A stretch of 64,000 nt of DNA from Nocardioides aquaticus (GTDB lineage Bacteria; Actinomycetota; Actinomycetes; Propionibacteriales; Nocardioidaceae), in contig NZ_CP075371.1 in NCBI RefSeq assembly GCF_018459925.1, forward strand, positions 2,294,001 to 2,358,000, written 5' to 3'. The notes under the pieces are model-generated. The model was not told where the DNA came from and did no database searches. It saw nothing but the letters and a program-made list of their open reading frames with translations. The translations under genes were made by a program, and so were the position numbers. The number at the start of each line of letters is the position of its first letter. The first letter of the stretch is position 1. Below are positions 1 through 64,000 of this stretch, piece after piece.

Positions 1-2215
1 CGGCAGGCACGCCCAGCTCGCTGCCGAACGCCGCGGCGGCCGCGGACACCTCCGTCGGCGAGGTCAGCCCGGTCCGCACCAGGCCGCGGTCCGACTTGTG
101 CACCACGCGGGGGTCGCCGACCTTCAGCGCGACGGGGAAGCCGGCCAGGACGGCGGCCGCCACCGCGCCGGCGGGACCGCTGGCAGGCACGCCCTCGGGG
201 TCCAGGCCGTACGGCGCGAGCAGCCGTCGGGTCGCCTCCAGGTCGAGCCACCCGGCCCCGTGCCCGGCCAGGCCACGCGCCACGGTCGCCCGCGACTCGT
301 CGGGCGGCGCGGGGTCGGTTCGGGGGACCGCCAGCCACCCGGCGTACCGGCTCGCCCGGGCCAGCGCGTCGACCGCCTCGGGGACCCCGCCCAGCGACGT
401 GACGCCCGGGACGCGGGGGACGTCGCCACCGGTCCCGATCGTGACCAGCAGGACCGGCACGCCCGGACGCGTGGCCCGGGCGTCCGCGAGGGCCGCGGCC
501 AGCGGGCCGGGGTCGGCGACGAGGGTCTCGACGAGGACGACCAGCAGGGCGTCCACCTCGTCCGAGGCCAGCACCTGCTCCACCACGGCGGCCAGCAGAC
601 CGGGCTCGGCGCCGGCCCCGAGGTCGACCGGGTTGGTCGCGCCGGCCAGGCCCGGGGCGACGGCGTCGAGCCGGCCCCGGAGGTCGTCGGTGAACGGGGC
701 GACGACCAGACCGGCCCCGTCGGCCGCGTCGGCGGCCAGCACCCCGGCGCCGCCGGCGTTGGTGACGACGGCGACCCGCGGGCCCGCCGGGTACGGCTGC
801 TCGGTCAGCACCAGCGCCGTCGCCGCCACCTCCTCCACGGAGCGGCACACGACCACGCCGGCGTGACCGGCGAGGGCGTCCACCGCGGTCGAGGACGTGG
901 CGGTGGCAGCGGTGTGGGAGGCGCCCGCGCGCCGACCGCCGGCGGAGCGCCCGCCGGAGACGAGCAGGAGCGGCTTGGTCTCGGAGAAGCGGCGCGCCAG
1001 GCGGGCCAGCTTGGGGGCGTTGCCGAAGGACTCGAGGTACAGCGCCGCCGCCGTGACCTCCGGGTCGTCCATCCACGCGCAGAGCAGGTCGTTGCCGGAC
1101 ACGTCGGCCTTGTTGCCGAGGGAGACGAAGCTCCGCACGCCCAGGCCGGTGCGTCGGGCGACGTCGAGCAGCGCCACGCCCACGCCGCCCGACTGCGAGG
1201 CGACGGCGAGCCCGCCGACCGGGGGCACCAGGTCGGTGAAGGTGGCGTTGAGCCGGACGGCGGGGTCGTTGGCCACCACCCCGAGGCAGTTCGGCCCCAC
1301 CAGCCGGATGCTGTGGGAGCGGGCCAGCCGGACCAGCTCGCGCTGCTGCTCGGCCCCGGCGGGGCCGGTCTCGGCGAAGCCGGAGGAGACGACCACGACC
1401 GCGCGGGCCCCGGCGGCCGCGGCGTCGAGCAGCACCGCGGCGACGGCCGGGGTCGGCACCGCCACGACGACGAGGTCGACGGGCCCGGGTGCGTCGGCCA
1501 CGCGCGCGACCGCCGGGACGCCGGCGACCTCGGCGGCGGTGGGGTGCACCGCGACGAGCGACCCGGTGAAGCCGCCCCGGACGACCGACCCGAGGACCGC
1601 GGCGCCGATGCCGACGCCGTCGCGGCGCGCCCCGACGACGGCCACCCCGGCGGGCCGGGAGAGGGCCGAGAGGGACCGGACCTCCGAGGTGATCTCGCGC
1701 CGGTCCGCCGCCGCGACGGCGGCCGCCGACGCGGCGGTCGACATCCGCACCTCGACCACGCCCTGCTCGGTCACCCGCTCGACGGTGAAGCCGGCCGCGC
1801 GGAAGACCTGGGTCATCGCCCCGTTCTCGGCGAGCACGTCGGCGGTGAAGCGGCGCACGCCGAGGTCCCGGCCGGCCGCGGCGAGGTGCTCCAGCAGGAG
1901 CGCGCCGAGCCCGTGGCCGCGGTGGTCGTCGGCGACCAGGAACGCGACCTCCGCGGTGGCGGGGTCGATCCGCTCGGCGGTGGCCAGCGCGACGACCCGG
2001 CCCCGGACCAGCGCGACGAGGGCGATCGCGGGCGGGGTGTCGGAGAAGAGGTGCGCGACGTACTCCTGGCCCAGGCGGCGCCCGAGGGCGAAGAACCGGA
2101 ACCGGAAGCTGCCGTCCGAGACGCCGTCGTGCAGCCGCCCCAGCGCCTCGCGGTCGTCCGGACGTACCGGGCGGACCACGGCCACCGTGCCGTCGTCCAG
2201 GAGGACGTCGCTCAC
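1..2215 (-). CDS. Acyl-CoA synthetase-like / GNAT protein acetyltransferase, 3' end outside window
   Basis: The reading frame starts at GTG 2215 and runs off the left edge, so about 738 codons are visible of a family usually 800-900 residues long. Residues 1-170 form a GNAT acetyltransferase with an acetyl-CoA loop (DDHRGHGLGALLLEHL, near residue 100). A CoA-binding Rossmann domain follows (VGPNCLGVV, SQSGGVGVALL), then the succinyl-CoA-synthetase-like region with the phospho-histidine motif GRSAGGRRAGASHTAA, and the beginning of an ATP-grasp domain. Known relatives (Pat/Pka type) acetylate lysines in metabolic enzymes such as acetyl-CoA synthetase; others are ADP-forming acyl-CoA ligases. 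Here GNAT is N-terminal, the reverse of E. coli PatZ. The start codon overlaps the stop of the upstream flavin-reductase-like gene (GTGA), which suggests translational coupling. Whether the ligase half is active cannot be judged without the missing end. Confidence 0.85.
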   Translation of the reverse strand, partial: MSDVLLDDGTVAVVRPVRPDDREALGRLHDGVSDGSFRFRFFALGRRLGQEYVAHLFSDTPPAIALVALVRGRVVALATAERIDPATAEVAFLVADDHRGHGLGALLLEHLAAAGRDLGVRRFTADVLAENGAMTQVFRAAGFTVERVTEQGVVEVRMSTAASAAAVAAADRREITSEVRSLSALSRPAGVAVVGARRDGVGIGAAVLGSVVRGGFTGSLVAVHPTAAEVAGVPAVARVADAPGPVDLVVVAVPTPAVAAVLLDAAAAGARAVVVVSSGFAETGPAGAEQQRELVRLARSHSIRLVGPNCLGVVANDPAVRLNATFTDLVPPVGGLAVASQSGGVGVALLDVARRTGLGVRSFVSLGNKADVSGNDLLCAWMDDPEVTAAALYLESFGNAPKLARLARRFSETKPLLLVSGGRSAGGRRAGASHTAATATSSTAVDALAGHAGVVVCRSVEEVAATALVLTEQPYPAGPRVAVVTNAGGAGVLAADAADGAGLVVAPFTDDLRGRLDAVAPGLAGATNPVDLGAGAEPGLLAAVVEQVLASDEVDALLVVLVETLVADPGPLAAALADARATRPGVPVLLVTIGTGGDVPRVPGVTSLGGVPEAVDALARASRYAGWLAVPRTDPAPPDESRATVARGLAGHGAGWLDLEATRRLLAPYGLDPEGVPASGPAGAVAAAVLAGFPVALKVGDPRVVHKSDRGLVRTGLTSPTEVSAAAAAFGSELGVPA

Positions 2216-2673
2216 CGGGACGCGGGTCCCGCGGGTGTCGCCGGGTGCCGCTGGATGCTGCCGGGCCGGCCCTGGCCGGTGGCGGGGGAGACGTCGGCCT
2301 GGTGCAGGACCCGCCCGGTGACGGTGGTGGGGAACAGCGCGAACGTCATCCAGCGCAGGCCCTCGGGCCACGGCGCGGGGTCGGGCCAGTCGCCCGGCGT
2401 CTCGCCGGGCCCGGCCACGACGTGCTCGGCGTGCCCGCGCACCAGCACGCTCCAGCCGGTGTGCGCGTGCTCGTCGACGTGGTCGACCTCGAAGGCGGCC
2501 TGCTGGTGGGGCAGGTGGATGGCCAGCTGGTCGTAGGAGGCGGTGCGGACCCAGATCCGGCCCTCCGCGACGCGGTAGTTCAGCGGCACGATCACCGGGC
2601 CGTCGCGGTCGACGTAGGCCATCCGGCCCACGGTGCCGCGCGCCAGGTGCTCCCAGCACTGCTCCGTCGTCAT
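2212..2673 (-). CDS. Pyridoxamine 5'-phosphate oxidase-like (split-barrel flavin) protein, 5' end frame-shifted
   Basis: The 153 codons from ATG 2673 encode a small split-beta-barrel protein of the pyridoxamine-phosphate-oxidase/FMN-binding superfamily: the opening CWEHLARGTVGRMAYV followed by PVIVPLNYRV and FEVDHVDEHAHTGWSVLVRG is typical. Such proteins bind FMN, F420 or haem; the substrate cannot be predicted. ATG 2673 has no ribosome binding site. A strong one (AGAGGAG) sits before another ATG at 2753, which opens a different frame that closes at 2679. One extra C in the C-run at 2695-2699 would join the two into a single protein of about 180 residues. The displayed gene is therefore probably the 3' part of a longer one, broken by an indel or a sequence error. 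It overlaps the downstream acetyltransferase gene by four bases, so the two are probably co-transcribed. Confidence 0.75.
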   Translation of the reverse strand: MTTEQCWEHLARGTVGRMAYVDRDGPVIVPLNYRVAEGRIWVRTASYDQLAIHLPHQQAAFEVDHVDEHAHTGWSVLVRGHAEHVVAGPGETPGDWPDPAPWPEGLRWMTFALFPTTVTGRVLHQADVSPATGQGRPGSIQRHPATPAGPASR

Positions 2674-2678
2674 CTCGC

Positions 2679-2753
2679 TCAGCGCCCCGCGGGCGGGGGT
2701 GCCGGGGTGGAGGCCGCGGTGGGGGCCGGGGTGGGGGCCGGGGTGGTGCTCAT
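2679..2753 (-). other. Out-of-frame 5' segment of the flavin-reductase-like gene
   Basis: ATG 2753 follows AGAGGAG by six bases, the best ribosome binding site in this interval. It opens 24 codons, rich in Ala, Pro and Thr (MSTTPAPTPAPTAAST), that stop at 2679, just before the in-frame ATG of the downstream barrel. The frame difference is exactly one missing base. It could be a sequencing or assembly indel in the C-run at 2695-2699, a real inactivating mutation, or less likely a programmed -1 shift or a short leader peptide. Confidence 0.6.
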
Positions 2754-2866
2754 GCGCGCTCCTCTGCTCGGTGACGGGCGTGGCGCCCGGTGCTTCCCAC
2801 CTCACCCGCCGGACGGTCCGGGGGGCAGGGCCGAAGGTCGCGACGTACCGGGCAGACCGACCCGCC

Positions 2867-2954
2867 GAGATGACACTTGCGGCGCCTCGAGATGACGCTC
2901 GCGGCGCCGCGAGATGACGCTCGCGGCGCCGCGAGATGACGCTCGCGGCGCCTC
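2867..2954 (+). repeat. 22-bp tandem repeat, array A (4 units)
   Basis: GAGATGAC begins at 2867, 2889, 2911 and 2933, an exact 22-bp period. Units 2-4 have the core GAGATGACGCTCGCGG and a CGCC(G/T)C tail; unit 1 differs slightly (GACACTTGCGG). Adjoining units create the perfect palindrome CTCGCGGCGCCGCGAG. This is the only array of the family lying between two divergent start codons (flavin-reductase-like and chromate transporter), and the only one with four units. It could therefore affect a promoter region, but nothing shows a function. Confidence 0.9.
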
Positions 2955-3015
2955 GAGCCGAGGTCGGACGGACGGCCCGGTTGACCACGGCCCCGGGCTC
3001 GCGGACGATCCACCC

Positions 3016-4389
3016 GTGGCCCCGTCGTCCCCGCCGCCCCCCGTCCGCGACGTGGTCCCGCTCCGCGAGGCCGCCCGGGCGTGGTTCGCCATCTCCCTGC
3101 AGACCTTCGGCGGCCCCGCCGGCCAGATCGCGGTGATGCAGCGCACCCTGGTCGAGGAGAAGCGGTGGATCGGCCAGCAGCGGTTCCTCTTCGCGCTGTC
3201 CTACTGCACCCTGCTGCCGGGCCCGGAGGCGCAGCAGCTGGCGACGTACGTCGGGTGGTTGCTCAACGGCGTCCGGGGCGCCCTGGTCGCCGGGATCCTG
3301 TTCATCCTCCCCGGGGTCGTCTCGCTGCTGGTGCTGTCGGGGATCTACGTCGCCTTCGGTGACACCACCGTGGTGGAGTCGCTGTTCCTGGGACTGGCGC
3401 CGGCGGTGATCGCGATCGTCGCCCAGGCCGTGGTCCGGGTCGCCCGGAAGGGCCTGACCCACCCGGCGCTGGTGGCCCTGGCGGTCGCCGCGTTCCTGGC
3501 CCTGACCCTGTTCTCGGTGCCCTTCCCCGCCGTCGTGGCCGCGGCGGCGCTCGTCGGATGGCTCCTCGGGCGGGTGCTCCCGGGTGTCGGCCGGCCGTCG
3601 GGGGCGGTCGCGGACGACGGCCCGGCGCCACTCATCAGCGACGACGCCCTCCACACCGAGCGGCCGTCGGGACGCCGCGCGACGGTGGTCCTCGCCGTCG
3701 GGCTCACGCTCTGGGCCGCGCCGGTCGTCCTGGCCGGGCTCGTCTTCGGGCGGTCCAGCATCTACGTCGACCAGGGCCTGTTCTTCTCCGGTGCGGCGGT
3801 GGTGACGTTCGGCGGTGCGTACGCGGTCCTGGCCTACGTCGCCCAGCAGGCCGTCGAGGTGTACGGCTGGCTGGCCCCGGGCGAGATGGTCCGCGGCCTG
3901 GCCCTGGCCGAGACCACCCCGGGGCCGCTGATCATGGTGGTGCAGTTCGTCGCGTTCGTCGGCGCCTACCGGGCGCCGGGGGAACTCGACCCGTGGGTGG
4001 CGGCGGTCCTGGCGTCGCTGCTGGTGACCTGGGTGACGTTCGTGCCGTGCTTCCTGTTCATCCTGCTGGGGGCGCCCTACGTCGAGCGTCTCCGCGGCAA
4101 CCGGTCGCTCGCGACCGCGCTCACCGGCATCACCGCCGCCGTGGTCGGCGTCATCGCCAACCTCGGCGTCTACTTCGCGCTGCACACCCTCTTCGCCGAG
4201 ACCGACCGCGTCGGGGCCGGCCCGCTCGACCTCGAGCTCCCGGTCCTGGACTCGGTCCAGTGGCCTGCGGTGGCCATCACCGGTCTGGGGTTCGCGCTGA
4301 TCTTCTGGCGGGGCTGGTCGGTGCTGCGGACCCTCGGGGCGTGCGCGCTGACCGGGGTCGTCGTGGGGCTGGTGCTGGCAGCGGTCTGA
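3016..4389 (+). CDS. chrA: Chromate transporter, two-domain ChrA family
   Basis: A 457-residue integral membrane protein with two homologous CHR domains, each opening with the family motif. The first is FGGPAGQIAVMQ (residues ~30-45) followed by LSYCTLLPGPEAQQLATYVG. The second is FGGAYAVLAYVAQQ followed by LALAETTPGPLIMVVQFVAF. This is the long-chain ChrA architecture with about 10-12 membrane segments and a hydrophilic linker near residues 195-220. Characterised members export chromate; others may move sulfate or related anions. GTG 3016 was chosen because it begins just ahead of the conserved region and has GACGAT five bases upstream as a possible leaderless -10 box. The frame stays open upstream to 2914, but that stretch lies in the 22-bp repeat array and is probably not translated. 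It is divergent from the flavin-reductase-like gene. Confidence 0.88.
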   Translation: MAPSSPPPPVRDVVPLREAARAWFAISLQTFGGPAGQIAVMQRTLVEEKRWIGQQRFLFALSYCTLLPGPEAQQLATYVGWLLNGVRGALVAGILFILPGVVSLLVLSGIYVAFGDTTVVESLFLGLAPAVIAIVAQAVVRVARKGLTHPALVALAVAAFLALTLFSVPFPAVVAAAALVGWLLGRVLPGVGRPSGAVADDGPAPLISDDALHTERPSGRRATVVLAVGLTLWAAPVVLAGLVFGRSSIYVDQGLFFSGAAVVTFGGAYAVLAYVAQQAVEVYGWLAPGEMVRGLALAETTPGPLIMVVQFVAFVGAYRAPGELDPWVAAVLASLLVTWVTFVPCFLFILLGAPYVERLRGNRSLATALTGITAAVVGVIANLGVYFALHTLFAETDRVGAGPLDLELPVLDSVQWPAVAITGLGFALIFWRGWSVLRTLGACALTGVVVGLVLAAV

Positions 4390-4523
4390 GGCTGGACACC
4401 GGGTCTAGGGTGAGGACGTCGCCGAGATCCCCCCTCGCGGTGACCACGCGGCGTCAGCCCAGCCCTCGCCGGCGCCGCGTCGCCCCCGGTGTCCCGCCCC
4501 GGGTTCCGCCCCGAGGATCTGCC

Positions 4524-4556
4524 TTAACTTCGCGACAGTTCAGGCATATGCTGAAC
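4524..4556 (+). promoter_or_regulatory. Leaderless promoter with dyad operator, satD
   Basis: TTAACT (4524-4529), a 17-bp spacer and TATGCT (4547-4552) form a sigma70-type promoter whose expected start point is the ATG at 4559. The dyad GTTCAG-N7-CTGAAC (4538-4556) covers the -10 box, as a repressor site would. The protein encoded downstream has a helix-turn-helix and could be the regulator. No ribosome binding site is present. Confidence 0.6.
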
Positions 4557-4558
4557 AG

Positions 4559-5194
4559 ATGGTCGTCCTGCACACCCTGATCGGCGATGTCGTGGACTCC
4601 CGGTCGATCGAGGACCGCGCCGCGTTCCAGGACCACCTCGCGACCGTGCTCGACCAGGTCACGGCCGCGCTGCGGCCCGAGCAGCCACTCGAACCCACGG
4701 TCGGCGACGAGCTCCAGGGCGCCTTCACCTCGGTCTCCGACGCCGTGCTCGCCTCGTTGCTGGTCCGGCTCGCGCTGCTGCCGGCGTACGACGTGCGGTG
4801 CGGGCTCGGCCACGGGGAGGTCGCCGTGCACGGCCGGCGCCGTCCGCTGCTGCAGGACGGCCCCGGGTGGTGGACGGCCCGCGACGCCCTCGACGTGCTC
4901 GGACGGCCGCGTCGCGCGGCCCAGCGCACCTGGTACGTCGGCCCCGACCAGGGGCGCGTCAACGCCTTCCTGCTGACCAGGGACGCCCTGGTGGACCGGC
5001 TCGGCCCCCGGGGACAGCGGCTGCTCGCCGCCGCCGTCACCGGCGCGAGCCAGGTCGAGATCGCCGCGGCCGAGGGCATCAGCCGGTCCGCGGTGAGCCA
5101 GCAGTTCGCGCGGGGTGTCGGTGCCCTGCGCGAGGCTCATCTCAGCTTCGCCGCCGGCGAGGGCGACATCGAGAGCGAGGGGGACCGCGGGTGA
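4559..5194 (+). CDS. SatD family protein with C-terminal helix-turn-helix
   Basis: A 211-residue protein opening with LHTLIGDVVDSRSIEDR, the signature of the SatD family (named from Streptococcus mutans). Members pair a small alpha/beta domain, which includes a GDELQGAF stretch here (residues ~50-58), with a C-terminal sigma70-region-4-like helix-turn-helix. In this protein the latter is QVEIAAAEGISRSAVSQQFARG (residues ~165-186, shown in part). The molecular function of SatD is unknown. The promoter is leaderless and carries a dyad that the protein might bind. Its stop overlaps the GTG of the next membrane-protein gene (GTGA), the usual partner of satD in actinobacteria, so the two form an operon. 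Confidence 0.8.
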   Translation: MVVLHTLIGDVVDSRSIEDRAAFQDHLATVLDQVTAALRPEQPLEPTVGDELQGAFTSVSDAVLASLLVRLALLPAYDVRCGLGHGEVAVHGRRRPLLQDGPGWWTARDALDVLGRPRRAAQRTWYVGPDQGRVNAFLLTRDALVDRLGPRGQRLLAAAVTGASQVEIAAAEGISRSAVSQQFARGVGALREAHLSFAAGEGDIESEGDRG

Positions 5195-5949
5195 GCCTGG
5201 TCCTGGTCGGTCTCTGGCTGGCGGCCATCGGCGCGAGCGACCTGCTGCGGGCCTCCCAGGACGTCGTGACCCCGCGTCGGCTCCTCGCCTGCCTCGGGGT
5301 GGCGACCACGGTGCTGCTCGTCGGACTGCTGCGGCTGGACCCCGGAGTGGGGCCCGGGGCCCTGCTGCTCGCCGTGCTCGGCGGCCTCGTCGCGACCTGG
5401 TTGGTCTCCTCCACGCTCGCCCTCGACCCCCGCCGTACCCCGCAGCAGCGCGACGTGGGCCGTGCGGTGGCCTTCGCCGCCCTCGCCGTCGGCGGGCTGA
5501 CGGCCCTGCTCGGCGTCCAGGCCGTCACCACGACGCTGACCTGGCCCGACGTCCTGAGCCGCACCGTCGCGGCCCGCTGGCCGGCCGCCGACCTCGTCGT
5601 GGCCACGGGCGTGGTGCTGGCACAGCTGGTCACCGCCAACATCGTCGTACGCCTGCTGCTCGACGCGGTCGGCGTGCCGGCCACCACGAACGAAAAGCGG
5701 CTCAAGGGCGGGCGGGTGCTGGGCCCCATGGAGCGGATCCTGATCGTGGGTCTCGGTGCGCTCGGCGAGCTGACCGCCGCTGCGATCGTGGTCGCCGCGA
5801 AGGGCCTGCTGCGCTTCCCCGAGCTGCAGCGAGCGCAGCGCGGACCGGAGGCGGACGGCCCGAGCGACGTCTCGGAGTACTTCCTGATCGGCAGCCTGGC
5901 GAGCTGGCTGGTCGCGCTGGGCGGCGCCGCGCTGATCCACCTCGCCTGA
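5191..5949 (+). CDS. Membrane protein, partner of SatD (DUF3307-like C-terminus)
   Basis: A 252-residue protein with about seven hydrophobic segments, starting at GTG 5191 inside the satD stop codon. The C-terminal part, from GPMERILIVGLGALGEL through VVAAKGLLRFPEL to SEYFLIGSLASWLVAL, resembles the conserved tail of the DUF3307-type membrane proteins that accompany SatD. The charged loop NEKRLKGGRVLG just before it is probably cytoplasmic. No enzymatic motif is visible. Co-translation with SatD suggests that the pair acts together, with SatD possibly responding to or regulating this protein. That is inference from position only. Confidence 0.7.
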   Translation: MSLVLVGLWLAAIGASDLLRASQDVVTPRRLLACLGVATTVLLVGLLRLDPGVGPGALLLAVLGGLVATWLVSSTLALDPRRTPQQRDVGRAVAFAALAVGGLTALLGVQAVTTTLTWPDVLSRTVAARWPAADLVVATGVVLAQLVTANIVVRLLLDAVGVPATTNEKRLKGGRVLGPMERILIVGLGALGELTAAAIVVAAKGLLRFPELQRAQRGPEADGPSDVSEYFLIGSLASWLVALGGAALIHLA

Positions 5950-5971
5950 GCGCGTGCCGAGCCGGCACCGC

Positions 5972-6295
5972 TCAGGCGGTGGCGGAACGGATCTGCTCGG
6001 CGAGCTTCTCGGCCGAGCGGGCGTTCTTCTTGCCGTCCAGGAGTGCCTTGCGACGCCCCGGGAGGGTGTCCACCGTCAGCTCTACCCGCGAGCCGGCTGC
6101 GGTCGGCGTGACGCGGACGCGGGCGTCGAGCTCCCAGCTCAGCATCGTCTTGCGGGTGACGAAGGAGATGGTGCGGCCGTCGGGGGTCTGGTCGCCGGGG
6201 CGGTGCTTGTTCTCGGCGACGACCTGGTGGACGCCCGCGGCCACCGCCTCCGGACGGGCAGCGATCTCGAACGTCGTGGTGGCAGAGGAATCCAT
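5972..6295 (-). CDS. Small hypothetical protein, possible SRPBCC-type lipid-binding fold
   Basis: A 107-residue protein from ATG 6295, with GGAG five to six bases upstream. The order TTFEIAARPEAVAAGV, then TISFVTRKTMLSWELDARVRVTPT and AAGSRVELTVDTLP, reads like the alternating strands of a START/SRPBCC domain, with a Lys/Arg-rich tail (GRRKALLDGKKNARSAEK). The family assignment is weak. It is convergent with the satD operon and divergent from the next gene. Confidence 0.6.
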   Translation of the reverse strand: MDSSATTTFEIAARPEAVAAGVHQVVAENKHRPGDQTPDGRTISFVTRKTMLSWELDARVRVTPTAAGSRVELTVDTLPGRRKALLDGKKNARSAEKLAEQIRSATA

Positions 6296-6456
6296 GTCGT
6301 CTCCAGGGGTGGGGAGGGGGGAGCGGGGGCAGGAGGTGCGGGTGGTGACGATCCTCCCCCCACCCGCACCTAGCGTCGAGCGCACCGCGCCGCACGTGCT
6401 CGCCCAGAGAACGAGTGCAGGCCGCGCCTGATCTCATCGCCTCCAGGAGGAAAACC

Positions 6457-6999
6457 ATGTCCCAGCGCAACACCACCGTCCGCAGCCTCCACGACCTCGG
6501 CCTCGCCGGCTGGTTCGGCGGCTCCCTGATGGGTGCGGTCGGCCTCAACGGTGCCGCGGCCCAGGCCCAGGACCCGCGCGAGCGTCTCAGCCTGTCGGCC
6601 GAGGGCTGGAAGCGCTGGGCCCCGGTCAACGCCGCCGCGATCGGCGCGCACGCCGTCGGCGGCGCCGGTCTCATCCTCGCCAACCGACGCCGCGTGCGCC
6701 AGCAGGACGAGGCCGCCGCCAACACCGCGATCAAGCTCGCCCTCACCGTCACCGCGGCCGGTCTCACCGCCTACAGCGGCGTGCTCGGCGCGAAGGTGCA
6801 GAAGGAGAGCGACCAGGGCGGCAAGGGTGCCACCGAGCCGTCCGACCAGGCCTCCGCCGGCCTCGCCGCGGCCCAGCGCCAGCTGCAGGCCGTGCAGTGG
6901 GCCATCCCCGCGATCACCGGCGTGCTCGTCGTGATGGGTGCCCAGCAGGGCGAGCAGCAGCGCCCGTCGCAGCAGCTGCGCACCCGCCTCGGCCGCTGA
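6457..6999 (+). CDS. Hypothetical four-helix membrane protein
   Basis: A 180-residue protein starting at ATG 6457 behind a strong AGGAGG site. Hydrophobic stretches occur near residues 15-35 (LAGWFGGSLMGAVGL), 52-73 (PVNAAAIGAHAVGGAGLIL), 90-112 (AIKLALTVTAAGLTAYSGVL) and 145-165 (WAIPAITGVLVVMGA), separated by charged loops. The N-terminus has no cleavable signal and the C-terminus is Gln/Arg-rich. I do not recognise the family. The 160-bp gap to the divergent upstream gene probably holds both promoters. Confidence 0.7.
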   Translation: MSQRNTTVRSLHDLGLAGWFGGSLMGAVGLNGAAAQAQDPRERLSLSAEGWKRWAPVNAAAIGAHAVGGAGLILANRRRVRQQDEAAANTAIKLALTVTAAGLTAYSGVLGAKVQKESDQGGKGATEPSDQASAGLAAAQRQLQAVQWAIPAITGVLVVMGAQQGEQQRPSQQLRTRLGR

Positions 7000-7018
7000 A
7001 CGGCTCGCGCCGGGGTCG

Positions 7019-7339
7019 CTAGGACGCGCCGTCGGGGCGTCGTACGACGACGGCCCCGGCGTTGTCCGGCCACCCCGGCGGGGTGGCGACCTGCTTGAGG
7101 CGACCCACGGTCGTCTGGCCCCCGCCGGCGGAGAACGTGTCACCCACCGCATAGCGGGAGCCGGCGTACGTCAGGTGCGTGCCGTCCCAAGAGACGTCCT
7201 CCCGGTGGGCGACGAGCAGCGAGCTGCCGAGCGTCACCGCGCCGTGGAAGACCCCGAGGCGACCCAGCAGGATGCCCGGCAGCTGGGGGGCCCGCTCGTA
7301 CGTCGTCAGCACGGCGTCACTGCGATCGGCTTCAGGCAC
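7019..7339 (-). CDS. Hypothetical protein, 106 aa
   Basis: Starts at GTG 7339 with TACGAT seven bases upstream on the coding strand (7352-7347), so the transcript is probably leaderless. The protein is soluble with no signal peptide. Its centre (AVTLGSSLLVAHREDVSWDGTHLT and SRYAVGDTFSAGGGQ, shown in part) suggests a small beta-rich fold. No family recognised. It is convergent with the membrane-protein gene to its left, with a 19-bp gap. Confidence 0.6.
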   Translation of the reverse strand: MPEADRSDAVLTTYERAPQLPGILLGRLGVFHGAVTLGSSLLVAHREDVSWDGTHLTYAGSRYAVGDTFSAGGGQTTVGRLKQVATPPGWPDNAGAVVVRRPDGAS

Positions 7340-7553
7340 GCCTTGGATCGTAGTGATCGGTGGGGGCGCGGGCCGAGGGGGTGAGCTCCCCGCCTCGCGG
7401 TGCGGGAGCGAGTGTAGTGAGCGCCTCTCGAGACCATCACTGCAAGCCTGTTAACGAACCTTTGATCGAATGTGGCCGTACTGGGTGTGCAAAACTGCCT
7501 CTGACCTGTTGAAACACCCCAGAACTGTCGGTGGCGAGTGCTTGGATTGATCC

Positions 7554-8834
7554 ATGGCCACCGACAACGACACCACCACCGCACACCCCGTGCCGGCCGG
7601 TGTCCGCGCCCTGTCGGCGAGCGTGACGGCGTTGGCGGAGCGGCCGCTGTTCGCGTTGGACGCCGCCACCACCCGGCAGACGATCGTGGCCCTGTCCGAG
7701 CTGAAGTCGCGCCTCGCGGCCTACGAGTACGCCGTCCTGGCCCACGCCGAGGAGGTCCAGGTCGGCGCCGACACCGGCTGCACCTCCACCGGTGTCTGGG
7801 CCGCCAACGCCACCCGCTCGCCGAAGAACGTCACCGCCGCCCAGGTGAAGCTGGCCACCGCCCTGGAGTCCCGGTGGCACCGTGTGCGGGACGCGCTGGC
7901 CGACGGTGTCATGAACCCCGATCAGGTCCGGGTCGTGGTGAACGCGTTGGAGGACCTCCCCGACGACCTCGACGCAGCCCTCCTGGTCCAGGCCGAGGAG
8001 GCACTGGTCGCCTACGCCGTCGAGTTCGCTCCCACCGAGCTCAAGCAGCTCGGCGCGCACATCCTGACCCTGATCGCACCGCAGGTCGGTGAGGAGATCG
8101 ACCGCAAGAGGCTCGAAGCCGCTGAGGCGAAGGCCGCGCAGAAGCGCAGGTTCACGCTGTCGTTCGACGGGCACGGCACCGCGCACGGGCGGTTCACGAT
8201 CCCCGAAGTCCAAGGGCAGATGCTGCAGAAGCTCCTCCACGGGTTCGCTGCCCCTGGCCACGTCAACTGCACCTCCGCCAGCGACGACCCCGAGGGTGGG
8301 AAGCGGGAGTGGGTCAAGGGCCGCCCGTCGGCGCAGAAGCTGGGTGAGGCGTTCTGCGAGCTCATCGAGAACTACCCCCGCACGAGCGCACCGAAGGTCG
8401 GGGGAACGTCCGCGACGGTCGTGGTCGCGACGTTCCTCAAGGATCTCCAGGACGGCCTCGGGACCGCCACCCTGGACACCGGTGGGGAGATGACGGTCGC
8501 GCAGGTCCGGCGTCTGGCGTGCGAGGCCGAGATCATCCCGGTCGTCCTCGGCGGCGACGGGGAGATCCTCGACCTCGGCGACGGCAAGCGGTTGTTCTCC
8601 ACCCCGCAACGGATCGCGATCGCGCTGCGTGACACGACGTGCACCGCCAGAGGCTGTGACTGGCCCGCCTACCTGTGCCATTTCCATCACGACACCTGGG
8701 TCTCCAAGGGTGGCAAGACCGACCTCAAGGACGGGCGGCTGCTGTGTCCGCACCACCACGCCCGCGCCCACGACCCCACCTACGACATGACCGTCCACGC
8801 CGACAACGAGGTCACCTTCCACCGACGGACATAA
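7554..8834 (+). CDS. DUF222 domain protein with HNH endonuclease motif (13E12 family)
   Basis: A 426-residue protein from ATG 7554. The N-terminal two-thirds is the DUF222 helical region (for example ALSELKSRLAAYEYAVLAHA). The C-terminus carries the HNH core: CTARGCDWPAYLCHFHHD, then KGGKTDLKDGRLLCPHHH. The Cys residues and the HH/HHH clusters are the metal-binding and catalytic elements of HNH nucleases. Nocardioides and related genomes carry many DUF222-HNH copies, and Mycobacterium tuberculosis calls them 13E12 repeats. Their biological role is not settled, although mobility or recombination has been proposed. Supporting this, a long inverted repeat and a 38-bp dispersed repeat follow the gene directly. 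Its upstream region (7440-7553) is AT-richer than the surroundings. Confidence 0.9.
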   Translation: MATDNDTTTAHPVPAGVRALSASVTALAERPLFALDAATTRQTIVALSELKSRLAAYEYAVLAHAEEVQVGADTGCTSTGVWAANATRSPKNVTAAQVKLATALESRWHRVRDALADGVMNPDQVRVVVNALEDLPDDLDAALLVQAEEALVAYAVEFAPTELKQLGAHILTLIAPQVGEEIDRKRLEAAEAKAAQKRRFTLSFDGHGTAHGRFTIPEVQGQMLQKLLHGFAAPGHVNCTSASDDPEGGKREWVKGRPSAQKLGEAFCELIENYPRTSAPKVGGTSATVVVATFLKDLQDGLGTATLDTGGEMTVAQVRRLACEAEIIPVVLGGDGEILDLGDGKRLFSTPQRIAIALRDTTCTARGCDWPAYLCHFHHDTWVSKGGKTDLKDGRLLCPHHHARAHDPTYDMTVHADNEVTFHRRT

Positions 8835-8847
8835 GCCGACCCAGCTC

Positions 8848-8898
8848 GGTCGATGGGTGATCTGCACCCACCAGGTGCACGGGGATCACCCATCGACC
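8848..8898. repeat. Nested inverted repeat behind the DUF222-HNH gene
   Basis: Perfect 15-bp arms GGTCGATGGGTGATC (8848-8862) and its reverse complement (8884-8898) enclose a second hairpin, TGCACC-CACCA-GGTGCA (8863-8879). It lies 14 bp after the stop codon. No T-run follows, so it is not a classical terminator, although it could end transcription or mark the end of a mobile unit. Confidence 0.85.
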
Positions 8899-8908
8899 TG
8901 CGGAGGTT

Positions 8909-8946
8909 GGTCTCGAGACGCTCGCTGCGCTCGCTCCTCGACCACC
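8909..8946 (+). repeat. 38-bp dispersed repeat, copy 1
   Basis: Begins GGTCTCGAGACGCTCGCTGC and ends TCGACCACC. It is identical over 38 bp to 52957-52994 inside sbcC. A degenerate relative occurs at about 7405-7436. The same type of repeat is frequent near DUF222-HNH genes in Nocardioides and allied genomes. It begins with the palindrome-like GGTCTCGAGAC. Confidence 0.9.
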
Positions 8947-9031
8947 CGGGTTCGACCGACCCCGTACCCGTCCGAAACCGCTACGCCGCGCCCAGGGTCG
9001 CTCGTCACCGGGTCTCGAGACACCCCGGAGG

Positions 9032-9673
9032 TCAGGCGTCGGTGTGCCGCGAACGCTCGGCGAGTCGTACTGCCGCGTGCAGGACCAGGCCGGCCTCCTC
9101 TGGGTCGGACACGGCCCGCTCCGGCACCGCGCCGCCGAGCAGCGCCGCCGGGCCGGTCAGCCACGCCCACACCCGCCACGGGTCCATCCCGGCGGCCAGC
9201 AGCGGCTCGAGCACCGGGGCGAGGTCGGCCCTCACCTCTCCGTCCGCCGTGAGCTGGAAGGCGGGGATGAGGACCTGCTCCCCGGCGTTCACCAGCAGGA
9301 GCCGGTGGGTCGACGCGGCCTTGTGCACCGCGAACCGGGTCGCGTCCACGCTCGTCCCGCGGACCTCTGCGAGCGAGGGGTAGTCGTGCCAGCGGCCCGC
9401 CAACAGCTCCTCCCGCACCCTTGCCCGGCGGGCGACCTGGACCAGGCCGACGGGGACGGCGTGCTCCGGCTGGGAGCCCTGCTGGCGGAGCAGCGCGTCG
9501 AGCCGTTCGATCTCGTCGTCGCTCAGCGCCCGGCCGGTGAGCGGGTCGGTCCATCCCGCACGGCCCTGGTCGTCCCGGGCCACGGTCGGCAGACCGGACT
9601 CCGCCAGGGCGTCGGCGAGGCCCAGGGCCTCCAGCCGGGCAGCGAGGCGGTCACCAGGGCGTTCGTCGGTCAT
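9032..9673 (-). CDS. Hypothetical protein with a possible MbcA/ParS-like C-terminal domain
   Basis: A 213-residue protein from ATG 9673, with CAGGCT seven bases upstream (leaderless). The N-terminal half contains TDPLTGRALSDDEIERLDAL. The C-terminal half (PAFQLTADGEVRADLAPVLE, then PWRVWAWLTGPAALLGGAVP and AVRLAERS) resembles the DUF2384/toxin-binding domain of MbcA/ParS/Xre antitoxins, which has the same tryptophan-leucine-glycine-proline pattern. No RES-type toxin gene is adjacent: the neighbours are DUF2237 and the DUF222 gene. The resemblance may therefore reflect only a related fold. Confidence 0.6.
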   Translation of the reverse strand: MTDERPGDRLAARLEALGLADALAESGLPTVARDDQGRAGWTDPLTGRALSDDEIERLDALLRQQGSQPEHAVPVGLVQVARRARVREELLAGRWHDYPSLAEVRGTSVDATRFAVHKAASTHRLLLVNAGEQVLIPAFQLTADGEVRADLAPVLEPLLAAGMDPWRVWAWLTGPAALLGGAVPERAVSDPEEAGLVLHAAVRLAERSRHTDA

Positions 9674-9781
9674 GCGCCCCAGCCTGCCCCACCCCTCGCA
9701 GCGCCGCCCGGCCCCGGTGCTCGCCGTGCCCCCTCCAGCCGGGCGGACCGTCCAGATCCCGGCAGGTGGGAGGATGGTGCG

Positions 9782-10171
9782 GTGAGCGAGCGCAACGTCC
9801 TCGGCGGCGAGCTGGAGCCCTGCGGCACCGACCCGATGACCGGGTTCTTCCGCGACGGGTGCTGCCGCACCGGCGAGCAGGACCAGGGCAGCCACACGAT
9901 CTGCGCGGTCGCCACCGCGGAGTTCCTGGACCACCAGCGCAGCATCGGCAACGACCTGTCTCGGCCGATGCCGGCGTACTCGTTCCCCGGCCTCGTACCG
10001 GGGGACCGCTGGTGCGTCACGGCCCTCAACTGGGCGCGGGCCCACCGCGACGGCGTGGCGGCCCCGGTGGTGCTCGCCTCCACCAACGAGGCCGTGCTGC
10101 GGCTGGTGCCGCTCGAGCTCCTGCAGCAGCACGCGGTGGACGTGCCCTCCGATCCGAGCGGGCTCGTCTGA
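9782..10171 (+). CDS. DUF2237 family protein
   Basis: A 129-residue soluble protein from GTG 9782 (GAGGAT six bases upstream, leaderless). It shows the DUF2237 signature: NVLGGELEPCGTDPMTGFFR and DGCCRTGEQDQGSHTICAVA, then FLDHQRSIGNDLSRPMP and PGDRWCVTALNWARA. The conserved Cys residues (PCGT, GCCRT) and the invariant GNDLS are present, and the length is normal. The family is widespread but has no known function. It is divergent from the preceding gene and ends 7 bp from the convergent MocR gene. Confidence 0.85.
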   Translation: MSERNVLGGELEPCGTDPMTGFFRDGCCRTGEQDQGSHTICAVATAEFLDHQRSIGNDLSRPMPAYSFPGLVPGDRWCVTALNWARAHRDGVAAPVVLASTNEAVLRLVPLELLQQHAVDVPSDPSGLV

Positions 10172-10178
10172 GCCGGTG

Positions 10179-11597
10179 TCACCGACCGGGGGCCGCCGCT
10201 GCGAGCTCCCGGCCGAGGATGCGCGCGCCCTCGGCGAAGTCCGCCGGGCGGGGGCCGGCGAAACCCAGCCGGAGGTACGGCGCGGGCGGCTCGGCGGGGA
10301 ACCAGTCGGCGCCGTCGGCGACGGCCAGACCGGCGCGGCTGCAGCGCTGCACCAGGTCCGGTACGTCCGTGCCGGCCGGCAGGCGTAGCCACAGGTTGAG
10401 CCCGCCTGCAGGGACCTGCTCGAGCACGCCGTCCGGCACGTGCTCGCGCAGCGCGCCGGCCAGCAGGTCCCGCCGGCCGTGGAGCTGCTCGCGCAGGCGT
10501 CGCAGGTGGGTGCGCCACCCGGGCTGGGTCACCACGTCGAGGGCGGCGGCCTGCAGCAGACCGCTGACGTAGAGCGACTCCGCGGCCCGGTCGGCGAGGA
10601 CCCGCTCTCGTACGGGCCCCCGGGCCACCAGTGCGGCGACCCGCAGCGAGGGGGACACGCTCTTGGTCAGCGAGCGCAGGTAGACCACGTGGCCCGTGTC
10701 GTCGAGCGACGCCAGCGGCAGCGGGGTGGTGGTGATGCCGAGGTCGTGCGCCCAGTCGTCCTCCACCAGGAAGGCGTCGTGCGCCCGGGCGACCGCGAGC
10801 ACCTCGGCCCCGCGGGCCGGGGTCCACTGCGCCCCGGTGGGGTTGGCGTAGTGCGGCTGCACGTAGCAGGCCCGTGCCCCGGTCTCGGCGAAGGCGCGGT
10901 CGAGCCGGGCCGGGTCCGGCCCGTCGTGCCCGCTGGGTACCGCCACCACCCGCACCCCGGCCTGCTCGGCGGCGCGCAGGGCGCCCCAGTAGGTGGGGGA
11001 CTCCACCAGCAGCGCCTCTCCCGGGGCCACCAGGGCGCGGAAGACCGAGCTCAGGCCGCTCTGGCTGCCGGGCAGGACGACCACCTCGTGCGCGGCGGGC
11101 GGCGTCACGTCCACCGGGGTGGTGGTGGCCAGCTCCGAGGCGAACCAGGCGCGCAGCCCCGGCAGGCCCTCGCTCGGCGGCCGGACCAGCGCCGCGTCGG
11201 ACCGGGCGGCCCGGCCGAGGGCGGCGCGCACCAGCCGCTCCGGCAGCAGGGCGGGGTCGGGGTAGCCGGAGTGCAGGGCGATCACGTCGTCCGACGTCGT
11301 GCGCAGCGCCGCGGGCACACCGGGGGAGCGGGCCGGGGGCGGGCGCAGGGCCGCGGTCTGCCAGCCGAGGTCGGCGGTGCGCACCGGGCGTGCGGCGCGC
11401 ACGAACGTGCCCGCGCCCGGACGGGTCTCCACGAGTCCCTGCGTCGACAGCGTCCGCAGCGCCCGCTGCACGGTGACCGGGCTGGCGCCGTGCTCGGCGA
11501 CCAGGGCCCGCGTCGACGGCAGCCGCGACCCCGGGGCGGCCGTGCCGATCCACTCCCGCAGCGCCGCCGCGATCCGTCCGCTGCTATCGTCATCCAT
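10179..11597 (-). CDS. MocR/PdxR family regulator (GntR helix-turn-helix fused to aminotransferase fold)
   Basis: A 472-residue protein from ATG 11597. Residues ~1-75 are a GntR winged helix (GSRLPSTRALVAEHGASPVT, VETRPGAGTFVRA). Residues ~100-472 form a fold-type-I aminotransferase domain that would bind PLP, with VLPGSQSGLSSVFRAL, YVQPHYANPTGAQWT and the PLP-lysine motif YLRSLTKSVSPSLR. MocR proteins often control neighbouring transport or PLP/amino-acid genes. The divergent EamA exporter is the obvious target. The start codon overlaps that of the exporter on the other strand, so no normal 5' untranslated region is possible between them. A dyad at 11607-11623 may be its operator. Confidence 0.88.
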   Translation of the reverse strand: MDDDSSGRIAAALREWIGTAAPGSRLPSTRALVAEHGASPVTVQRALRTLSTQGLVETRPGAGTFVRAARPVRTADLGWQTAALRPPPARSPGVPAALRTTSDDVIALHSGYPDPALLPERLVRAALGRAARSDAALVRPPSEGLPGLRAWFASELATTTPVDVTPPAAHEVVVLPGSQSGLSSVFRALVAPGEALLVESPTYWGALRAAEQAGVRVVAVPSGHDGPDPARLDRAFAETGARACYVQPHYANPTGAQWTPARGAEVLAVARAHDAFLVEDDWAHDLGITTTPLPLASLDDTGHVVYLRSLTKSVSPSLRVAALVARGPVRERVLADRAAESLYVSGLLQAAALDVVTQPGWRTHLRRLREQLHGRRDLLAGALREHVPDGVLEQVPAGGLNLWLRLPAGTDVPDLVQRCSRAGLAVADGADWFPAEPPAPYLRLGFAGPRPADFAEGARILGRELAAAAPGR

Positions 11598-12564
11598 GAA
11601 CAAGCATGATAGCGCTACTATCAGACGGGCTTCACCGCTTCCCCCACGGCTCGTCGGCCCGGCCTGGGGTCTTCTCGGGGTCGTCGGCTTCTCGCTGACG
11701 GTGCCGCTGACCCGACTGGCCGTCGCCGACCTGCCGCCGCTGCTGGTCGGGTGCGGCCGGGCCGTGGTCGCCGCGCTCCTGGCCGGGCTGTGCCTGGCAC
11801 TGACCCGCCAGCGGCTGCCGACCAGCCACCAGTGGGGCCGGCTGGCCGTCGTCGGCGGCGGGGTCGTCGTGGGGTTCCCGATGCTCACCTCCTTCGCGCT
11901 GACCTCCGTGCCGGCCACCCACGGCGCCGTCGTGATCGCCGTGCTGCCGGCGGCGACGGCGGTCGCCACCGTGCTGCGCACCGGGGAGCGTCTGCCGCCC
12001 GTCTTCTGGGTCGCCGCCCTCGCGGGCGCGGCGGCCGCGATGGTCTTCGCGGGGCTGCAGGGCGCCGGCCCGGACCGGGTCGGGTGGGCCGACCTGCTGC
12101 TGCTCGGCGCCGTGGTCGCGGCGGCCACGGGGTACGCCGAGGGCGGACTGCTGGCCCGCGAGATCGGTGCGTGGCAGACCGTGTCGTGGGCGCTGGTGCT
12201 CTGCGTGCCGCTGACGGCCACGCTCACGGCCGTCTCCCTCGTCGACCAGGGGCTCCCGTCGGCCGGCCCGTCGGCCTGGGCGGCCTTCGGCTACCTCGGG
12301 GTCGTCAGCACGTTCCTGGCCTTCGTCGCGTGGTACCGCGGCCTGGGCATCGGCCCGATGGCCTCCGTCAGCCAGGTCCAGCTCGCGCAGCCGGTGGTCA
12401 GCCTCGGCTGGGCCGCCCTGCTGCTGGGCGAGCAGGTCGGGCCGACCACCCTGCTCGGCGGCCTCGTGGTGGTCGGCTGCGCCGCGGGCGCGGTGCGCGT
12501 ACGCCTCGCGGCGTCCCACCCCATACCCCGTCCGGCGCCCCGGGCCGCTTCACTGCCCGGGTGA
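11596..12564 (+). CDS. EamA (DMT superfamily) transporter
   Basis: A 322-residue membrane protein of ten predicted helices made of two EamA repeats (GPAWGLLGVVGFSLTVPLTR; then FGYLGVVSTFLAFVAWYRGL and the conserved end SVSQVQLAQPVVSLGWAALL). Members export amino acids or other metabolites; the substrate is not evident. ATG 11596 is the only plausible start, because no ATG or GTG occurs in frame before the first helix. It shares two bases with the start codon of the divergent MocR gene, its likely regulator. The end of the gene is followed by a 74-bp palindromic repeat. Confidence 0.85.
   Translation: MNKHDSATIRRASPLPPRLVGPAWGLLGVVGFSLTVPLTRLAVADLPPLLVGCGRAVVAALLAGLCLALTRQRLPTSHQWGRLAVVGGGVVVGFPMLTSFALTSVPATHGAVVIAVLPAATAVATVLRTGERLPPVFWVAALAGAAAAMVFAGLQGAGPDRVGWADLLLLGAVVAAATGYAEGGLLAREIGAWQTVSWALVLCVPLTATLTAVSLVDQGLPSAGPSAWAAFGYLGVVSTFLAFVAWYRGLGIGPMASVSQVQLAQPVVSLGWAALLLGEQVGPTTLLGGLVVVGCAAGAVRVRLAASHPIPRPAPRAASLPG
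11607..11623. promoter_or_regulatory. Possible MocR operator
   Basis: The dyad TGATAG-N5-CTATCA lies 11 bp inside the EamA coding region, next to the shared start codons. A further half-site CTATCG sits at 11584-11589. MocR regulators typically bind a set of direct and inverted half-sites between divergent genes. Assignment is by position only. Confidence 0.45.
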
Positions 12565-12585
12565 CCGGCCGGCCGGCCGGAGCCG

Positions 12586-12659
12586 GCTGTAACGCTGTGT
12601 TACTCCATCTCGCGCATCGTCACGACACCGCACCAGATGAAGTAACACAGCGTTACAGC
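12586..12659. repeat. 74-bp palindromic element, copy 1
   Basis: Perfect 18-bp arms GCTGTAACGCTGTGTTAC (12586-12603) and its reverse complement (12642-12659) around a 38-nt centre. The stem extends inward by seven pairs with one mismatch. The second copy (41507-41580) has identical arms and a centre of the same length, 28 of 38 bases matching. It lies between the convergent EamA and AraC genes and supplies the TAA stop of the latter. This could be a REP- or MITE-like element or a bidirectional terminator. Confidence 0.9.
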
Positions 12660-13732
12660 GCGCCCAGCGCGCCCAGCGCGCCCGGCACGCCCGGCACGCC
12701 CGGCACGCCCGGCACGCCCGGCCCGGACCGGCCGACCCGCCGCACCTCCCGCGGCGTCCGCCCGAACCACCGGCGGCAGGCCCGGGTGAGCACCGACTGC
12801 TCGGCCAGGCCGAGCAGGCCGGCGACCTGGCTGAGCGGCAGGTCGGTGTCGAGGAGGTAGCCCTCGGCCGCCCGGCGCCGCTCCGCGTCCAGGACGGCGG
12901 CGAAGGTGGTGCCCTCGGCGGCCAGGCGGCGCTGCAGGGTGCGGGCGTGCAGGCCGAGCAGGCGGGCGACGGCGGCGACCTCCGGCGTCCCGGTCCCGAG
13001 CAGCTCCCGGACGGCGCCGTGCACCCGCGGCGCCACGGTGTCGTCGAGCGCCGGCGACTGCCGGTCCAGGAACTCCAGGGCGAGTCGGCGGACCGTCTCG
13101 TCGCGCCCCGAGAGCGGCAGCGCGCCCAGGCTGCTGGGCAGCCGCAGCATCGCCGCCGGCCGGCCGAAGCGGACCCGGGCGCCGAAGAACTCCTCGTAGG
13201 CCGCGGCCGGTGCGACGGGGTCGTAGGGCAGGTCCACGGTGCGCAGGCCGTACGTGCCCCCGACCAGCGTGCCGATGTTGCGGTGCAGGGAGGCCAGGCT
13301 CAGGTCGGTGCCCTGCCGCGGCGGGACGATGCCGGCCGGGGTCACGTCCAGGCGCAGCCCCTCGACCCCCCGCACGCCGTCGGGGTCGGGGACCGAGGTG
13401 ATCCGCATCGCGGGGGCGTGGACGAAGAGGTAGCGCGTGCTGCACGCCAGCGCGTCGGCCACGGTGGGGGAGTTCTCGATGGCCAGCGCCAGCGGGCCGA
13501 GCAGGGAGAGGTCCTGGCGCCGGGCGATCCGCAGCCCGAGGTCGGGCCGGTCCAGCTCGGCAGCCGCCAGCTCGAGCACCCCGGCCAGCGCCAGGTCGGG
13601 CACCAGCAGGTCGTCGGTGTCGAGCGCCGCCGGGTCCAGCCCGGACCGCCGGGCCAGCGCCTCCGCGTCGCCCCCGAGCGCGGTGACCTCGTCGCGGAAC
13701 CCGCGCAGCCCGGCGGAGCGGATGACCGACAT
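12653..13732 (-). CDS. AraC family regulator, VirS-like
   Basis: A 359-residue protein from ATG 13732. Residues ~20-200 match the ligand-sensing domain of VirS/OruR/ArgR-type AraC proteins (LDTDDLLVPDLALAGVLELA, FVHAPAMRITSVPD). Residues ~245-335 are the double helix-turn-helix (VARLLGLHARTLQRRLAAEG, LDTDLPLSQVAGLLGLAEQS, then FGRTPREVRR). It is divergent from a flavin monooxygenase and an alcohol dehydrogenase, the arrangement of virS-mymA in M. tuberculosis, and probably activates them. The C-terminus is odd: 9-bp satellite DNA encodes (Gly-Val-Pro)4 and (Gly-Ala-Leu)3, and the stop codon lies in the 74-bp palindromic element. The ancestral gene therefore probably ended earlier. Confidence 0.85.
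   Translation of the reverse strand: MSVIRSAGLRGFRDEVTALGGDAEALARRSGLDPAALDTDDLLVPDLALAGVLELAAAELDRPDLGLRIARRQDLSLLGPLALAIENSPTVADALACSTRYLFVHAPAMRITSVPDPDGVRGVEGLRLDVTPAGIVPPRQGTDLSLASLHRNIGTLVGGTYGLRTVDLPYDPVAPAAAYEEFFGARVRFGRPAAMLRLPSSLGALPLSGRDETVRRLALEFLDRQSPALDDTVAPRVHGAVRELLGTGTPEVAAVARLLGLHARTLQRRLAAEGTTFAAVLDAERRRAAEGYLLDTDLPLSQVAGLLGLAEQSVLTRACRRWFGRTPREVRRVGRSGPGVPGVPGVPGVPGALGALGAL
12659..12721 (-). repeat. 9-bp satellite encoding the tail of the AraC regulator
   Basis: Seven 9-bp units: CGCGCCCAG twice, CGCGCCCGG once and CACGCCCGG four times on the plus strand. On the coding strand they read as Gly-Val-Pro and Gly-Ala-Leu triplets. The tract directly abuts the 74-bp element. 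Such tracts expand and contract by slippage in units of three codons without changing frame. Confidence 0.9.
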
Positions 13733-13801
13733 GTCGTCCAGGATCAACGACTTGTCGCGCAGGATCAAGAATGGCGGTGTCCGACGGCGCAGGATGGAGC
13801 C

Positions 13802-15310
13802 ATGAGCACCGACGACCTCCCCCTGCCCGCCCACGTCGACGTCGTCGTGGTCGGCGCCGGCCTGTCCGGCATCGGCGCGGGCTACCGCCTGCAGACCGAG
13901 TGCCCCGACCGCGGCTACCTGATCCTGGAGTCCCGCGAGACCATGGGCGGCACCTGGGACCTGTTCACCTACCCCGGCGTCCGCTCCGACTCCGACATGT
14001 TCACCCTCGGCTACCAGTTCAAGCCCTGGCGCGAGGCCAAGGCGATCGCCGACGGCCCCTCGATCCTGCGCTACATCCAGGAGACCGCCGCCGAGTTCGG
14101 CATCGACGAGCACATCCGGTACTCGACCAAGGTGGTCTCCGCCGACTTCTCCACCGCCGAGGCGCGCTGGACGCTGACCCTGGACCACCGCGGCGAGCGC
14201 ACCACGATGACCTGCGACTTCCTCTACTCCTGCGCGGGCTACTACGACTACGACGACACCTACACCCCCGACTTCCCGGGGATCGAGGAGTACGCCGGGA
14301 CGGTCGCCCACCCGCAGTTCTGGCCGGCCGACCTGGACTACAGCGACCAGAAGGTCGTCGTGATCGGCAGCGGCGCCACCGCGGTGACGCTGGTGCCGTC
14401 GATGACCAGCGGCGAGGGCCGCGCCGAGCACGTCACGATGCTCCAGCGCAGCCCCACCTGGATCAGCGCCGTGCCCAGCCGCGACGCCAAGGCCGACTTC
14501 CTGCGCGCCCACCTGCCGGCGGGCCTGGCCCACACGCTGGTGCGGTCGAAGAACATCGCCTTCGGCACGGCGTTCTACCAGTTCTGCCAGCAGCGCCCGC
14601 AGCAGGCGCGCAAGCTGCTGCTCGGGATGACGATGAAGCTGCTCGGTGACGAGCAGATGGTCGCCGACCACTTCACGCCGACCTACGACCCCTGGGACCA
14701 GCGCCTGTGCGCGGTGCCCAGCGGCGACCTCTTCAAGGCGATCAAGGCCGGCGATGCCGAGGTCGTCACCGACACCATCGACTCGTTCGTGCCCGAGGGG
14801 ATCCGGCTCAGCTCGGGGCGGGTGCTCGAGGCCGACGTCGTGGTCACCGCGACCGGCCTGCAGCTGCTGGCCTTCGGCGGGATCAGCCCGCAGGTCGACG
14901 GCGAGACCGTCCCGCTGTCGGAGCAGTTCGTCTGGCAGGGGGCGATGATGACCGGCGTCCCGAACTTCGCGGTCTGCATCGGCTACACCAACGCCTCCTG
15001 GACCCTGCGCGCCGACCTGTCCCACAAGCTGGTCTGCAAGGTCCTGAACTGGATGGACGGCCACGACTACGCCGCGGTCGAGCCGCGCCCGGACCGCGAC
15101 CTCACCGAGCGGCCGCTGCTCGACCTGGCCGCCGGCTACGTGCAGCGCTCGATCGACGCCTTCCCGCGCCAGGGCGACTCCGGGCCGTGGCGGGTGCGGC
15201 AGAACTACGTGCTGGACTCGATCACCACGCTGCGCACCAACCTCGCCAAGACGCTCGCGCCGACGCCGCGGTCGGCCGTACGCCGCGCGCAGGACGAGAA
15301 GGTCGCCTGA
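13802..15310 (+). CDS. Flavin-containing monooxygenase / Baeyer-Villiger type, MymA-like
   Basis: A 502-residue protein from ATG 13802 (GGAG in front, and CAGGAT at leaderless distance). It has two dinucleotide-binding motifs: VVVVGAGLSGIGAGYRL for FAD (residues ~14-30) and VVVIGSGATAVTL for NADPH (residues ~183-195). Between them lies a variant of the FxGxxxHxxxW fingerprint, YAGTVAHPQFW. GGTWDLFTYPGVRSDSDMFT is typical of Baeyer-Villiger monooxygenases. Such enzymes insert oxygen into ketones or oxidise heteroatoms; the nearest well-known relative by context is mycobacterial MymA. The stop codon overlaps the next start (ATGA), so it forms an operon with the alcohol dehydrogenase. A path in which an alcohol is oxidised to a ketone or aldehyde and then oxygenated is plausible, but the substrate is unknown. 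Confidence 0.88.
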   Translation: MSTDDLPLPAHVDVVVVGAGLSGIGAGYRLQTECPDRGYLILESRETMGGTWDLFTYPGVRSDSDMFTLGYQFKPWREAKAIADGPSILRYIQETAAEFGIDEHIRYSTKVVSADFSTAEARWTLTLDHRGERTTMTCDFLYSCAGYYDYDDTYTPDFPGIEEYAGTVAHPQFWPADLDYSDQKVVVIGSGATAVTLVPSMTSGEGRAEHVTMLQRSPTWISAVPSRDAKADFLRAHLPAGLAHTLVRSKNIAFGTAFYQFCQQRPQQARKLLLGMTMKLLGDEQMVADHFTPTYDPWDQRLCAVPSGDLFKAIKAGDAEVVTDTIDSFVPEGIRLSSGRVLEADVVVTATGLQLLAFGGISPQVDGETVPLSEQFVWQGAMMTGVPNFAVCIGYTNASWTLRADLSHKLVCKVLNWMDGHDYAAVEPRPDRDLTERPLLDLAAGYVQRSIDAFPRQGDSGPWRVRQNYVLDSITTLRTNLAKTLAPTPRSAVRRAQDEKVA

Positions 15311-16377
15311 TGCCCACCTCCTCCGAGCAGGCGCCCCGCACGATGCGTGCCCAGCGTCTCGACACCCGCACCCTGACCTTCGAGGTCACCGACGTCCCCG
15401 TGCCGACCCCGGGACCGGGCGAGGTGCTGATGAAGGTGGCGTTCTGCGGGATCTGCCACTCCGACCTCAGCCTGCTCGACGGCACCTTCCCCGCGATGGG
15501 ACCGCCGGTGATCACCCAGGGCCACGAGGCCTCCGGCACGATCGCCGAGCTCGGTCCCGGCGTCACCGGCTGGTCGGTCGGGGACCGTGTCGTGCCGGCC
15601 GCCGGCCGCCCGTGCGGGCAGTGCCCGTCGTGCCGCCGCGCGGACCCCAGCAGCTGCACCGCGCTGGCGCTGATGGCCTTCGCCTACGACGGGGCGTGGG
15701 CGGAGTACACCGTCGCCCAGGCCGGCGGGCTGACCCGGATCCCTGACAACGTGTCGATGGAGCAGGCCGCGATCCTCGCCGACGCCGTCTCCACGCCGTA
15801 CGGCGCCGTGGTCCACACCGGGCAGGTCCGCGTCGGCGAGGCCGTCGGCGTGTGGGGCGCCGGCGGCGTGGGCACCCACGTCGTCCAGCTGGCCCGGCTG
15901 GTCGGCGCCACGCCGATCGTCGCGGTCGACCTCGACGAGACCGTGCGCGCCCGGGCCCTCGAGCTCGGCGCCGACCTCGCCCTGGACTCCCGCGACCCCG
16001 ACCTCGCCGCGAAGATCGCCGAGGTCACCGGCGGGGAGATGCTCGACGTCGCCTTCGACTCCGTCGGCCTCAAGGTCACCTTCGACCAGGCCCTGGCCAG
16101 CCTCGGCTCGCGCGGGCGCCTGGTCGGCGTCGGGATGAGCGGCGAGGAGTGGTCGCTGGGCCCGAGCATGTGGTTCAACCTCAGCCGCAAGGAGGTCCGC
16201 GGCCACCTCGGCTACCGCGTCGAGGACATCGGGGTGCTGGCCCGGCTGGTCTCGACCGGCCGCCTCGACCTCAGCCGCTCCATCAGCGGGGTGGTCTCCC
16301 TCGAGGACGTCGGTGAGGGCATCCGGCGGCTGCACGAGCGCGAGGGCAGCCCGGTCCGGATCCTCGTGCAGCCCTGA
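15310..16377 (+). CDS. Zinc-dependent alcohol dehydrogenase (MDR family), AdhD-like
   Basis: A 355-residue medium-chain dehydrogenase. The catalytic zinc ligands are Cys46 in FCGICHSDL and the His of QGHEASG. The structural zinc site CGQCPSCRRADPSSC is intact, with four cysteines. The cofactor site GVWGAGGVGTHVVQLA is followed by IVAVDLDE, where the aspartate favours NAD+. It starts in the stop codon of the monooxygenase gene, so it is co-translated and probably supplies its carbonyl substrate or removes its product. The gene order AraC regulator, monooxygenase, alcohol dehydrogenase recalls virS-mymA-adhD, with the lipase and short-chain dehydrogenase genes of that operon missing. Confidence 0.9.
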   Translation: MPTSSEQAPRTMRAQRLDTRTLTFEVTDVPVPTPGPGEVLMKVAFCGICHSDLSLLDGTFPAMGPPVITQGHEASGTIAELGPGVTGWSVGDRVVPAAGRPCGQCPSCRRADPSSCTALALMAFAYDGAWAEYTVAQAGGLTRIPDNVSMEQAAILADAVSTPYGAVVHTGQVRVGEAVGVWGAGGVGTHVVQLARLVGATPIVAVDLDETVRARALELGADLALDSRDPDLAAKIAEVTGGEMLDVAFDSVGLKVTFDQALASLGSRGRLVGVGMSGEEWSLGPSMWFNLSRKEVRGHLGYRVEDIGVLARLVSTGRLDLSRSISGVVSLEDVGEGIRRLHEREGSPVRILVQP

Positions 16378-16423
16378 GCCGCACCTGGCCCGGCCCGGGG
16401 TGCGGCGGGCCTAGGCTGCGCAG

Positions 16424-16756
16424 ATGGACACCACCCGGCTCGCGGACGCCGACCGCACCCTGGCCGAGCACGAGGCGCACCTCGAGGCCGAGCTGGCGGC
16501 CCTGGTCGGCGGGCCCGCCGAGGCCGAGGGCATCCCCTTCGGCAAGCGGGTCGGCGAGGGGACCGCGGCCGCGGCGCACCGGATGTCGGCCGTCTCCACC
16601 CAGGAGCAGCTGCTGCGCTCGCTGACGGCGGTGCGCGACGCCCGCGCCCGGGTGGCCGACGGGACGTACGGCACCTGCGAGGTGTGCGGCGAGGAGATCC
16701 CGGCCGAGCGGCTCGAGGCGCGCCCGCACGTCTCGCGCTGCGTCGCGCACGCCTGA
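16424..16756 (+). CDS. TraR/DksA-type zinc finger protein
   Basis: A 110-residue protein from ATG 16424, with TAGGCT six bases upstream (leaderless). A helical hairpin (EHEAHLEAELAALVGG, VSTQEQLLRSLTAVRDARAR) is followed by the zinc finger GTYGTCEVCGEEIPAERLEA and SRCVAH. The finger is C-x2-C-x17-C-x2-H: the fourth ligand is His where DksA has Cys. DksA relatives bind the RNA polymerase secondary channel. In actinobacteria these short versions may have other partners, so a transcription role is likely but unproven. The gene stands alone, between the alcohol dehydrogenase and a convergent lipoprotein. Confidence 0.85.
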   Translation: MDTTRLADADRTLAEHEAHLEAELAALVGGPAEAEGIPFGKRVGEGTAAAAHRMSAVSTQEQLLRSLTAVRDARARVADGTYGTCEVCGEEIPAERLEARPHVSRCVAHA

Positions 16757-16787
16757 GCGGTCCGCCCCGCCGGGGCCCTGGCGCCCC

Positions 16788-17267
16788 TCAGGCCTCGACC
16801 GGGGGAGGCGTCGACGGCCCGCCCCCGTCGGGCACCGGGTCGCACTGGGTGAGCGTGATCGCCTTGTAGAGCTGGAACTCCTCCGACGAGACCGCCGCCT
16901 CGGGGTAGTCCTCGGGCGGGAGCGCGGCGTACCACCGCACGGCCTCGAGCAGCTGGTCGGCCCGGTCGGAGCCGTCGAGCTGCTCCTCGGCGAGCGGGAC
17001 CGCCTCGACGAAGCGGGCGACGGTCTCGTCGTAGTCGCCCTCGTTGAACGCGTCGATCCCCGCCCGCACCTCGGCACAGGCGGGAGTCCTCGCGGGGGCC
17101 GCTCCGGTGGAGGGTGCGTCCGGCGCGTCGTCGGCCTCCGGGGACGGGGAGGTCGACGGGGAGGAGGACGGGGAGGACGACGGGTCCGGGGTGGGCTCAT
17201 CGTCGGCAGCCGGGCCGCCGCAGGCCGCGAGGACGGGCAGCAGGAGCAGGACGGCGGCACGACGCAT
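16788..17267 (-). CDS. Lipoprotein of unknown function, Ser/Pro-rich linker
   Basis: A 159-residue protein from ATG 17267, with TAGCCT seven bases upstream on the coding strand (leaderless). A lipoprotein signal (MRRAAVLLLLPVLAAC, Cys16) leads into a Pro/Ser/Asp-rich linker (residues ~20-55), then a small domain with CAEVRAGIDAFNEGDYDETV, RFVEAVPLAEEQL and a second Cys near the end (ITLTQCDPV). The domain has the helix pattern of a single tetratricopeptide unit (FNEGDYDETVARFVEAV). It is probably anchored to the outer face of the membrane. Role unknown. Confidence 0.75.
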   Translation of the reverse strand: MRRAAVLLLLPVLAACGGPAADDEPTPDPSSSPSSSPSTSPSPEADDAPDAPSTGAAPARTPACAEVRAGIDAFNEGDYDETVARFVEAVPLAEEQLDGSDRADQLLEAVRWYAALPPEDYPEAAVSSEEFQLYKAITLTQCDPVPDGGGPSTPPPVEA

Positions 17268-17452
17268 GCCGCCGAGGCTAGGCGAGGACACCGCCGTGGG
17301 GGACCATCCCCGGGGTTTCGCCGGTGGTCCCGCCAGCGCCGACGCCGCCCCGGACGGGACACACCCCACCGTTCGCCGCCGCCGACCACCCGGATGGGGC
17401 AGGGTGGTGCCTGTGCCCGGACGGGTGCGCGAACCTCATGAGGGAGTCACGA

Positions 17453-17914
17453 ATGCGACGCAGCAGGATCCTGATGGCCACGACCGCCCTCAGCATGAGC
17501 TTCCTGGTGGGCGGGTGCGGTGGTGGCACCGACGCGTACTGCGAGGACCTGCGTTCGGCCGAGGACCAGTTCGCGGCCTTCGACAGCGAGCAGCCCAGTG
17601 CCGACGAGATCGAGGAGGCCATCTCGACCTTCCGCGACCTCGGGGAGCAGGCCCCGGACGAGGTGTCGGGGGACTGGGACGTCTTCCTGGGCGCCTTCGA
17701 CGACCTGGAGAGCGCGCTCGAGGACGCCGGCATCGGGTTCGGCGACCTCGCCGACATCCAGGCCGGCGAGCTGCCCGAGGGCCTCGACGAGCAGGCCCTC
17801 CAGGACCTCGGTACCGAGATCGAGTCCCTCGGCGGCGACGAGATCGAGCAGGCCAGCGACGCGATCGAGGAGCACGCCTCCTCCGAGTGCGACGTGGACC
17901 TCAGCGGGTCCTGA
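17453..17914 (+). CDS. Small lipoprotein, first of a paralogous pair
   Basis: A 153-residue protein from ATG 17453, with GGGAG upstream. The signal RRSRILMATTALSMSFLVGGC ends in a lipobox (VGGC, shown in part). The mature part is strongly acidic and helical, with TDAYCEDLRSAEDQFAAF, DVFLGAFDDLESALEDAGI and the closing HASSECDVDL. The two cysteines of the mature domain (AYC and SEC) could form a disulfide. The next gene encodes the same domain, so this is a tandem duplication. No function is known. A second in-frame ATG 15 bases upstream (17438) is a less likely start. Confidence 0.75.
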   Translation: MRRSRILMATTALSMSFLVGGCGGGTDAYCEDLRSAEDQFAAFDSEQPSADEIEEAISTFRDLGEQAPDEVSGDWDVFLGAFDDLESALEDAGIGFGDLADIQAGELPEGLDEQALQDLGTEIESLGGDEIEQASDAIEEHASSECDVDLSGS

Positions 17915-17964
17915 CCCGGTTGACCGGCACCCGACCAGCAGAACCCACCAGACAGGAGACGGAC

Positions 17965-18528
17965 GTGCGACGTACGAAGATGATGATGGTTGGCAGCGCG
18001 CTCGCGCTCAGCCTGGCGCTCAGCGGCTGCGGCGGGGGCGACGAGGGGTCCGAGGAGCCGGCCCCCTCGGAGTCGGCCTCGGCCTCGGAGTCGGCCGAGA
18101 CCCCGTCGGAGTCGCCCTCGGAGTCGGAGGAGGCGGCGCAGGCCGGCGGCTCGTCGGACTACTGCCAGCAGCTGGAGTCGGCGAACAAGCAGTTCACCGC
18201 CCTCGCGACCGGTGACCTGTCGCAGTTCGACGCGGCGATCACCACGCTGCAGGAGCTCGGCGACTCGGCCCCGCAGGAGATCTCCGGGGCGTGGCAGCAG
18301 GTGCTGGCGCCGCTCAACCAGCTGGAGACCGCGCTGCAGAAGGCCGGGCTGACCTTCGACGACCTCGACGGCCTCAGCCGCGGCGAGCTCCCGCAGGGCG
18401 TGGACCCGCAGTCGCTGCAGCAGCTGGCCACCGAGGTCCAGGGGCTCAACAGCGCAGGTTCCGCCGACGCCCAGGCCGAGATCACCGAGCAGGCCTCGAC
18501 CGAGTGCGGGGTCGAGCTGGGTCAGTGA
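17965..18528 (+). CDS. Small lipoprotein, second of a paralogous pair
   Basis: A 187-residue protein from GTG 17965 behind AGGAG. The lipoprotein signal (MMMVGSALALSLALSGC) is followed by a linker of Glu-Ser-Ala repeats (residues ~25-65) and a domain matching the preceding protein: SDYCQQLESANKQFTAL, WQQVLAPLNQLETALQKAGL and ASTECGVELGQ. The two cysteines (DYC, TEC) are conserved between the paralogues, while the long acidic linker is unique to this copy. They are separated by 50 bp, are probably one transcript, and end at a strong hairpin (18558-18597). Confidence 0.75.
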   Translation: MRRTKMMMVGSALALSLALSGCGGGDEGSEEPAPSESASASESAETPSESPSESEEAAQAGGSSDYCQQLESANKQFTALATGDLSQFDAAITTLQELGDSAPQEISGAWQQVLAPLNQLETALQKAGLTFDDLDGLSRGELPQGVDPQSLQQLATEVQGLNSAGSADAQAEITEQASTECGVELGQ

Positions 18529-18557
18529 CCCCTGCGTCCACCAGGACGCACGCACGA

Positions 18558-18597
18558 CGACGGGGCACCCCGGCTCACCGGCCGGGGTGCCCCGTCG
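18558..18597. terminator. Strong hairpin terminator between convergent genes
   Basis: Perfect 17-bp arms (CGACGGGGCACCCCGGC, 18558-18574, and its complement, 18581-18597) around a 6-nt loop. It lies 30 bp beyond both the lipoprotein stop and the convergent TetR stop, so it can serve both strands. There is no T-run, as is common in GC-rich actinobacteria. Confidence 0.85.
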
Positions 18598-18628
18598 CTG
18601 CGTCCCGTCGCAGCGTCCCGCCGAGCCC

Positions 18629-19201
18629 TCACGCCCCGGCCGGCCGCGCCCGGCGCAGGCACTCCTCCAGCAGGTCGAGGTAGACCGCCACCGCGGTGTC
18701 GTCGGGCCGGGCCGACCACGCGGCCCAGGCCGTACGGGTGGCGGCGAGGGCGAGGTCGACGGTCAGGTCGGCACCCAGGGGGTCGGTCGGGTCCCGTTCG
18801 CGCAGCCAGTCGCGCAGGACCCCGGCGAGCTCCTCGCCGAGCTCCTGTGCCCGGTGGTCCAGGGCCGGGTCCGCCCCGAGCAGCCGACGCCGTCGGGACA
18901 CCTCGTCCCGGCCTGCGCGGGTGAGGCCGAGGAGCACGGCGGAGACGGCGTCCCACGCCGCCAGCGCGGCCGGCTGCTCGGCGACCAGGACTGCCAGACG
19001 CTCCCGGTCGGCGGGGGAGGGGTCCAGCACGACGCCCTCCTTGGTGTGGAAGTAGTTGAAGAACGTGGTGCGCGAGACCCCGGCGGTCGCGGCGATCTCC
19101 TCGACACTGACCCCGGCGTACCCGCGCTCCTCGAAGAGCCGCCAGGCGGCCTCACGGATGTCGCGCCGCGCGGCGTCCTTCTTCTGCTCCCGCAGCCCCA
19201 C
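18629..19201 (-). CDS. TetR family regulator
   Basis: A 190-residue protein from GTG 19201 behind a strong GGAGGAGG. Residues ~8-55 are the TetR helix-turn-helix (DIREAAWRLFEERGYAGVSV, EEIAATAGVSRTTFFNYFHT, KEGVV). The C-terminal ligand-binding domain is helical and variable. It is divergent from an MFS multidrug exporter, with a dyad in between, so it most likely represses that exporter until an exported compound binds. The intergenic dyad TGTAC-CGC-GTACA is its probable operator. Confidence 0.88.
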   Translation of the reverse strand: MGLREQKKDAARRDIREAAWRLFEERGYAGVSVEEIAATAGVSRTTFFNYFHTKEGVVLDPSPADRERLAVLVAEQPAALAAWDAVSAVLLGLTRAGRDEVSRRRRLLGADPALDHRAQELGEELAGVLRDWLRERDPTDPLGADLTVDLALAATRTAWAAWSARPDDTAVAVYLDLLEECLRRARPAGA

Positions 19202-19281
19202 GGTCGACCTCCTCCGGACCCGTCCGGGTCCCTCTCGATCAGGGGCGCCGCCCGGGGAATGAAACAGGCACCCCTCAAAGT

Positions 19282-19294
19282 TGTACCGCGTACA
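19282..19294. promoter_or_regulatory. Probable TetR operator
   Basis: The dyad TGTAC-CGC-GTACA lies midway between the divergent TetR and MFS genes, in the short AT-richer stretch (19270-19300) of this 155-bp region. Position and symmetry fit a TetR-type operator controlling both directions. Confidence 0.55.
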
Positions 19295-19356
19295 CCTTTG
19301 CCGCACCAGGTCCCGCGCCACCACACCGGCCGGACCACGCCAGACCAGGAGCCCGC

Positions 19357-20880
19357 GTGACCCAGACCCCCACCGCACCGCCCGGCACCGACGAGGCCCT
19401 CCCGCCGGGGGCGTCCCGGCTGATCGCGCTACTCGTCGGCTCCGCCTTCGTGGTGATCCTCAACGAGACCATCATGAGCGTCGCGCTGCCCTCGCTGATG
19501 GTCGACTTCGGCATCACCGCGGCGACCGCGCAGTGGATCACCACCGCGTTCCTGCTCACGATGGCGGTGATCATCCCGATCACCGGGTACCTGATCAGCA
19601 GGTTCCCGCTGCGGCTGCTGTTCACCGTCGCCATGGTCTCCTTCAGCGTCGGCACGCTCGTGGCCGCCGTGGCCCCCACCTTCGGGCTGCTCGTCCTGGG
19701 CCGGGTGATCCAGGCCAGCGGCACCGCGGTGATGATGCCGCTGCTGATCACGACCGTGCTCAACCTCGTGCCGGCCAGTAGGCGGGGCCGGATGATGGGC
19801 ACGATCTCCATCGTCATCTCCGTCGCCCCGGCGATCGGGCCCACGGTGTCCGGCCTCGTGCTGGCCAACCTGACCTGGCGCTGGATGTTCTGGATCGTGC
19901 TGCCGATCGCCCTGCTCGCGCTCGCGCTCGGCCGGCTGTGGGTCCGCGACGTCACCCCGGTCACCGGGGGCCGCGTCGACGTGGTCTCGGTGGTGCTCTC
20001 GGCGATCGGCTTCGCCGGGCTGATCTACGGGCTGTCCAGCATCGGGGAGAGCGCCACCGGCGACACGCTCGTCGCACCGTGGATCCCGGTCCTGGTCGGC
20101 GTCGTGGCGCTGGCGGTGTTCGTACGCCGTCAGCTGCAGCTGCGCGACCGCGCGCTGCTCGACCTGCGGGCGTTCGCCTCGCGGACCTTCAGCGTGGCCG
20201 TGCTGCTGGTGGTGGCCGCCATGATGGCGCTGTTCGGGACGCTGATCCTGCTGCCGATCATGCTGCAGGACGTGCTCGGCCTGACCACGCTCGAGACCGG
20301 TCTGGTGCTGCTGCCCGGCGGCGCGACGATGGGCCTGATGGCCCCGCTGGTCGGCCGCGCCTTCGACCGGGTCGGCCCGCGCCCCCTCGTGCCCCCGGGC
20401 GCGCTGCTGGCCAGCGTCGCCCTGTGGCTGATGAGCACCTTCGGTGCCACGACCGCCACCGGCACCGTCGTCGCCGTGCACGTTCTGCTCAGCGTCGGCA
20501 TCGCCCTGATGTTCACCCCGCTGCTGACCTCGGCGCTCGGCTCGCTGCCGCAGCACCTGTACTCGCACGGCAGCGCGATCGTCAGCACCGTCCAGCAGGT
20601 CGCCGGTGCCGCCGGCACCGCGCTGTTCATCACCGTGATGACCCGCGGCGCCGCCGCCGCGACCGAGGCCGGGGCGGGCGCGGCCCGGGCCACCGAGCTC
20701 GGCGTCCAGGACGCCCTGGTCTGGGGTGGCGTCGTCTCCTCGGTGGCGGTCGTGCTCTCGCTGCTGGTCCGGGGCGGTGGTGCGGCCGAGACGCCGACCG
20801 CGGCACCGACCGCGGGGCCGACCGAGGTCGACGCCCCGGCAGAGGGGACGGCGGAGGCCGCGGAGGCCGCCCGCCGCTGA
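19357..20880 (+). CDS. MFS multidrug efflux transporter, DHA2 (14-helix) family
   Basis: A 507-residue protein from GTG 19357 behind CAGGAG. Characteristic motifs are LNETIMSVALPSLMVDFGI in helix 1, the A-motif region GYLISRFPLRLLF, and the drug-exporter motif C region GPTVSGLVLANLTWRWMFWI (shown in part). There are about 14 hydrophobic segments in all, as in EmrB/QacA-type exporters. It uses the proton gradient to pump out lipophilic compounds; the substrate is unknown. The C-terminal 30 residues are Ala/Pro/Glu-rich and disordered. Probably controlled by the divergent TetR protein. Confidence 0.9.
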   Translation: MTQTPTAPPGTDEALPPGASRLIALLVGSAFVVILNETIMSVALPSLMVDFGITAATAQWITTAFLLTMAVIIPITGYLISRFPLRLLFTVAMVSFSVGTLVAAVAPTFGLLVLGRVIQASGTAVMMPLLITTVLNLVPASRRGRMMGTISIVISVAPAIGPTVSGLVLANLTWRWMFWIVLPIALLALALGRLWVRDVTPVTGGRVDVVSVVLSAIGFAGLIYGLSSIGESATGDTLVAPWIPVLVGVVALAVFVRRQLQLRDRALLDLRAFASRTFSVAVLLVVAAMMALFGTLILLPIMLQDVLGLTTLETGLVLLPGGATMGLMAPLVGRAFDRVGPRPLVPPGALLASVALWLMSTFGATTATGTVVAVHVLLSVGIALMFTPLLTSALGSLPQHLYSHGSAIVSTVQQVAGAAGTALFITVMTRGAAAATEAGAGAARATELGVQDALVWGGVVSSVAVVLSLLVRGGGAAETPTAAPTAGPTEVDAPAEGTAEAAEAARR

Positions 20881-20883
20881 ACC

Positions 20884-21369
20884 TCAGCCGTGGCGCCGGG
20901 TCCACTCCCGGAACGGCGCCACGGGGTCCTCGGCCGCGCCCTGCTCGGCCGGCAGGGCCCGGGCGGACGGCGCCCGGGCGTACTCGTCGTAGAAGGTCGC
21001 CAGCGTCATGTAGCGACCGCCGTCCTCGTAGTGCTCGCCCTCCTGCTCCCGCGTCGCGGCGTGGACGACCCGCTCGGGGGCGGCGTAGTACAGCGCCCCC
21101 AGGCACATCGGGCACGGGTAGGCCGTGACGTAGACGTCGCAGCCGGTGAGGTCCCTACGGCCCGCGACCGCGAGCTCGCGGATGGCGACGATCTCGGCGT
21201 GCGCGGTGACGTCACCGGTGCGGCTGACCTGGTTCGTCGCCTCGTGCAGCACCTCGCCGGTGGCGGCGTCGACGACCAGGCAGGCGAACGGCTTGCCCCC
21301 GGCCTCGACGTTCTCCAGCGCCAGGTCGACGCTGCGGCGGACGAGGGCGGGGTCGACCGGGCGGCTCAC
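20884..21369 (-). CDS. Nucleoside/cytosine deaminase family protein (guanine deaminase-like)
   Basis: A 161-residue zinc deaminase from GTG 21369. The zinc site is complete: HAEIVAIREL (His ligand plus catalytic Glu) and YPCPMCLGALYYA (two Cys ligands). The length and the C-terminal tail, with FYDEYARAPSARALP, resemble guanine deaminase GuaD and other free nucleobase deaminases more than tRNA-specific TadA. The likely reaction is hydrolytic deamination of a purine or pyrimidine base. It is convergent with the MFS gene, with 3 bp between stops. Confidence 0.85.
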   Translation of the reverse strand: MSRPVDPALVRRSVDLALENVEAGGKPFACLVVDAATGEVLHEATNQVSRTGDVTAHAEIVAIRELAVAGRRDLTGCDVYVTAYPCPMCLGALYYAAPERVVHAATREQEGEHYEDGGRYMTLATFYDEYARAPSARALPAEQGAAEDPVAPFREWTRRHG

Positions 21370-21487
21370 GCGGCCCCGCCGGTGACGTGCGGTCCCGGGA
21401 CGGGCATCTGGTGCTCCTCGGTGTCGACGGTGTGCCTGCGGTCACCCTGCCACGGGGACGACGGCCCACCCGGGGGAGGATGACGGC

Positions 21488-21910
21488 GTGAGGTTCACCG
21501 AGCACGAGATGACGGTCGGGGTCGAGGCGGTCGCCCGCGAGCTGTTCGCCGCCACCCGACCGCCCTGGAAGCGGCAGTCGGTGCCGGGCGACTTCGCCGC
21601 GCTCGACAAGGCCCGCCGGTACCGGCACAAGGCCGCGGCCGGCGAGGTGGTGCTGCCGGTCCTGACCGCGCTGCCCGAACGACCGACGGTCGGCGCCACC
21701 CCGGTCTTCACCGACGAGGAGTGGCGCGACGCCGCCGAACGGGGCAGCCGGGAGGTGCTCGACTTCCGGACCGAGGGCGGGTGGGAGGCGCTGGGGGAGC
21801 GCAAGCGCCGCAAGCTGGTCGACGGCGCCGTCGCCCTGGCCCGCGTCGCGGTGGCCGCGATGCCCGTGCGCAGCGACCCCGACGCGCTGATCGTCCCGGA
21901 CCACCTGTGA
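21488..21910 (+). CDS. Hypothetical protein, 140 aa
   Basis: Starts at GTG 21488 with GAGGAT six bases upstream (leaderless). Soluble and helical, rich in Arg and Glu, with blocks VARELFAATRPPWKRQS, LDKARRYRHKAAAGEVVLPV and ERKRRKLVDGAVALARVAVA. No signal peptide, membrane segment or known catalytic motif. It is divergent from the deaminase. I do not recognise the family. Confidence 0.65.
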   Translation: MRFTEHEMTVGVEAVARELFAATRPPWKRQSVPGDFAALDKARRYRHKAAAGEVVLPVLTALPERPTVGATPVFTDEEWRDAAERGSREVLDFRTEGGWEALGERKRRKLVDGAVALARVAVAAMPVRSDPDALIVPDHL

Positions 21911-21949
21911 CGCGGGCGCTGCGCGGACGGGTCCACTAGTCTGACCGGC

Positions 21950-22279
21950 ATGAGCACCAGCGGCGGCCCCGGGCGTACGCCCGTCGTGGCACGCCTGCAG
22001 GTCGTGCTGGCCGCCGTCGTGGCGCTGCTCCTGACCCTGGTGGTCGTGCCCCTGCTGCCGGTGCTCGTGGCCGGCGAGGCCCCGACGTCGGTCGCGGTGA
22101 CGGTGGTCGCGGTGGCGCTCGCCGCGCTGCTGGGCGGCGGTCGACCGGGCTGGGCCGGGGTGCACCGCGGACCGGTCGCGGCCCGCCCGCGGTCGGCCGA
22201 CGTGGCGTTGGACCTGACCGGACGGGTCACCGACCCCGGACACCACCCCGTCCGCCCCCGGGCCCCGGGACCGGCCTGA
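21950..22279 (+). CDS. Small membrane protein next to yidC (DUF6412-like)
   Basis: A 109-residue protein from ATG 21950, with TAGTCT seven bases upstream (leaderless). Two hydrophobic helices (VVLAAVVALLLTLVVVPLLP and VAVTVVAVALAALLGG) are followed by an Arg/Pro-rich cytoplasmic tail. It lies 58 bp before a YidC homologue. Small two-helix proteins of the DUF6412 type occur in this position in other actinobacteria. The family assignment is tentative. Confidence 0.6.
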   Translation: MSTSGGPGRTPVVARLQVVLAAVVALLLTLVVVPLLPVLVAGEAPTSVAVTVVAVALAALLGGGRPGWAGVHRGPVAARPRSADVALDLTGRVTDPGHHPVRPRAPGPA

Positions 22280-22337
22280 CGCTCGCGCCTGCGCGAGCCA
22301 CGGCCCGTACCCCGTCTCGCCCTCCAGGAGCTCCGCC

Positions 22338-23177
22338 ATGTCCCTGCTCGACCCGATCTCGCACGCCCTCGCCGCCGTGGTGGCCACCGCGCACACCGGC
22401 CTGACCTCGCTGGGTGCCGACCCCGGCGCCGGCACCACCTGGGTGCTCTGCGTGGCGGCGGTCGTGGTGACCGTCCGCCTCGCCCTCCTGCCGCTGGCCG
22501 TGCAGGGCGTGCGGCTGGCCCACGCCTCGGCCCGCGCCCGGCCGCACCTGAAGGAGCTGACCGCCCGGTACAAGGGCAAACGTGACCCCGACAGCCTGCG
22601 GGCGCTGGCCGAGGAGCGGAAGCGGATCTCCGCCGAGCACGGCGTCCCGCGGCTCGGGTGCCTGCCGCTGCTGCTGCAGCTGCCGGTGTGGATCTCGATG
22701 TACCACCTGGTCTCCGACGTCGCCGGCGGCAGCCCGGTCGGCGCGATGGACGCCGGCCTGGTCGCCTCGTTCGGCGCGGCCAGCCTGGTCGGCGTGCCGC
22801 TGGCCGAGCGCGGCTACCTCGGCGGCGGCTCCGGCCACCTCGCGGTGGTCGTCGTCCTGGTCGTGCTCGCCGGCGGGCTCAGCTTCGTGACCCAGCGCTT
22901 CCTGGTGCTGCCCAACACCCTCTCGGCCGACCTGCCCGAGGCGATGGCCAGCGCCCAGCAGGTGATGCCGCTGCTCTCGGCGCTCGGGATGGCGGTGGCC
23001 GCCGCGGTCGTGCCCGCCGCGCTGCTCGTCTACTGGGTGCTCAACGCGACCTGGACGATGGGGCAGTCGGCGGTGGTGTGGCGGTACTTCCCCACGCCGG
23101 GGTCGCCGGCGGACGTGCGACGGGTCGCGCGGGAGGAGCGGGCCGGGCGCGCGGGGCGGCTCAGCCCCGGCGCGTGA
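22338..23177 (+). CDS. yidC: YidC/Oxa1 family membrane protein insertase
   Basis: A 279-residue protein from ATG 22338 behind AGGAG. It carries the Oxa1/YidC core: a first helix after residue 30, the conserved arginine-containing region LKELTARYKGKRDPDSLRAL, and the signature VPRLGCLPLLLQLPVWISMY, with further helices to residue 240 and a basic tail. It inserts membrane proteins alone or with SecYEG. Actinobacteria normally have a main yidC in the rnpA-rsmG region near the replication origin. This copy lies elsewhere and is shorter, so it is probably the secondary paralogue. Its 3' end overlaps the convergent nitroreductase gene by 17 bp. Confidence 0.87.
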   Translation: MSLLDPISHALAAVVATAHTGLTSLGADPGAGTTWVLCVAAVVVTVRLALLPLAVQGVRLAHASARARPHLKELTARYKGKRDPDSLRALAEERKRISAEHGVPRLGCLPLLLQLPVWISMYHLVSDVAGGSPVGAMDAGLVASFGAASLVGVPLAERGYLGGGSGHLAVVVVLVVLAGGLSFVTQRFLVLPNTLSADLPEAMASAQQVMPLLSALGMAVAAAVVPAALLVYWVLNATWTMGQSAVVWRYFPTPGSPADVRRVAREERAGRAGRLSPGA

Positions 23178-23898
23178 CCGTCTCGGCCAGGGGTGCCCGG
23201 CTGGTGCGGTAGGACGCCGTCGGGTGGTCGGGGTCGGGCCGGCCGAAGGAGATGCCGCAGACGACCGCACGGTCCTCGGGGATGTCGAGGTGCTCGTGCA
23301 GCAGCGACGACTGGCCGGCGAGCGCTGCCTGCGCGCAGGCACCGAGCCCGAGCGCCTGGGCGGCCAGCAGGAACGTCTGGACGTAGAGCCCGCAGTCGAT
23401 CGCGCCGTAGGTCCCCAACTCGCGCGGCGCGGAGATGATCGCGACGTGCGGGGCCCCGAACAGCTCGAAGTTGCGCAGGCCCTCCAGGAACGACCGGTCC
23501 CGGTCGCCCTTCTCGATGCCCACCGCGTCGTAGAGCTGCCACCCGCTCTCACGGCGCCGGTCGCGGTGCACCCCGGTGTAGGCCTGGGGGAAGTCGAGGT
23601 CGCTGCCGCCCTGCTCGAGCCCGGCCAGCATCGCCGCCGACAGCTCCCGGGCGGCGTCGCCGGAGAGCACGTCGACCCGCCACGGCTGGGTGTTGCACCA
23701 CGACGGCGTGCGCCGGGCCGCCTCGAGCAGGCGCTCCAGGGTGGCGTCGTCGACCGGCTCGGGCAGGTACCCCCGGCAGCTCCACCGCTCGGCCAGGACC
23801 CGCTCGAGGGCCTCGATGTCGCCGGTCGCGCCGGCTCGCGCGTCGGCTCGCGCGTCGGCCCGGTCGGCGGGCGAGCTGTCGGGCAGGTCGTCGGTCAT
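23161..23898 (-). CDS. Nitroreductase family oxidoreductase
   Basis: A 245-residue FMN-dependent protein from ATG 23898, with CAGACT seven bases upstream (leaderless). The nitroreductase fold shows in RWSCRGYLPEPVDDATLERL, the FMN-contacting ARRTPSWCNTQPWRVDVLSG, the dimer region YGAIDCGLYVQTFLLAAQAL and LGACAQAALA. It is predicted to use NAD(P)H to reduce nitro compounds, quinones or similar acceptors. The N-terminal 25 residues are a variable Ala/Asp/Arg-rich extension (ADRADARADARAGA). A 22-bp repeat array sits 48 bp upstream. Confidence 0.87.
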   Translation of the reverse strand: MTDDLPDSSPADRADARADARAGATGDIEALERVLAERWSCRGYLPEPVDDATLERLLEAARRTPSWCNTQPWRVDVLSGDAARELSAAMLAGLEQGGSDLDFPQAYTGVHRDRRRESGWQLYDAVGIEKGDRDRSFLEGLRNFELFGAPHVAIISAPRELGTYGAIDCGLYVQTFLLAAQALGLGACAQAALAGQSSLLHEHLDIPEDRAVVCGISFGRPDPDHPTASYRTSRAPLAETVTRRG

Positions 23899-23945
23899 GC
23901 GGCGGAGTCTGCCAGGGACGCTGACAGCGCCGGTGTCACGGTGCC

Positions 23946-24011
23946 GAGATGACGCTCGCGGACAGCCGAGATGACGCTCGCGGCGCCTCGAGGTGACGGT
24001 TCCGGCGTCAC
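23946..24011 (+). repeat. 22-bp tandem repeat, array B (3 units)
   Basis: Units begin at 23946, 23968 and 23990. Tails are ACAGCC, CGCCTC and GTCAC, and the third unit has the variant core GAGGTGACGGTTCCGG. The order of unit types is the same as in arrays E and F. The stop codon of the FUSC gene (complement of 24008-24010) lies inside the third unit. Confidence 0.9.
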
Positions 24012-25048
24012 CGGTCGCGGACGGAGGCGACGTCGTCGACGATCCTGACGATGGTGCGCAACGAGACCAGCAGGTCGCCGTAGACCGTCCACAGCAGCCC
24101 GGGGAGCTCCTCGCGCGACAGGTCGCGGACGAGGTCGTCGATACGGGGGAGGAGGTCCTCCATGCCGGCGTGCGGGTCCGCCATCCGCTCGCCCACCTCG
24201 CGCAGCAGCGCGAGCCAGGGCTCACGGAAGCGGGGGTCCCACTCCTCGGCGTCGGCGACCGCGTCGCCGACGGTCCGTGCGATGGCCCGGGCCTGCGCGA
24301 CCCCCTCCTCGAGGCGGTGCATCACGGTCTCGTCGCGGTCGGGGTCGCCGGCCGCCCGGGACCGTCGCCGCCGCACGTTGTAGCGCTGGCTGTCGCGCGA
24401 GTGCCGCAGCAGCTCCTCGCCGCGGTCGAGGTCGGCGTCGATCGCGCGGGTCTCGTCGATCCAGGCCTGCGCGTGCTCGTTGCTGGCCGGCAGAGAGAGG
24501 TCGTCGGCGATGCGGCGGAGCAGGTTGCCGAGCCGGCGGTCGACCTGGTCGAGCTGGCGCTCGGTGAGCCGGTCGTCGAGCGGCGGCACGACGAGGAAGT
24601 TCACCGCGACCCCCACCGCGACCCCGAGCAGCGTGTCGGCGAAGCGGTGCAGGAGCACGATCGACGCACCGTCCGCGCTGCTGGTCAGCACGAACAGGGC
24701 GGTCGTCGCGACGGTGACACCCTCCGCCCTGATCGCGGTCAGACGCGCCAGCAGCAGCCCGACCAGCACGGCCGCGCCCAGGCTGACCACCCCGCCCCCG
24801 AGCGTCACGACGGCCAGGAAGCTGACGATGATGCCCAGGAAGGTGGCGACCACGGTCTGACCGCCCCGCCACACCGAGGTCCGCACGGTGGCGTGCACGG
24901 TCAGCAGGGCCGCCCACGGCGCGAGGAAGGGTTGCGCCAGGTCCAGCACGGCCGCGGCCAGCAACCACGCCACGACGGTCGCGATGGTGGACTTGACCAC
25001 CTGGAGCAGGTCCGTACGGACCTCGGGACGCGCCAGCAGCCCCCGCAC
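24008..25048 (-). CDS. FUSC/aromatic acid exporter-like membrane protein
   Basis: About 346 residues from GTG 25048. The N-terminal half holds five or six membrane helices with the FUSC-type pattern (DLLQVVKSTIATVVAWLLAA, FLAPWAALLTVHATVRTSVW, GVAVGVAVNFLVVPP). The C-terminal half is a long charged helical cytoplasmic domain (LTERQLDQVDRRLGNLLRRI through DLSREELPGLLWTVYGD, shown in part). Relatives include aromatic-acid and fusaric-acid efflux proteins; the substrate is unknown. The start is uncertain: the frame is open upstream to the DUF1330 gene but offers no ATG or GTG, only a CTG overlapping that gene's stop. The stop codon is provided by repeat array B. Confidence 0.78.
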   Translation of the reverse strand: MRGLLARPEVRTDLLQVVKSTIATVVAWLLAAAVLDLAQPFLAPWAALLTVHATVRTSVWRGGQTVVATFLGIIVSFLAVVTLGGGVVSLGAAVLVGLLLARLTAIRAEGVTVATTALFVLTSSADGASIVLLHRFADTLLGVAVGVAVNFLVVPPLDDRLTERQLDQVDRRLGNLLRRIADDLSLPASNEHAQAWIDETRAIDADLDRGEELLRHSRDSQRYNVRRRRSRAAGDPDRDETVMHRLEEGVAQARAIARTVGDAVADAEEWDPRFREPWLALLREVGERMADPHAGMEDLLPRIDDLVRDLSREELPGLLWTVYGDLLVSLRTIVRIVDDVASVRDR

Positions 25049-25104
25049 CCGGGAGGGCCAGGTACGAGGGTGTGGTGCGCCGCGAGGGCCGGCAGCGGAG
25101 ATGG

Positions 25105-25395
25105 TCAGACCACGCCGGGCACGATGCGCATGTCGCGCTCGGCACCGCCGTCGAGCGCGGCCAACGCCTCCTGGTACGCCGCGCCGTCGTGGGCGGCGAC
25201 CGCGGCCTCGACCGAGGCGAACTCGATGACGACGCAGCGGGCGGCGACCCCCGCCTCGTACGTCTGCTCGGGCATCCCGCGGACGATGAAGGTGCCGCCG
25301 GCGCCGGTCAGGGCGGGGCCGGCGAGCTCGGCGTAGGCCGCGAGCTTCTGCTCGTCGCGGACCTCGCGGTACAGGCTGATCCAGTAGGCGCTCAT
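25105..25395 (-). CDS. DUF1330 family protein
   Basis: A 96-residue ferredoxin-like alpha/beta-barrel protein from ATG 25395, with CAGCAT six bases upstream. It shows the family pattern SAYWISLYREVRDEQKLAAY, GTFIVRGMPEQTYE, and VVIEFASVEAAVAAH followed by YQEALAAL. The DUF1330 family is widespread and its function is not established; the fold resembles small monooxygenases. It lies just upstream of the FUSC gene on the same strand and may be co-transcribed with it. Confidence 0.87.
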   Translation of the reverse strand: MSAYWISLYREVRDEQKLAAYAELAGPALTGAGGTFIVRGMPEQTYEAGVAARCVVIEFASVEAAVAAHDGAAYQEALAALDGGAERDMRIVPGVV

Positions 25396-25438
25396 GGGTC
25401 CATGCTGCCGCAACGGCGGTGCGGCCTAGGCTGCGGGC

Positions 25439-26152
25439 GTGCTGGGGACGAGACGCGACGGTCCGGTGTCGGTGCTCGAGCTGCAGCGGGAGGACCGGCG
25501 CAACGCGCTCGACCTCGCGCTGTGCCGGGCGATCGGGGAGGCCGCGGCCGCCGAGGTCGACGCCGGGGCGCGGGTGCTGGTCCTGACCGGGCAGGGCTCG
25601 GCCTTCTGCGCCGGGGCCGACCTCGACGGCGTGTACGGCGGGGAGTTCCTCGAGGCGCTGTACGGGATGCTGCACGGACTGACCCGGCTGCCGGTGCCGG
25701 TCGTCGCCGCCGTCAACGGCCCGGCCATCGGCGCAGGCACCCAGCTGGTCCTGGCCTGCGACCTGCGGGTGGCCGCACCGACCGCGCGGTTCGCCGTGCC
25801 GACGGCCCGCAACGGGATGGCGGTCGACGCGTGGACCATCCGCACCCTCGCCGCCACCGTCGGCGCCGGTGTGGCCAACCGGGTGATGCTGGGGGCCGAG
25901 ACCCTCGACCACGACGCGGCGCTCGCGGTCGGCCTGGTCGACCGCACCGGTGACGTCGAGGACGCGCTGGCCTGGGCGCAGGAGGTGGCGGCGCTGGCGC
26001 CGTTGGCGCTGGCGCACAACAAGCTGGTGCTCCGGGGCGGTGACGACGAGACGGTCGCGGAGACCTTCGACGCGTGCTGGGCCAGCGACGACGTGCGCGA
26101 GGCGCTCGCGGCGCGTGCCGAGCGGCGTACGCCGGTCTTCCGCGGGCGCTGA
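25439..26152 (+). CDS. Enoyl-CoA hydratase/isomerase family protein
   Basis: A 237-residue crotonase-fold protein from GTG 25439, with TAGGCT six bases upstream (leaderless). It has the oxyanion-hole regions (QGSAFCAGADLDG and AAVNGPAIGAGTQLVLACDL) and RFAVPTARNGMAVDAWT in the position of the usual catalytic Glu region. A first catalytic Glu is not evident where hydratases carry it, so isomerase or another crotonase activity is possible. It probably acts on fatty-acyl-CoA or a similar acyl-CoA. The last base of its stop codon is the first base of repeat array C. Confidence 0.82.
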   Translation: MLGTRRDGPVSVLELQREDRRNALDLALCRAIGEAAAAEVDAGARVLVLTGQGSAFCAGADLDGVYGGEFLEALYGMLHGLTRLPVPVVAAVNGPAIGAGTQLVLACDLRVAAPTARFAVPTARNGMAVDAWTIRTLAATVGAGVANRVMLGAETLDHDAALAVGLVDRTGDVEDALAWAQEVAALAPLALAHNKLVLRGGDDETVAETFDACWASDDVREALAARAERRTPVFRGR

Positions 26153-26217
26153 GCGCGCCGCGATCGTCACCTCGACGCGCCGGAATCGTCATCCCGGCTG
26201 TCCGCGAGCGTCATCTC
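26152..26217 (-). repeat. 22-bp tandem repeat, array C (3 units)
   Basis: On the minus strand the units begin at 26217, 26195 and 26173: the first is the standard core plus ACAGCC, the second begins GGGATGACGATTCCGG, the third GAGGTGACGATCGCGG. A partial extra unit (CGGACAGCC) precedes the first. The array starts on the last base of the enoyl-CoA hydratase stop codon. Confidence 0.9.
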
Positions 26218-26256
26218 GGCTGTCCGGGACGGCCCCTCGTGCCTAGGGTCGGAGCC

Positions 26257-27045
26257 GTGGGCGGGCTGGAGCTGGTGGAGGACGCGGGCGGGGTGGTGGT
26301 GCGCCTCGACGAGCGCGACCAGTCCCACGTCGACCTCGACGACCCCCGGCGGCTGGTCTTCGACTACGTCCAGCGCCTGGCCGAGGCGCTCGACGCGTGG
26401 GGCGTGCCGGGGGAGCCGGTGCGGGTGGTGCACGTCGGCGGGGGCGGGCTGACGCTGCCGCGCTACGTCGCCGCGACCCGGCCGCGCTCGGCCCAGGTCG
26501 TCCTCGAGCCCGACACCGAGCTGACCGAGGAGGTGCGGCGGGTGCTGCCGCTGCCGGCCCGGAGCGGGATCAAGGTCCGCCCGGTCGACGGCCGGGCCGG
26601 CGTCGCGGCGCTGCGACCGGCGTACGCGGAGGTGGTCGTCGTCGACGCGTTCGCCGACGGCCGGCTGCCGGCCTCGCTGGTGGGGGAGGACTTCTGGGGC
26701 GACGTCGCGCGGGTGCTCGAACCGGACGGGTGGCTGCTGCTCAACCTCAGCGACCGGGCGCCGTGGCAGCACACCCGGCGCGTCCTCGCCGGCGTCCGGG
26801 CGCACCTCCCGCACCTGCTGCTGACCGCCGAGCCGGCCACCCTGAAAGGGCGCCGCGCGGGCAACCTGGTGCTCGTGGCCTCCCGCGGCGAGGTCCCGAC
26901 CGAACGGCTGCGCGAGCGCGCCCGTCGCGCCGGGCTGCCGACCCGGGTGCTCGACGCCGGCGCCGTCGCGGACGCGTTCGGCGGGGGCACTGCCTTCACC
27001 GACGACGCGGAACCAGGACCGGACCACCGCGATTTCGCGGGCTGA
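26257..27045 (+). CDS. Spermidine synthase-like methyltransferase-fold protein
   Basis: A 262-residue protein from GTG 26257, with TAGGGT seven bases upstream (leaderless). The Rossmann core VRVVHVGGGGLTLPRYVAAT, the acidic strand QVVLEPDTELTEEV and the VVVVDAFADGRLPASL motif match spermidine synthase-like proteins. The aminopropyltransferase active-site motif DSTDP-type is replaced by DAFADG, which argues against true polyamine synthesis. Many actinobacteria have such fused or free proteins of unknown substrate. It is framed by 22-bp repeat array C upstream, and array D follows the next gene. Confidence 0.8.
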   Translation: MGGLELVEDAGGVVVRLDERDQSHVDLDDPRRLVFDYVQRLAEALDAWGVPGEPVRVVHVGGGGLTLPRYVAATRPRSAQVVLEPDTELTEEVRRVLPLPARSGIKVRPVDGRAGVAALRPAYAEVVVVDAFADGRLPASLVGEDFWGDVARVLEPDGWLLLNLSDRAPWQHTRRVLAGVRAHLPHLLLTAEPATLKGRRAGNLVLVASRGEVPTERLRERARRAGLPTRVLDAGAVADAFGGGTAFTDDAEPGPDHRDFAG

Positions 27046-27069
27046 CCGGTCGCCTGGTTGTCTCGGGGC

Positions 27070-28395
27070 GTGAGCACCCGAGGCCGGACGACGCGCGCGG
27101 CCGGCGCCCTCACCGTCGCGACCCTGCTGCTGGCCACCGCCTGCGGAGCCTCGGGGCCGGAGGCCGACGCCCCCGCCGGCGCGGCCTCGCCGTCCGGCAC
27201 TGCGGAGTCCTCGGGATCGTCCGAGCCGGCCGCGCCGACCGAGCCCGCGGTGGACCCCGACGCCCCCACCGGCTGGGGGCCCACCGAGGGCGAGCTCGCC
27301 GAGGCGCAGGAGACGGCGGCCTCGATGACCGAGGCCGAGCTCGCCGGCCAGGTCGTGGTGGGCCGCTACCGCGGGACCGACCCCGCTGAGGCCGCGGCCA
27401 TGGTGCGCGACCTGCACCTCGCCGGCCTGAGCGTCACCTCCGAGAACCTCCTCGACGAGGCGCAGGCCCGCGCGATGACCGCGGCGATCTCCGGTGCCGT
27501 CGCCGAGGACGGACGCGACGTGCCGGCCGTGGTCGGCGTCGACCAGGAGGGCGGGACCGTCGAGCAGCTGCGCGGCATCGCGACCACGTTCCCTGCCTTC
27601 GCCGAGGCCGGCGAGGCGCTGGCCGCGGACCAGCAGCGGGGCCGCCGCGTGGTGACCGCGGCCGCCGACGCCGCCGGCCTCGAGCTGCGCGACCTGGGCT
27701 TCACCTGGGTCTTCGGGCCGGTGGCCGACGTCACGATCGGCGCCGCCGACCCGACCATCGGCTCGCGCTCGCCGTCGAGCGACGTCGACCTCGCCGCCGA
27801 GGCGGTCGTCGCGGCCCTGGCGGGGTACGCCGACGCGGGCCTGGTCACCACCGTCAAGCACTTCCCCGGCCACGGCGCCGTCACCAGCGACAGCCACCTG
27901 ACCCTGCCGGAGCTCGACTCGACCCTCGCCGAGCTGCGCGCCCGGGACCTGCGGCCGTTCGAGGCCGCCGTCGACGCCGGTGCGCCGGCGGTGATGATGA
28001 GCCACATCGCCCTCTACGCGCTCGCCCCCGGCCGGCCGGCGACCCTGGCCGCGCCGGTCTACGACCTGCTGCGCGACGAGGTCGGCTTCGAGGGCGTCGT
28101 GATCACCGACTCGCTCGGGATGGGTGCGGTCGTCGGCCGCGACACCCCGGCCGTCCAGGCGCTCAACGCCGGGGCCGACCTGCTGCTGATGCCGGCCGAC
28201 ACCGAGGCCACGCAGGGCACGCTGACCGACGCGATCACCTCGGGGCTCGTACCCCGGGAGCGGGCGGAGGAGGCCGCCGCCCGCGTCATCGCCCTGCAGC
28301 GGTGGCAGGCCCGTACGGCGGCCGCGGTGCCGGTGCCCGGTGACGTCGGGGCGCGCGCGGCCCGGGCCGCCGCGGACCTCGCGGCCGCCGGCTGA
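27070..28395 (+). CDS. Glycoside hydrolase family 3 lipoprotein, beta-N-acetylhexosaminidase-like
   Basis: A 441-residue exported protein from GTG 27070 (a TTG at 27058 is also in frame). A lipoprotein signal (GALTVATLLLATAC, Cys ~24) and a Ser/Pro/Glu linker to residue ~70 are followed by the GH3 barrel. Markers are VGVDQEGGTVEQL, FTWVFGPVADV, the NagZ signature TTVKHFPGHGAVTSDSH, and the nucleophile region VVITDSLGMGAV. NagZ-type enzymes release N-acetylglucosamine from cell-wall muropeptides; surface-anchored versions in actinobacteria probably act in peptidoglycan turnover. Two bases of the stop codon belong to repeat array D. Confidence 0.88.
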   Translation: MSTRGRTTRAAGALTVATLLLATACGASGPEADAPAGAASPSGTAESSGSSEPAAPTEPAVDPDAPTGWGPTEGELAEAQETAASMTEAELAGQVVVGRYRGTDPAEAAAMVRDLHLAGLSVTSENLLDEAQARAMTAAISGAVAEDGRDVPAVVGVDQEGGTVEQLRGIATTFPAFAEAGEALAADQQRGRRVVTAAADAAGLELRDLGFTWVFGPVADVTIGAADPTIGSRSPSSDVDLAAEAVVAALAGYADAGLVTTVKHFPGHGAVTSDSHLTLPELDSTLAELRARDLRPFEAAVDAGAPAVMMSHIALYALAPGRPATLAAPVYDLLRDEVGFEGVVITDSLGMGAVVGRDTPAVQALNAGADLLLMPADTEATQGTLTDAITSGLVPRERAEEAAARVIALQRWQARTAAAVPVPGDVGARAARAAADLAAAG

Positions 28396-28459
28396 CGCGC
28401 CGCGAGCGTCATCTCGACGCGCCGGAACCGTCATCTCGGCTGTCCGCGAGCGTCATCTC
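28394..28459 (-). repeat. 22-bp tandem repeat, array D (3 units)
   Basis: Minus-strand units begin at 28459, 28437 and 28415, with tails ACAGCC, CGCGTC and CGCGTC; the middle unit has the GGTTCCGG core. Unit order matches array C. It overlaps the stop codon of the GH3 gene by two bases. Confidence 0.9.
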
Positions 28460-28505
28460 GGCAGGTGGCGGACCTTCCGTGGCCCGCCCGCCCTAGCCTG
28501 GGCGT

Positions 28506-29366
28506 GTGAGCGAGACCACGACCGACCCCTGGCAGCACACCCGCGTCGAGCGGGACGGGCTCGTCCTCGACGTCCGCACCGCCGGGCCCGAGGACGGCGA
28601 GCCCGTCGTGCTGCTGCACGGCTTCCCGCAGACCTCGCGTTCCTTCACCGCGCTGGCCCGGATCCTTGCCGCCGCGCCCGTACGCCTGCTGGCCCCCGAC
28701 CAGCGCGGCTACTCGCCCGGCGCCCGGCCCCGTGACGTCGCGGCCTACGCGCTCGAGGAGCTCGTGGCCGACGCGCTCGCCGTCGTCGAGGCCACCGGCC
28801 ACGCCTCCGCGCACGTGGTCGGCCACGACTGGGGGTCGCAGGTGGCCTGGGCGGTCGCGGGGCGGCACCCCGAGCGGGTCCGGTCGCTGCTGGCGGTCTC
28901 GATCCCGCACCCGGCGGCGTACGGCACGGCCCTGCGGACCGACAGCGACCAGCAGTCCCGCTCTGCCTACCTGCAGGACTTCCGGGCGCCCGCGCCCGGC
29001 CCGGAGGGCGCCCTGCTCGCCGACGACGCCGCCGCGCTCCGCTCACTGTGGGGCGCTGCCGTGCCGGCCGCGGAGCAGGAGGCCGACCTCGCGCAGCTGC
29101 GGGACGGCGCGCTCGAGGGCGGTCTGAACTGGTACCGCGCGATGCGCCGCGACATCGCCGACACCCCGGCCAGCGCCGTGCCGACCACGTTCGTGTGGGG
29201 CGAGGACGACGCGTTCGCCGGGGCGGCCGCCGCGCACGCCTGCGGCGACCACGTCCGGGCCGACTACCGGTTCGTGTCGCTGCCCGGGGTCGGGCACTGG
29301 GTGCCCGACCAGGCGCCCCAGGTGCTGGCCGACGAGCTGCTCGCCCGCCTGGCGTCGGCCCGGTAG
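28506..29366 (+). CDS. Alpha/beta hydrolase, epoxide hydrolase-like
   Basis: A 286-residue protein from GTG 28506, with TAGCCT six bases upstream (leaderless). The triad is visible: nucleophile Asp in VVGHDWGSQVAWAVAG, the acid in FVWGEDDAFAG, and His in LPGVGHWVPDQAP. The oxyanion motif is VVLLHGFPQTSRSF. An aspartate nucleophile points to epoxide hydrolase or haloalkane dehalogenase chemistry. The second half has no clear cap tyrosines that I can place, so the exact class is open. It is probably cytoplasmic. Confidence 0.85.
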   Translation: MSETTTDPWQHTRVERDGLVLDVRTAGPEDGEPVVLLHGFPQTSRSFTALARILAAAPVRLLAPDQRGYSPGARPRDVAAYALEELVADALAVVEATGHASAHVVGHDWGSQVAWAVAGRHPERVRSLLAVSIPHPAAYGTALRTDSDQQSRSAYLQDFRAPAPGPEGALLADDAAALRSLWGAAVPAAEQEADLAQLRDGALEGGLNWYRAMRRDIADTPASAVPTTFVWGEDDAFAGAAAAHACGDHVRADYRFVSLPGVGHWVPDQAPQVLADELLARLASAR

Positions 29367-29383
29367 CCGGCCCGGACGGTGGA

Positions 29384-29557
29384 CTAGGAGCGCACGCCGC
29401 TGAGGCGGAAGAGAAGCCAGACGCTGGCGTCGGCCACGCGCTGCACGGGTCCGCCGCCGGCCCCGAGCGCGCCGGGCGCGGACGAGAGCGGTGCGCCGGA
29501 CGCGGTGCCGTGGCCGCGGGCGGGGCCGTCGTGGAGCGAGGTGTCGAGCGCGGTCAT
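29384..29557 (-). CDS. Candidate 57-residue small protein
   Basis: An ORF in the 355-bp gap between the hydrolase and the next dehydrogenase gene. ATG 29557 has AGGTGA six bases upstream. The first 35 residues are Gly/Ala/Pro-rich (HDGPARGHGTASGAPLSSAP), and the end is a hydrophobic-basic helix (VQRVADASVWLLFRLSGVRS). No Cys, no signal peptide. The reading frame has actinobacterial third-position GC use, but that is weak evidence in DNA this rich in GC. The rest of the gap (29558-29721) holds only the -10 box of the next gene. Confidence 0.35.
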   Translation of the reverse strand: MTALDTSLHDGPARGHGTASGAPLSSAPGALGAGGGPVQRVADASVWLLFRLSGVRS

Positions 29558-29721
29558 GGGTCACCTGCTTCCGGGCCGGGGCCCGTGGCGAGTCGGAGGG
29601 AGTGGGTGGATCGTGGAGTGATCATCGGCGCGCGGGCACACCCTCTTGAGCCCTGCAGCCGGGACCGGGACCGCCGTACGGGTGGGAACCCGCGCCGCTG
29701 CGGCGTCGTAACGTCGCCGGG

Positions 29722-30657
29722 GTGACCGACCAGACACCCCCCGCCACCCCGTCCGAGCAGTCTCCGTCCGAGTCCTCGCCCCAGCGGCCCGTCGTCGCCT
29801 TCCTGGGCACCGGGACCATGGGCGCGCCGATGGCCCGCAACGTCGCCGCCGCCGGTCTCGAGACCCGCGTGTGGAACCGGACGGCGGCGAAGGCCGAGCC
29901 GCTGGCCGACGTCGCGACGGTCTGCGGCGGGGTCGCCGAGGCCGTCGACGGCGCCGACGTGGTCGTCACCATGCTCTACGACGCCGACTCGGTCGCCGCG
30001 ACCATGGAGGAGGCGCGGGGGTCACTGGCCCCGGACGCGGTGTGGGTGCAGCAGTCCACCGTCGGCGTCGAGGGCAGCGACCGGCTGGCCGCGCTGGCCA
30101 CGGACCTGGGCGTGGCCTACCTCGACGCGCCGGTGCTGGGGACCAAGGAGCCGGCCGAGAAGGGCGCCCTGGTGGTCCTGGCGTCCGGCCCGGAGGAGCT
30201 GCGGGAGCGGGTCGCCCCGGTCCTCGACGCCGTGGGCTCGCGGACCACCTGGGTCGGGCCGGTCGGCGCCGGGTCCCGGCTCAAGCTGGCCGCGAACGCC
30301 TGGGTGCTCAGCGTCGTGCAGGGCGTCGCGGACTCCCTGACCCTGGCGCGCGAGCTCGGGGTCGACCCCCGGGCGTTCCTGGACGCGGTGTCCGGGGGCG
30401 CGCTCGACGCGCCGTACGTCCAGCTGAAGGGCGCCGCGATGCTCGACGGCGAGCACGACGCCAGCTTCGCGCTCAGCGGCGGCGTCAAGGACGCCGGGCT
30501 CATCCTGGACGCGGCCCGGGACGCCGGGGTCGACCTCTCCCTCGTGCCCGGCCTGCACGACCGGATGCGGGCCGCCGACCAGGCCGGGTACGGCGACCTC
30601 GACCTCTCCGCCACCTACCTGCTGGGCCTCGGCGGACCGGACCGGCCGCAGGCCTGA
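29722..30657 (+). CDS. NAD(P)-dependent beta-hydroxyacid dehydrogenase family (3-hydroxyisobutyrate dehydrogenase-like)
   Basis: A 311-residue protein from GTG 29722, with TAACGT seven bases upstream (leaderless). A disordered Pro/Ser extension of about 20 residues leads into the Rossmann site VAFLGTGTMGAPMARNVAAA. The substrate-binding motif is VLGTKEPAEKGALVVLASG, and the catalytic lysine lies in GAGSRLKLAANAWV. The C-terminal all-helical domain is complete. Enzymes of this family oxidise 3-hydroxyisobutyrate, tartronate semialdehyde and related acids, or reduce imines; the substrate cannot be told apart from sequence. It is convergent with the DUF1501 gene, 7 bp away. Confidence 0.85.
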   Translation: MTDQTPPATPSEQSPSESSPQRPVVAFLGTGTMGAPMARNVAAAGLETRVWNRTAAKAEPLADVATVCGGVAEAVDGADVVVTMLYDADSVAATMEEARGSLAPDAVWVQQSTVGVEGSDRLAALATDLGVAYLDAPVLGTKEPAEKGALVVLASGPEELRERVAPVLDAVGSRTTWVGPVGAGSRLKLAANAWVLSVVQGVADSLTLARELGVDPRAFLDAVSGGALDAPYVQLKGAAMLDGEHDASFALSGGVKDAGLILDAARDAGVDLSLVPGLHDRMRAADQAGYGDLDLSATYLLGLGGPDRPQA

Positions 30658-30664
30658 CGGGCGT

Positions 30665-31930
30665 TCACAGCGAGGTCATCACGCCGACCTGCTCGGGTGC
30701 GAAGCCGGGGAAGACGGTGGCGGTCGAGGCGCGGAACCGTGTCGTGACGACCTCGGACAGCACGCTGCGGTAGTCGGTGGTGACGAGGAGGTCGGAGTCG
30801 AGGTCGTTGGTCAGGCCGGGCCAGGTGCCGTAGTAGCGGCCCCCCTTGACCCCGGCCCCGGCGAGCAGCATCACGTTGCCGTAGCCGTGGTCCAGTCCCC
30901 AGTTGGCGTTCTCCTGCACGCGGCGGCCGAACTCGCTCAGCGCCACCAGGGTCACCTTGGACGCCTGGTCGCCGAGGTCGTCGAAGAAGGCGGCGATGCT
31001 GCCGGCGAGCCGGCCGGCGTTGGTGCGCATCCGTCCCCACTCGAGGTTGCCGACGTCGGTGTGCATGTCCCAGTCGCCCTGGTCGACGGTGATCACCTCG
31101 ACGCCGACGTCGCCCCGGACCACCCGGGCGACCTGGGAGAGGGCGGCGCCAAGGTCGCCGGCGGGGTAGCGGCCGCGGTTGTCGGTCGTCGCGCTCGCCG
31201 GTGCCAGCGCCTCGACGGCGCGGAAGGTGGAGCGCATCGACCCGGCCAGCACCGAGGCGTCGGCGTCCCAGAGCGTGTGCAGCGACCGGACCCGGCCACC
31301 GATGGTGTCCCACTGGTCGTCGCCGGGGAGCCGGGTCTGGGACAGCGAGGCCGCCGCCATCACGGGCGCGTCGCCGTACATCGAGGTCGGCAGCACCCCG
31401 CCGCCCATGGTGAAGCCCTGCAACGGGCTGTCACCGGCGGTCGTGCCGACCAGCCGGTTCAGCCAGCCCTGTCGCTCCGCGGACCCGGCGTCGGCGTCCT
31501 CGAGCTCCTCCATCGCCGCGAAGTGGGAGCGGTTCGGGACCGGCAGACCGGTGGCGTGCACGGCGGCCAGGCGCCCCGAGCGCCACAGCGGCTCCAGCGG
31601 CGCGAGCTGGGGGTGCATGCCGAACATGCCGTCCTTGTTGACCAGCCGGTCGGCGGCCACGGCCAGCCGGGGCCGGGCCTGGTAGTAGACGGGGTCGCCG
31701 TGCGGCACCACCAGGGAGAGCCCGTCGGCGGCGCCGCGCAGGGAGAGCACCACGAGCACCGACCCGGCGCTCGCGGCGGTGGCGGGGGAGGCCGTCACGA
31801 CGGCCGAGCCGAGCACGGTGGTGGTCCCGGCGAGCGCGGCGGCGCCCTGGAGCAGGCCGCGCCGCGACAGCGCGGCGTACTCGGGGCAGCAGGAGGTCGT
31901 CGAGGTCATCGTGGTCACCGGTCCGGTCAT
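30665..31930 (-). CDS. DUF1501 family protein, Tat-exported
   Basis: A 421-residue protein from ATG 31930, overlapping the stop of the DUF1800 gene (ATGA). A twin-arginine signal (SRRGLLQGAAALAGTTTVLG, residues ~22-42) is followed by the DUF1501 domain, which resembles sulfatase/alkaline-phosphatase-like hydrolases: VLVVLSLRGAADGLSLVVPH, RSHFAAMEELED, ITVDQGDWDMHTDVG and VTLVALSEFGRRVQEN. DUF1501 and DUF1800 genes are nearly always paired in bacteria. Their function is unknown, but both are exported and probably work together outside the membrane. Confidence 0.88.
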   Translation of the reverse strand: MTGPVTTMTSTTSCCPEYAALSRRGLLQGAAALAGTTTVLGSAVVTASPATAASAGSVLVVLSLRGAADGLSLVVPHGDPVYYQARPRLAVAADRLVNKDGMFGMHPQLAPLEPLWRSGRLAAVHATGLPVPNRSHFAAMEELEDADAGSAERQGWLNRLVGTTAGDSPLQGFTMGGGVLPTSMYGDAPVMAAASLSQTRLPGDDQWDTIGGRVRSLHTLWDADASVLAGSMRSTFRAVEALAPASATTDNRGRYPAGDLGAALSQVARVVRGDVGVEVITVDQGDWDMHTDVGNLEWGRMRTNAGRLAGSIAAFFDDLGDQASKVTLVALSEFGRRVQENANWGLDHGYGNVMLLAGAGVKGGRYYGTWPGLTNDLDSDLLVTTDYRSVLSEVVTTRFRASTATVFPGFAPEQVGVMTSL

Positions 31931-33417
31931 CGGGTCAGGTGGGCGGGGGAGTCGAGGACGGTGGCCAGCACCCGGTGCATGTTCCACTTCACGACGCCGT
32001 GCTCGGCGTCCATCACCGTCGCGGGCGTCACGTCGACCGACTCGCAGCAGGCGCGCAGCAGCGCCGAGGTCGAGCGGCGTCCGAGCAGCTGCTGCGAGAG
32101 GTGGTCGACGAGCAGGTCGAAGCGCAGCGAGCGCCGCGGCAGCCACTGCCGGTCGGTGCGGTAGGTGACGTCCTTGCTGGGCCACCACGCGCCGCTCATC
32201 GAGTAGTGCAGGTCCAGCGAGGCCAGCATCCGCGAGGGCGAGGCCCAGGAGCGGTTGTCGACGGGCTGGCCGTCCGGGGTGGGCCAGGCGTACGGCTCGG
32301 CCCCCAGGTTGGCGGCCTGCCAGAGCATCGCGTTGACGGCGGAGTCGCCCTGCGTCGGGCGGGCGATGCGCACGCCGAGGGCGCGGTAGGTCGCCACGAC
32401 GTCCTCGGCCGGGTCCCTGACCTTCGACCCGCGGGCCGCGCGGAACTCGTCGCTGGCGACCAGCGCACGAAGCACGGGACGGACGGCGGTGTCGGCCCGG
32501 AGGTAGGTGCGGGCCAGCATCGCCACCAGCGCCTCGGACGGGGCGTCGCCGACGAACTTGACCGCGAGCCGCCGGGCGACCCGCTCGGCGGTGCTCGGGT
32601 GGCGGGCGAGGTAGTCGGTGTAGCGACGGGTCAGCGCCCGCCCCTCGGCCTCGGTGCGGGGGGCGTTGTCGTCGGTGAAGCCGATCACCTGCACCGGTCC
32701 GGTCCAGTGGTCCTCGAGGGAGTAGGTGGCCTCCCACGTCCGCCAGAGGTCGACCCGCCACCCGGTGAGGATCCGGGCGGAGGCCTTGACGTCGTCCTCG
32801 GTGTAGGCCCCGCGCCCGACCGTGTGCAGCTCCAGCAGCTCCCGGCCGAGGTTCTCGTTCGGGTGCTTCCTGGTCGAGACCGCGTTGGACAGGAAGATCC
32901 CCATCGCGGGGTGGGTGGTCGTGGCGTGCAGCAGGTCGGCGAAGGAGCCGAGCGCGTGCTGACGGACCGCCCGGTCGTAGGAGGCGCGGTGGGTGAAGCT
33001 GCCGTCGCTGTGCACCGGCACGTTCAGCAGGTGCTGCCAGAACTCGGTCATCACCTCGTGCACCTGGCGCCGTGAGACCGTCCGCCGCGCGAGGGCGTGG
33101 CGCTGGAGGCTCTGCATGACCTCCCAGCCGCCCTCGACCTCCTCGACGTTGCGGGTCCAGAGCTCCTTCGGGCCGCGCCGCAGGCTCGGCCACCAGGTGT
33201 CGACGTCGTCACCGGCGGGGTCGGCCACCCGGTCCGGCTCGAGCTGCCGCTCGAACCACGCCGCCGCGCCGCCGGCCTTGCGCACCTCGGCGCCCAGGGC
33301 CGGGCTCAGGCCGTAGGAGAACCTCCCGACCAGGTGCCGGTCGCCCGGGGTGAGCAGCGGGCGACCGTCGAAGCGGCGGGGCCGGTACGCCCGGGCGGGC
33401 GGGGCGGCAGCGGGCAT
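31927..33417 (-). CDS. DUF1800 family protein
   Basis: A 496-residue helical protein from ATG 33417, with GGAG six bases upstream. Typical DUF1800 blocks are RHLVGRFSYGLSPALGAEV, MTEFWQHLLNVPVHSDGS, THPAMGIFLSNAVSTRKHPN, ENLGRELLELHTVGRGAYTE and DDVKASARILTGWRVD. The asparagine-glutamate-leucine segment (NENLGRELLELH) is the family hallmark. There is no recognisable signal peptide, so export may occur with its DUF1501 partner, or the start may lie upstream: the frame is open to 33531, through Pro-rich repetitive DNA. It is co-translated with the DUF1501 gene. Function unknown. Confidence 0.85.
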   Translation of the reverse strand: MPAAAPPARAYRPRRFDGRPLLTPGDRHLVGRFSYGLSPALGAEVRKAGGAAAWFERQLEPDRVADPAGDDVDTWWPSLRRGPKELWTRNVEEVEGGWEVMQSLQRHALARRTVSRRQVHEVMTEFWQHLLNVPVHSDGSFTHRASYDRAVRQHALGSFADLLHATTTHPAMGIFLSNAVSTRKHPNENLGRELLELHTVGRGAYTEDDVKASARILTGWRVDLWRTWEATYSLEDHWTGPVQVIGFTDDNAPRTEAEGRALTRRYTDYLARHPSTAERVARRLAVKFVGDAPSEALVAMLARTYLRADTAVRPVLRALVASDEFRAARGSKVRDPAEDVVATYRALGVRIARPTQGDSAVNAMLWQAANLGAEPYAWPTPDGQPVDNRSWASPSRMLASLDLHYSMSGAWWPSKDVTYRTDRQWLPRRSLRFDLLVDHLSQQLLGRRSTSALLRACCESVDVTPATVMDAEHGVVKWNMHRVLATVLDSPAHLTR

Positions 33418-33433
33418 CGGGGGCTCCGGGGCT

Positions 33434-33513
33434 GGGGGGATCGGACGGGCGGATCGGACGGGCGGATCGGCGCGGGGGGATCGGCGCGGGGGGACGGCGC
33501 GGGGGGACGCCGA
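33434..33513. repeat. G-rich short-unit repeat tract
   Basis: Direct repeats built from GGATCGGACGGGC and GGATCGGCGCGGGG lie between the DUF1800 start and the CNNM leader. The plus strand carries runs of six Gs, which could form G-quadruplexes. If the DUF1800 protein began at 33531 this tract would encode a Pro/Arg-rich N-terminus, which seems unlikely. Confidence 0.7.
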
Positions 33514-33637
33514 CGAGGAGGGTGTCGGCACCCACGGTGGCGTCCTTGAGGGGGACCGGGCCCGACGGGCCTACGATGGTGTCCCCGGCGCCCGCGCCGC
33601 CCCGCCCCACGACGCGCAGAGGACCCGAGCACCCCGC

Positions 33638-33730
33638 ATGGACGGCACCGACAGTCCCAGCCCCGACCGCCCTCCGGAACCCGGCGGTTCCCCCGGTGAC
33701 GCCCGCGACGACGTGAGGGCCGGGCGGTGA
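33638..33730 (+). CDS. 30-codon upstream ORF before the CNNM transporter (possible leader peptide)
   Basis: ATG 33638 opens 30 codons rich in Asp, Pro, Glu and Gly (GTDSPSPDRPPEPGGSPGDA). Its stop shares bases with the GTG start of the transporter (GTGA). A -10-like TACGAT lies at 33571-33576. Acidic and Pro-rich leader peptides that destabilise the ribosome at low magnesium control mgtA-type transporters in other bacteria. The composition here fits that idea, but no alternative hairpins were established and the ribosome binding site is weak. Confidence 0.4.
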   Translation: MDGTDSPSPDRPPEPGGSPGDARDDVRAGR

Positions 33731-35169
33731 CCGAGCTCCTCCTCCTCGCGCTCGCGCTGGTCCTGGTGGCCCTCTGCGGCGTGTTCGTCGCCGCCGAGTT
33801 CTCCCTCGTCACCGTCGACCGGCAACAGGTCGACCAGGCCGTCGCCGCCGGCGAGCCCGGCGCCGAGGGCGTCCAGGCCGCCCTCAAGCAGCTGTCGACC
33901 CAGCTCTCCGGCGCGCAGGTCGGCATCACCGTCACCAACCTCGGGGTCGGCTTCCTGGCCGAGCCGGCGATCGCGTCGCTGATCCGCGGTCCGCTGACCG
34001 CGGTCGGCCTGCCGGACGGGGCCGTCGGGCCCACGTCGGTCACCCTCGGGCTCGTCATCGGCACCGTGCTGACCATGATCTTCGGCGAGCTGGTGCCCAA
34101 GAACCTCGCGATCGCCCTGCCGATGGCCACCGCCCGCGCCACGCAGGCGCCGATGCGGCTGTTCACCGCCGCCGTACGGGCGCCGATCAGCGTGCTCAAC
34201 GGCTCCGCCAACCTGATCGTGCGTCGCCTGGGCATCGAACCGCAGGAGGAGCTGCGCTCGGCGCGCTCCTCCACCGAGCTGGCCTCGCTGATCGCGCGCT
34301 CGGCCGACGAGGGAACCCTCGACCCCGACACCGCCGAGCTGATGGAGCGCTCGGTGGAGTTCGGGCACCGCACCGCCGGCGAGATCATGACCCCCCGGGT
34401 GCGCACCCACAGCCTCGAGGCCAACGACCGCGCGGCCGCGGTGATCGACCTGACCCGCCGCACCGGTCACTCCCGCTTCCCGGTCCTCGACGACGAGGAC
34501 CAGGTCGTCGGCACCGTCCACGTCAAGAACGCCGTCGCGCTGCCCCTGCACGAGCGGGCCACCACCAAGGTCAAGCACCTGATGGTGCGCCCGATCGTGG
34601 TGCCCGACTCGCTGCGCCTGGACCCGCTGCTGGCGCTGCTGCGCGGCGACGGCTTCCAGCTCGCGGTCGTGCTCGACGAGTACGGCGGGCACGCCGGCAT
34701 CGTCACCCTCGAGGACGTGATCGAGGAGATCGTCGGTGACATCTCCGACGAGCACGACCGCCTCGGCGCCCGCGCCCGGTCCCGCCGCGACGGCACCTGG
34801 TCGCTGTCCGGGCTGCTGCGACCCGACGAGGTCGAGGACCTCACGGGGGTCGCGCTGCCCGAGGGCGAGGACTACGACACCATCGCCGGGCTGGTCCTGA
34901 AGGTGCTCGGTCGCGTCCCGACCGCGGGCGACCTGGCCGAGGTCGCCGTCCCGGACACCTCGGACCCCGACTCGCCCCGCGAGCAGCTGGTCGTGCTGAC
35001 CGTCGAGCGGATGGACGGCCTGCGCGTCGACCGGATCGTGCTCAACGTGCACGAGGGCGACGACGTCCCCGGCACCGGACCCACCGGACCCACCGGACCC
35101 ACCGGACCCACCGGACCCACCGGCCCCACCGGGCCCCGGTCCGACCGCACCCAGGGAGCACGCGCATGA
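33727..35169 (+). CDS. CNNM/CorC-type transporter (HlyC/CorC family), first of two
   Basis: A 480-residue protein from GTG 33727. It has the DUF21/CNNM membrane domain of about four helices (FVAAEFSLVTVDRQQVDQAV, then LSGAQVGITVTNLGVGFLAE and MIFGELVPKNLAIALP). A CBS pair follows (AGEIMTPRVRTHSLEANDRA, SRFPVLDDEDQVVGTVHVKN, VVLDEYGGHAGIVTLEDVIE), then the CorC/HlyC domain. Relatives move Mg2+ (often efflux) or Co2+, with the CBS pair sensing nucleotide and Mg2+. The protein ends in seven Gly-Pro-Thr triplets from a 9-bp DNA repeat, a slippage-prone disordered tail. It overlaps the second CNNM gene (ATGA), and the two may form a heterodimer. Confidence 0.9.
   Translation: MTELLLLALALVLVALCGVFVAAEFSLVTVDRQQVDQAVAAGEPGAEGVQAALKQLSTQLSGAQVGITVTNLGVGFLAEPAIASLIRGPLTAVGLPDGAVGPTSVTLGLVIGTVLTMIFGELVPKNLAIALPMATARATQAPMRLFTAAVRAPISVLNGSANLIVRRLGIEPQEELRSARSSTELASLIARSADEGTLDPDTAELMERSVEFGHRTAGEIMTPRVRTHSLEANDRAAAVIDLTRRTGHSRFPVLDDEDQVVGTVHVKNAVALPLHERATTKVKHLMVRPIVVPDSLRLDPLLALLRGDGFQLAVVLDEYGGHAGIVTLEDVIEEIVGDISDEHDRLGARARSRRDGTWSLSGLLRPDEVEDLTGVALPEGEDYDTIAGLVLKVLGRVPTAGDLAEVAVPDTSDPDSPREQLVVLTVERMDGLRVDRIVLNVHEGDDVPGTGPTGPTGPTGPTGPTGPTGPRSDRTQGARA
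35073..35136 (+). repeat. 9-bp repeat encoding a (Gly-Pro-Thr)n tail
   Basis: Seven near-perfect copies of the 9-mer GGACCCACC close to the end of the first CNNM gene. The period of three codons keeps the frame open whatever the copy number. The collagen-like tail lies on the cytoplasmic side after the CorC domain. Confidence 0.9.
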
Positions 35170-36227
35170 GCGACTACGCCGGTCTCCTCGTCGGAGCGGC
35201 CCTGCTGGCCGCCAACGCCTTCTTCGTGGGAGCCGAGTTCGCGCTCGTCTCGGCGCGCCGCAGCCAGGTCGAGCCCAAGGCCCAGGCCGGGTCCCGGATG
35301 GCGCGCACCACCCTGCGCGCGATGGAGCAGGTCTCCTTGATGATGGCCGGCGCCCAGCTCGGCATCACCGTCTGCTCGCTGGGCCTGGGCGCCGTGGCCG
35401 AGCCGGCCCTGGCCCACCTGATCGAGCCCGGGTTCGAGGCCCTCGGGGTCCCCGAGGCGTTCCTGCACCCGGTCGCCTTCGTGCTCGCGCTGCTCGTCGT
35501 GGTCGCGCTGCACGTCGTGCTCGGCGAGATGGTGCCCAAGAACATCGCGCTGGCCGGCCCCGACCGCGCCGCGATCGCGCTCGGCCCGCCGCTGCTGCTC
35601 GTGGTGCGCCTCCTCGGTCCCGTCATCACCGGGCTCAACGCGATCGCCAACGCGGTCCTGCGGACCCTGCGCGTCGAGCCCCGCGACGAGATCAGCTCCA
35701 GCTTCACCCGCGAGGAGGTCGCCGCGCTGGTCGAGGAGTCGCGCGGCGAGGGCCTGCTGGAGAAGGCCGAGTACGACCGCCTCTCCGGCGCGCTGGGCTT
35801 CACCGAGAAGACCGTCAGCTCCGTCGTGCTGCCCGCCGAGGGCCTGACCGTGGTCCGACCCGGCGCGACGGGCGCCGAGGTGGAGGCGCTCTGCGCGGCC
35901 ACGGGCTTCAGCAGGTTCCCGGTCGCCGACGACGACGGCGACCTCGTGGGCTACCTGCACATCAAGGACGTCATCGAGCCCGACGAGGCGCGCCGCCAGG
36001 AGGTCGTCGACGCCAAGTGGGTCCGCCCCTTCGCCCCGGTGGCCGCCCACGAGCCTCTCCACGACGCCCTGGAGACGCTCCAGCGCCGCGGGGCCCACAT
36101 GGCCCGGGTCGTCGACCGGGAGACCGGCCGCACCCTGGGTCTGGCCACGCTCGAGGACATGGTCGAGGAGCTGGTCGGCGAGATCCGCGACGCCGCCCAC
36201 CTGGAGGAGCACCCCGCGACCCGCTGA
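35166..36227 (+). CDS. CNNM/CorC-type transporter, second of two (CorC domain short or absent)
   Basis: A 353-residue protein from ATG 35166, sharing bases with the stop of the first transporter. It has the same DUF21 membrane domain (FVGAEFALVSARRSQVEPKA, MAGAQLGITVCSLGLGAVAE, LGEMVPKNIALAGPDRAAI) and CBS pair (SRFPVADDDGDLVGYLHIKD, MARVVDRETGRTLGLATLED). It ends soon after the second CBS at MVEELVGEIRDAAH, so it lacks most of the C-terminal CorC/HlyC domain present in its neighbour. Tandem long-plus-short CNNM pairs are common in actinobacteria. Probably Mg2+ or other divalent-metal transport, acting with the first protein. Confidence 0.9.
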   Translation: MSDYAGLLVGAALLAANAFFVGAEFALVSARRSQVEPKAQAGSRMARTTLRAMEQVSLMMAGAQLGITVCSLGLGAVAEPALAHLIEPGFEALGVPEAFLHPVAFVLALLVVVALHVVLGEMVPKNIALAGPDRAAIALGPPLLLVVRLLGPVITGLNAIANAVLRTLRVEPRDEISSSFTREEVAALVEESRGEGLLEKAEYDRLSGALGFTEKTVSSVVLPAEGLTVVRPGATGAEVEALCAATGFSRFPVADDDGDLVGYLHIKDVIEPDEARRQEVVDAKWVRPFAPVAAHEPLHDALETLQRRGAHMARVVDRETGRTLGLATLEDMVEELVGEIRDAAHLEEHPATR

Positions 36228-36332
36228 CGCGACTGCGGACGTGGCGCCGGAGAGGGCCGCACCGTTGCCCTAGGGTGGCCAGCGACCGACCGCGTCCACC
36301 GAGCCGGACACCGAGAGAAGCAGGTACGACCC

Positions 36333-36941
36333 GTGGCGGAGCACGACCCCCCGACCCACGGCGCGTGGACCCTTCCCAACCTGCTCAGCGGGCTGCGCCT
36401 GCTCGGCGTCCCGCTGTTCCTGTGGCTGGTGCTCGTGCCCGAGGCCGACGAGTGGGCGCTGCTGCTGCTGGTCGTCTCCGGCCTCACCGACTGGCTCGAC
36501 GGTTGGCTGGCGCGCCGCCTGAACCAGACCTCGCTCCTCGGCCAGGTGCTCGACCCGGTGGCCGACCGGCTCTACATCCTGGCCGTCGTGCTCGGCCTGG
36601 CCCTGCGCGACATCATCCCCTGGTGGATGGCGGTCTCGCTGCCGCTGCGCGACGCGCTGATGTGGCTGCTGGTGCCGATCCTGCGCACCCGCGGCTACAG
36701 CGCCCTGCCGGTGCATTTCCTGGGCAAGGCGGCCACCGCCTGCCTGCTCTACGCCTTCCCGCTGCTGCTCCTCGGCGACGGCGAGGGCGTGGTGGCCGAG
36801 CTGTCGCTCGTCCTCGGCTGGGCGTTCGCGTTCTGGGGCATCGGGCTCTACTGGTGGGCCGGGGTCCTCTACACCTGGCAGGTACGCCGGCTGCTCGCGA
36901 CCACCGAGCGCCGCCGCGGACGGGACCTCTCCGATGCCTGA
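36333..36941 (+). CDS. CDP-alcohol phosphatidyltransferase family protein
   Basis: A 202-residue membrane protein from GTG 36333, with a purine-rich stretch (GAGAGAAGCAGG) upstream and a possible -10 at CTAGGGT (36270-36276). The catalytic CDP-alcohol motif is complete: LTDWLDGWLARRLNQTSLLG followed by QVLDPVADRL, giving D-G-x2-A-R-G-D-D with the essential aspartates. There are six membrane helices. It joins an alcohol to the phosphatidyl group of CDP-diacylglycerol; the cluster position equals pgsA2 (Rv1822) of M. tuberculosis. The exact alcohol (glycerol phosphate or other) is not certain. It overlaps the DUF881 gene by 8 bp. Confidence 0.87.
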   Translation: MAEHDPPTHGAWTLPNLLSGLRLLGVPLFLWLVLVPEADEWALLLLVVSGLTDWLDGWLARRLNQTSLLGQVLDPVADRLYILAVVLGLALRDIIPWWMAVSLPLRDALMWLLVPILRTRGYSALPVHFLGKAATACLLYAFPLLLLGDGEGVVAELSLVLGWAFAFWGIGLYWWAGVLYTWQVRRLLATTERRRGRDLSDA

Positions 36942-37926
36942 GCGCACCCCCACCGGCCCCACGCCCGGAGCAGGGCCCGCCGGCACGCCGGACCCGACCG
37001 GACGGGGACCCGCCGGCCGGCTCCCGGACCGGGTCACCATGCCGCTGCTGGCGCTGGTCAACGACCAGGCCCTGGACGAGGACTACGTGGTGGCCGCGCA
37101 GCGCCGCCGGGACCGTCCGGCTCCCGCAGGACGGTCCGAGCGTGGGCCGGCGGGCGGGGCGCCCCCGGGCCGGGCGCGGACGGCCACGGCCGTCACCGTC
37201 GCCGCGGTCGCCGTCTTCGGGGTGCTGCTGGCGACCGCCGCGGTGCAGACGAACCAGGACGCCGACGTGCGTGACGCCGGCCGTGCCGGGCTGATCGACC
37301 GGGTCGAGGCCGAGCGGGCCCGGGTCGTGTCCGACCAGGACCGGGTGGCGGGGCTGCGTACGCAGAGCATCGACGACGAGGCCCGCGCCGTCGCACTGGC
37401 GCAGGACCTCTCGGCCGAGACCTCGCGGCTGCGGCGCCTGCAGACCAGCACCGGGTTCGTCGCGGTGCGCGGCGAGGGCGTGCGCGCCACCCTGGACCAG
37501 GCACCGGACGCCGGGCCGACCAGCCAGCTGCGCGACTCCGACCTCGCGCTGCTGGTCAACGGCCTGTGGAGCGCCGGCGCGGAGGCCGTAGCCGTCAACG
37601 GGCAGCGGCTCACGGCGCTGAGCGCGATCCGTACCTCCGGGGTGGCCGTCGAGGTCAACGGCGTCGGCATCGCGCCGCCCTACACCGTGGAGGCCATCGG
37701 CGACCGGGCCACGTTGCAGGCCGACTTCTACGACACCTCCAGCGGCCTGGCCTTCGCCGACCTGGCCGCCCGCTACGCGTTCGACTTCGAGATCGAGAAC
37801 GCCACCGACCTGGCCCTGCCCTCCGCGCCGAACCGGCTGCAGCGGCTACGGTCGGCCACGACCGTCCCCGGACCAGACCCCCTGCCCGCCCCCTCGTCCG
37901 ACCCCGCCTCGGAGGTGTCGCCGTGA
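36934..37926 (+). CDS. DUF881 family membrane protein, first of two
   Basis: A 330-residue protein from ATG 36934, overlapping the phosphatidyltransferase gene. A long Pro/Arg-rich cytoplasmic region (residues 1-80) leads to one membrane helix (ATAVTVAAVAVFGVLLATAA), a coiled-coil (IDRVEAERARVVSDQDRVAG) and the DUF881 domain (LRDSDLALLVNGLWSAGAEA, VNGQRLTALSAIRTSGVAVE, YTVEAIGDRATLQADF). The family accompanies Sbp in the divisome-linked cluster of actinobacteria and firmicutes. Its role is unknown, probably cell-envelope related. A Pro/Ser-rich tail follows. Confidence 0.87.
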   Translation: MPERTPTGPTPGAGPAGTPDPTGRGPAGRLPDRVTMPLLALVNDQALDEDYVVAAQRRRDRPAPAGRSERGPAGGAPPGRARTATAVTVAAVAVFGVLLATAAVQTNQDADVRDAGRAGLIDRVEAERARVVSDQDRVAGLRTQSIDDEARAVALAQDLSAETSRLRRLQTSTGFVAVRGEGVRATLDQAPDAGPTSQLRDSDLALLVNGLWSAGAEAVAVNGQRLTALSAIRTSGVAVEVNGVGIAPPYTVEAIGDRATLQADFYDTSSGLAFADLAARYAFDFEIENATDLALPSAPNRLQRLRSATTVPGPDPLPAPSSDPASEVSP

Positions 37927-38255
37927 TCCCCGTCCTCGGACTGCTGCTGGGCGTGGTGCTCGGTCTGTACGTCCAGCCCGACGTGCCGCTGGGCCTCGAG
38001 CCCTACCTCCCGATCGCCGTCGTCGCCGCCCTCGACGCCGTGCTGGGTGGGCTGCGCGCCTACCTCGACGGGATCTTCGACGACCGCGTCTTCGTGATCT
38101 CCTTCGCCAGCAACGTGGTGATCGCTGCGCTGATCGTCTACATCGGCGACCGGCTCGGCGTGGGCGGGCAGCTCTCGACCGGGGTGATCGTCGTCCTCGG
38201 GATCCGGATCTTCTCCAACGTCGCCGCGATCCGGCGCCACCTGTTCCATGCCTGA
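37923..38255 (+). CDS. sbp: Small basic protein Sbp (DUF1290)
   Basis: A 110-residue membrane protein from GTG 37923, inside the stop of the first DUF881 gene (GTGA). Three helices (IPVLGLLLGVVLGLYVQP, YLPIAVVAALDAVLGGLRAY, NVVIAALIVYIGDRLGVGG), with the conserved PYLPIAVVAALDA block and the ending GIRIFSNVAAIRRHLF, identify DUF1290 (sbp of Bacillus, Rv1824 of M. tuberculosis). In both groups it sits close to division genes or FHA/GarA genes. Molecular role unknown. Confidence 0.9.
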   Translation: MIPVLGLLLGVVLGLYVQPDVPLGLEPYLPIAVVAALDAVLGGLRAYLDGIFDDRVFVISFASNVVIAALIVYIGDRLGVGGQLSTGVIVVLGIRIFSNVAAIRRHLFHA

Positions 38256-39045
38256 GCCCGAGGACCGGCCGGAGGACCGGCCAGAGGACCGGCCAGAGGA
38301 CCGTCCCGACGACCGTCCCGGGGGGACCGGCCGCGACAAGGTGACCCGCGCGGCGCTGAGGCCCTCGCGCCGGCAGCTCGTGGTCGCGGTGGTGCTGGCG
38401 CTGGTCGGGTACGGCGTGGTGGTCCAGGTCCGCGCGACCGACGCCGACTCCGACTACGACAGCCTGCGCCAGCAGGACCTCATCGACGTGCTCAACGGCC
38501 TGGCCGGCACGACCCAGCGCACCCAGTCCGAGATCGAACGGCTGACCCGCACCCGCGAGCAGCTGCTGGACGAGACCAGCGCCCGCGGCACCGCGCTGCA
38601 GGAGGCACGCGACGAGGTCGACACCCTCGCCGTGCTGGCGGGCCTGGTCCCGGTGACCGGGCCCGGCATCCGGATCACCATCACCGAGGGCGCCGAGGCC
38701 GAGGTGAGCCTCTCCTCGATGCTCGACCTCGTCCAGGAGCTGCGCACGGTGGGCGCGGAGGCGATCCAGCTCAACGGCGAGGTGCGCGTGGTGGCCCAGA
38801 CGTCGCTCGAGGACGTCGAGGGCGGCCTGCTGGTCGACGGGACGCTGGTCGAGGCGCCGTACGTCGTCGACGTCATCGGCGAGCCCGGCGTGCTGTCCGG
38901 CGCGGTGGAGTTCGCGCTGGGCCCCCGGGCCCAGATCGAGGGCGACGGGGCCTCGCTCCAGGTCACCGAGCTCGGCTCGCTCGACGTCGACGCCGTCGTG
39001 GAGCAGCAGGAGGCGGAGTACGCCGTCCCGGACCCCGACCAGTAG
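38248..39045 (+). CDS. DUF881 family membrane protein, second of two
   Basis: A 265-residue protein from ATG 38248, overlapping sbp by 8 bp. The N-terminus is an (Glu-Asp-Arg-Pro)4-Asp-Asp-Arg-Pro repeat in the cytoplasm, followed by one membrane helix (LVVAVVLALVGYGVVVQV), a coiled-coil (TQRTQSEIERLTRTREQLLD) and the DUF881 domain (SSMLDLVQELRTVGAEAIQL, APYVVDVIGEPGVLSGAVEF). It corresponds to Rv1825, and homologues are reported as envelope or septum associated. The paralogue two genes upstream shares the layout. The coding repeat is a 12-bp DNA satellite. Confidence 0.87.
   Translation: MPEPEDRPEDRPEDRPEDRPDDRPGGTGRDKVTRAALRPSRRQLVVAVVLALVGYGVVVQVRATDADSDYDSLRQQDLIDVLNGLAGTTQRTQSEIERLTRTREQLLDETSARGTALQEARDEVDTLAVLAGLVPVTGPGIRITITEGAEAEVSLSSMLDLVQELRTVGAEAIQLNGEVRVVAQTSLEDVEGGLLVDGTLVEAPYVVDVIGEPGVLSGAVEFALGPRAQIEGDGASLQVTELGSLDVDAVVEQQEAEYAVPDPDQ
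38260..38319 (+). repeat. 12-bp repeat encoding an Glu-Asp-Arg-Pro tract
   Basis: Five 12-bp units (GAGGACCGGCCG and variants) encode the N-terminal EDRP repeats of the second DUF881 protein. In-frame copy number can vary without affecting the rest of the protein. Confidence 0.9.
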
Positions 39046-39090
39046 CCTCACCGATCACCGCACCAGCCGTCCCGTCCCCGAGGAGCCAGC

Positions 39091-39477
39091 GTGAACCCCG
39101 ACGACCTGCTGTACACCCCCGAGCACGAGTGGTTGCGTCGCCCCGGCGAGGCCGAGGGCTCGGTCCGGGTCGGCATCACCGACTACGCCCAGGAGGCGCT
39201 CGGCGACATCGTCTACGTCCAGCTGCCCGAGGTCGGCGAGACGATCGAGGCCGGCGGCACCTGCGGCGAGCTCGAGTCGACCAAGTCGGTCTCCGACGTC
39301 TACGCCCCCGTCAGCGGCGAGGTCGTGGCTCGCAACGAGGCGCTGGACGCGACCCCCGAGCTGGTCAACTCCGACCCGTACGGCGGGGGCTGGTTGTTCG
39401 AGGTCGTCCCGTCCACCGACGGCCAGCTCGACGCGCTCCTCGACGCCGCGGCGTACGCCTCCCACACCGACGCCTGA
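39091..39477 (+). CDS. gcvH: Glycine cleavage system H protein
   Basis: A 128-residue lipoyl carrier from GTG 39091 behind GAGGAG. The lipoylation site is Lys65 in [20 protein letters not shown]. Strands [30 protein letters not shown] and [13 protein letters not shown] complete the fold. It shuttles the aminomethyl group between GcvP, GcvT and the lipoamide dehydrogenase. gcvP lies 3.2 kb downstream, behind a glycine riboswitch. gcvT is not in the window. Confidence 0.94.
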
Positions 39478-39549
39478 TCCCGGGTGGGGGCGTCCGAGGA
39501 CGTCCGTCAGGGACCCTGCCGGGCCGCTCGGGCTGCTGGTAGGTTTCAC

Positions 39550-39581
39550 GCACCTCAAGCCTCTGGTGAGGGTTGAGGTGC
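39550..39581. promoter_or_regulatory. MerR-type dyad upstream of garA
   Basis: The inverted repeat GCACCTCAA-N14-TTGAGGTGC lies 38 bp before the garA start. CCTCAA/TTGAGG half-sites are typical of MerR-family operators. Two MerR-family genes (40164 and 41788) belong to the same cluster. A related dyad occurs at 41602-41628. Confidence 0.5.
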
Positions 39582-39618
39582 GGCCATCAGCACACCGATC
39601 ACCGAACGAGGAGCACCC

Positions 39619-40152
39619 ATGCCGTTCTGCACCGCCTGCGGTCGCCAGAACCCCGACGACGCGCGTTTCTGCGCCCAGTGCGGCACCCGGCTGGTCGGCG
39701 TCGACGCCCCCGCCGGTGGTGAGACGCCGGGGGAGACCACCGCGACCATCCAGGTCGGCGCCGTGAGCCCCGGCGGCGACGGAGCCAAGACCGACACCTC
39801 CGACGGGCTGCGGGCCGTCGACGCGGCCGCGGTCGACGCGCTCCCGCTGGGTCACGCCCTGCTCGTCGTGCAGAAGGGCCCCGGCTCCGGCAGCCGGTTC
39901 CTGCTCGACAGCGACGTGATCGAGGCCGGTCGCCACCAGGACAGCAGCATCTTCCTCGACGACGTCACCGTCTCGCGCCGCCACGCGGTGTTCACCCGGG
40001 AGGGCGACTCCTTCTCGGTGGCCGACGCGGGCAGCCTGAACGGCACGTACGTCAACCGCGACCGGATCGAGAAGGTCCGGCTCAACGACGGTGACGAGGT
40101 CCAGATCGGCAAGTACCGCCTGGTGTTCTTCTCCGGCCACGACCGCAGCTGA
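39619..40152 (+). CDS. garA: FHA domain protein GarA/OdhI with N-terminal zinc ribbon
   Basis: A 177-residue protein from ATG 39619 behind GAGGAG. Residues 1-28 form a zinc ribbon (CTACGRQNPDDARFCAQCG: two CxxC pairs). A phospho-acceptor motif GETTATIQV (residues ~37-45) fits the Thr-Thr site phosphorylated by PknB/PknG kinases in GarA. The FHA domain spans ~85-165, with the phosphothreonine-binding residues in EAGRHQDSSIFLDDVTVSRR and GSLNGTYVNRDRIE. GarA switches 2-oxoglutarate dehydrogenase and glutamate dehydrogenase on and off according to its phosphorylation. M. tuberculosis GarA has no zinc ribbon as far as I recall, so this form is worth comparison. A MerR-type dyad precedes the gene. 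Confidence 0.9.
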   Translation: MPFCTACGRQNPDDARFCAQCGTRLVGVDAPAGGETPGETTATIQVGAVSPGGDGAKTDTSDGLRAVDAAAVDALPLGHALLVVQKGPGSGSRFLLDSDVIEAGRHQDSSIFLDDVTVSRRHAVFTREGDSFSVADAGSLNGTYVNRDRIEKVRLNDGDEVQIGKYRLVFFSGHDRS

Positions 40153-40163
40153 GGTCGCTCGGC

Positions 40164-40922
40164 ATGGACCGGACGCCTCGCGCGGCCACCGCACCCGGGG
40201 AGGGTGCCTCCGGCGTCGCCCGTCACAACATCGGGCAGGTGCTCGACCTGCTGCGCCCCGACTACCCCTCGGTGACGATCCCCAAGATCCGCTTCCTCGA
40301 GGACAAGGGCCTGATCAAGCCCGAGCGGACCCCGGCGGGGTACCGCAAGTTCAGCGACGCCGACGTCGAGCGGCTGCGGTACGTGCTGCGGATGCAGCGC
40401 GACCACTACCTGCCGCTGAAGGTGATCGGGGAGCACCTCGACGCCCTGGACCGCGGCCTGGCCCCGCCGCCGATCGACTCCGTGGTGCCCACGGTGCCGG
40501 TCGTGGCCCTGGCCGCCGACGGGTTGCCGAGCGCGGCGTCGTTCAACCGGCGCGACGACCTGCGCCTGTCCCGGCGCGAGCTGGTCAAGATCGCCGAGAT
40601 CGACGAGGACCTGCTCGACCAGCTCGAGCAGTTCGGCCTGCTCGCCGTCCGGCCGGGGACCCGCCACTACGACGCCGACGCGCTGGTGGTGGCGCGGACC
40701 GCGCGCGACCTCTCCGACTTCGGCATCGAGCCCCGTCACCTGCGTGCGTTCCGCACCGCCGCGGACCGTGAGGTGGGCCTGGTGGAGCAGGTGACCGCGA
40801 CCGCCCGCGGGTCCCGCGACCCGGCTGCGAGCGCCCGTGCGCACGAGACGGCCTCGGAGGTGGCGGCGCTGACCGTGCGCCTGCACGCCACGCTCGTGAA
40901 GGCGGGTCTGCGCCGCCGCTGA
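40164..40922 (+). CDS. MerR family regulator, Rv1828-like
   Basis: A 252-residue protein from ATG 40164, 11 bp after garA. The N-terminal MerR winged helix (IGQVLDLLRPDYPSVTIPKI, RFLEDKGLIKPERTPAGYRK, VERLRYVLRMQRDHYLPLKV) is followed by a C-terminal domain (SRRELVKIAEIDEDLLDQLE) that looks like a second helix-turn-helix-like module, as in Rv1828 of M. tuberculosis. It is expected to bind DNA as a dimer. The dyads at 39550 and 41602 are candidate sites. Its effector is unknown. Confidence 0.87.
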   Translation: MDRTPRAATAPGEGASGVARHNIGQVLDLLRPDYPSVTIPKIRFLEDKGLIKPERTPAGYRKFSDADVERLRYVLRMQRDHYLPLKVIGEHLDALDRGLAPPPIDSVVPTVPVVALAADGLPSAASFNRRDDLRLSRRELVKIAEIDEDLLDQLEQFGLLAVRPGTRHYDADALVVARTARDLSDFGIEPRHLRAFRTAADREVGLVEQVTATARGSRDPAASARAHETASEVAALTVRLHATLVKAGLRRR

Positions 40923-40952
40923 CCGCCCACCGGTGCGGAGTAAGGTGACGAC

Positions 40953-41420
40953 GTGCGCGTAGTAGATGTCATGGGTGTCCGTGTCGAGATGCCCTCCAGC
41001 CAGCCGTTGGTGCTGCTGCGTGAGGTCTCGGGGGAGCGCTACCTGCCGATCTGGATCGGTGCGGTCGAGGCCACCGCGATCGCCTTCGCCCAGCAGGGCG
41101 TCGTCCCGCCGCGCCCGCTCACGCACGACCTGATGAAGGACGTGCTCGAGGCCACCGGCAACGAGCTGACCGAGGTCCGCATCACCGAGGTCAAGGACGG
41201 CGTCTTCTTCGCGCTGCTCGTGCTCGGCTCCGGCGCCGAGGTCAGCGCACGCCCGTCGGACTCGATCGCGCTCGCCCTGCGCACCGGCACCCGGATCGTG
41301 TGCGCCGACGAGGTGCTCGACGAGGCCGGCCTGGCCGTCCCGGCCGAGCAGGAGGACGAGGTCGAGAAGTTCCGCGAGTTCCTCGACCACGTCACGCCCG
41401 AGGACTTCGACCCCGCCTGA
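40953..41420 (+). CDS. Bifunctional nuclease family protein (DUF151), Rv1829-like
   Basis: A 155-residue protein from GTG 40953, with TAAGGT six bases upstream (leaderless). It has the DUF151 pattern MPSSQPLVLLREVSGERYLP, IWIGAVEATAIAFAQQGVVP, RPLTHDLMKDVLEATG, VFFALLVLGSGAEVSARPSD and SIALALRTGTRIVCADEVLD. Plant and bacterial members have been reported to act on RNA and DNA, but the role of the actinobacterial version is not known. It lies in the conserved order between the two MerR genes. Confidence 0.9.
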   Translation: MRVVDVMGVRVEMPSSQPLVLLREVSGERYLPIWIGAVEATAIAFAQQGVVPPRPLTHDLMKDVLEATGNELTEVRITEVKDGVFFALLVLGSGAEVSARPSDSIALALRTGTRIVCADEVLDEAGLAVPAEQEDEVEKFREFLDHVTPEDFDPA

Positions 41421-41506
41421 CCGGGTCGTCGGGGGACCGGGTGCGCCGCGGCGTACCCGGGGCGCTGCGTGCGCGGGCGCCGCGGCCGCGCACAGCCCCC
41501 GGGCCC

Positions 41507-41580
41507 GCTGTAACGCTGTGTTACTTCGTCTCCTGCAGCGTCATGACGCTGCACCAGAGGATGTAACACAGCGTTACAGC
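41507..41580. repeat. 74-bp palindromic element, copy 2
   Basis: The same 18-bp arms as copy 1 (GCTGTAACGCTGTGTTAC at 41507-41524, complement at 41563-41580) and a 38-nt centre. The centre itself holds the perfect 20-bp palindrome TGCAGCGTCATGACGCTGCA (41534-41553). It sits 86 bp after the DUF151 gene and 207 bp before ftsR. Confidence 0.92.
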
Positions 41581-41601
41581 TGCGCCTTCTCGCTGCCAAA
41601 C

Positions 41602-41628
41602 CCCTCACCCTCAGGTTGAGGGTGAGGG
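41602..41628. promoter_or_regulatory. Perfect dyad before ftsR, MerR-type
   Basis: CCCTCACCCTCA-GGT-TGAGGGTGAGGG: 12-bp arms with a 3-nt centre, 26 bp upstream of the -35 box at 41654. The inner half-sites CCTCA/TGAGG resemble the dyad before garA, so one of the two MerR proteins of the cluster may bind both. Confidence 0.55.
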
Positions 41629-41653
41629 TCGGCGACACGCGGGGCTGCTGTCG

Positions 41654-41682
41654 TTGACCCCGCTGCGACGGGGTCCTACCTT
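41654..41682 (+). promoter_or_regulatory. Sigma70-type promoter for ftsR
   Basis: TTGACC (41654-41659), exactly 17 bp, then TACCTT (41677-41682). The predicted transcript has a leader of about 100 nt and a ribosome binding site GGAGG before GTG 41788. Confidence 0.65.
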
Positions 41683-41787
41683 GAAGTCCTCCGTATGTAA
41701 CTCCACCGCTGTGGTGCGACCGGCCCGACCGGTCCGCACGGCTTTCCTGGGAGCTACCCTGCACGGAGCAGACCGACGGAGGACCGC

Positions 41788-42405
41788 GTGACCGAGCAGA
41801 AGCCCCCCGGGGCAGCCAGCAGTGCCACCCAGCCCGACCCCGTAGGCGTCCACGCCACGGCGCTCGCCGAGGAGCAGGGCCTGCTCTTCACCGACGACGT
41901 CTCGCCGCTGCCCAGCGACGTCGGCTACCGCGGGCCCACGGCCTGCAACGCCGCCGGGATCACCTACCGCCAGCTCGACTACTGGGCCCGCACCGGCCTG
42001 ATCGAGCCGACCGTGCGCGGCGCCTCCGGGTCCGGCTCGCAGCGGCTGTACTCCTTCCGCGACATCTTGATCCTCAAGGTGATCAAGCGCCTGCTCGACG
42101 CCGGCATCTCGCTGCAGCAGATCCGGACCGCGGTCTCGCACCTGCGCGAGCGCGGCACCGACGACCTGACCCAGGTCACCTTGATGAGCGACGGTGCCTC
42201 GGTCTACGAGTGCACCAGCAACGACGAGGTCATCGACCTGCTCCAGGGCGGGCAGGGCGTCTTCGGGATCGCGATCGGCGGTGTCTGGCGCGAGATCGAG
42301 GGCACGCTGGCCCAGCTGCCCAGCGAGCGTGCGGCCGAGCCGGGCGCCGCGCCCAGCGCCCGCGACGAGCTCGCGGCCCGCCGCGCCGCCCGCAAGACCG
42401 GCTGA
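41788..42405 (+). CDS. ftsR: MerR family transcriptional regulator FtsR
   Basis: A 205-residue protein from GTG 41788, with GGAGG upstream. The MerR DNA-binding domain (residues ~55-125) reads ACNAAGITYRQLDYWARTGL, IEPTVRGASGSGSQRLYSFR and LKVIKRLLDAGISLQQIRTA. The C-terminal domain has TLMSDGASVYECTSNDEVID, conserved in FtsR of Corynebacterium glutamicum and Rv1830 of M. tuberculosis. C. glutamicum FtsR activates ftsZ. By orthology and gene order this is probably a cell-division regulator. The strong dyad upstream may be an autoregulatory site. Confidence 0.88.
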   Translation: MTEQKPPGAASSATQPDPVGVHATALAEEQGLLFTDDVSPLPSDVGYRGPTACNAAGITYRQLDYWARTGLIEPTVRGASGSGSQRLYSFRDILILKVIKRLLDAGISLQQIRTAVSHLRERGTDDLTQVTLMSDGASVYECTSNDEVIDLLQGGQGVFGIAIGGVWREIEGTLAQLPSERAAEPGAAPSARDELAARRAARKTG

Positions 42406-42479
42406 CCCGCCCGACCAGAACCGCCCGTACGACCGGTCGGGCCTGACTCGTGGGCTAGGCTCGACCTGCTGACGATCCC

Positions 42480-42606
42480 GCACGGGAGAGTCTTGCCGCC
42501 GCAGCCCCGGGTGACCGGGTCACGGTGGGAAGCGCCGAAGGGGCAAATCCTCCCCGGAACCTCTCAGGCGCCCGGACCGTGCGGAGAAGGCAGCTCTGGA
42601 GCTCCG
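42480..42606 (+). promoter_or_regulatory. Glycine riboswitch upstream of gcvP
   Basis: Conserved aptamer segments occur in order: CACGGGAGAGTC, AGCGCCGAAGGGGCAA, CGGAACCTCTCAGGCGC, GGACCGTG and the closing helix CAGCTCTGGAGCTCC. A -10-like TAGGCT lies at 42456-42461. I see one clear aptamer followed by the trailing helix, not a full second aptamer. Glycine binding normally switches on glycine cleavage genes. The expression platform is probably the 42607-42673 leader. Confidence 0.9.
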
Positions 42607-42673
42607 ACGACGGGGTGACAGAGGGGGAGGTGAACGAGTGCGCCCATCCACTCTCGTCCCTCCAGGAGCCCGC

Positions 42674-45582
<2,909 letters not shown>

Positions 45583-45586
<4 letters not shown>

Positions 45587-46947
45587 GCGCCCTGCTGGAG
45601 CCCACGGCCCGGGCGGCCGTGGGCGTGCTGGCCCGCGCCCAGGCCACCGGGCGGATCCCGTCACTGGTGGGCGGCGTCGTCCGTGAGGGCGACGTCGTCT
45701 GGAGCGCCGGTCGCGGCACCTCGGTGACCGCGCCGTCGACCACCGGCGCCCGCCCGGACGCCGGCACGCAGTACAAGATCGGCTCGGTCACCAAGACGAT
45801 GACCGCGGTGCTGGTCATGCTGGCCCGCGAGCGCGGCGACCTGGCGCTCGACGACACGGTCGGGCGCTTCCTGCCCGACGGGCCGTTCGCCGACGCGACC
45901 CTGCGCTCGCTGCTGTCGCACTCGGCCGGGATCACCGCCGAGCCGCACGGCACCTGGTGGGAGCGCTCCACCGGTGGCGACCGGGCTGCCCTGGTCGCCG
46001 CGCACGCCGGCGCCGAGCGGGTCCTGGAGACCGGCTCGCAGCACCACTACTCCAACCTCGGCTTCGGGGTCCTCGGCGAGGTCGCGGCCGAGGTGGCCGG
46101 GTCGTCGTGGTGGGCGGCGCTCTCCGAGCAGGTCCTCGGCCCCCTGGGGATGACCCGGACGACCTACCAGTTCGAGGAGCCGTACGCCCGGGGCTGGGCC
46201 GTCGACGCCCTCACCGGCGAGCTGGTCGCCGAGCCGCTGCCCGACACCGGGGCGATGGCACCGGCCGGTCAGCTGTGGAGCACCGTGACCGACCTCGGCA
46301 CCTGGCTGTCCGCGCTGGTCGACCCGGACGCCTCGGTGCTGACCGAGGAGTCGCTGGTGGCGATGCGGACCCCGCAGGCGAGCACGCCCGGGGACCGGTC
46401 GGGCTCGTCGTACGGGCTGGGGGTCTCGGTGACCGTCGCCGGCGGACGGATGCTGGTGGGCCACGGCGGCTCGATGCCCGGCTTCACCTGCGGCGTCCTG
46501 GTCGACGTCGACTCGCGCACCGGCGCGGTGGTGCTGACCAACGGGGCGTACGGCCTGGGCGGCGCCACCCGCGAGCTGTTGGAGACGGTGCTGGACGCCG
46601 AACCGCCGCTGCCACGCGAGTGGAGCCCGACGACGGCACCTGTGCCGGAGGTGGTGCGCGAGGTGCTCGGCACCTGGCACTGGGGCCACGCCCCGTCGGT
46701 GCTGCGCTGGGACGGCAGCCACCTGCAGCTGGCCCCGGCCGACGGCCCGGGACGCGCGATGTCCTTCGCGCCCACCGACGACCCGGAGGTCTTCGTCGGT
46801 GCCACCGGCTACCTGACCGGGGAGACCCTGCGCGTGGAGCGGCACCCCGACGGCTCGGTCAGCCACCTGGGCTGCGCGACCTTCGTCTACACCCGCGTCC
46901 CGTACGACCCCCGCGCCCCCATCCCCACGCCCACCGAGCCGAGATGA
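45583..46947 (+). CDS. Serine hydrolase, class C beta-lactamase/penicillin-binding fold
   Basis: A 454-residue protein from GTG 45583, within the gcvP stop. The active-site motifs are the SxxK box in [17 protein letters not shown], the Tyr-x-Asn in [13 protein letters not shown] and the HGG-like box in [12 protein letters not shown]. There is no signal peptide, so it is probably cytoplasmic: an esterase, amidase or peptidase rather than a true beta-lactamase. The C-terminal 100 residues form a beta-rich lipocalin-like domain ([20 protein letters not shown]). It is co-translated with gcvP, which may be only read-through. The stop TGA is part of the first unit of repeat array E. Confidence 0.87.
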
Positions 46948-47006
46948 CGCTTCCGGACAGCCGAGATGACGCTCGCGGCGCCTCGAGGTGACGGTTCCGG
47001 CGCGCC
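46941..47006 (+). repeat. 22-bp tandem repeat, array E (3 units)
   Basis: Units begin at 46941, 46963 and 46985, with tails ACAGCC, CGCCTC and CGCGCC; the third has the GAGGTGACGGTTCCGG core. The TGA of the first unit is the stop codon of the serine hydrolase gene. With array F it encloses the CHAD gene in inverted orientation. Confidence 0.92.
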
Positions 47007-47048
47007 GGGGTGGTGGCCGGGGGGCGTACGCCGGTCCAGAATGCGGCG

Positions 47049-47960
47049 GTGGCCGACCTCGACCCCGACTCACCCGCCCGTGACGTCCTGCATCGCCGGC
47101 TGACCGAGCTCGCCGAGCGGCTCCCGGCCGCTGTCGCCGCGGCGCGGGAGGACCGGGACGACGGGCTGCACCGCACCCGCACCACCTGCCGTCGGCTGCG
47201 CGCGGTGCTGGTGGCGTACCGACCGCTGGTCGACCGCGAGCGGGTCGAGCCGGTGCGCGACGAGCTCCGGTGGCTGGCCCGGGCGCTGGGGGAGCGCCGC
47301 GACGTCGAGGTGGTCGGCGAGCGCCTGGGCCGGCTGCTGGACGAGGAGGAGCCGCGCCTGGTGCGGGGGCCCGTACGCCGTCGGCTGGCGACGCACCAAC
47401 GGGCCGCGCGGAGGACGACCGGTGCCGCCGACGACGTCCTCGACTCGGACCGCTGCGCGCGGCTCGTCGAGGCCGTGCGTCGGCTGGCCGAGTCCCCACC
47501 GTGGACCGTCCGGGCGGACAAGAGAGCCTCGAAGGTCGTGACCAAGCGGTTGCGCAAGGAGCTGTCCCGCGTCGCCGACCGCCTGGACGCCGTGCCCGAC
47601 GGCGAGCCGGGCGCCCGCGCCGAGCGCGAGCGTGACGAGGCCGTCCACGACCTGCGCAAGGCGGTGAAGCGGCTGCGGTACGCCGCCGAGGTCGCCCGAC
47701 CGGCCTTCGGCGCGGACGCCGACCGCCTCACGAAACGCGCCAAGCGGCTGACCACGGCGCTCGGGGACCGTCAGGACACCGTCGAGACCCGGGCGCTGCT
47801 GCGGACCCTCGCCGACGAGGCGGAGCAGTCCGGGGAGCCGACCTTCACCTGGGGCCGGCTGCACGCCCGCGAGGAGTCCGCGGCGCACGCCGTCGAGGCC
47901 GACCTGCCCCGCTTGTGGGACGCGGTCGCCCGCGACAAGACGAGCGGCTGGGTGCGCTGA
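47049..47960 (+). CDS. CHAD domain protein
   Basis: About 303 residues from GTG 47049, with CAGAAT six bases upstream (leaderless); the frame is open to GTG 47010 within DNA next to repeat array E. It is all-helical and Arg-rich, with two CHAD half-repeats: DGLHRTRTTCRRLRAVLVAY, and EAVHDLRKAVKRLRYAAEVA followed by RLTTALGDRQDTVETRALLR. The conserved His and basic residues fit binding of polyphosphate, which CHAD proteins are known to do. No CYTH triphosphatase domain is attached. The gene stands alone between two inverted copies of the 22-bp repeat array, which may mark it as a cassette. Confidence 0.85.
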   Translation: MADLDPDSPARDVLHRRLTELAERLPAAVAAAREDRDDGLHRTRTTCRRLRAVLVAYRPLVDRERVEPVRDELRWLARALGERRDVEVVGERLGRLLDEEEPRLVRGPVRRRLATHQRAARRTTGAADDVLDSDRCARLVEAVRRLAESPPWTVRADKRASKVVTKRLRKELSRVADRLDAVPDGEPGARAERERDEAVHDLRKAVKRLRYAAEVARPAFGADADRLTKRAKRLTTALGDRQDTVETRALLRTLADEAEQSGEPTFTWGRLHAREESAAHAVEADLPRLWDAVARDKTSGWVR

Positions 47961-47969
47961 GCGGCACCG

Positions 47970-48035
47970 AGGTCGCCGGAACCGTCACCTCGAGGCGCCG
48001 CGAGCGTCATCTCGGCTGTCCGCGAGCGTCATCTC
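47970..48035 (-). repeat. 22-bp tandem repeat, array F (3 units)
   Basis: Minus-strand units begin at 48035, 48013 and 47991, in the same order of types as arrays B and E (ACAGCC, CGCCTC, then GAGGTGACGGTTCCGG). It lies between the convergent CHAD and tldE genes, 9 bp after the CHAD stop. Confidence 0.92.
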
Positions 48036-48041
48036 GGCGGG

Positions 48042-49451
48042 TCAGAGGGCCTGGGAGACGCTGGACATGTTGAAGTCCGGGACCCGCAGCGGCGGCATCG
48101 CGGTGCGGGAGAAGTAGTCGTCGCCCCACTCGCGGCTGAAGGCGGGCACGGTCGCACCGGCGTGGCTGAACCGGCGGAGGAGGTCGACCGGGCTCTCGTT
48201 GAACCGGAAGTTGTTGACCGCGCCGGTCACCTCCCCGTCCTCGACGAGGTAGACGCCGTCGCGGGTCAGGCCGGTCAGCAGCAGGGTCTGCGGGTCGACC
48301 TCGCGGATGTACCAGAGGCAGGTCAGCAGCAGGCCGCGCTCGGTGCCCGCGACCAGGTCGTCGATGCTCCCGCTCGCGCCGTCGACCTCGAGCAGCAGGT
48401 TGTCGACGTACGGCGTCACGGGCAGGTCGGTCATCGCCGCGGAGTGCCGGGTCTGGATCAGCGAGGTCAGCTCGCCGTCGCGCAGCCAGTCGGTGCGTCC
48501 CAGCGGCAGCCCGTTGTCGAAGACCGACGACTCGTTGGACGACGAGGTGGCCAGCGCGAACGGCGCGCACTCCAGACCGGGTGCGGCGGGGTCGGACCAC
48601 AGGCCGACCCCGGGGCGCGCCAGGCACTCGCCGACGCGGGTCCCGCCGCCGCGGCGGCTGTAGACCGACTGGCCCTCGTGGGCGTCGCGGCCACCGGCGT
48701 ACCAGTAGGCGTCGATCATCAGGTCGGCCACGGCCGTCGGCGGCAGGATCGTGTCGTAGCGACCGGCGGGGAGGTCGACGCGGCGCTCGGCCCAGGCCAG
48801 GCGCCTGGCCAGCTCGTCGTCAAGGGCCAGCGGGTCGACGTCGGTGAAGTCGCGGGTCGCGGCGCCGACCCAGGCGCTGCGGGTCAGGTCGGCGCTCTTG
48901 CCGGTCACCCCGACGTGGCCGTTGGGCTGGACGTGGCGCAGCCGCAGGCCGGTGCTGGAGGCGAGGTAGGTCGTGGTCATCTCGTGGTGCACGAACCCGT
49001 AGAGCACCCGGCCGGCGGACCGGGCACGCCCGAAGGCCTCGCCGAGCGCGGGCGCCACGGTGGCGTACACCTCGATGTCGGTCGGCTGGGGGGCGTCGGC
49101 CCAGTCCGCGGACACCCGGTCCCCGAGCAGCTCGGCGACGTCCTCGGCCGGCGAGGAGGCGCGTGCCGCGGCGTCCGCGGCGGCCACGAGGGCCTCGACC
49201 TGGTCGCGCGTGGTCGCGGTGGAGGTGACCGACCCGGTGCCGGTCCCGGCGGCGGACCGCGCGAAGGACACGACGGTGACCGACGAGGCGTGCATGACAC
49301 CGTTGGTGGTCAGGGTGTTGGTGGCCCAGCGCAGGTTCGCGCTGGTGGCGTCGCGGACGACGACCACGCAGTCGTCGGCGGTGCTCGCGGCCAGCGCGTG
49401 CTCGGCGAGGTCCTGGGGGGTCGGTGCGGCAGCGGATCCGGCGGTGGCCAT
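48042..49451 (-). CDS. tldE: TldE/PmbA family protein (metallopeptidase partner)
   Basis: A 469-residue protein from ATG 49451, one base overlapping the tldD stop (TGATG). It shows the TldE pattern: TNTLTTNGVMHASSVTVVSF near the N-terminus, LPPTAVADLMIDAYWYAGGR, GLWSDPAAPGLECAPFALAT, TRHSAAMTDLPVTPYVDNLL and the C-terminal GEVTGAVNNFRFNESPVDLL. It lacks the HExxxH zinc site, as TldE should. In E. coli, TldD-TldE form a heterodimeric protease that matures microcin B17 and degrades CcdA. The native substrate in actinobacteria is unknown. Confidence 0.9.
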   Translation of the reverse strand: MATAGSAAAPTPQDLAEHALAASTADDCVVVVRDATSANLRWATNTLTTNGVMHASSVTVVSFARSAAGTGTGSVTSTATTRDQVEALVAAADAAARASSPAEDVAELLGDRVSADWADAPQPTDIEVYATVAPALGEAFGRARSAGRVLYGFVHHEMTTTYLASSTGLRLRHVQPNGHVGVTGKSADLTRSAWVGAATRDFTDVDPLALDDELARRLAWAERRVDLPAGRYDTILPPTAVADLMIDAYWYAGGRDAHEGQSVYSRRGGGTRVGECLARPGVGLWSDPAAPGLECAPFALATSSSNESSVFDNGLPLGRTDWLRDGELTSLIQTRHSAAMTDLPVTPYVDNLLLEVDGASGSIDDLVAGTERGLLLTCLWYIREVDPQTLLLTGLTRDGVYLVEDGEVTGAVNNFRFNESPVDLLRRFSHAGATVPAFSREWGDDYFSRTAMPPLRVPDFNMSSVSQAL

Positions 49452-50977
49452 CACTGGCCTCCTTCCTCGGCGGTGTTGAGGATCGAGACGCCGCGGAACA
49501 ACGACGTGGGGCACCCGTGGCTGACCGCCGCGACCTGGCCGGGCTGGGCCTTGCCGCAGTTGAACGCCCCGCCCAGCACCCAGGTCTGCGGACCGCCGAC
49601 GGCCTCGAGCGAGCCCCAGAAGTCGGTCGTGGTGGCCTGGTAGGCCACGTCGCGCAGCTGGCCGCGCAGCTCGCCGTCCTCGATGGCGTAGAACCGCTGG
49701 CCGGTGAACTGGAAGTTGAACCGCTGCATGTCGATCGACCAGGACTTGTCGCCGACGACGTAGATGCCGCGCTCGACCCGCCCGACCAGCTCCTCGGTCG
49801 ACGGGCCGTCGGGGTCCGGCTGCAGCGAGACGTTGGCCATCCGCTGGACCGGGACGTGGCCGGGGGAGTCGGCGTACGCGCAACCGTTGGAGCGGCCGCC
49901 GTTGAGCTCGGGCATCCTCTCGCCCATCGCCCGGTCGAGCTGGTAGCCGACCAGGACCCCGTCGCGGACGATGTCCCACGACTGGGTCTGCACCCCCTCG
50001 TCGTCGTAGCCGACGGTCGACAGGCCGTGGGGGTACGTCCGGTCGCCGGTGACGTGCATGACCTCGCTGCCGTAGCGCAGCGTGCCGAGGTGGTCGGGGG
50101 TGGCGAACGAGGTCCCGGCGTAGTTGGCCTCGTAGCCGAGCGCCCGGTCGAGCTCGGTGGCGTGCCCGATCGACTCGTGGATCGTCAGCCACAGGTTGGA
50201 GGGGTGCACGAGGAGGTCGTAGGTGCCCGGCTCGACCGACGGCGCCGCCAGCTTCTCGGCCAGCAGGTCCGGCACCTCGGCCAGCTCGGCGTCCCAGTCC
50301 CAGGCTCCCTGGGCCGGCGTGCCGGTGCAGTACTCCCACCCGCGCCCGACCGGCGGCGCGATGCTGGCCATCGCGTCGAAGGAGGTCGCGGTGGAGCCCA
50401 TCGCCTCGAACCCGGGCTGCAGCCGCACCCGCTGCTGCGTGGTCCGGGTGCCGGCGAGGTCGGCGTAGTACTTGTTCTCGTGCACCTGGAGCAGGAACGC
50501 GGTCGCGTGGTCGACCGCGTCGCTGCGCAGCAGCCGCGCGGTCCAGTCGACGAGCACGGCGGCCTTCTCGGCGACGGGAACACCGAGCGGGTCGACGTCG
50601 TAGTCCGAGACCCAGGTGACGTCGTCGTACGTCGGCTCCGGCGCGAGGCGGACCGGCTCGGTGGTCATCGTGGCCGCGACCCGGGCCACCCCGACGGCCC
50701 GCTCGGCCACGGCGACCGCCTCGGCCTCGGTCAGCACCACGCCGGAGGCGAACCCCCAGGCGCCACCGTGCAGGACGCGGACCGCGAAGCCGAGGTCCTC
50801 GGCGTCGCTGGCGCCCTGGAGCACCCCGTCACGCACCCCGAGGTGCTGGGAGCGGACCCGCTCCAGGCGGAAGTCGGCGTGCGTGGCGCCGAGCTGCTCG
50901 GCCCGGCCGAGTGCGACCTCGCCTAGCCGGCGGTGCGGCAGCGCCGCGAAGGTGGGATCGAGGACGGGACCGCTCAT
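49451..50977 (-). CDS. tldD: TldD family metallopeptidase
   Basis: A 508-residue protein from ATG 50977, with TAGATT eight bases upstream on the coding strand. The zinc-binding HExxxH motif is present (LWLTIHESIGHATELDRALG). Other family blocks are DFRLERVRSQHLGVRDGVLQ, LQPGFEAMGSTATSFDAMAS and YGSEVMHVTGDRTYPHGLST, with the C-terminal QTWVLGGAFNCGKAQPGQVA and VSHGCPTSLFRGVSILNT. It is the catalytic partner of TldE, encoded directly downstream in the same operon. No modified-peptide precursor was found beside the pair. Confidence 0.92.
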   Translation of the reverse strand: MSGPVLDPTFAALPHRRLGEVALGRAEQLGATHADFRLERVRSQHLGVRDGVLQGASDAEDLGFAVRVLHGGAWGFASGVVLTEAEAVAVAERAVGVARVAATMTTEPVRLAPEPTYDDVTWVSDYDVDPLGVPVAEKAAVLVDWTARLLRSDAVDHATAFLLQVHENKYYADLAGTRTTQQRVRLQPGFEAMGSTATSFDAMASIAPPVGRGWEYCTGTPAQGAWDWDAELAEVPDLLAEKLAAPSVEPGTYDLLVHPSNLWLTIHESIGHATELDRALGYEANYAGTSFATPDHLGTLRYGSEVMHVTGDRTYPHGLSTVGYDDEGVQTQSWDIVRDGVLVGYQLDRAMGERMPELNGGRSNGCAYADSPGHVPVQRMANVSLQPDPDGPSTEELVGRVERGIYVVGDKSWSIDMQRFNFQFTGQRFYAIEDGELRGQLRDVAYQATTTDFWGSLEAVGGPQTWVLGGAFNCGKAQPGQVAAVSHGCPTSLFRGVSILNTAEEGGQ

Positions 50978-51000
50978 GGACCGAGAATCTACCGGGCCGC

Positions 51001-54000
51001 TCACCGGTGGATCGCCAGCCGCGACCCGGTGCGCGCCTTCGTCACGCGCAGCTGGACCGGGATCCGGTCGCGCATCTCCGCGACGTGGCTGACCACGCCG
51101 ACGACCCGCCCGCCGTCGCGCAGCGCGTCGAGGGTGTCCATCACGTCGTCGAGGGTGTCGGCGTCCAGCGACCCGAACCCCTCGTCGACGAAGAGCGTGT
51201 CCAGCTCGACGCCGCCGGCCTCGGCCGTGATCACGTCGGACAGCCCGAGCGCCAGCGCCAGCGAGACCACGAAGGTCTCGCCGCCCGAGAGCGTCGAGGG
51301 GTTGCGCGAGAGCCCCGACCAGTCGTCGCGCACCAGCAGGCCCAGGCCGCCACGACGGTCGCGGCCGCGGTCGGCGGTGTGCTCGAGAGCGTAGCGCTGG
51401 TCGCTCATCCGGGCCAGCCGCACGTTGGCTGCGGCGACGACCTGGCTGAGCCGGTAGGCCAGCACGTAGGCGGAGAACCGGATCTGCCAGCGATTGTCGG
51501 CGCTGCGTCCCTCGGCGAAGGTGGACAGGCGCGACACCAGGTCGAGCTCGTCGCGCAGCGGTGTCCACCGGGCCACGGCGGCTGCGACCTCGGTGTCGAG
51601 CTCCCCGAGCCGGGCGGCGCGGTGGGCGACCTGGCGCTGCCGGCCGCGGTGGTCGCCGAGCCGGTCCAGGGCGGCGCGGTGGGCCGCCTCGAGCGCCGGG
51701 AGGTCCGGCGGCCCGGCGGGCCCGGTGGAGTCGGCGGAGTCGGTGGAGTCGGGGGCCGTACGGGCGGGGTCGGTGTCGCGCAGCACCGCGGTGACGGCGC
51801 TCAGCCGCTCCCGGTGTCGACGGACGCGGGCGTCGAGGGACTCGACGTCGGCGCCGGGGAGGGTGGCGTCGCGGGCGTCGTCGGGCGAGCCGAACCCGGC
51901 CTCCGCGGCTGCGGCGGCGAGGTCGGCGGCGGCCGCGATGACGTGGGAGCGGGCCGCGGCCAGCGCCTCGGCGGCGCGCACGGCCCGGCGGGCCGTACCG
52001 ACCCGGTCGAGGTGGTGCCGCTCGGCGGTGTCGAGGTCGGGGTGCGTGCCGCGGACCGTGGCCAGCTCGGCGTCGAGGGCGGTCGACTGCTCCTCCAGGG
52101 AGGTGCGGCGCTCCTCGGCCCGGACCAGGGCGGCGCGGGCCTCGGTCAGCGCGAGCTGGCGGGCGTCCTGCTCCTGCTCGACGCGGTCGAGGTCGCGGTG
52201 GTGCCGCTCGAGCCCGGCGGCCTCGGCCTCCAGGGCAGCGCACGCCGCCCGGGCCTGCTCGGTCCGGGCGAGGAGGTCGTCGGTCTCGTCGTCGCCCGCG
52301 CGGGCCCGGGCGGCGGCCAGCCGGCTCTCGAGGTCGCGTGCCTCCTCGTCGCGCAGGTGCGCCACGGCGTTGGCCTGGTCGACGTCGTGCTGCGCGCGGC
52401 GCTCGGCGGTCGCGTCGGGCGACCCGGGGGCGGGGCTGGCCTTGGTGGGGTGCTCGGCGGAGCCGCAGACCGGGCAGCTCGCCCCGACGGCGAGACCGGT
52501 CGCGAGCTCGGCGGCCATCCCGGCGATCCGGCACTCGCGGAGCTCGAGGAGGACCTCCCGTGCCGCGAGGACCTCGTCGCGGGCGTCGGCGTGACGCTGC
52601 CGGGCGGGGCCGAGCAGGGCCAGCACCCGGTCGGCGTCGCGCGCTGCGGCGCTGCGCGCCTCGAGCTCGCGGACGGTACGACGCTCGGCCTCCGCGCGGA
52701 CCGCGGCCTGCTGGGCGCCGGCGGCCTGGGAGCGCAGCGCCGCCAGCTCGGCCGGGGCACCGGCGCAGGCGTCGACCAGGTCGGTGACCTGGGCGGTCCG
52801 CCGGCTGACCTCCTCGCGCACCGAGACCAGCGCGCCGGCGACCTCACGCGCACGGGCCTCCAGGGGGCGCGCGGCGTCCACCGCGGTGGCGTCGGCGAGC
52901 GCCGCGTCGGCCTGGTCGCGCATCCAGGCGAGGTCGGCGTCGTCCTGGGCGGTGGAGGTCTCGAGACGCTCGCTGCGCTCGCTCCTCGACCACCGGGGCT
53001 CGTTCTCCGCTTCCTGCGTGTCCGGGAGGTCGAACAACGTCGGCTCGTCGGCCTCGTCCTCCGGCTGCGCCACCACCACCGGCGCGGGCCCGAGCAGGTC
53101 CTCGGCCTCGGCCCACGCCGCGGTCCGGTCGACCTCGGCGCGCTGTTGCTGCCCCAGCGCGGCGGTCAGACGCGTGCGCAGGGGGGCGACGGGAGCGGCG
53201 CGGCGGGCCGCCTCGAGCCGACGCACGTCCTCGTCGTGCTCGACGGTCCGTGCGTGGAGGACGTCGAGCTCGGCCGCCGCGGCTGCACGGCGGGCCAGCC
53301 GCTCGGCCTCGACCCGGGCAGCCTCCAGCGCCGTGCGGGCCTCGTGCTCGCGCGCAGCGACCTCGTCCAGGCCGGCGTCCAGCCGCGCGCGGTCGTCGTC
53401 GGCCGCCTGCGCGAGACCGTGGGCCCAGCCGGTGACCTCGCCGGTGCGGGCGGGCCCGGCCAGGTCGTCGAGGTCCCACGGCGGCAGGTCGGTGTCGGCG
53501 ACCTCGGCGACGCGGCCGAGGGTGCCGGAGAGGTCGAGGTGGGCGCGGTCGTGCTCACGACGGGCGTCGCTGCGGCGCTCGCGCAGCCACGCCTCGGCCC
53601 GCTCGAAGCGGGCGGTGCCGAAGAGACGCTGGAGCAGCTTCTGCCGCTCGTCGGAGTCGGCGCGCAGGAACGCCTGGAACCTGCCCTGCGGCAGCATCGC
53701 GACCTGCGTGAACTGGGCCAGGTTCATCCCCAGCAGCGTCGTGACCAGGTGCCCGGCCTCGTCGAGCCGGGTGGTGAGCGTGGTCCAGGACCCGTCCACG
53801 CGCTCGCGGACCCGGACGCTGGCCTGTTGTGGCGTGGTGCCGGTGCCGCGCTTCTTCGGTCGCTGCCAGGCCGGGGTGCGGGTCAGCTCGAAGCGGCGTC
53901 CGGCCAGCGTGGCGACCAGGCGTACGCGCGGCTCGGCTCCCTCGGCGGCCTGGTCGGAGCGCAGCCGGCGGGCGGCTGCACGGTCCCCGGGGACCTCGCC

Positions 54001-54159
54001 GTACAGCGCGAAGCAGACCGCGTCCAGGACGCTGGTCTTGCCCGCACCGGTCGGCCCGGACAGCAGGAACAGCCCGCCCTCGGCCAGCGCGTCGAGGTCG
54101 ACGGTGACGGCGTCGGTGAACGGGCCGAAGGCCGCGACCTCCAGCTCGTGCAGCCTCAC
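51001..54159 (-). CDS. sbcC: SbcC, ATPase subunit of SbcCD nuclease
   Basis: A 1052-residue SMC-like ATPase from GTG 54159, overlapping the sbcD stop (GTGA). The N-terminal Walker A is SGPTGAGKTSVLDAVCFALY, followed by a QGRFQAFL-type Q loop. Long coiled-coil arms meet at the zinc hook GASCPVCGSAEHP (residue ~560). The C-terminal signature is STLSGGETFVVSLALALGL, followed by Walker B FVDEGFGSLD. With SbcD it opens DNA ends and hairpins for repair. A 38-bp dispersed repeat (52957-52994) lies in frame in the ascending arm and adds a Ser/Arg-rich loop (RWSRSERSERLETST). Confidence 0.94.
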   Translation of the reverse strand: MRLHELEVAAFGPFTDAVTVDLDALAEGGLFLLSGPTGAGKTSVLDAVCFALYGEVPGDRAAARRLRSDQAAEGAEPRVRLVATLAGRRFELTRTPAWQRPKKRGTGTTPQQASVRVRERVDGSWTTLTTRLDEAGHLVTTLLGMNLAQFTQVAMLPQGRFQAFLRADSDERQKLLQRLFGTARFERAEAWLRERRSDARREHDRAHLDLSGTLGRVAEVADTDLPPWDLDDLAGPARTGEVTGWAHGLAQAADDDRARLDAGLDEVAAREHEARTALEAARVEAERLARRAAAAAELDVLHARTVEHDEDVRRLEAARRAAPVAPLRTRLTAALGQQQRAEVDRTAAWAEAEDLLGPAPVVVAQPEDEADEPTLFDLPDTQEAENEPRWSRSERSERLETSTAQDDADLAWMRDQADAALADATAVDAARPLEARAREVAGALVSVREEVSRRTAQVTDLVDACAGAPAELAALRSQAAGAQQAAVRAEAERRTVRELEARSAAARDADRVLALLGPARQRHADARDEVLAAREVLLELRECRIAGMAAELATGLAVGASCPVCGSAEHPTKASPAPGSPDATAERRAQHDVDQANAVAHLRDEEARDLESRLAAARARAGDDETDDLLARTEQARAACAALEAEAAGLERHHRDLDRVEQEQDARQLALTEARAALVRAEERRTSLEEQSTALDAELATVRGTHPDLDTAERHHLDRVGTARRAVRAAEALAAARSHVIAAAADLAAAAAEAGFGSPDDARDATLPGADVESLDARVRRHRERLSAVTAVLRDTDPARTAPDSTDSADSTGPAGPPDLPALEAAHRAALDRLGDHRGRQRQVAHRAARLGELDTEVAAAVARWTPLRDELDLVSRLSTFAEGRSADNRWQIRFSAYVLAYRLSQVVAAANVRLARMSDQRYALEHTADRGRDRRGGLGLLVRDDWSGLSRNPSTLSGGETFVVSLALALGLSDVITAEAGGVELDTLFVDEGFGSLDADTLDDVMDTLDALRDGGRVVGVVSHVAEMRDRIPVQLRVTKARTGSRLAIHR
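52957..52994 (-). repeat. 38-bp dispersed repeat, copy 2, inside sbcC
   Basis: Identical to 8909-8946 over 38 bp. Here it lies inside a coding region and is translated as part of a low-complexity loop near residue 390 of SbcC without breaking the frame. It indicates insertion or gene conversion of the repeat into a tolerant coiled-coil linker. Confidence 0.92.
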
Positions 54160-55370
54160 CGGCCCACCCCCGACCCAGGGTCGGTCTCCGCCCCGGCCCT
54201 CAGCAGCGTGTCGACGTCGGTGTCCTCGCAGCACGCGTCGACGGCGTCGTGCAGCAGGGCCAGCTCGGCGTCAGCGGGGTCGGTTCCGCGCATCGTGGTC
54301 AGGAACTCGGTCGCCAGCTCCCGGTCCGTACGCCGGGTGCCGCGCGCGGCGCCGTCGCCGAGGACGGCCAGGCCCGGGGGAGGGGTCGCGAAGGACAGCA
54401 GCAGCGCGTGCGGGAAGCGTCGGCGCAGCTGCTCCATCGCCTGCAGCGGGCGGCTGGCGTCGGTGAGCGTCGCCTCCACCCACGACCCCTCGTGCACGGC
54501 ATGCCGGGGGTCGGCGAGCAGCTCCTCCAGCGACCCGCGCAGCCGGGCCAGCGGGCGCGGGACCGGGGCGTCGACCCAGGTCGCGTCCACGCCGCCGGCG
54601 GCGTCGAGGTCGACCAGCCAGGAGCCCTTGCGGTGCTCGGCCTCGGAGAAGGAGTAGGCCAGCGGCGAGCCGGAGTAGCGCAGCCGCTCGGTCAGCGCCC
54701 GGCGGCCGTGCAGGTGGCCGAGAGCGACGTAGTCGACGCCGTCGAAGACCGACCCGGGCACCAGCGAGACCCCGCCGACGCTGATGTCGCGCTCGGAGTC
54801 GCTGGCCTCGGGCGCGGTGCCGCCGGCGGCCACGAACGCGTGCGCCAGGACGACCGAGCGGGTGCCGGCCGGGCGGGCGGCCAGGTCGGCGCGGACCCGG
54901 CGCATCGCCTCGGCCATCGCGCTCTCGTGGCTGCGCACCGGCAGGCCCCACGCGTCGGCGACCGTGTGCGGGTCGAGGTAGGGCAGACCGTGGACGGCGA
55001 CGGGGCCGTGCTCGTCCTCCAGCAGGACGGGGACCCCGACCGCGGACACGTCGGCACGGATGTGGACGCCGGCGGCGTCGATCAGCCGGGAGCTGAACCC
55101 GAGCCGCTGGGCGGAGTCGTGGTTGCCGCTGGTCAGCACGACCCGGGCCCGCGACGCGGCCAGCCGGGCCAGCGACTCGTCGGCAAGCCGGACGGCGTCG
55201 ACCGGCGGCAGCGCCCGGTCGTAGACGTCGCCGGCGACCAGCACCACGTCGACCTCCTCGGAGGCGACGACCTCAAGCAGGTGGTCGACGAACGCGGCCT
55301 GGTGCTCGAGCATGCCCTCCCGGTGGAAGGACCGGCCCAGGTGCCAGTCGGAGGTGTGCAGCAGCCGCAT
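54156..55370 (-). CDS. sbcD: SbcD, nuclease subunit of SbcCD
   Basis: A 404-residue Mre11-family metallophosphoesterase from ATG 55370, with TAGGTT six bases upstream (leaderless). Metal-binding motifs in order: HTSDWHLGRSFHREGML, VVLVAGDVYDRALPPVDAV, VVLTSGNHDSAQRLG, VVLAHAFVA and VALGHLHGRRAL. The capping domain follows at residues ~250-400. It cleaves DNA hairpins and ends together with SbcC, which is encoded in the overlapping downstream gene. Confidence 0.94.
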   Translation of the reverse strand: MRLLHTSDWHLGRSFHREGMLEHQAAFVDHLLEVVASEEVDVVLVAGDVYDRALPPVDAVRLADESLARLAASRARVVLTSGNHDSAQRLGFSSRLIDAAGVHIRADVSAVGVPVLLEDEHGPVAVHGLPYLDPHTVADAWGLPVRSHESAMAEAMRRVRADLAARPAGTRSVVLAHAFVAAGGTAPEASDSERDISVGGVSLVPGSVFDGVDYVALGHLHGRRALTERLRYSGSPLAYSFSEAEHRKGSWLVDLDAAGGVDATWVDAPVPRPLARLRGSLEELLADPRHAVHEGSWVEATLTDASRPLQAMEQLRRRFPHALLLSFATPPPGLAVLGDGAARGTRRTDRELATEFLTTMRGTDPADAELALLHDAVDACCEDTDVDTLLRAGAETDPGSGVGR

Positions 55371-55507
55371 GCGATGAACCTAGGCGGCGCCACCGACAGC
55401 CCCCGGGACGCACGCCGGACGGACCCCGGACAGCCCGGATCCACCCCCGGATCCACCCCCGGGGTTCGCCCTCGGTGAACACCGGAAGCACAGCCGTGTC
55501 ACGCAGG

Positions 55508-55526
55508 TTGAGTCGGTCGCACTCAA
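55508..55526. promoter_or_regulatory. HAIR element (HspR operator) of lon
   Basis: TTGAGT-N7-ACTCAA, the core of the HspR-associated inverted repeat, begins 48 bp upstream of the lon start. In Streptomyces HspR represses dnaK, clpB and lon through such sites. The outermost C/G pair of the consensus is not kept on either side. Confidence 0.8.
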
Positions 55527-55555
55527 CGTGCGCCCGCACCGTCCCTGGAGGATCC

Positions 55556-57931
<2,376 letters not shown>

Positions 57932-57976
57932 GCGTCCTGCCCGAGCCTGTTGCTGGGCCGGGGGCATGATCGGGTC

Positions 57977-58597
57977 ATGGCAGACGACGAGTGGCCCCCC
58001 GGCTTCTTCGACCGGCAGGACAGCGGTGACGACGCGGAGTTCTACGTCCCGCCGCGCCTGGTGACCCATCTCGACGACGCCGCGATCGCCGCGGTCGGCG
58101 CGCTGTACGACGAGCTCGGGGTGCCGGACGGCAGGGTCCTGGACCTGATGTCGTCCTGGGTGTCCCACCTGTCCGTGCAACCGGGCGGAGGGCTCGTCGT
58201 GCTCGGGATGAACGACGTCGAGCTGCAGGCGAACCCGATGGCCGAGCAGGTCGTCGTCCAGGACCTCAACGTCGACCCGCGGCTGCCCTTCGGCGAGGAC
58301 TCGTTCGACGCGGTGACCTGCTGCGTGTCGGTCGACTACCTCACCCGGCCGGTCGCGGTGCTGCGCGAGGTCCGCCGGGTGCTGCGGCCCGGCGGGGTCG
58401 TCGTGCTCACCTTCAGCAACCGGTGCTTCCCGACCAAGGCGGTCCGCGGGTGGCTCGCCACCGACGACGACGGACGGGTCGCGATCGTCCGGGCCTACCT
58501 CGAGCAGGCCGGCTTCGACGGGGTGACGACCGCGCTGCGGTCCGATCCGCGCGGGGGCGGCGACCCCCTGTACGGCGCCTGGGCCCGCACCGGGTAG
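57977..58597 (+). CDS. SAM-dependent methyltransferase, class I
   Basis: A 206-residue protein from ATG 57977, with CATGAT six bases upstream (leaderless). The core is a methyltransferase Rossmann fold: GRVLDLMSSWVSHL stands in place of the usual Gly-rich loop, followed by VVVLGMNDVELQAN-type strand 2 (VVLGMNDVELQANP), FGEDSFDAVTCCVSVDYLTR for motif IV, and EVRRVLRPGGVVVLTFSNRC. The missing GxGxG in motif I is unusual but is shared by a subgroup of small methyltransferases in bacteria and plants. Substrate unknown. Confidence 0.82.
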   Translation: MADDEWPPGFFDRQDSGDDAEFYVPPRLVTHLDDAAIAAVGALYDELGVPDGRVLDLMSSWVSHLSVQPGGGLVVLGMNDVELQANPMAEQVVVQDLNVDPRLPFGEDSFDAVTCCVSVDYLTRPVAVLREVRRVLRPGGVVVLTFSNRCFPTKAVRGWLATDDDGRVAIVRAYLEQAGFDGVTTALRSDPRGGGDPLYGAWARTG

Positions 58598-58675
58598 TCG
58601 CGCTGGTCGACGTGTTGTTTGCCTCCACCTGGTGGACGCGGATCACACGTCGACAGCCGTGCCAGGATCGACGCC

Positions 58676-59359
58676 ATGGGACTGGGTTGGCCGGCACTCA
58701 CCTTCACCCCGTACGGGCTCGCAGGGGGGTGGGACGCGCCCCGGTGGCTGGCGTCGGTCGAGGGACCTCTGGGGCATCCCGCGGTCGGCATCCGTCTCAA
58801 GCACGGGTGGACGCAGGAGCGGGACCCCGAGCGGCCGTGGCTGGAGATCACGACGCTGCGCAAGGACCGGTACGCCGACTTCAAGCCCGAGCCGGTGGCC
58901 GACCCGGGCGACGCGGCGTTCACGGCGACCTTCGGGCTGGTCGAGAGGACCATGCCCGCTCCGCTCGAGCGGCCGGACGAGTACCGCGAACGCATCGTCG
59001 GCTTCGCCGAGCGCCGCGCCAAGGACCACCACGAGTGGCCGACGGCCACCTGGTCGATCGACGGGCGGGGCGCGGTCGCCTCGATCTTCCGCTGGGCAGG
59101 GGCGTGGGCCGGCTTCACCAGCGCCGCCCCGGAGTGCGACGTCGTGGTCATGGGGTTCGGCATCGAGCCGGGCGGCCTGGCTCTCACCGCGCTGCATGAC
59201 ACGTCGCCCTACCACTTCCACGCGACCCAGCCCCTCAGCCTGCCCGAGACCCTTCCGCGGTCTCAGGAGGCGGCGCTGGCGCACCTCGGAGGTGACGGGG
59301 GGCTCGACGTCGACAGGCCATGGCCCGCGCACCCCGACCACGACTCCGTCCTGTGGTGA
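58676..59359 (+). CDS. Hypothetical protein, 227 aa
   Basis: Starts at ATG 58676 with CAGGAT seven bases upstream (leaderless). A soluble protein rich in Trp, Pro and Arg, with recognisable blocks YGLAGGWDAPRWLASVEGPL, RPWLEITTLRKDRYADFKPE, WPTATWSIDGRGAVASIFRW and VVVMGFGIEPGGLALTALHD. The pattern suggests a beta-rich domain and no catalytic site is evident. It is co-translated with the winged-helix gene (GTGA overlap). Family not recognised. Confidence 0.7.
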   Translation: MGLGWPALTFTPYGLAGGWDAPRWLASVEGPLGHPAVGIRLKHGWTQERDPERPWLEITTLRKDRYADFKPEPVADPGDAAFTATFGLVERTMPAPLERPDEYRERIVGFAERRAKDHHEWPTATWSIDGRGAVASIFRWAGAWAGFTSAAPECDVVVMGFGIEPGGLALTALHDTSPYHFHATQPLSLPETLPRSQEAALAHLGGDGGLDVDRPWPAHPDHDSVLW

Positions 59360-60471
59360 CGACGACGGGCACCGAGGCGTCCCTCACCTGGCCCCAGGTC
59401 CTCGCCTGGCGCCTGGACCGCCACCTGCTCGACCCGGTGGGCGCGGAGCCGGTCGCCGGTGTCGTACGCCGCCTCGGCGCGGTGCTGTCGATGGACGAGA
59501 CCGCCGCCGAGCTGGTGGTCCGCACCCGCCGCGCCGCGTCGGAGCCGGGCGAGCTCGCCGCCGCACTCCGCACCGGCGAGGTGGTCAAGGCGTTCGCCTT
59601 CCGAGGCGCGGTGCACTACCTCGCCCCGGAGGACGCCGGGGCCTACCTGGCGCTGCGCGCGGCGGGGAGGCAGTGGGAGCGGAAGAGCTGGGTCGACCAC
59701 TACCGGCTCACCGCCGACGACTGGCCCGCCTTCCGGGCCGCGGTCCGCGAGGCGCTGACGGACGGCCCGCTGACTGTGGTCGAGCTCGGCCAGGCGCTGG
59801 CACGGCACCGCGCGTACCGGCACCTCCTGCCGGTCTTCGAGGAGGGTGCCGGCACGCTCATCAAGCCGCTGACCTGGCAGGGCGACGCGAGCATCGGCGC
59901 CCCGAGGGACGGTCGCCTCACGCTCCAGCGCCTCGACACCAACCCGCGGTGGCCGGGCGTACCCGACCTGGAGGCGGCGGGGCCGTGGGCGATCACCGCC
60001 TACCTGCGCACGTACGGCCCGGCGACGCCCGAGCACCTGCAGTACTGGCTCGGCGAGGGCCTCAGCGCCGGCCGCGCACGGCTCACGCGCTGGTTCGCCG
60101 GGCTGGCCGACGAAGTCGTCGCGGTCGACGTCGAGGGCACCACGGCGTACGTCGTCCGCGAGGACGTCGACTCCCTCCTCGCGGCGCGACCCTCGACGGC
60201 GGTGCGGCTGCTGCCGGGCCACGACCCGTGGGTGATCGGCCCGGGCACGAAGGCCGCCGAGGTCACGCCGTCGTCACGGCGCGAGCTGATGACGCGCAAG
60301 GCGAACCCGGTCGTCGTCGGGGGAGTGGTCCGGGGGACGTGGGCCCGCCGCGGCGACGACCTCACGGTGACCTGGCTCGAGGAGAGCCCGCCGCCGGTCG
60401 GGGAGATCGAGCTCGAGGCAGGACGCCTGGGGGCGATCCTCGGCCGCGAGCTGCGCCTGGTCATCGCCTGA
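59356..60471 (+). CDS. Winged helix DNA-binding domain protein (HTH_42 family)
   Basis: A 371-residue protein from GTG 59356, inside the preceding stop codon. Family features are LTWPQVLAWRLDRHLLDPVG near the start, GEVVKAFAFRGAVHYLAPED, the segment PLTVVELGQALARHRAYRHL, and RTYGPATPEHLQYWLGEGLS, then LLPGHDPWVIGPG near residue 290. Known relatives include the AlkX/YcaQ type DNA glycosylases that unhook interstrand crosslinks. The YcaQ catalytic QxQ motif is not evident here, so a glycosylase role is only possible. The gene is complete and of usual length. Confidence 0.8.
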   Translation: MTTTGTEASLTWPQVLAWRLDRHLLDPVGAEPVAGVVRRLGAVLSMDETAAELVVRTRRAASEPGELAAALRTGEVVKAFAFRGAVHYLAPEDAGAYLALRAAGRQWERKSWVDHYRLTADDWPAFRAAVREALTDGPLTVVELGQALARHRAYRHLLPVFEEGAGTLIKPLTWQGDASIGAPRDGRLTLQRLDTNPRWPGVPDLEAAGPWAITAYLRTYGPATPEHLQYWLGEGLSAGRARLTRWFAGLADEVVAVDVEGTTAYVVREDVDSLLAARPSTAVRLLPGHDPWVIGPGTKAAEVTPSSRRELMTRKANPVVVGGVVRGTWARRGDDLTVTWLEESPPPVGEIELEAGRLGAILGRELRLVIA

Positions 60472-60488
60472 TCCGCTCGACCGGCGCC

Positions 60489-61130
60489 TCACTCCGTCGC
60501 GGCCACGTCGACGACCAGGCGCGGCGGTGAGGTGAGGGTGAAGACCCGGAAGGGGGCGCGGTCGCCGTCGATCCCGGCGAGGACCTGGGTGAAGCCCTCG
60601 AAGGTGCCCGCCATGAACAGGCCGTCGAGGACGTCGCCGTCCAGCGGGGAGAGCCGCCGGGGGCCGTCGTAGTAGTCGGGGGCGGGCGCGGTGGTGCCGG
60701 AGGCGTAGACGTCCAGGACCGCGCCCCGGCCGAAGTCGACGACCTGCCCGCTGCCGTCGTGGACGGCCCGGTCGACGTAGTTGACGACGTAGCCGGGCGT
60801 CCCCCTGCCGCTGAACTCCAGCACGACCCGGTCGAAACGCCGGGCCTCCCCGGTCCGGACGTCCGTCAGCACGAGGAGGGCGTTGCGGGACGGGTCGCTC
60901 GTACGACGGCCCGTGCCGCGGCCGAACGCCGGAGGGCCGTCCGCGGTGTCCGCGGTGTCTGCGGTCGTCGACCCCTCGTCGGGCGTGGCTGTCGACGAGG
61001 GTGCTGGCGCGGGGGCCGGGCCGGTCGCCGGCTCGCCGGCGCAGCCCGCCGCGAGCGCGACAGTGGCGACTGCGCCCAGCATCGCGGTCACCGCGCGACG
61101 GACGGAGCACCTCGTCGGATGCCTGGCCAT
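60489..61130 (-). CDS. AMIN-like domain lipoprotein
   Basis: A 213-residue protein from ATG 61130. The lipoprotein signal VRRAVTAMLGAVATVALAAG ends at Cys33 or so (AAGCAG). A Thr/Pro/Ala linker follows (residues ~35-65), then a beta-sandwich domain: RRFDRVVLEFSGRGTPGYVV, FMAGTFEGFTQVLAGIDGDR and the closing FTLTSPPRLVVDV. The pattern of a strand ending PPRLVVDV is typical of AMIN-like domains, which may bind cell-wall polymers. It is convergent with the winged-helix gene, 17 bp away. Confidence 0.78.
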   Translation of the reverse strand: MARHPTRCSVRRAVTAMLGAVATVALAAGCAGEPATGPAPAPAPSSTATPDEGSTTADTADTADGPPAFGRGTGRRTSDPSRNALLVLTDVRTGEARRFDRVVLEFSGRGTPGYVVNYVDRAVHDGSGQVVDFGRGAVLDVYASGTTAPAPDYYDGPRRLSPLDGDVLDGLFMAGTFEGFTQVLAGIDGDRAPFRVFTLTSPPRLVVDVAATE

Positions 61131-61189
61131 GTCGGTCGTCACCCAGGTAGGACGCCCGTTGCGCCCCGGTGGTTGCCTCGGCGCTCGAC

Positions 61190-62950
61190 TCAGTCCGGGT
61201 GCCGCAGCGGGATGCCGGCCTCGACGAGCCCCCCGCCGCCGGCCGTCCCCGTCCGGAGGCTCCCGCCGACCGCCTGCGCGCGCTGTCGCATCGAGGAGAT
61301 GCCGACGCCCGCGGTCCACGGCCGGTCCGAGGCGCCGTCGTCGCGGACGGTCAGCCTCAGGTCCGCGCCGCGCACCGCGATCTCGACGCTGGCCGAGGTG
61401 GCGTCCGCGTGCCGGGCGACGTTGGTGAGCGCCTCCACGACGATCCGGTACGCCGCCACCTCGCTCACGGCCGGCAGCGCAGGGAGCCGGTCCGGCACCT
61501 CCACCCGGACGTCGAGCCGCGTGCCGGCGGCGCCGTGGAGGGTCGCCGCGTGCTGCCGGATGGCGCCGACCAGGCCCAGCTCGTCGAGCGCGGGGGGACG
61601 CAACCCCTCGACCAGGCGACGGATCTCCGCGATCGCCCCGGTGGTCTCGGCGCGCAGGAGCCGGAGCAGCTCGTCGGCCTTGTCGGGGTGGGAGCGGAGC
61701 TGGTTGCGGGCGGCGTCGGTGGCGAACGCGACGCCGCTGAGCGTCGGTCCGAGCCCGTCGTGCAGGTCGTTGCGGAGCCGCCGCCGCTCCTCCTCGATCG
61801 CGGTGACGACCGCCTCCCGGGACCGCTGCAGGTCCCGGCTCATCGCCCGCGCGCGCAGCGTCTGGGCGAGCAGGGGCGCGACGATCCGCAGCACGTCGGC
61901 GTCCGGCGCGGCCAGCCCCAGGTCGCCGGTCCTCAGCCCGACCTCGACCTCGCCGATCTCGTCCTGGCCGAGCACGAGCGGGAGCACGCGGGTGTGGGTC
62001 ACCTCCGTGCCGGACGTCGCCAGGACCTCGCCACCGACGCGCAGGCTGGCGTAGGGGAGGACCAGCGCCTCGCGGAGGGCGTCCAGCGCCCGGGAGGGGT
62101 CGTCGCCGATCTGGTCGGCGAGCGAGGTCGCGGCCACCAGCGGGTCCGGCCGGTCGCCGAACAGGAGCTGGTCGACGACGCCGCGCAGCAGCACCCGCAG
62201 CGGCTGCACCCCGAAGGCGAGCAGGGCGCAGAGGACGACGAGCGGGGTCGGTGCCAGGGGTGCCCCGCCGACCAGCTCGACCGTCGCGGTGAGGCCGATC
62301 GCGACGGCGACGTAGCCGAGCAGCACGGTCGCGTCGACGACCGCCCGCGTCACCAGGCCGCGGACGTCGACCACCTCGGGGCGGACCGCGCCGACGGCCA
62401 TCGCCACCGGTCCGACGGCCAGGCAGGCGAGGTAGACCGCGTCGAGGTCGGGCACACCACCCGTCCCGGCGGACTCGCTCAGGAAGCCGACGAAGCCCGC
62501 GACGAGGCCGCCGCCGATCCACGCCAGGGTGCTCCAGGTCAACGCGTGACGGTCCTCGGCGTCGCCGCGCTCGAAGGCCCACCAGGCGTGGACCAGGAGG
62601 GCGAGGACGATGACGTACCCCATCGGCTCGACCGTGTCCGGCCAGGTCACGGCGAGCACGCCTGCCGCCGTGACGACCACCGTCAGGACGAAGGACAGCG
62701 GGTCGCGCCAGCCCGGGCGTGGGTAGGCCACCACGGCGACCGGCAGCAGCAGGCACCCCGCGAGCCGGTACGCCGGCGGCGCGACGCCGGCCAGGTCGAG
62801 CACGGCAGCGGCCGACCCGAGGACGGTCACCGCGCCGCCCAGGAGCAGGGCGAGCCCCGCCGTACGGGACCTGCCGCTACGAACGACGACCCAACCCGAC
62901 GCCGTGGCCACCACGCCGAGGAAGGCGGCCGCGGCGAGCTCCGCGGTCAC
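61190..62950 (-). CDS. NarL-type sensor histidine kinase
   Basis: A 586-residue membrane kinase from GTG 62950, overlapping the response regulator stop (GTGA). The N-terminal ~260 residues hold about eight membrane helices, with little periplasmic sequence. A GAF-like region follows (~275-380). The HisKA_3 dimerisation helix has phospho-His397 in EEERRRLRNDLHDGLGPTLS, and the ATPase domain spans ~480-586 with EALTNVARHADATSASVEIA and RDDGASDRPWTAGVGISSM. It phosphorylates the regulator encoded just upstream. The signal is unknown. Confidence 0.9.
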   Translation of the reverse strand: MTAELAAAAFLGVVATASGWVVVRSGRSRTAGLALLLGGAVTVLGSAAAVLDLAGVAPPAYRLAGCLLLPVAVVAYPRPGWRDPLSFVLTVVVTAAGVLAVTWPDTVEPMGYVIVLALLVHAWWAFERGDAEDRHALTWSTLAWIGGGLVAGFVGFLSESAGTGGVPDLDAVYLACLAVGPVAMAVGAVRPEVVDVRGLVTRAVVDATVLLGYVAVAIGLTATVELVGGAPLAPTPLVVLCALLAFGVQPLRVLLRGVVDQLLFGDRPDPLVAATSLADQIGDDPSRALDALREALVLPYASLRVGGEVLATSGTEVTHTRVLPLVLGQDEIGEVEVGLRTGDLGLAAPDADVLRIVAPLLAQTLRARAMSRDLQRSREAVVTAIEEERRRLRNDLHDGLGPTLSGVAFATDAARNQLRSHPDKADELLRLLRAETTGAIAEIRRLVEGLRPPALDELGLVGAIRQHAATLHGAAGTRLDVRVEVPDRLPALPAVSEVAAYRIVVEALTNVARHADATSASVEIAVRGADLRLTVRDDGASDRPWTAGVGISSMRQRAQAVGGSLRTGTAGGGGLVEAGIPLRHPD

Positions 62951-63600
62951 GGTCCGCCCAGCCCGCCCTGGCGTGCCCGGACGATGGCGGCGGACCGGTC
63001 GGCGACGGCGAGCTTGTGGAAGATCGAGGAGATGTGGTTCGCCACGGTCTTGGGGGAGAGGAAGAGCTGGTCGGCGATCGCCTGGTTCCGCTTCCCGGCG
63101 GCGACGAGGTCGAGCACCTCGCGCTCGCGGACCGTCAGCTCCGGGAACGGCTCGGGCGGCTGCGCGGGACGCGGCGGCGCGGCGAAGTAGCCCAGCACCC
63201 GCTGGGCGACGCCGGGGCTGAAGATCGCCTCGCCGGCGACCACCGCGCGGAGAGCACGGTCGATCTCGACCTGGTCGGCACCCTTGAGCAGGTAGCCCTG
63301 CGCCCCGGCGCGCATGGCTCCGAAGACAGTGTCGTCGTCGTCGAACATCGTGAGCACGAGGACGGAGACCTCTTGGTGGGCGGCGCGGATCCGGCGAGTG
63401 GCCTCCAGCCCGTCGATCCCGGGCAGCCGGACGTCCATCGGCACCACGTCGGGGGAGGTGCGGTCCACCTCGGTCACGGCGGCCTCGCCGGTGCTCGCCT
63501 CACCCACCACGTCGTAGTCGGGCAGCGACTCCAGCAGCGCGCGCATCCCACCCCGTACGACCGGGTGGTCGTCGACCAGGAGGACGCGGATCGGACCCAT
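62947..63600 (-). CDS. NarL/FixJ family response regulator
   Basis: A 217-residue protein from ATG 63600. The receiver domain spans 1-125 with acidic pocket Asp10-Asp11 and phospho-acceptor Asp56 (VVPMDVRLPGIDG; the Pro two residues before the Asp replaces the usual Leu or Val). The Thr and Lys switch residues lie in VLVLTMFDDDD and GYLLKG. The LuxR-type helix-turn-helix is at ~150-210 (LTVREREVLDLVAAGKRNQA, IADQLFLSPKTVANHISSIF). It is first in the operon with the histidine kinase. The divergent membrane-protein gene at 63757 is a likely target. Confidence 0.9.
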   Translation of the reverse strand: MGPIRVLLVDDHPVVRGGMRALLESLPDYDVVGEASTGEAAVTEVDRTSPDVVPMDVRLPGIDGLEATRRIRAAHQEVSVLVLTMFDDDDTVFGAMRAGAQGYLLKGADQVEIDRALRAVVAGEAIFSPGVAQRVLGYFAAPPRPAQPPEPFPELTVREREVLDLVAAGKRNQAIADQLFLSPKTVANHISSIFHKLAVADRSAAIVRARQGGLGGP

Positions 63601-63756
63601 GAGCCCATGGTCGCGCCTGGGGGCCGGGATTGACCCGGGATCCTGGTCCTATCCGCACCGGGAGATCTGCCGGAGGATCGGGAGCACGCGCCGATGCCGG
63701 CGGGTGCGTCGGGCGAGCAGCCTGGGTCCACCCAGCACCCCGTCGAAGGAGTTCCG

Positions 63757-64000
63757 ATGACCACCACCACCACCGCAGCCAGGACCGAGGACCGCGTCGG
63801 CTGGAGCACGAAGAACAAGGTCGGCCTCGGCCTGGCCGTCTTCTACGCCGTCACCAACATCCCGAGCGCCCTGCTGCCCACGCCCGACGGCGAGGAGGGG
63901 CCGCCGATGGCGATCCTCGTCGTCTGCACCGTCCTCGCCGTCGTCGCCCTGGTCGCCGCCGTCGTCGCGTGGCGCTCGGGGAGCCGTCCCGCCGCACGGC
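63757..64000 (+). CDS. Membrane protein, 3' end outside window
   Basis: Starts at ATG 63757 behind AAGGAG; 81 codons are visible before the window ends. The N-terminus is Thr-rich (MTTTTTAARTEDRVG), followed by two hydrophobic helices, VGLGLAVFYAVTNIPSALLP and AILVVCTVLAVVALVAAVVA. It is divergent from a two-component system, which suggests control by it. The 156-bp gap (63601-63756) has a -35-like TTGACC at 63630-63635, but no -10 box at a proper distance that I can support. Confidence 0.7.
   Translation, partial: MTTTTTAARTEDRVGWSTKNKVGLGLAVFYAVTNIPSALLPTPDGEEGPPMAILVVCTVLAVVALVAAVVAWRSGSRPAAR

Follow-up and report, generated by a model that had tools for sequence, protein, structure and literature searches.

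Six short arrays of a 22-bp direct repeat lie scattered over the window (the whole 64,000-nt stretch of the Nocardioides aquaticus genome that was analysed), and the question they raise is whether such arrays are protein-binding sites, copies of a REP-like repeat or elements of another kind. The preliminary description was accurate about their coordinates, their exact 22-bp period, their unit numbers (four in array 1 and three in each of the other five) and their occurrence in both orientations (three arrays on each strand). Array 1 (2867..2954, + strand), with the degenerate first unit GAGATGACACTTGCGG, stands between divergent genes at 2212-2673 (− strand) and 3016-4389 (+ strand). Array 2 (23946..24011, + strand) reaches into the stop of a minus-strand gene (24008-25048), covering the final 4 nt of that gene, and array 3 (26152..26217, − strand) begins at the stop codon of the plus-strand gene 25466-26152; array 2 on the left and array 3 on the right form an inward-facing pair that brackets three genes. 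Array 4 (28394..28459, − strand) likewise begins at the stop codon of a plus-strand gene (27070-28395). The first GAGATGA of array 5 (46941..47006, + strand) is the source of the stop codon of the plus-strand gene 45583-46947, and array 6 (47970..48035, − strand) fills the gap between the convergent stops of a CHAD-domain gene (47049-47960, + strand) and a PmbA/TldD-family gene (48042-49451, − strand). Arrays 5 (left) and 6 (right) face inward around the CHAD gene, and the sister species, Nocardioides sp. AX2bis, has both of them, as a pair. The pattern TGACGNTNNCGG had 20 matches in the window, 18 of them inside the six arrays, compared with a shuffle mean of 1.42 (maximum 4 over 100 shuffles).

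These six are members of a family of at least 126 arrays in the 4.58-Mb N. aquaticus genome (119 within the 891 kb examined and 7 more among the matches listed). Across the whole genome, the pair pattern of the repeat had 116 forward and 84 reverse matches, and the same pattern read backwards had none. The family consists of short non-coding elements of about 66 bp, built as a rule from three 22-bp units that run head to tail and have the core GAGRTGACGNTYSCGG. Exactly three units were present in 93 of 119 arrays. A tabulation of 90 three-unit arrays from across the genome showed one order in most of them: unit 1 carried the tail ACAGCC, unit 2 carried the tail CGCSTC and unit 3 was the variant. 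The earlier proposals of a fixed unit order and of a ~66-bp composite as the copied entity are thus borne out by the common order and the usual number of units.

As far as searched, the family is confined to a two-species Nocardioides lineage. Among 215 genomes of the genus and 391 of the order, N. aquaticus and AX2bis were the only carriers, and three other genomes had a single match each, with 3 mismatches; for the genus, 211 of the 213 other genomes had no match and 2 had one 3-mismatch match. Further copies were therefore many and lineage-restricted, rather than lacking or shared as the same arrays with distant relatives, and any function must be dispensable in the other genomes of the genus, since they lack the repeat. 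The literature searched yielded no description of the repeat, consistent with the earlier statement that no described family has this sequence, and the one sister species was its sole relative in the genomes and collections searched. A phage or plasmid origin was rejected because the repeat was not matched in the viral contigs, phages and plasmids searched. A search for a comparable tandem family in 400 kb from a relative gave top-ranked 14-mers without any 22-bp spacing.

To ask what has been kept in the unit, we compared 37 orthologous three-unit pairs between N. aquaticus and AX2bis. The core differed in 25 of 1332 comparisons (1.9%) and its four degenerate positions in 101 of 444 (22.7%), and fourfold sites in 260 genes of the two species, our neutral yardstick, differed at 10222 of 51380 (19.9%). 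Changes at the degenerate positions kept to the alphabet of the position (A/G at R in 21 of 21, C/T at Y in 27 of 28 and C/G at S in 23 of 25). Twelve positions were near-fixed, one held all four bases and three held two bases each; heterozygosity over 639 units was 0.39-0.47 at the four degenerate positions and at most 0.06 elsewhere. Spacing was equally rigid: successive same-strand units within 150 bp followed each other at an interval of exactly 22 bp, with one exception among 240 cases in N. aquaticus (239 of 240) and one among 185 in AX2bis (184 of 185), and 27 gap events were counted in 118 flanking segments of about 60 bp. A conserved asymmetric core, fixed spacing and rule-bound degenerate positions, the features of a tandem protein-binding array, were thus all found. 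Because a 22-letter word is kept so strictly, something probably reads it. From these sequence comparisons, we tentatively favor, at a little under an even chance, the reading that the arrays are phased triplets of double-stranded DNA recognition sites for a putative protein, which mark gene boundaries, often as inward pairs. The core GAGRTGACGNTYSCGG would be the recognition site of a putative sequence-specific dsDNA-binding protein occupying the three sites of an array together; 22 bp is about 2.1 helical turns, which puts neighboring cores on almost the same face of the helix.

The preliminary description had also given every unit a hairpin, CGAG-ATGACG-CTCG, and had listed an RNA-level element among its options, and neither was supported. 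The 4-bp stem was found only in the commonest unit (fold −4.4 kcal/mol, z-scores −0.35 and −0.04). Three of the four positions of the 3′ arm vary without compensation (9 any base, 11 C/T, 12 C/G), whereas those of the 5′ arm hardly vary at all, and the pairing is thus not preserved. Although the arrays stand just past stop codons, as a 3′-UTR element acting in RNA might, folding gave no signal on either strand (z-scores +0.49 and +0.66), pairing-type covariation across units was absent from 155 three-unit arrays, and no array matched Rfam above the gathering score, where the only match in the window was a glycine riboswitch elsewhere. Moreover, arrays in tandem gaps ran along transcription in 24 cases and against it in 25. 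We rejected an RNA element on the empty folding, covariation and Rfam results, and regard it as extremely improbable.

The gene-end test proposed earlier placed most arrays at the 3′ ends of genes, and they occur there in either orientation. Nearly all classed arrays were intergenic (115 of 117; 54 convergent, 49 tandem, 12 divergent), and in 30 of the 49 tandem cases the array started at most 10 nt after the stop of the preceding gene. One explanation for a site-like motif is that the arrays are operators of a specific regulon, as the 12 of 117 between divergent genes would allow; however, 103 of 117 occupy convergent or tandem gaps and the ten gene products adjoining the arrays of the window belong to unrelated Pfam families, making operators a very improbable explanation. 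The proposed replichore test, with ter placed at 2.29 Mb, revealed a slight leading-strand excess (71 vs 48, uncorrected p-value 0.043) and no strong polarity. Such an excess would be expected of oriented replication or segregation sites of the Chi, KOPS or fork-trap type, but the polarity is weak and the inward pairs place both orientations about 1 kb apart, and we give sites of this type hardly any credence. Replacement of terminators was also considered and rejected: when convergent gaps 20-400 nt long were compared, 49 with an array and 45 without, gap length confounded the result, and as strong folding was seen at 28 of 30 loci, nothing could be learned from the hairpins that follow the PmbA/TldD-family gene.

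Neighboring arrays that have opposite orientations and are no more than 2.5 kb apart always face inward, a regularity that the preliminary description had missed. There were 22 such inward neighbors and no outward ones, compared with 3.0 of each expected from position jitter (maximum 10 inward in 2000). The members of a pair lay about 0.65-2.5 kb apart and bracketed one to three genes in 20 of 22 pairs; 75 of 119 arrays were outside any inward pair. Transposon ends are likewise inward-facing and multi-site, and the pairs might be the present or former ends of composite mobile cassettes, moved by a putative unit-binding transposase. Despite the 22 of 22 inward neighbors, this is very improbable. 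At the one site tested fully, a ppa/dacB-like gene pair bracketed at 577965-580170, the two genes were divergent neighbors in 29 of 29 other loci, none of which had a unit; at this site, then, the arrays did not carry in the DNA that they bracket. The CHAD gene is also convergent to the PmbA/TldD-family gene in three relatives (within −32, −32 and +10 nt), all 10 of the N. aquaticus inward pairs with both arrays placed were unmoved and inward in AX2bis, with near-equal inner length, and no clean empty site or target-site duplication was seen. The inward-only rule could alternatively stem from copying that runs only off one array end.

Copying of this kind belongs to the most serious alternative, namely that the arrays are selfish or inert REP-like repeats. 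These would have spread in the past, in part through local copying that lays down an inverted copy beyond one end of an array and so yields inward pairs; they would now remain at least-harm sites, kept uniform by recombination rather than by any usefulness to the cell. In PMC3733652, REPs are described as short, high-copy, extragenic, lineage-restricted sequences that hug gene 3′ ends, often with both convergent stops no more than 20 bp away, and that sometimes supply stop codons. The arrays share this niche and these properties, as they do with BIMEs and REPINs. The GTAG- and CGTC-tagged REPs described there are palindromic, with stems of 5-13 or 8-9 bp, and form mostly close head-to-head pairs; the CGTC-REPs have 8-9-bp stems, a CGTC tag and head-to-head dimers without a transposase (PMC3733652). 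By comparison with these descriptions, the arrays are non-palindromic head-to-tail triplets in rigid 22-bp phase, with no conserved stem (neither the 8-9-bp stem of the CGTC-tagged type nor any other) and no RAYT gene, and they pair inward over about 0.65-2.5 kb. A REP transposase was ruled out as a candidate: the Y1 transposase family of RAYTs (PF01797) was found in 0 of 10 genomes including N. aquaticus and AX2bis, and control matches were obtained in 5 of 14 named genomes.

The same two genomes contain a REP-like repeat, GGTCTCGNGACGCTCGCTNCGCTCGCTCCTCGACCACCGG, of about 40 bp, with 14 copies scoring at least 35/38 in the N. aquaticus DNA examined. It has GACGCTCGC in common with the 22-bp unit, or TGACGCTCGC in the case of one variant, and near 161.9 kb of AX2bis an array is fused with it at the common TGACGCTCGC, as a REP-like origin would predict. 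Unlike the arrays, it is not a 22-bp direct repeat, and repeats resembling it occur in further species of the genus. A control REP-like family in the same genomes was retained between the two species at every locus that could be placed, 4 of 4 whichever species was the starting point, and likewise lacked intermediate scores. Retention and lack of decayed copies are therefore not diagnostic of array function, and we discarded them as proof of it.

Comparison of orthologous arrays bears on both explanations. Unit number was unequal in 18 of 53 orthologous pairs, and at the degenerate positions orthologous arrays differed by 0.227 and random pairs by 0.285; orthologs are thus nearly as different as random pairs, indicating that recombination between arrays is at work, and such recombination could explain part of the core uniformity. 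Arrays nevertheless retain a memory of their locus at unit 2 (p-value 0.008) and unit 3 (p-value 0.0007; unit 1, 0.095), and the tail differed at 40 of 222 positions between orthologs vs 0.55 for random pairs, which suggests from sequence that some units have not been overwritten, yet cores are near-intact throughout. Rare states common to orthologs (4 vs 0.75 expected) were too few to use. Local copies with common flanks were found at three N. aquaticus sites (2492131/2493299, 1541912/1542044/1542272 and 881152/882961). Array 881152 is absent from its AX2bis site, with no clean junction and a right flank common with 882961; arrays 742513 and 1183993 were not scored absent from AX2bis. Of four AX2bis arrays checked against N. 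aquaticus, three were present on alignment and the fourth, 62244, has a partner there. Same-strand neighbors within 2.5 kb (5 ++ and 2 −−) were no commoner than under jitter (4.2 and 2.3), so general local copying is not evident. The restricted lineage, high copy number, near-randomised degenerate positions, unequal unit numbers, local copies, REP-like fusion and comparable control family make a selfish or inert repeat quite possible, if short of likely; homogenisation alone leaves both the near-fixed core beside degenerate positions and the rigid spacing (423 of 425 intervals) unexplained. A protein-binding site and a REP-like repeat, both named in the preliminary description, accordingly stay live options.

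Under the favored protein-binding reading, the elements would have spread by copying in the ancestor of the lineage. After the two species separated they would scarcely have moved, although recombination would have added and removed units and made them partly uniform. Once bound, the putative protein may mark gene boundaries by blocking RNA polymerase or by acting as a topological insulator, and the two members of an inward pair might cooperate over the segment between them, for instance through looping. A search by eye among the neighbors of arrays in divergent gaps and at the four-array cluster at 1541912-1542510 of N. aquaticus gave no convincing candidate for an autoregulated binder. Iterons and the transposon-end arrays of Tn7 and Mu also have sites of about 22 bp, and resemble the arrays in their direct repeats, about two-turn spacing and inward orientation when bracketing DNA; in contrast, the arrays are dispersed at >100 gene ends, the DNA they bracket is ancestral where tested, and no linked replication or transposition gene was seen among the genes read. 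Convergent CTCF sites are oriented and pair in inward orientation at boundaries, whereas the arrays are bacterial, are spaced on a scale of about 1 kb and have a reader that is only a candidate. A bolder and rather unlikely extension is that a candidate lineage-specific protein reads phased GAGRTGACGNTYSCGG triplets at >100 gene ends and that inward arrays, by pairing over the one to three genes between them, set up insulated micro-domains. Such a genome-wide boundary system would be the bacterial equivalent of convergent CTCF or Reb1-type boundaries, possibly built from one arm of a REP-like repeat that existed before it.

REP-type repeats may be parasites or tools, an unsettled question on which the arrays bear, since two species ~20% apart at fourfold sites provide dozens of aligned orthologous copies of a non-palindromic family in which core, degenerate positions, spacing, inward-pair rule and neutral yardstick can all be measured. 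A reader protein, if there is one, would represent a novel means by which GC-rich bacteria keep abutting genes apart. A section of PMC10310618 describes LacI, CcpA, Reb1 and Rap1 as bound proteins that act as RNA-polymerase roadblocks; stopping of RNA polymerase at a chosen place by a bound protein is the mechanism proposed here. A dedicated set of such sites at gene ends throughout a genome, as the arrays would be, is not described in that section. Two N. aquaticus arrays (1534669 and 891676) adjoin an apparent terminator hairpin, as judged by eye, a point against the favored reading.

The six arrays of 22-bp units that the preliminary description had reported in the window (2867+, 23946+, 26152−, 28394−, 46941+ and 47970−, signs giving orientation) are all present, and the further genomic copies for which it had proposed a search exist. 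A pattern for two units in 22-bp phase matched the Nocardioides aquaticus genome 116 times forward and 84 times in reverse, and gave 0 matches in this genome when read backwards. The 891,198 bases surveyed for arrays, mostly stretches picked around pattern matches, contain 119 arrays with at least two units (three units in 93, two in 11, four in 10, five in 4 and seven in 1); 7 additional places beyond 3.0 Mb among the matches listed bring the family to at least 126. An extra 144,266 bases yielded two arrays previously missed (985883 and 1014669). The genome is one contig of 4,580,814 bp, with the window at bases 2,294,001-2,358,000; genes read as dnaA, dnaN, recF, gyrB and gyrA in the first 10 kb put the origin close to base 1 and the window, accordingly, close to the opposite pole. 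The interval 0.5-1.0 Mb, 11% of the chromosome, holds 41 of the 119 surveyed arrays, and the region from 2.75 Mb to the chromosome end is array-poor.

The array consensus reads GCC GAGATGACGCTCGCGG ACA, then GCC GAGATGACGCTCGCGG CGC, then STC GAGGTGACGGTTCCGG followed by ACA or CGC, with conservation setting in at the GCC preceding unit 1 and lost within a few bases past unit 3. Across 639 units from N. aquaticus and its sister Nocardioides sp. AX2bis, heterozygosity is 0.39-0.47 at core positions 3, 9, 11 and 12 and at most 0.06 at the other twelve. Exact 22-bp spacing holds for 239 of 240 successive same-strand units within 150 bp in N. aquaticus and for 184 of 185 in AX2bis; the two deviating spacings are 110 and 23 bp.

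With gene positions taken from a home-made gene caller, 115 of 117 N. aquaticus arrays are intergenic, lying in 54 convergent, 49 tandem and 12 divergent gaps, and the array-free gaps of the same stretches number 88, 361 and 125, respectively. In tandem gaps the median distance between the upstream stop and the start of the array is 2 nt (at most 10 nt beyond the stop in 30 of 49), and the array runs with transcription in 24 cases and against it in 25; in five arrays unit 1 itself provides the stop codon (GAGATGA). Convergent gaps of 20-400 nt have a median of 80 nt with an array (n = 49), or 10 nt once the array is subtracted, and 47 nt without one (n = 45). Around window array 6, a CHAD relative could be recognised beyond the 3' end of the PmbA/TldD-family gene, in opposite orientation to it, at 6 of 29 loci in relatives; stop-to-stop distances are −32, −32, +10 and +645 nt in the four measured and 81 nt in N. 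aquaticus. Four arrays occur within 600 bp between genes read as L,D-transpeptidase and cytochrome b (1541912-1542510), and a glycine riboswitch exceeding the gathering score lies at window 42473-42589.

Close neighbouring arrays of opposite orientation face inward. Of the N. aquaticus neighbours lying within 2.5 kb of each other, 22 are inward (+ followed by −), none outward, 5 ++ and 2 −−, and the AX2bis figures are 14, 0, 3 and 3; within 4 kb the inward to outward counts are 26:1 and 17:1, and the inward excess no longer grows beyond 8 kb. When the N. aquaticus positions were jittered by up to 100 kb, the mean numbers were 3.0 each for inward and outward neighbours, 4.2 for ++ and 2.3 for −−, and the highest inward count in 2000 runs was 10 (mean 3.2, maximum 11, when each array kept its orientation), so that the excess over expectation is limited to inward pairs. 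These include 44 of the 119 arrays, among them window arrays 2/3 and 5/6; a further pair among the matches listed (3008108+/3009215−) lies outside the count of 22. Inner lengths range from 115 to 2491 nt (653-1331 nt in 13 of 22), and the pairs bracket one predicted gene in twelve cases, two in six, three in two and none in two, including by eye such ordinary products as an HU-like protein, inorganic pyrophosphatase and uracil-DNA glycosylase-like proteins. The ten pairs with both arrays placeable in AX2bis are all inward there, with near-equal inner lengths, and the counts of the two species are therefore largely non-independent. The divergent pyrophosphatase/DacB-like genes bracketed at 577965-580170 are also divergent neighbours at 29 of 29 other loci (30 counting N. 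aquaticus), none of the 29 having a 22-bp unit, indicating that the arrays there were added around pre-existing genes. Copying that runs off one array end would likewise yield inward pairs; the lack of a ++ excess speaks mildly against general local copying. Some arrays occur within local duplications with common flanks (2492131/2493299; 1541912/1542044/1542272; 881152/882961).

Among the genomes searched, few carry the family. The exact pair pattern was found in 1 of 58 genomes, N. aquaticus itself. With up to three mismatches, 4 of 215 genomes of the genus matched (N. aquaticus 160+136, AX2bis 168+148, and two with one three-mismatch match each), as did 4 of 391 of the order (the same two species and two with one three-mismatch match each, one of these shared with the genus search). 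A four-unit pattern hit only NZ_LR733215.1 (AX2bis) in the genome_contigs collection, a search that overlooks lineages lacking four-unit arrays and from which N. aquaticus was possibly excluded. No arrays were found in viral contigs, phages or plasmids. The gap read as ErpA/PfkB has an array in both carriers and none visible in the 330 nt examined at 28 other loci; a protein flanking it is 100% identical between the carriers and 82% identical in the next genome.

Between the carriers, placeable arrays almost always stay in place. Of the 83 AX2bis arrays, 62 could be placed in surveyed N. aquaticus DNA, every one of them at an array, 19 were unplaced and 2 were incongruent. Of the 119 N. aquaticus arrays, the final mapping scored 58 as present in AX2bis, 1 as absent, 59 as unplaced and 1 as incongruent, and an earlier one 59, 1, 57 and 2, respectively; most stretches were picked around arrays, which biases these counts toward finding them. 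In a gap-free AX2bis block (547-800 kb) with 29 arrays, 25 were scored present, 2 unplaceable and 2 absent, both of the latter proving present on alignment. The single true absence seen between the species is N. aquaticus 881152. Orientation is kept in 53 of 53 orthologous pairs and unit number in 35 of 53. At three arrays marking synteny breaks (AX2bis 630625, 639875 and 2695545; N. aquaticus 891676, 902842 and 1326774), one flank aligns and the other does not, the array staying with the conserved gene end.

In 37 three-unit orthologous pairs, 25 of 1332 core positions differ, a figure limited by the recognition of arrays through that core, compared with 101 of 444 degenerate positions and 40 of 222 of the last six bases. 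In array flanks of ~60 bp, 704 of 5713 positions are unlike; in 260 orthologous genes, the differences amount to 10222 of 51380 fourfold sites and 3.3% of codon positions 1+2. Changes in 35 pairs nearly always stay within class (R A/G 21 of 21, Y C/T 27 of 28, S C/G 23 of 25). Recombination between arrays takes place: degenerate positions differ nearly as much between orthologs (0.227) as between randomly paired arrays (0.285). Locus memory is retained in unit 2 (p = 0.008) and unit 3 (p = 0.0007) and is not significant in unit 1 (p = 0.095), so overwriting has probably been incomplete, leaving some units untouched. The near-equal core difference (0.019 in orthologs, 0.022 in random pairs) is expected if the core is near-fixed everywhere. 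Drift among homogenised copies would not readily leave one position holding all four bases next to others that hardly vary; the rigid spacing agrees with this. Core scores (of 36) are 33-36 in 109 N. aquaticus arrays and 31-32 in none, the 26-30 group being ten two-unit arrays and a unit adjoining an IS. However, a control REP-like family of ~40 bp was retained at 4 of 4 placeable loci in each direction and also lacks intermediate scores, so retention and missing intermediates prove nothing alone. At 1817411-1818760, a transposase gene (read as IS30-like) and its flanks cut an apparent single array in two.

We judge it fairly likely that some protein recognises the arrays and, given such recognition, consider a boundary role about as likely. 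Sites ~2.1 turns apart would place successive cores nearly on one DNA face, and a putative protein on all three would form a long-lived obstacle; roadblocking of RNA polymerase by site-specific proteins is established (PMC10310618). A boundary would fit the independence of transcription direction, the absence from genes and the occupancy of otherwise nearly empty convergent gaps, and the inward rule suggests that the two arrays of a pair also act jointly. The weakest step of this proposal is the putative binder. A selfish REP-like repeat stands close as an explanation, because REP elements share the gene-end placement (PMC3733652); the persistence of repeat populations has been modelled (PMC8049555). 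We do not assign the array family to the REP/REPIN elements, since it lacks their palindromy and their transposase was not found; it occupies the same niche.

MIRU, Tn7/Mu ends, iterons and CTCF offer comparison systems for the arrays; no description of the 22-bp family was found in the literature searched, outside which most subscription papers fall. The unit has GACGCTCGC in common with the REP-like repeat of both genomes (TGACGCTCGC in one variant), and in a local duplication of AX2bis (contig C8, 161690-162240, near 161.9 kb) the two are fused at TGACGCTCGC; repeats of the REP-like type are present in the same sort of gap in other species. That the array unit may derive from the REP-like repeat is a lead. 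The REP-like repeat, GGTCTCGNGACGCTCGCTNCGCTCGCTCCTCGACCACCGG, is a second dispersed repeat; it occurs at window 8930 and 52978 and at genome positions 1359169, 2592771, 2664231 and 2725690, the latter four close to arrays, and forms a long tandem run of 29-bp period near 1635345-1635600 in AX2bis.
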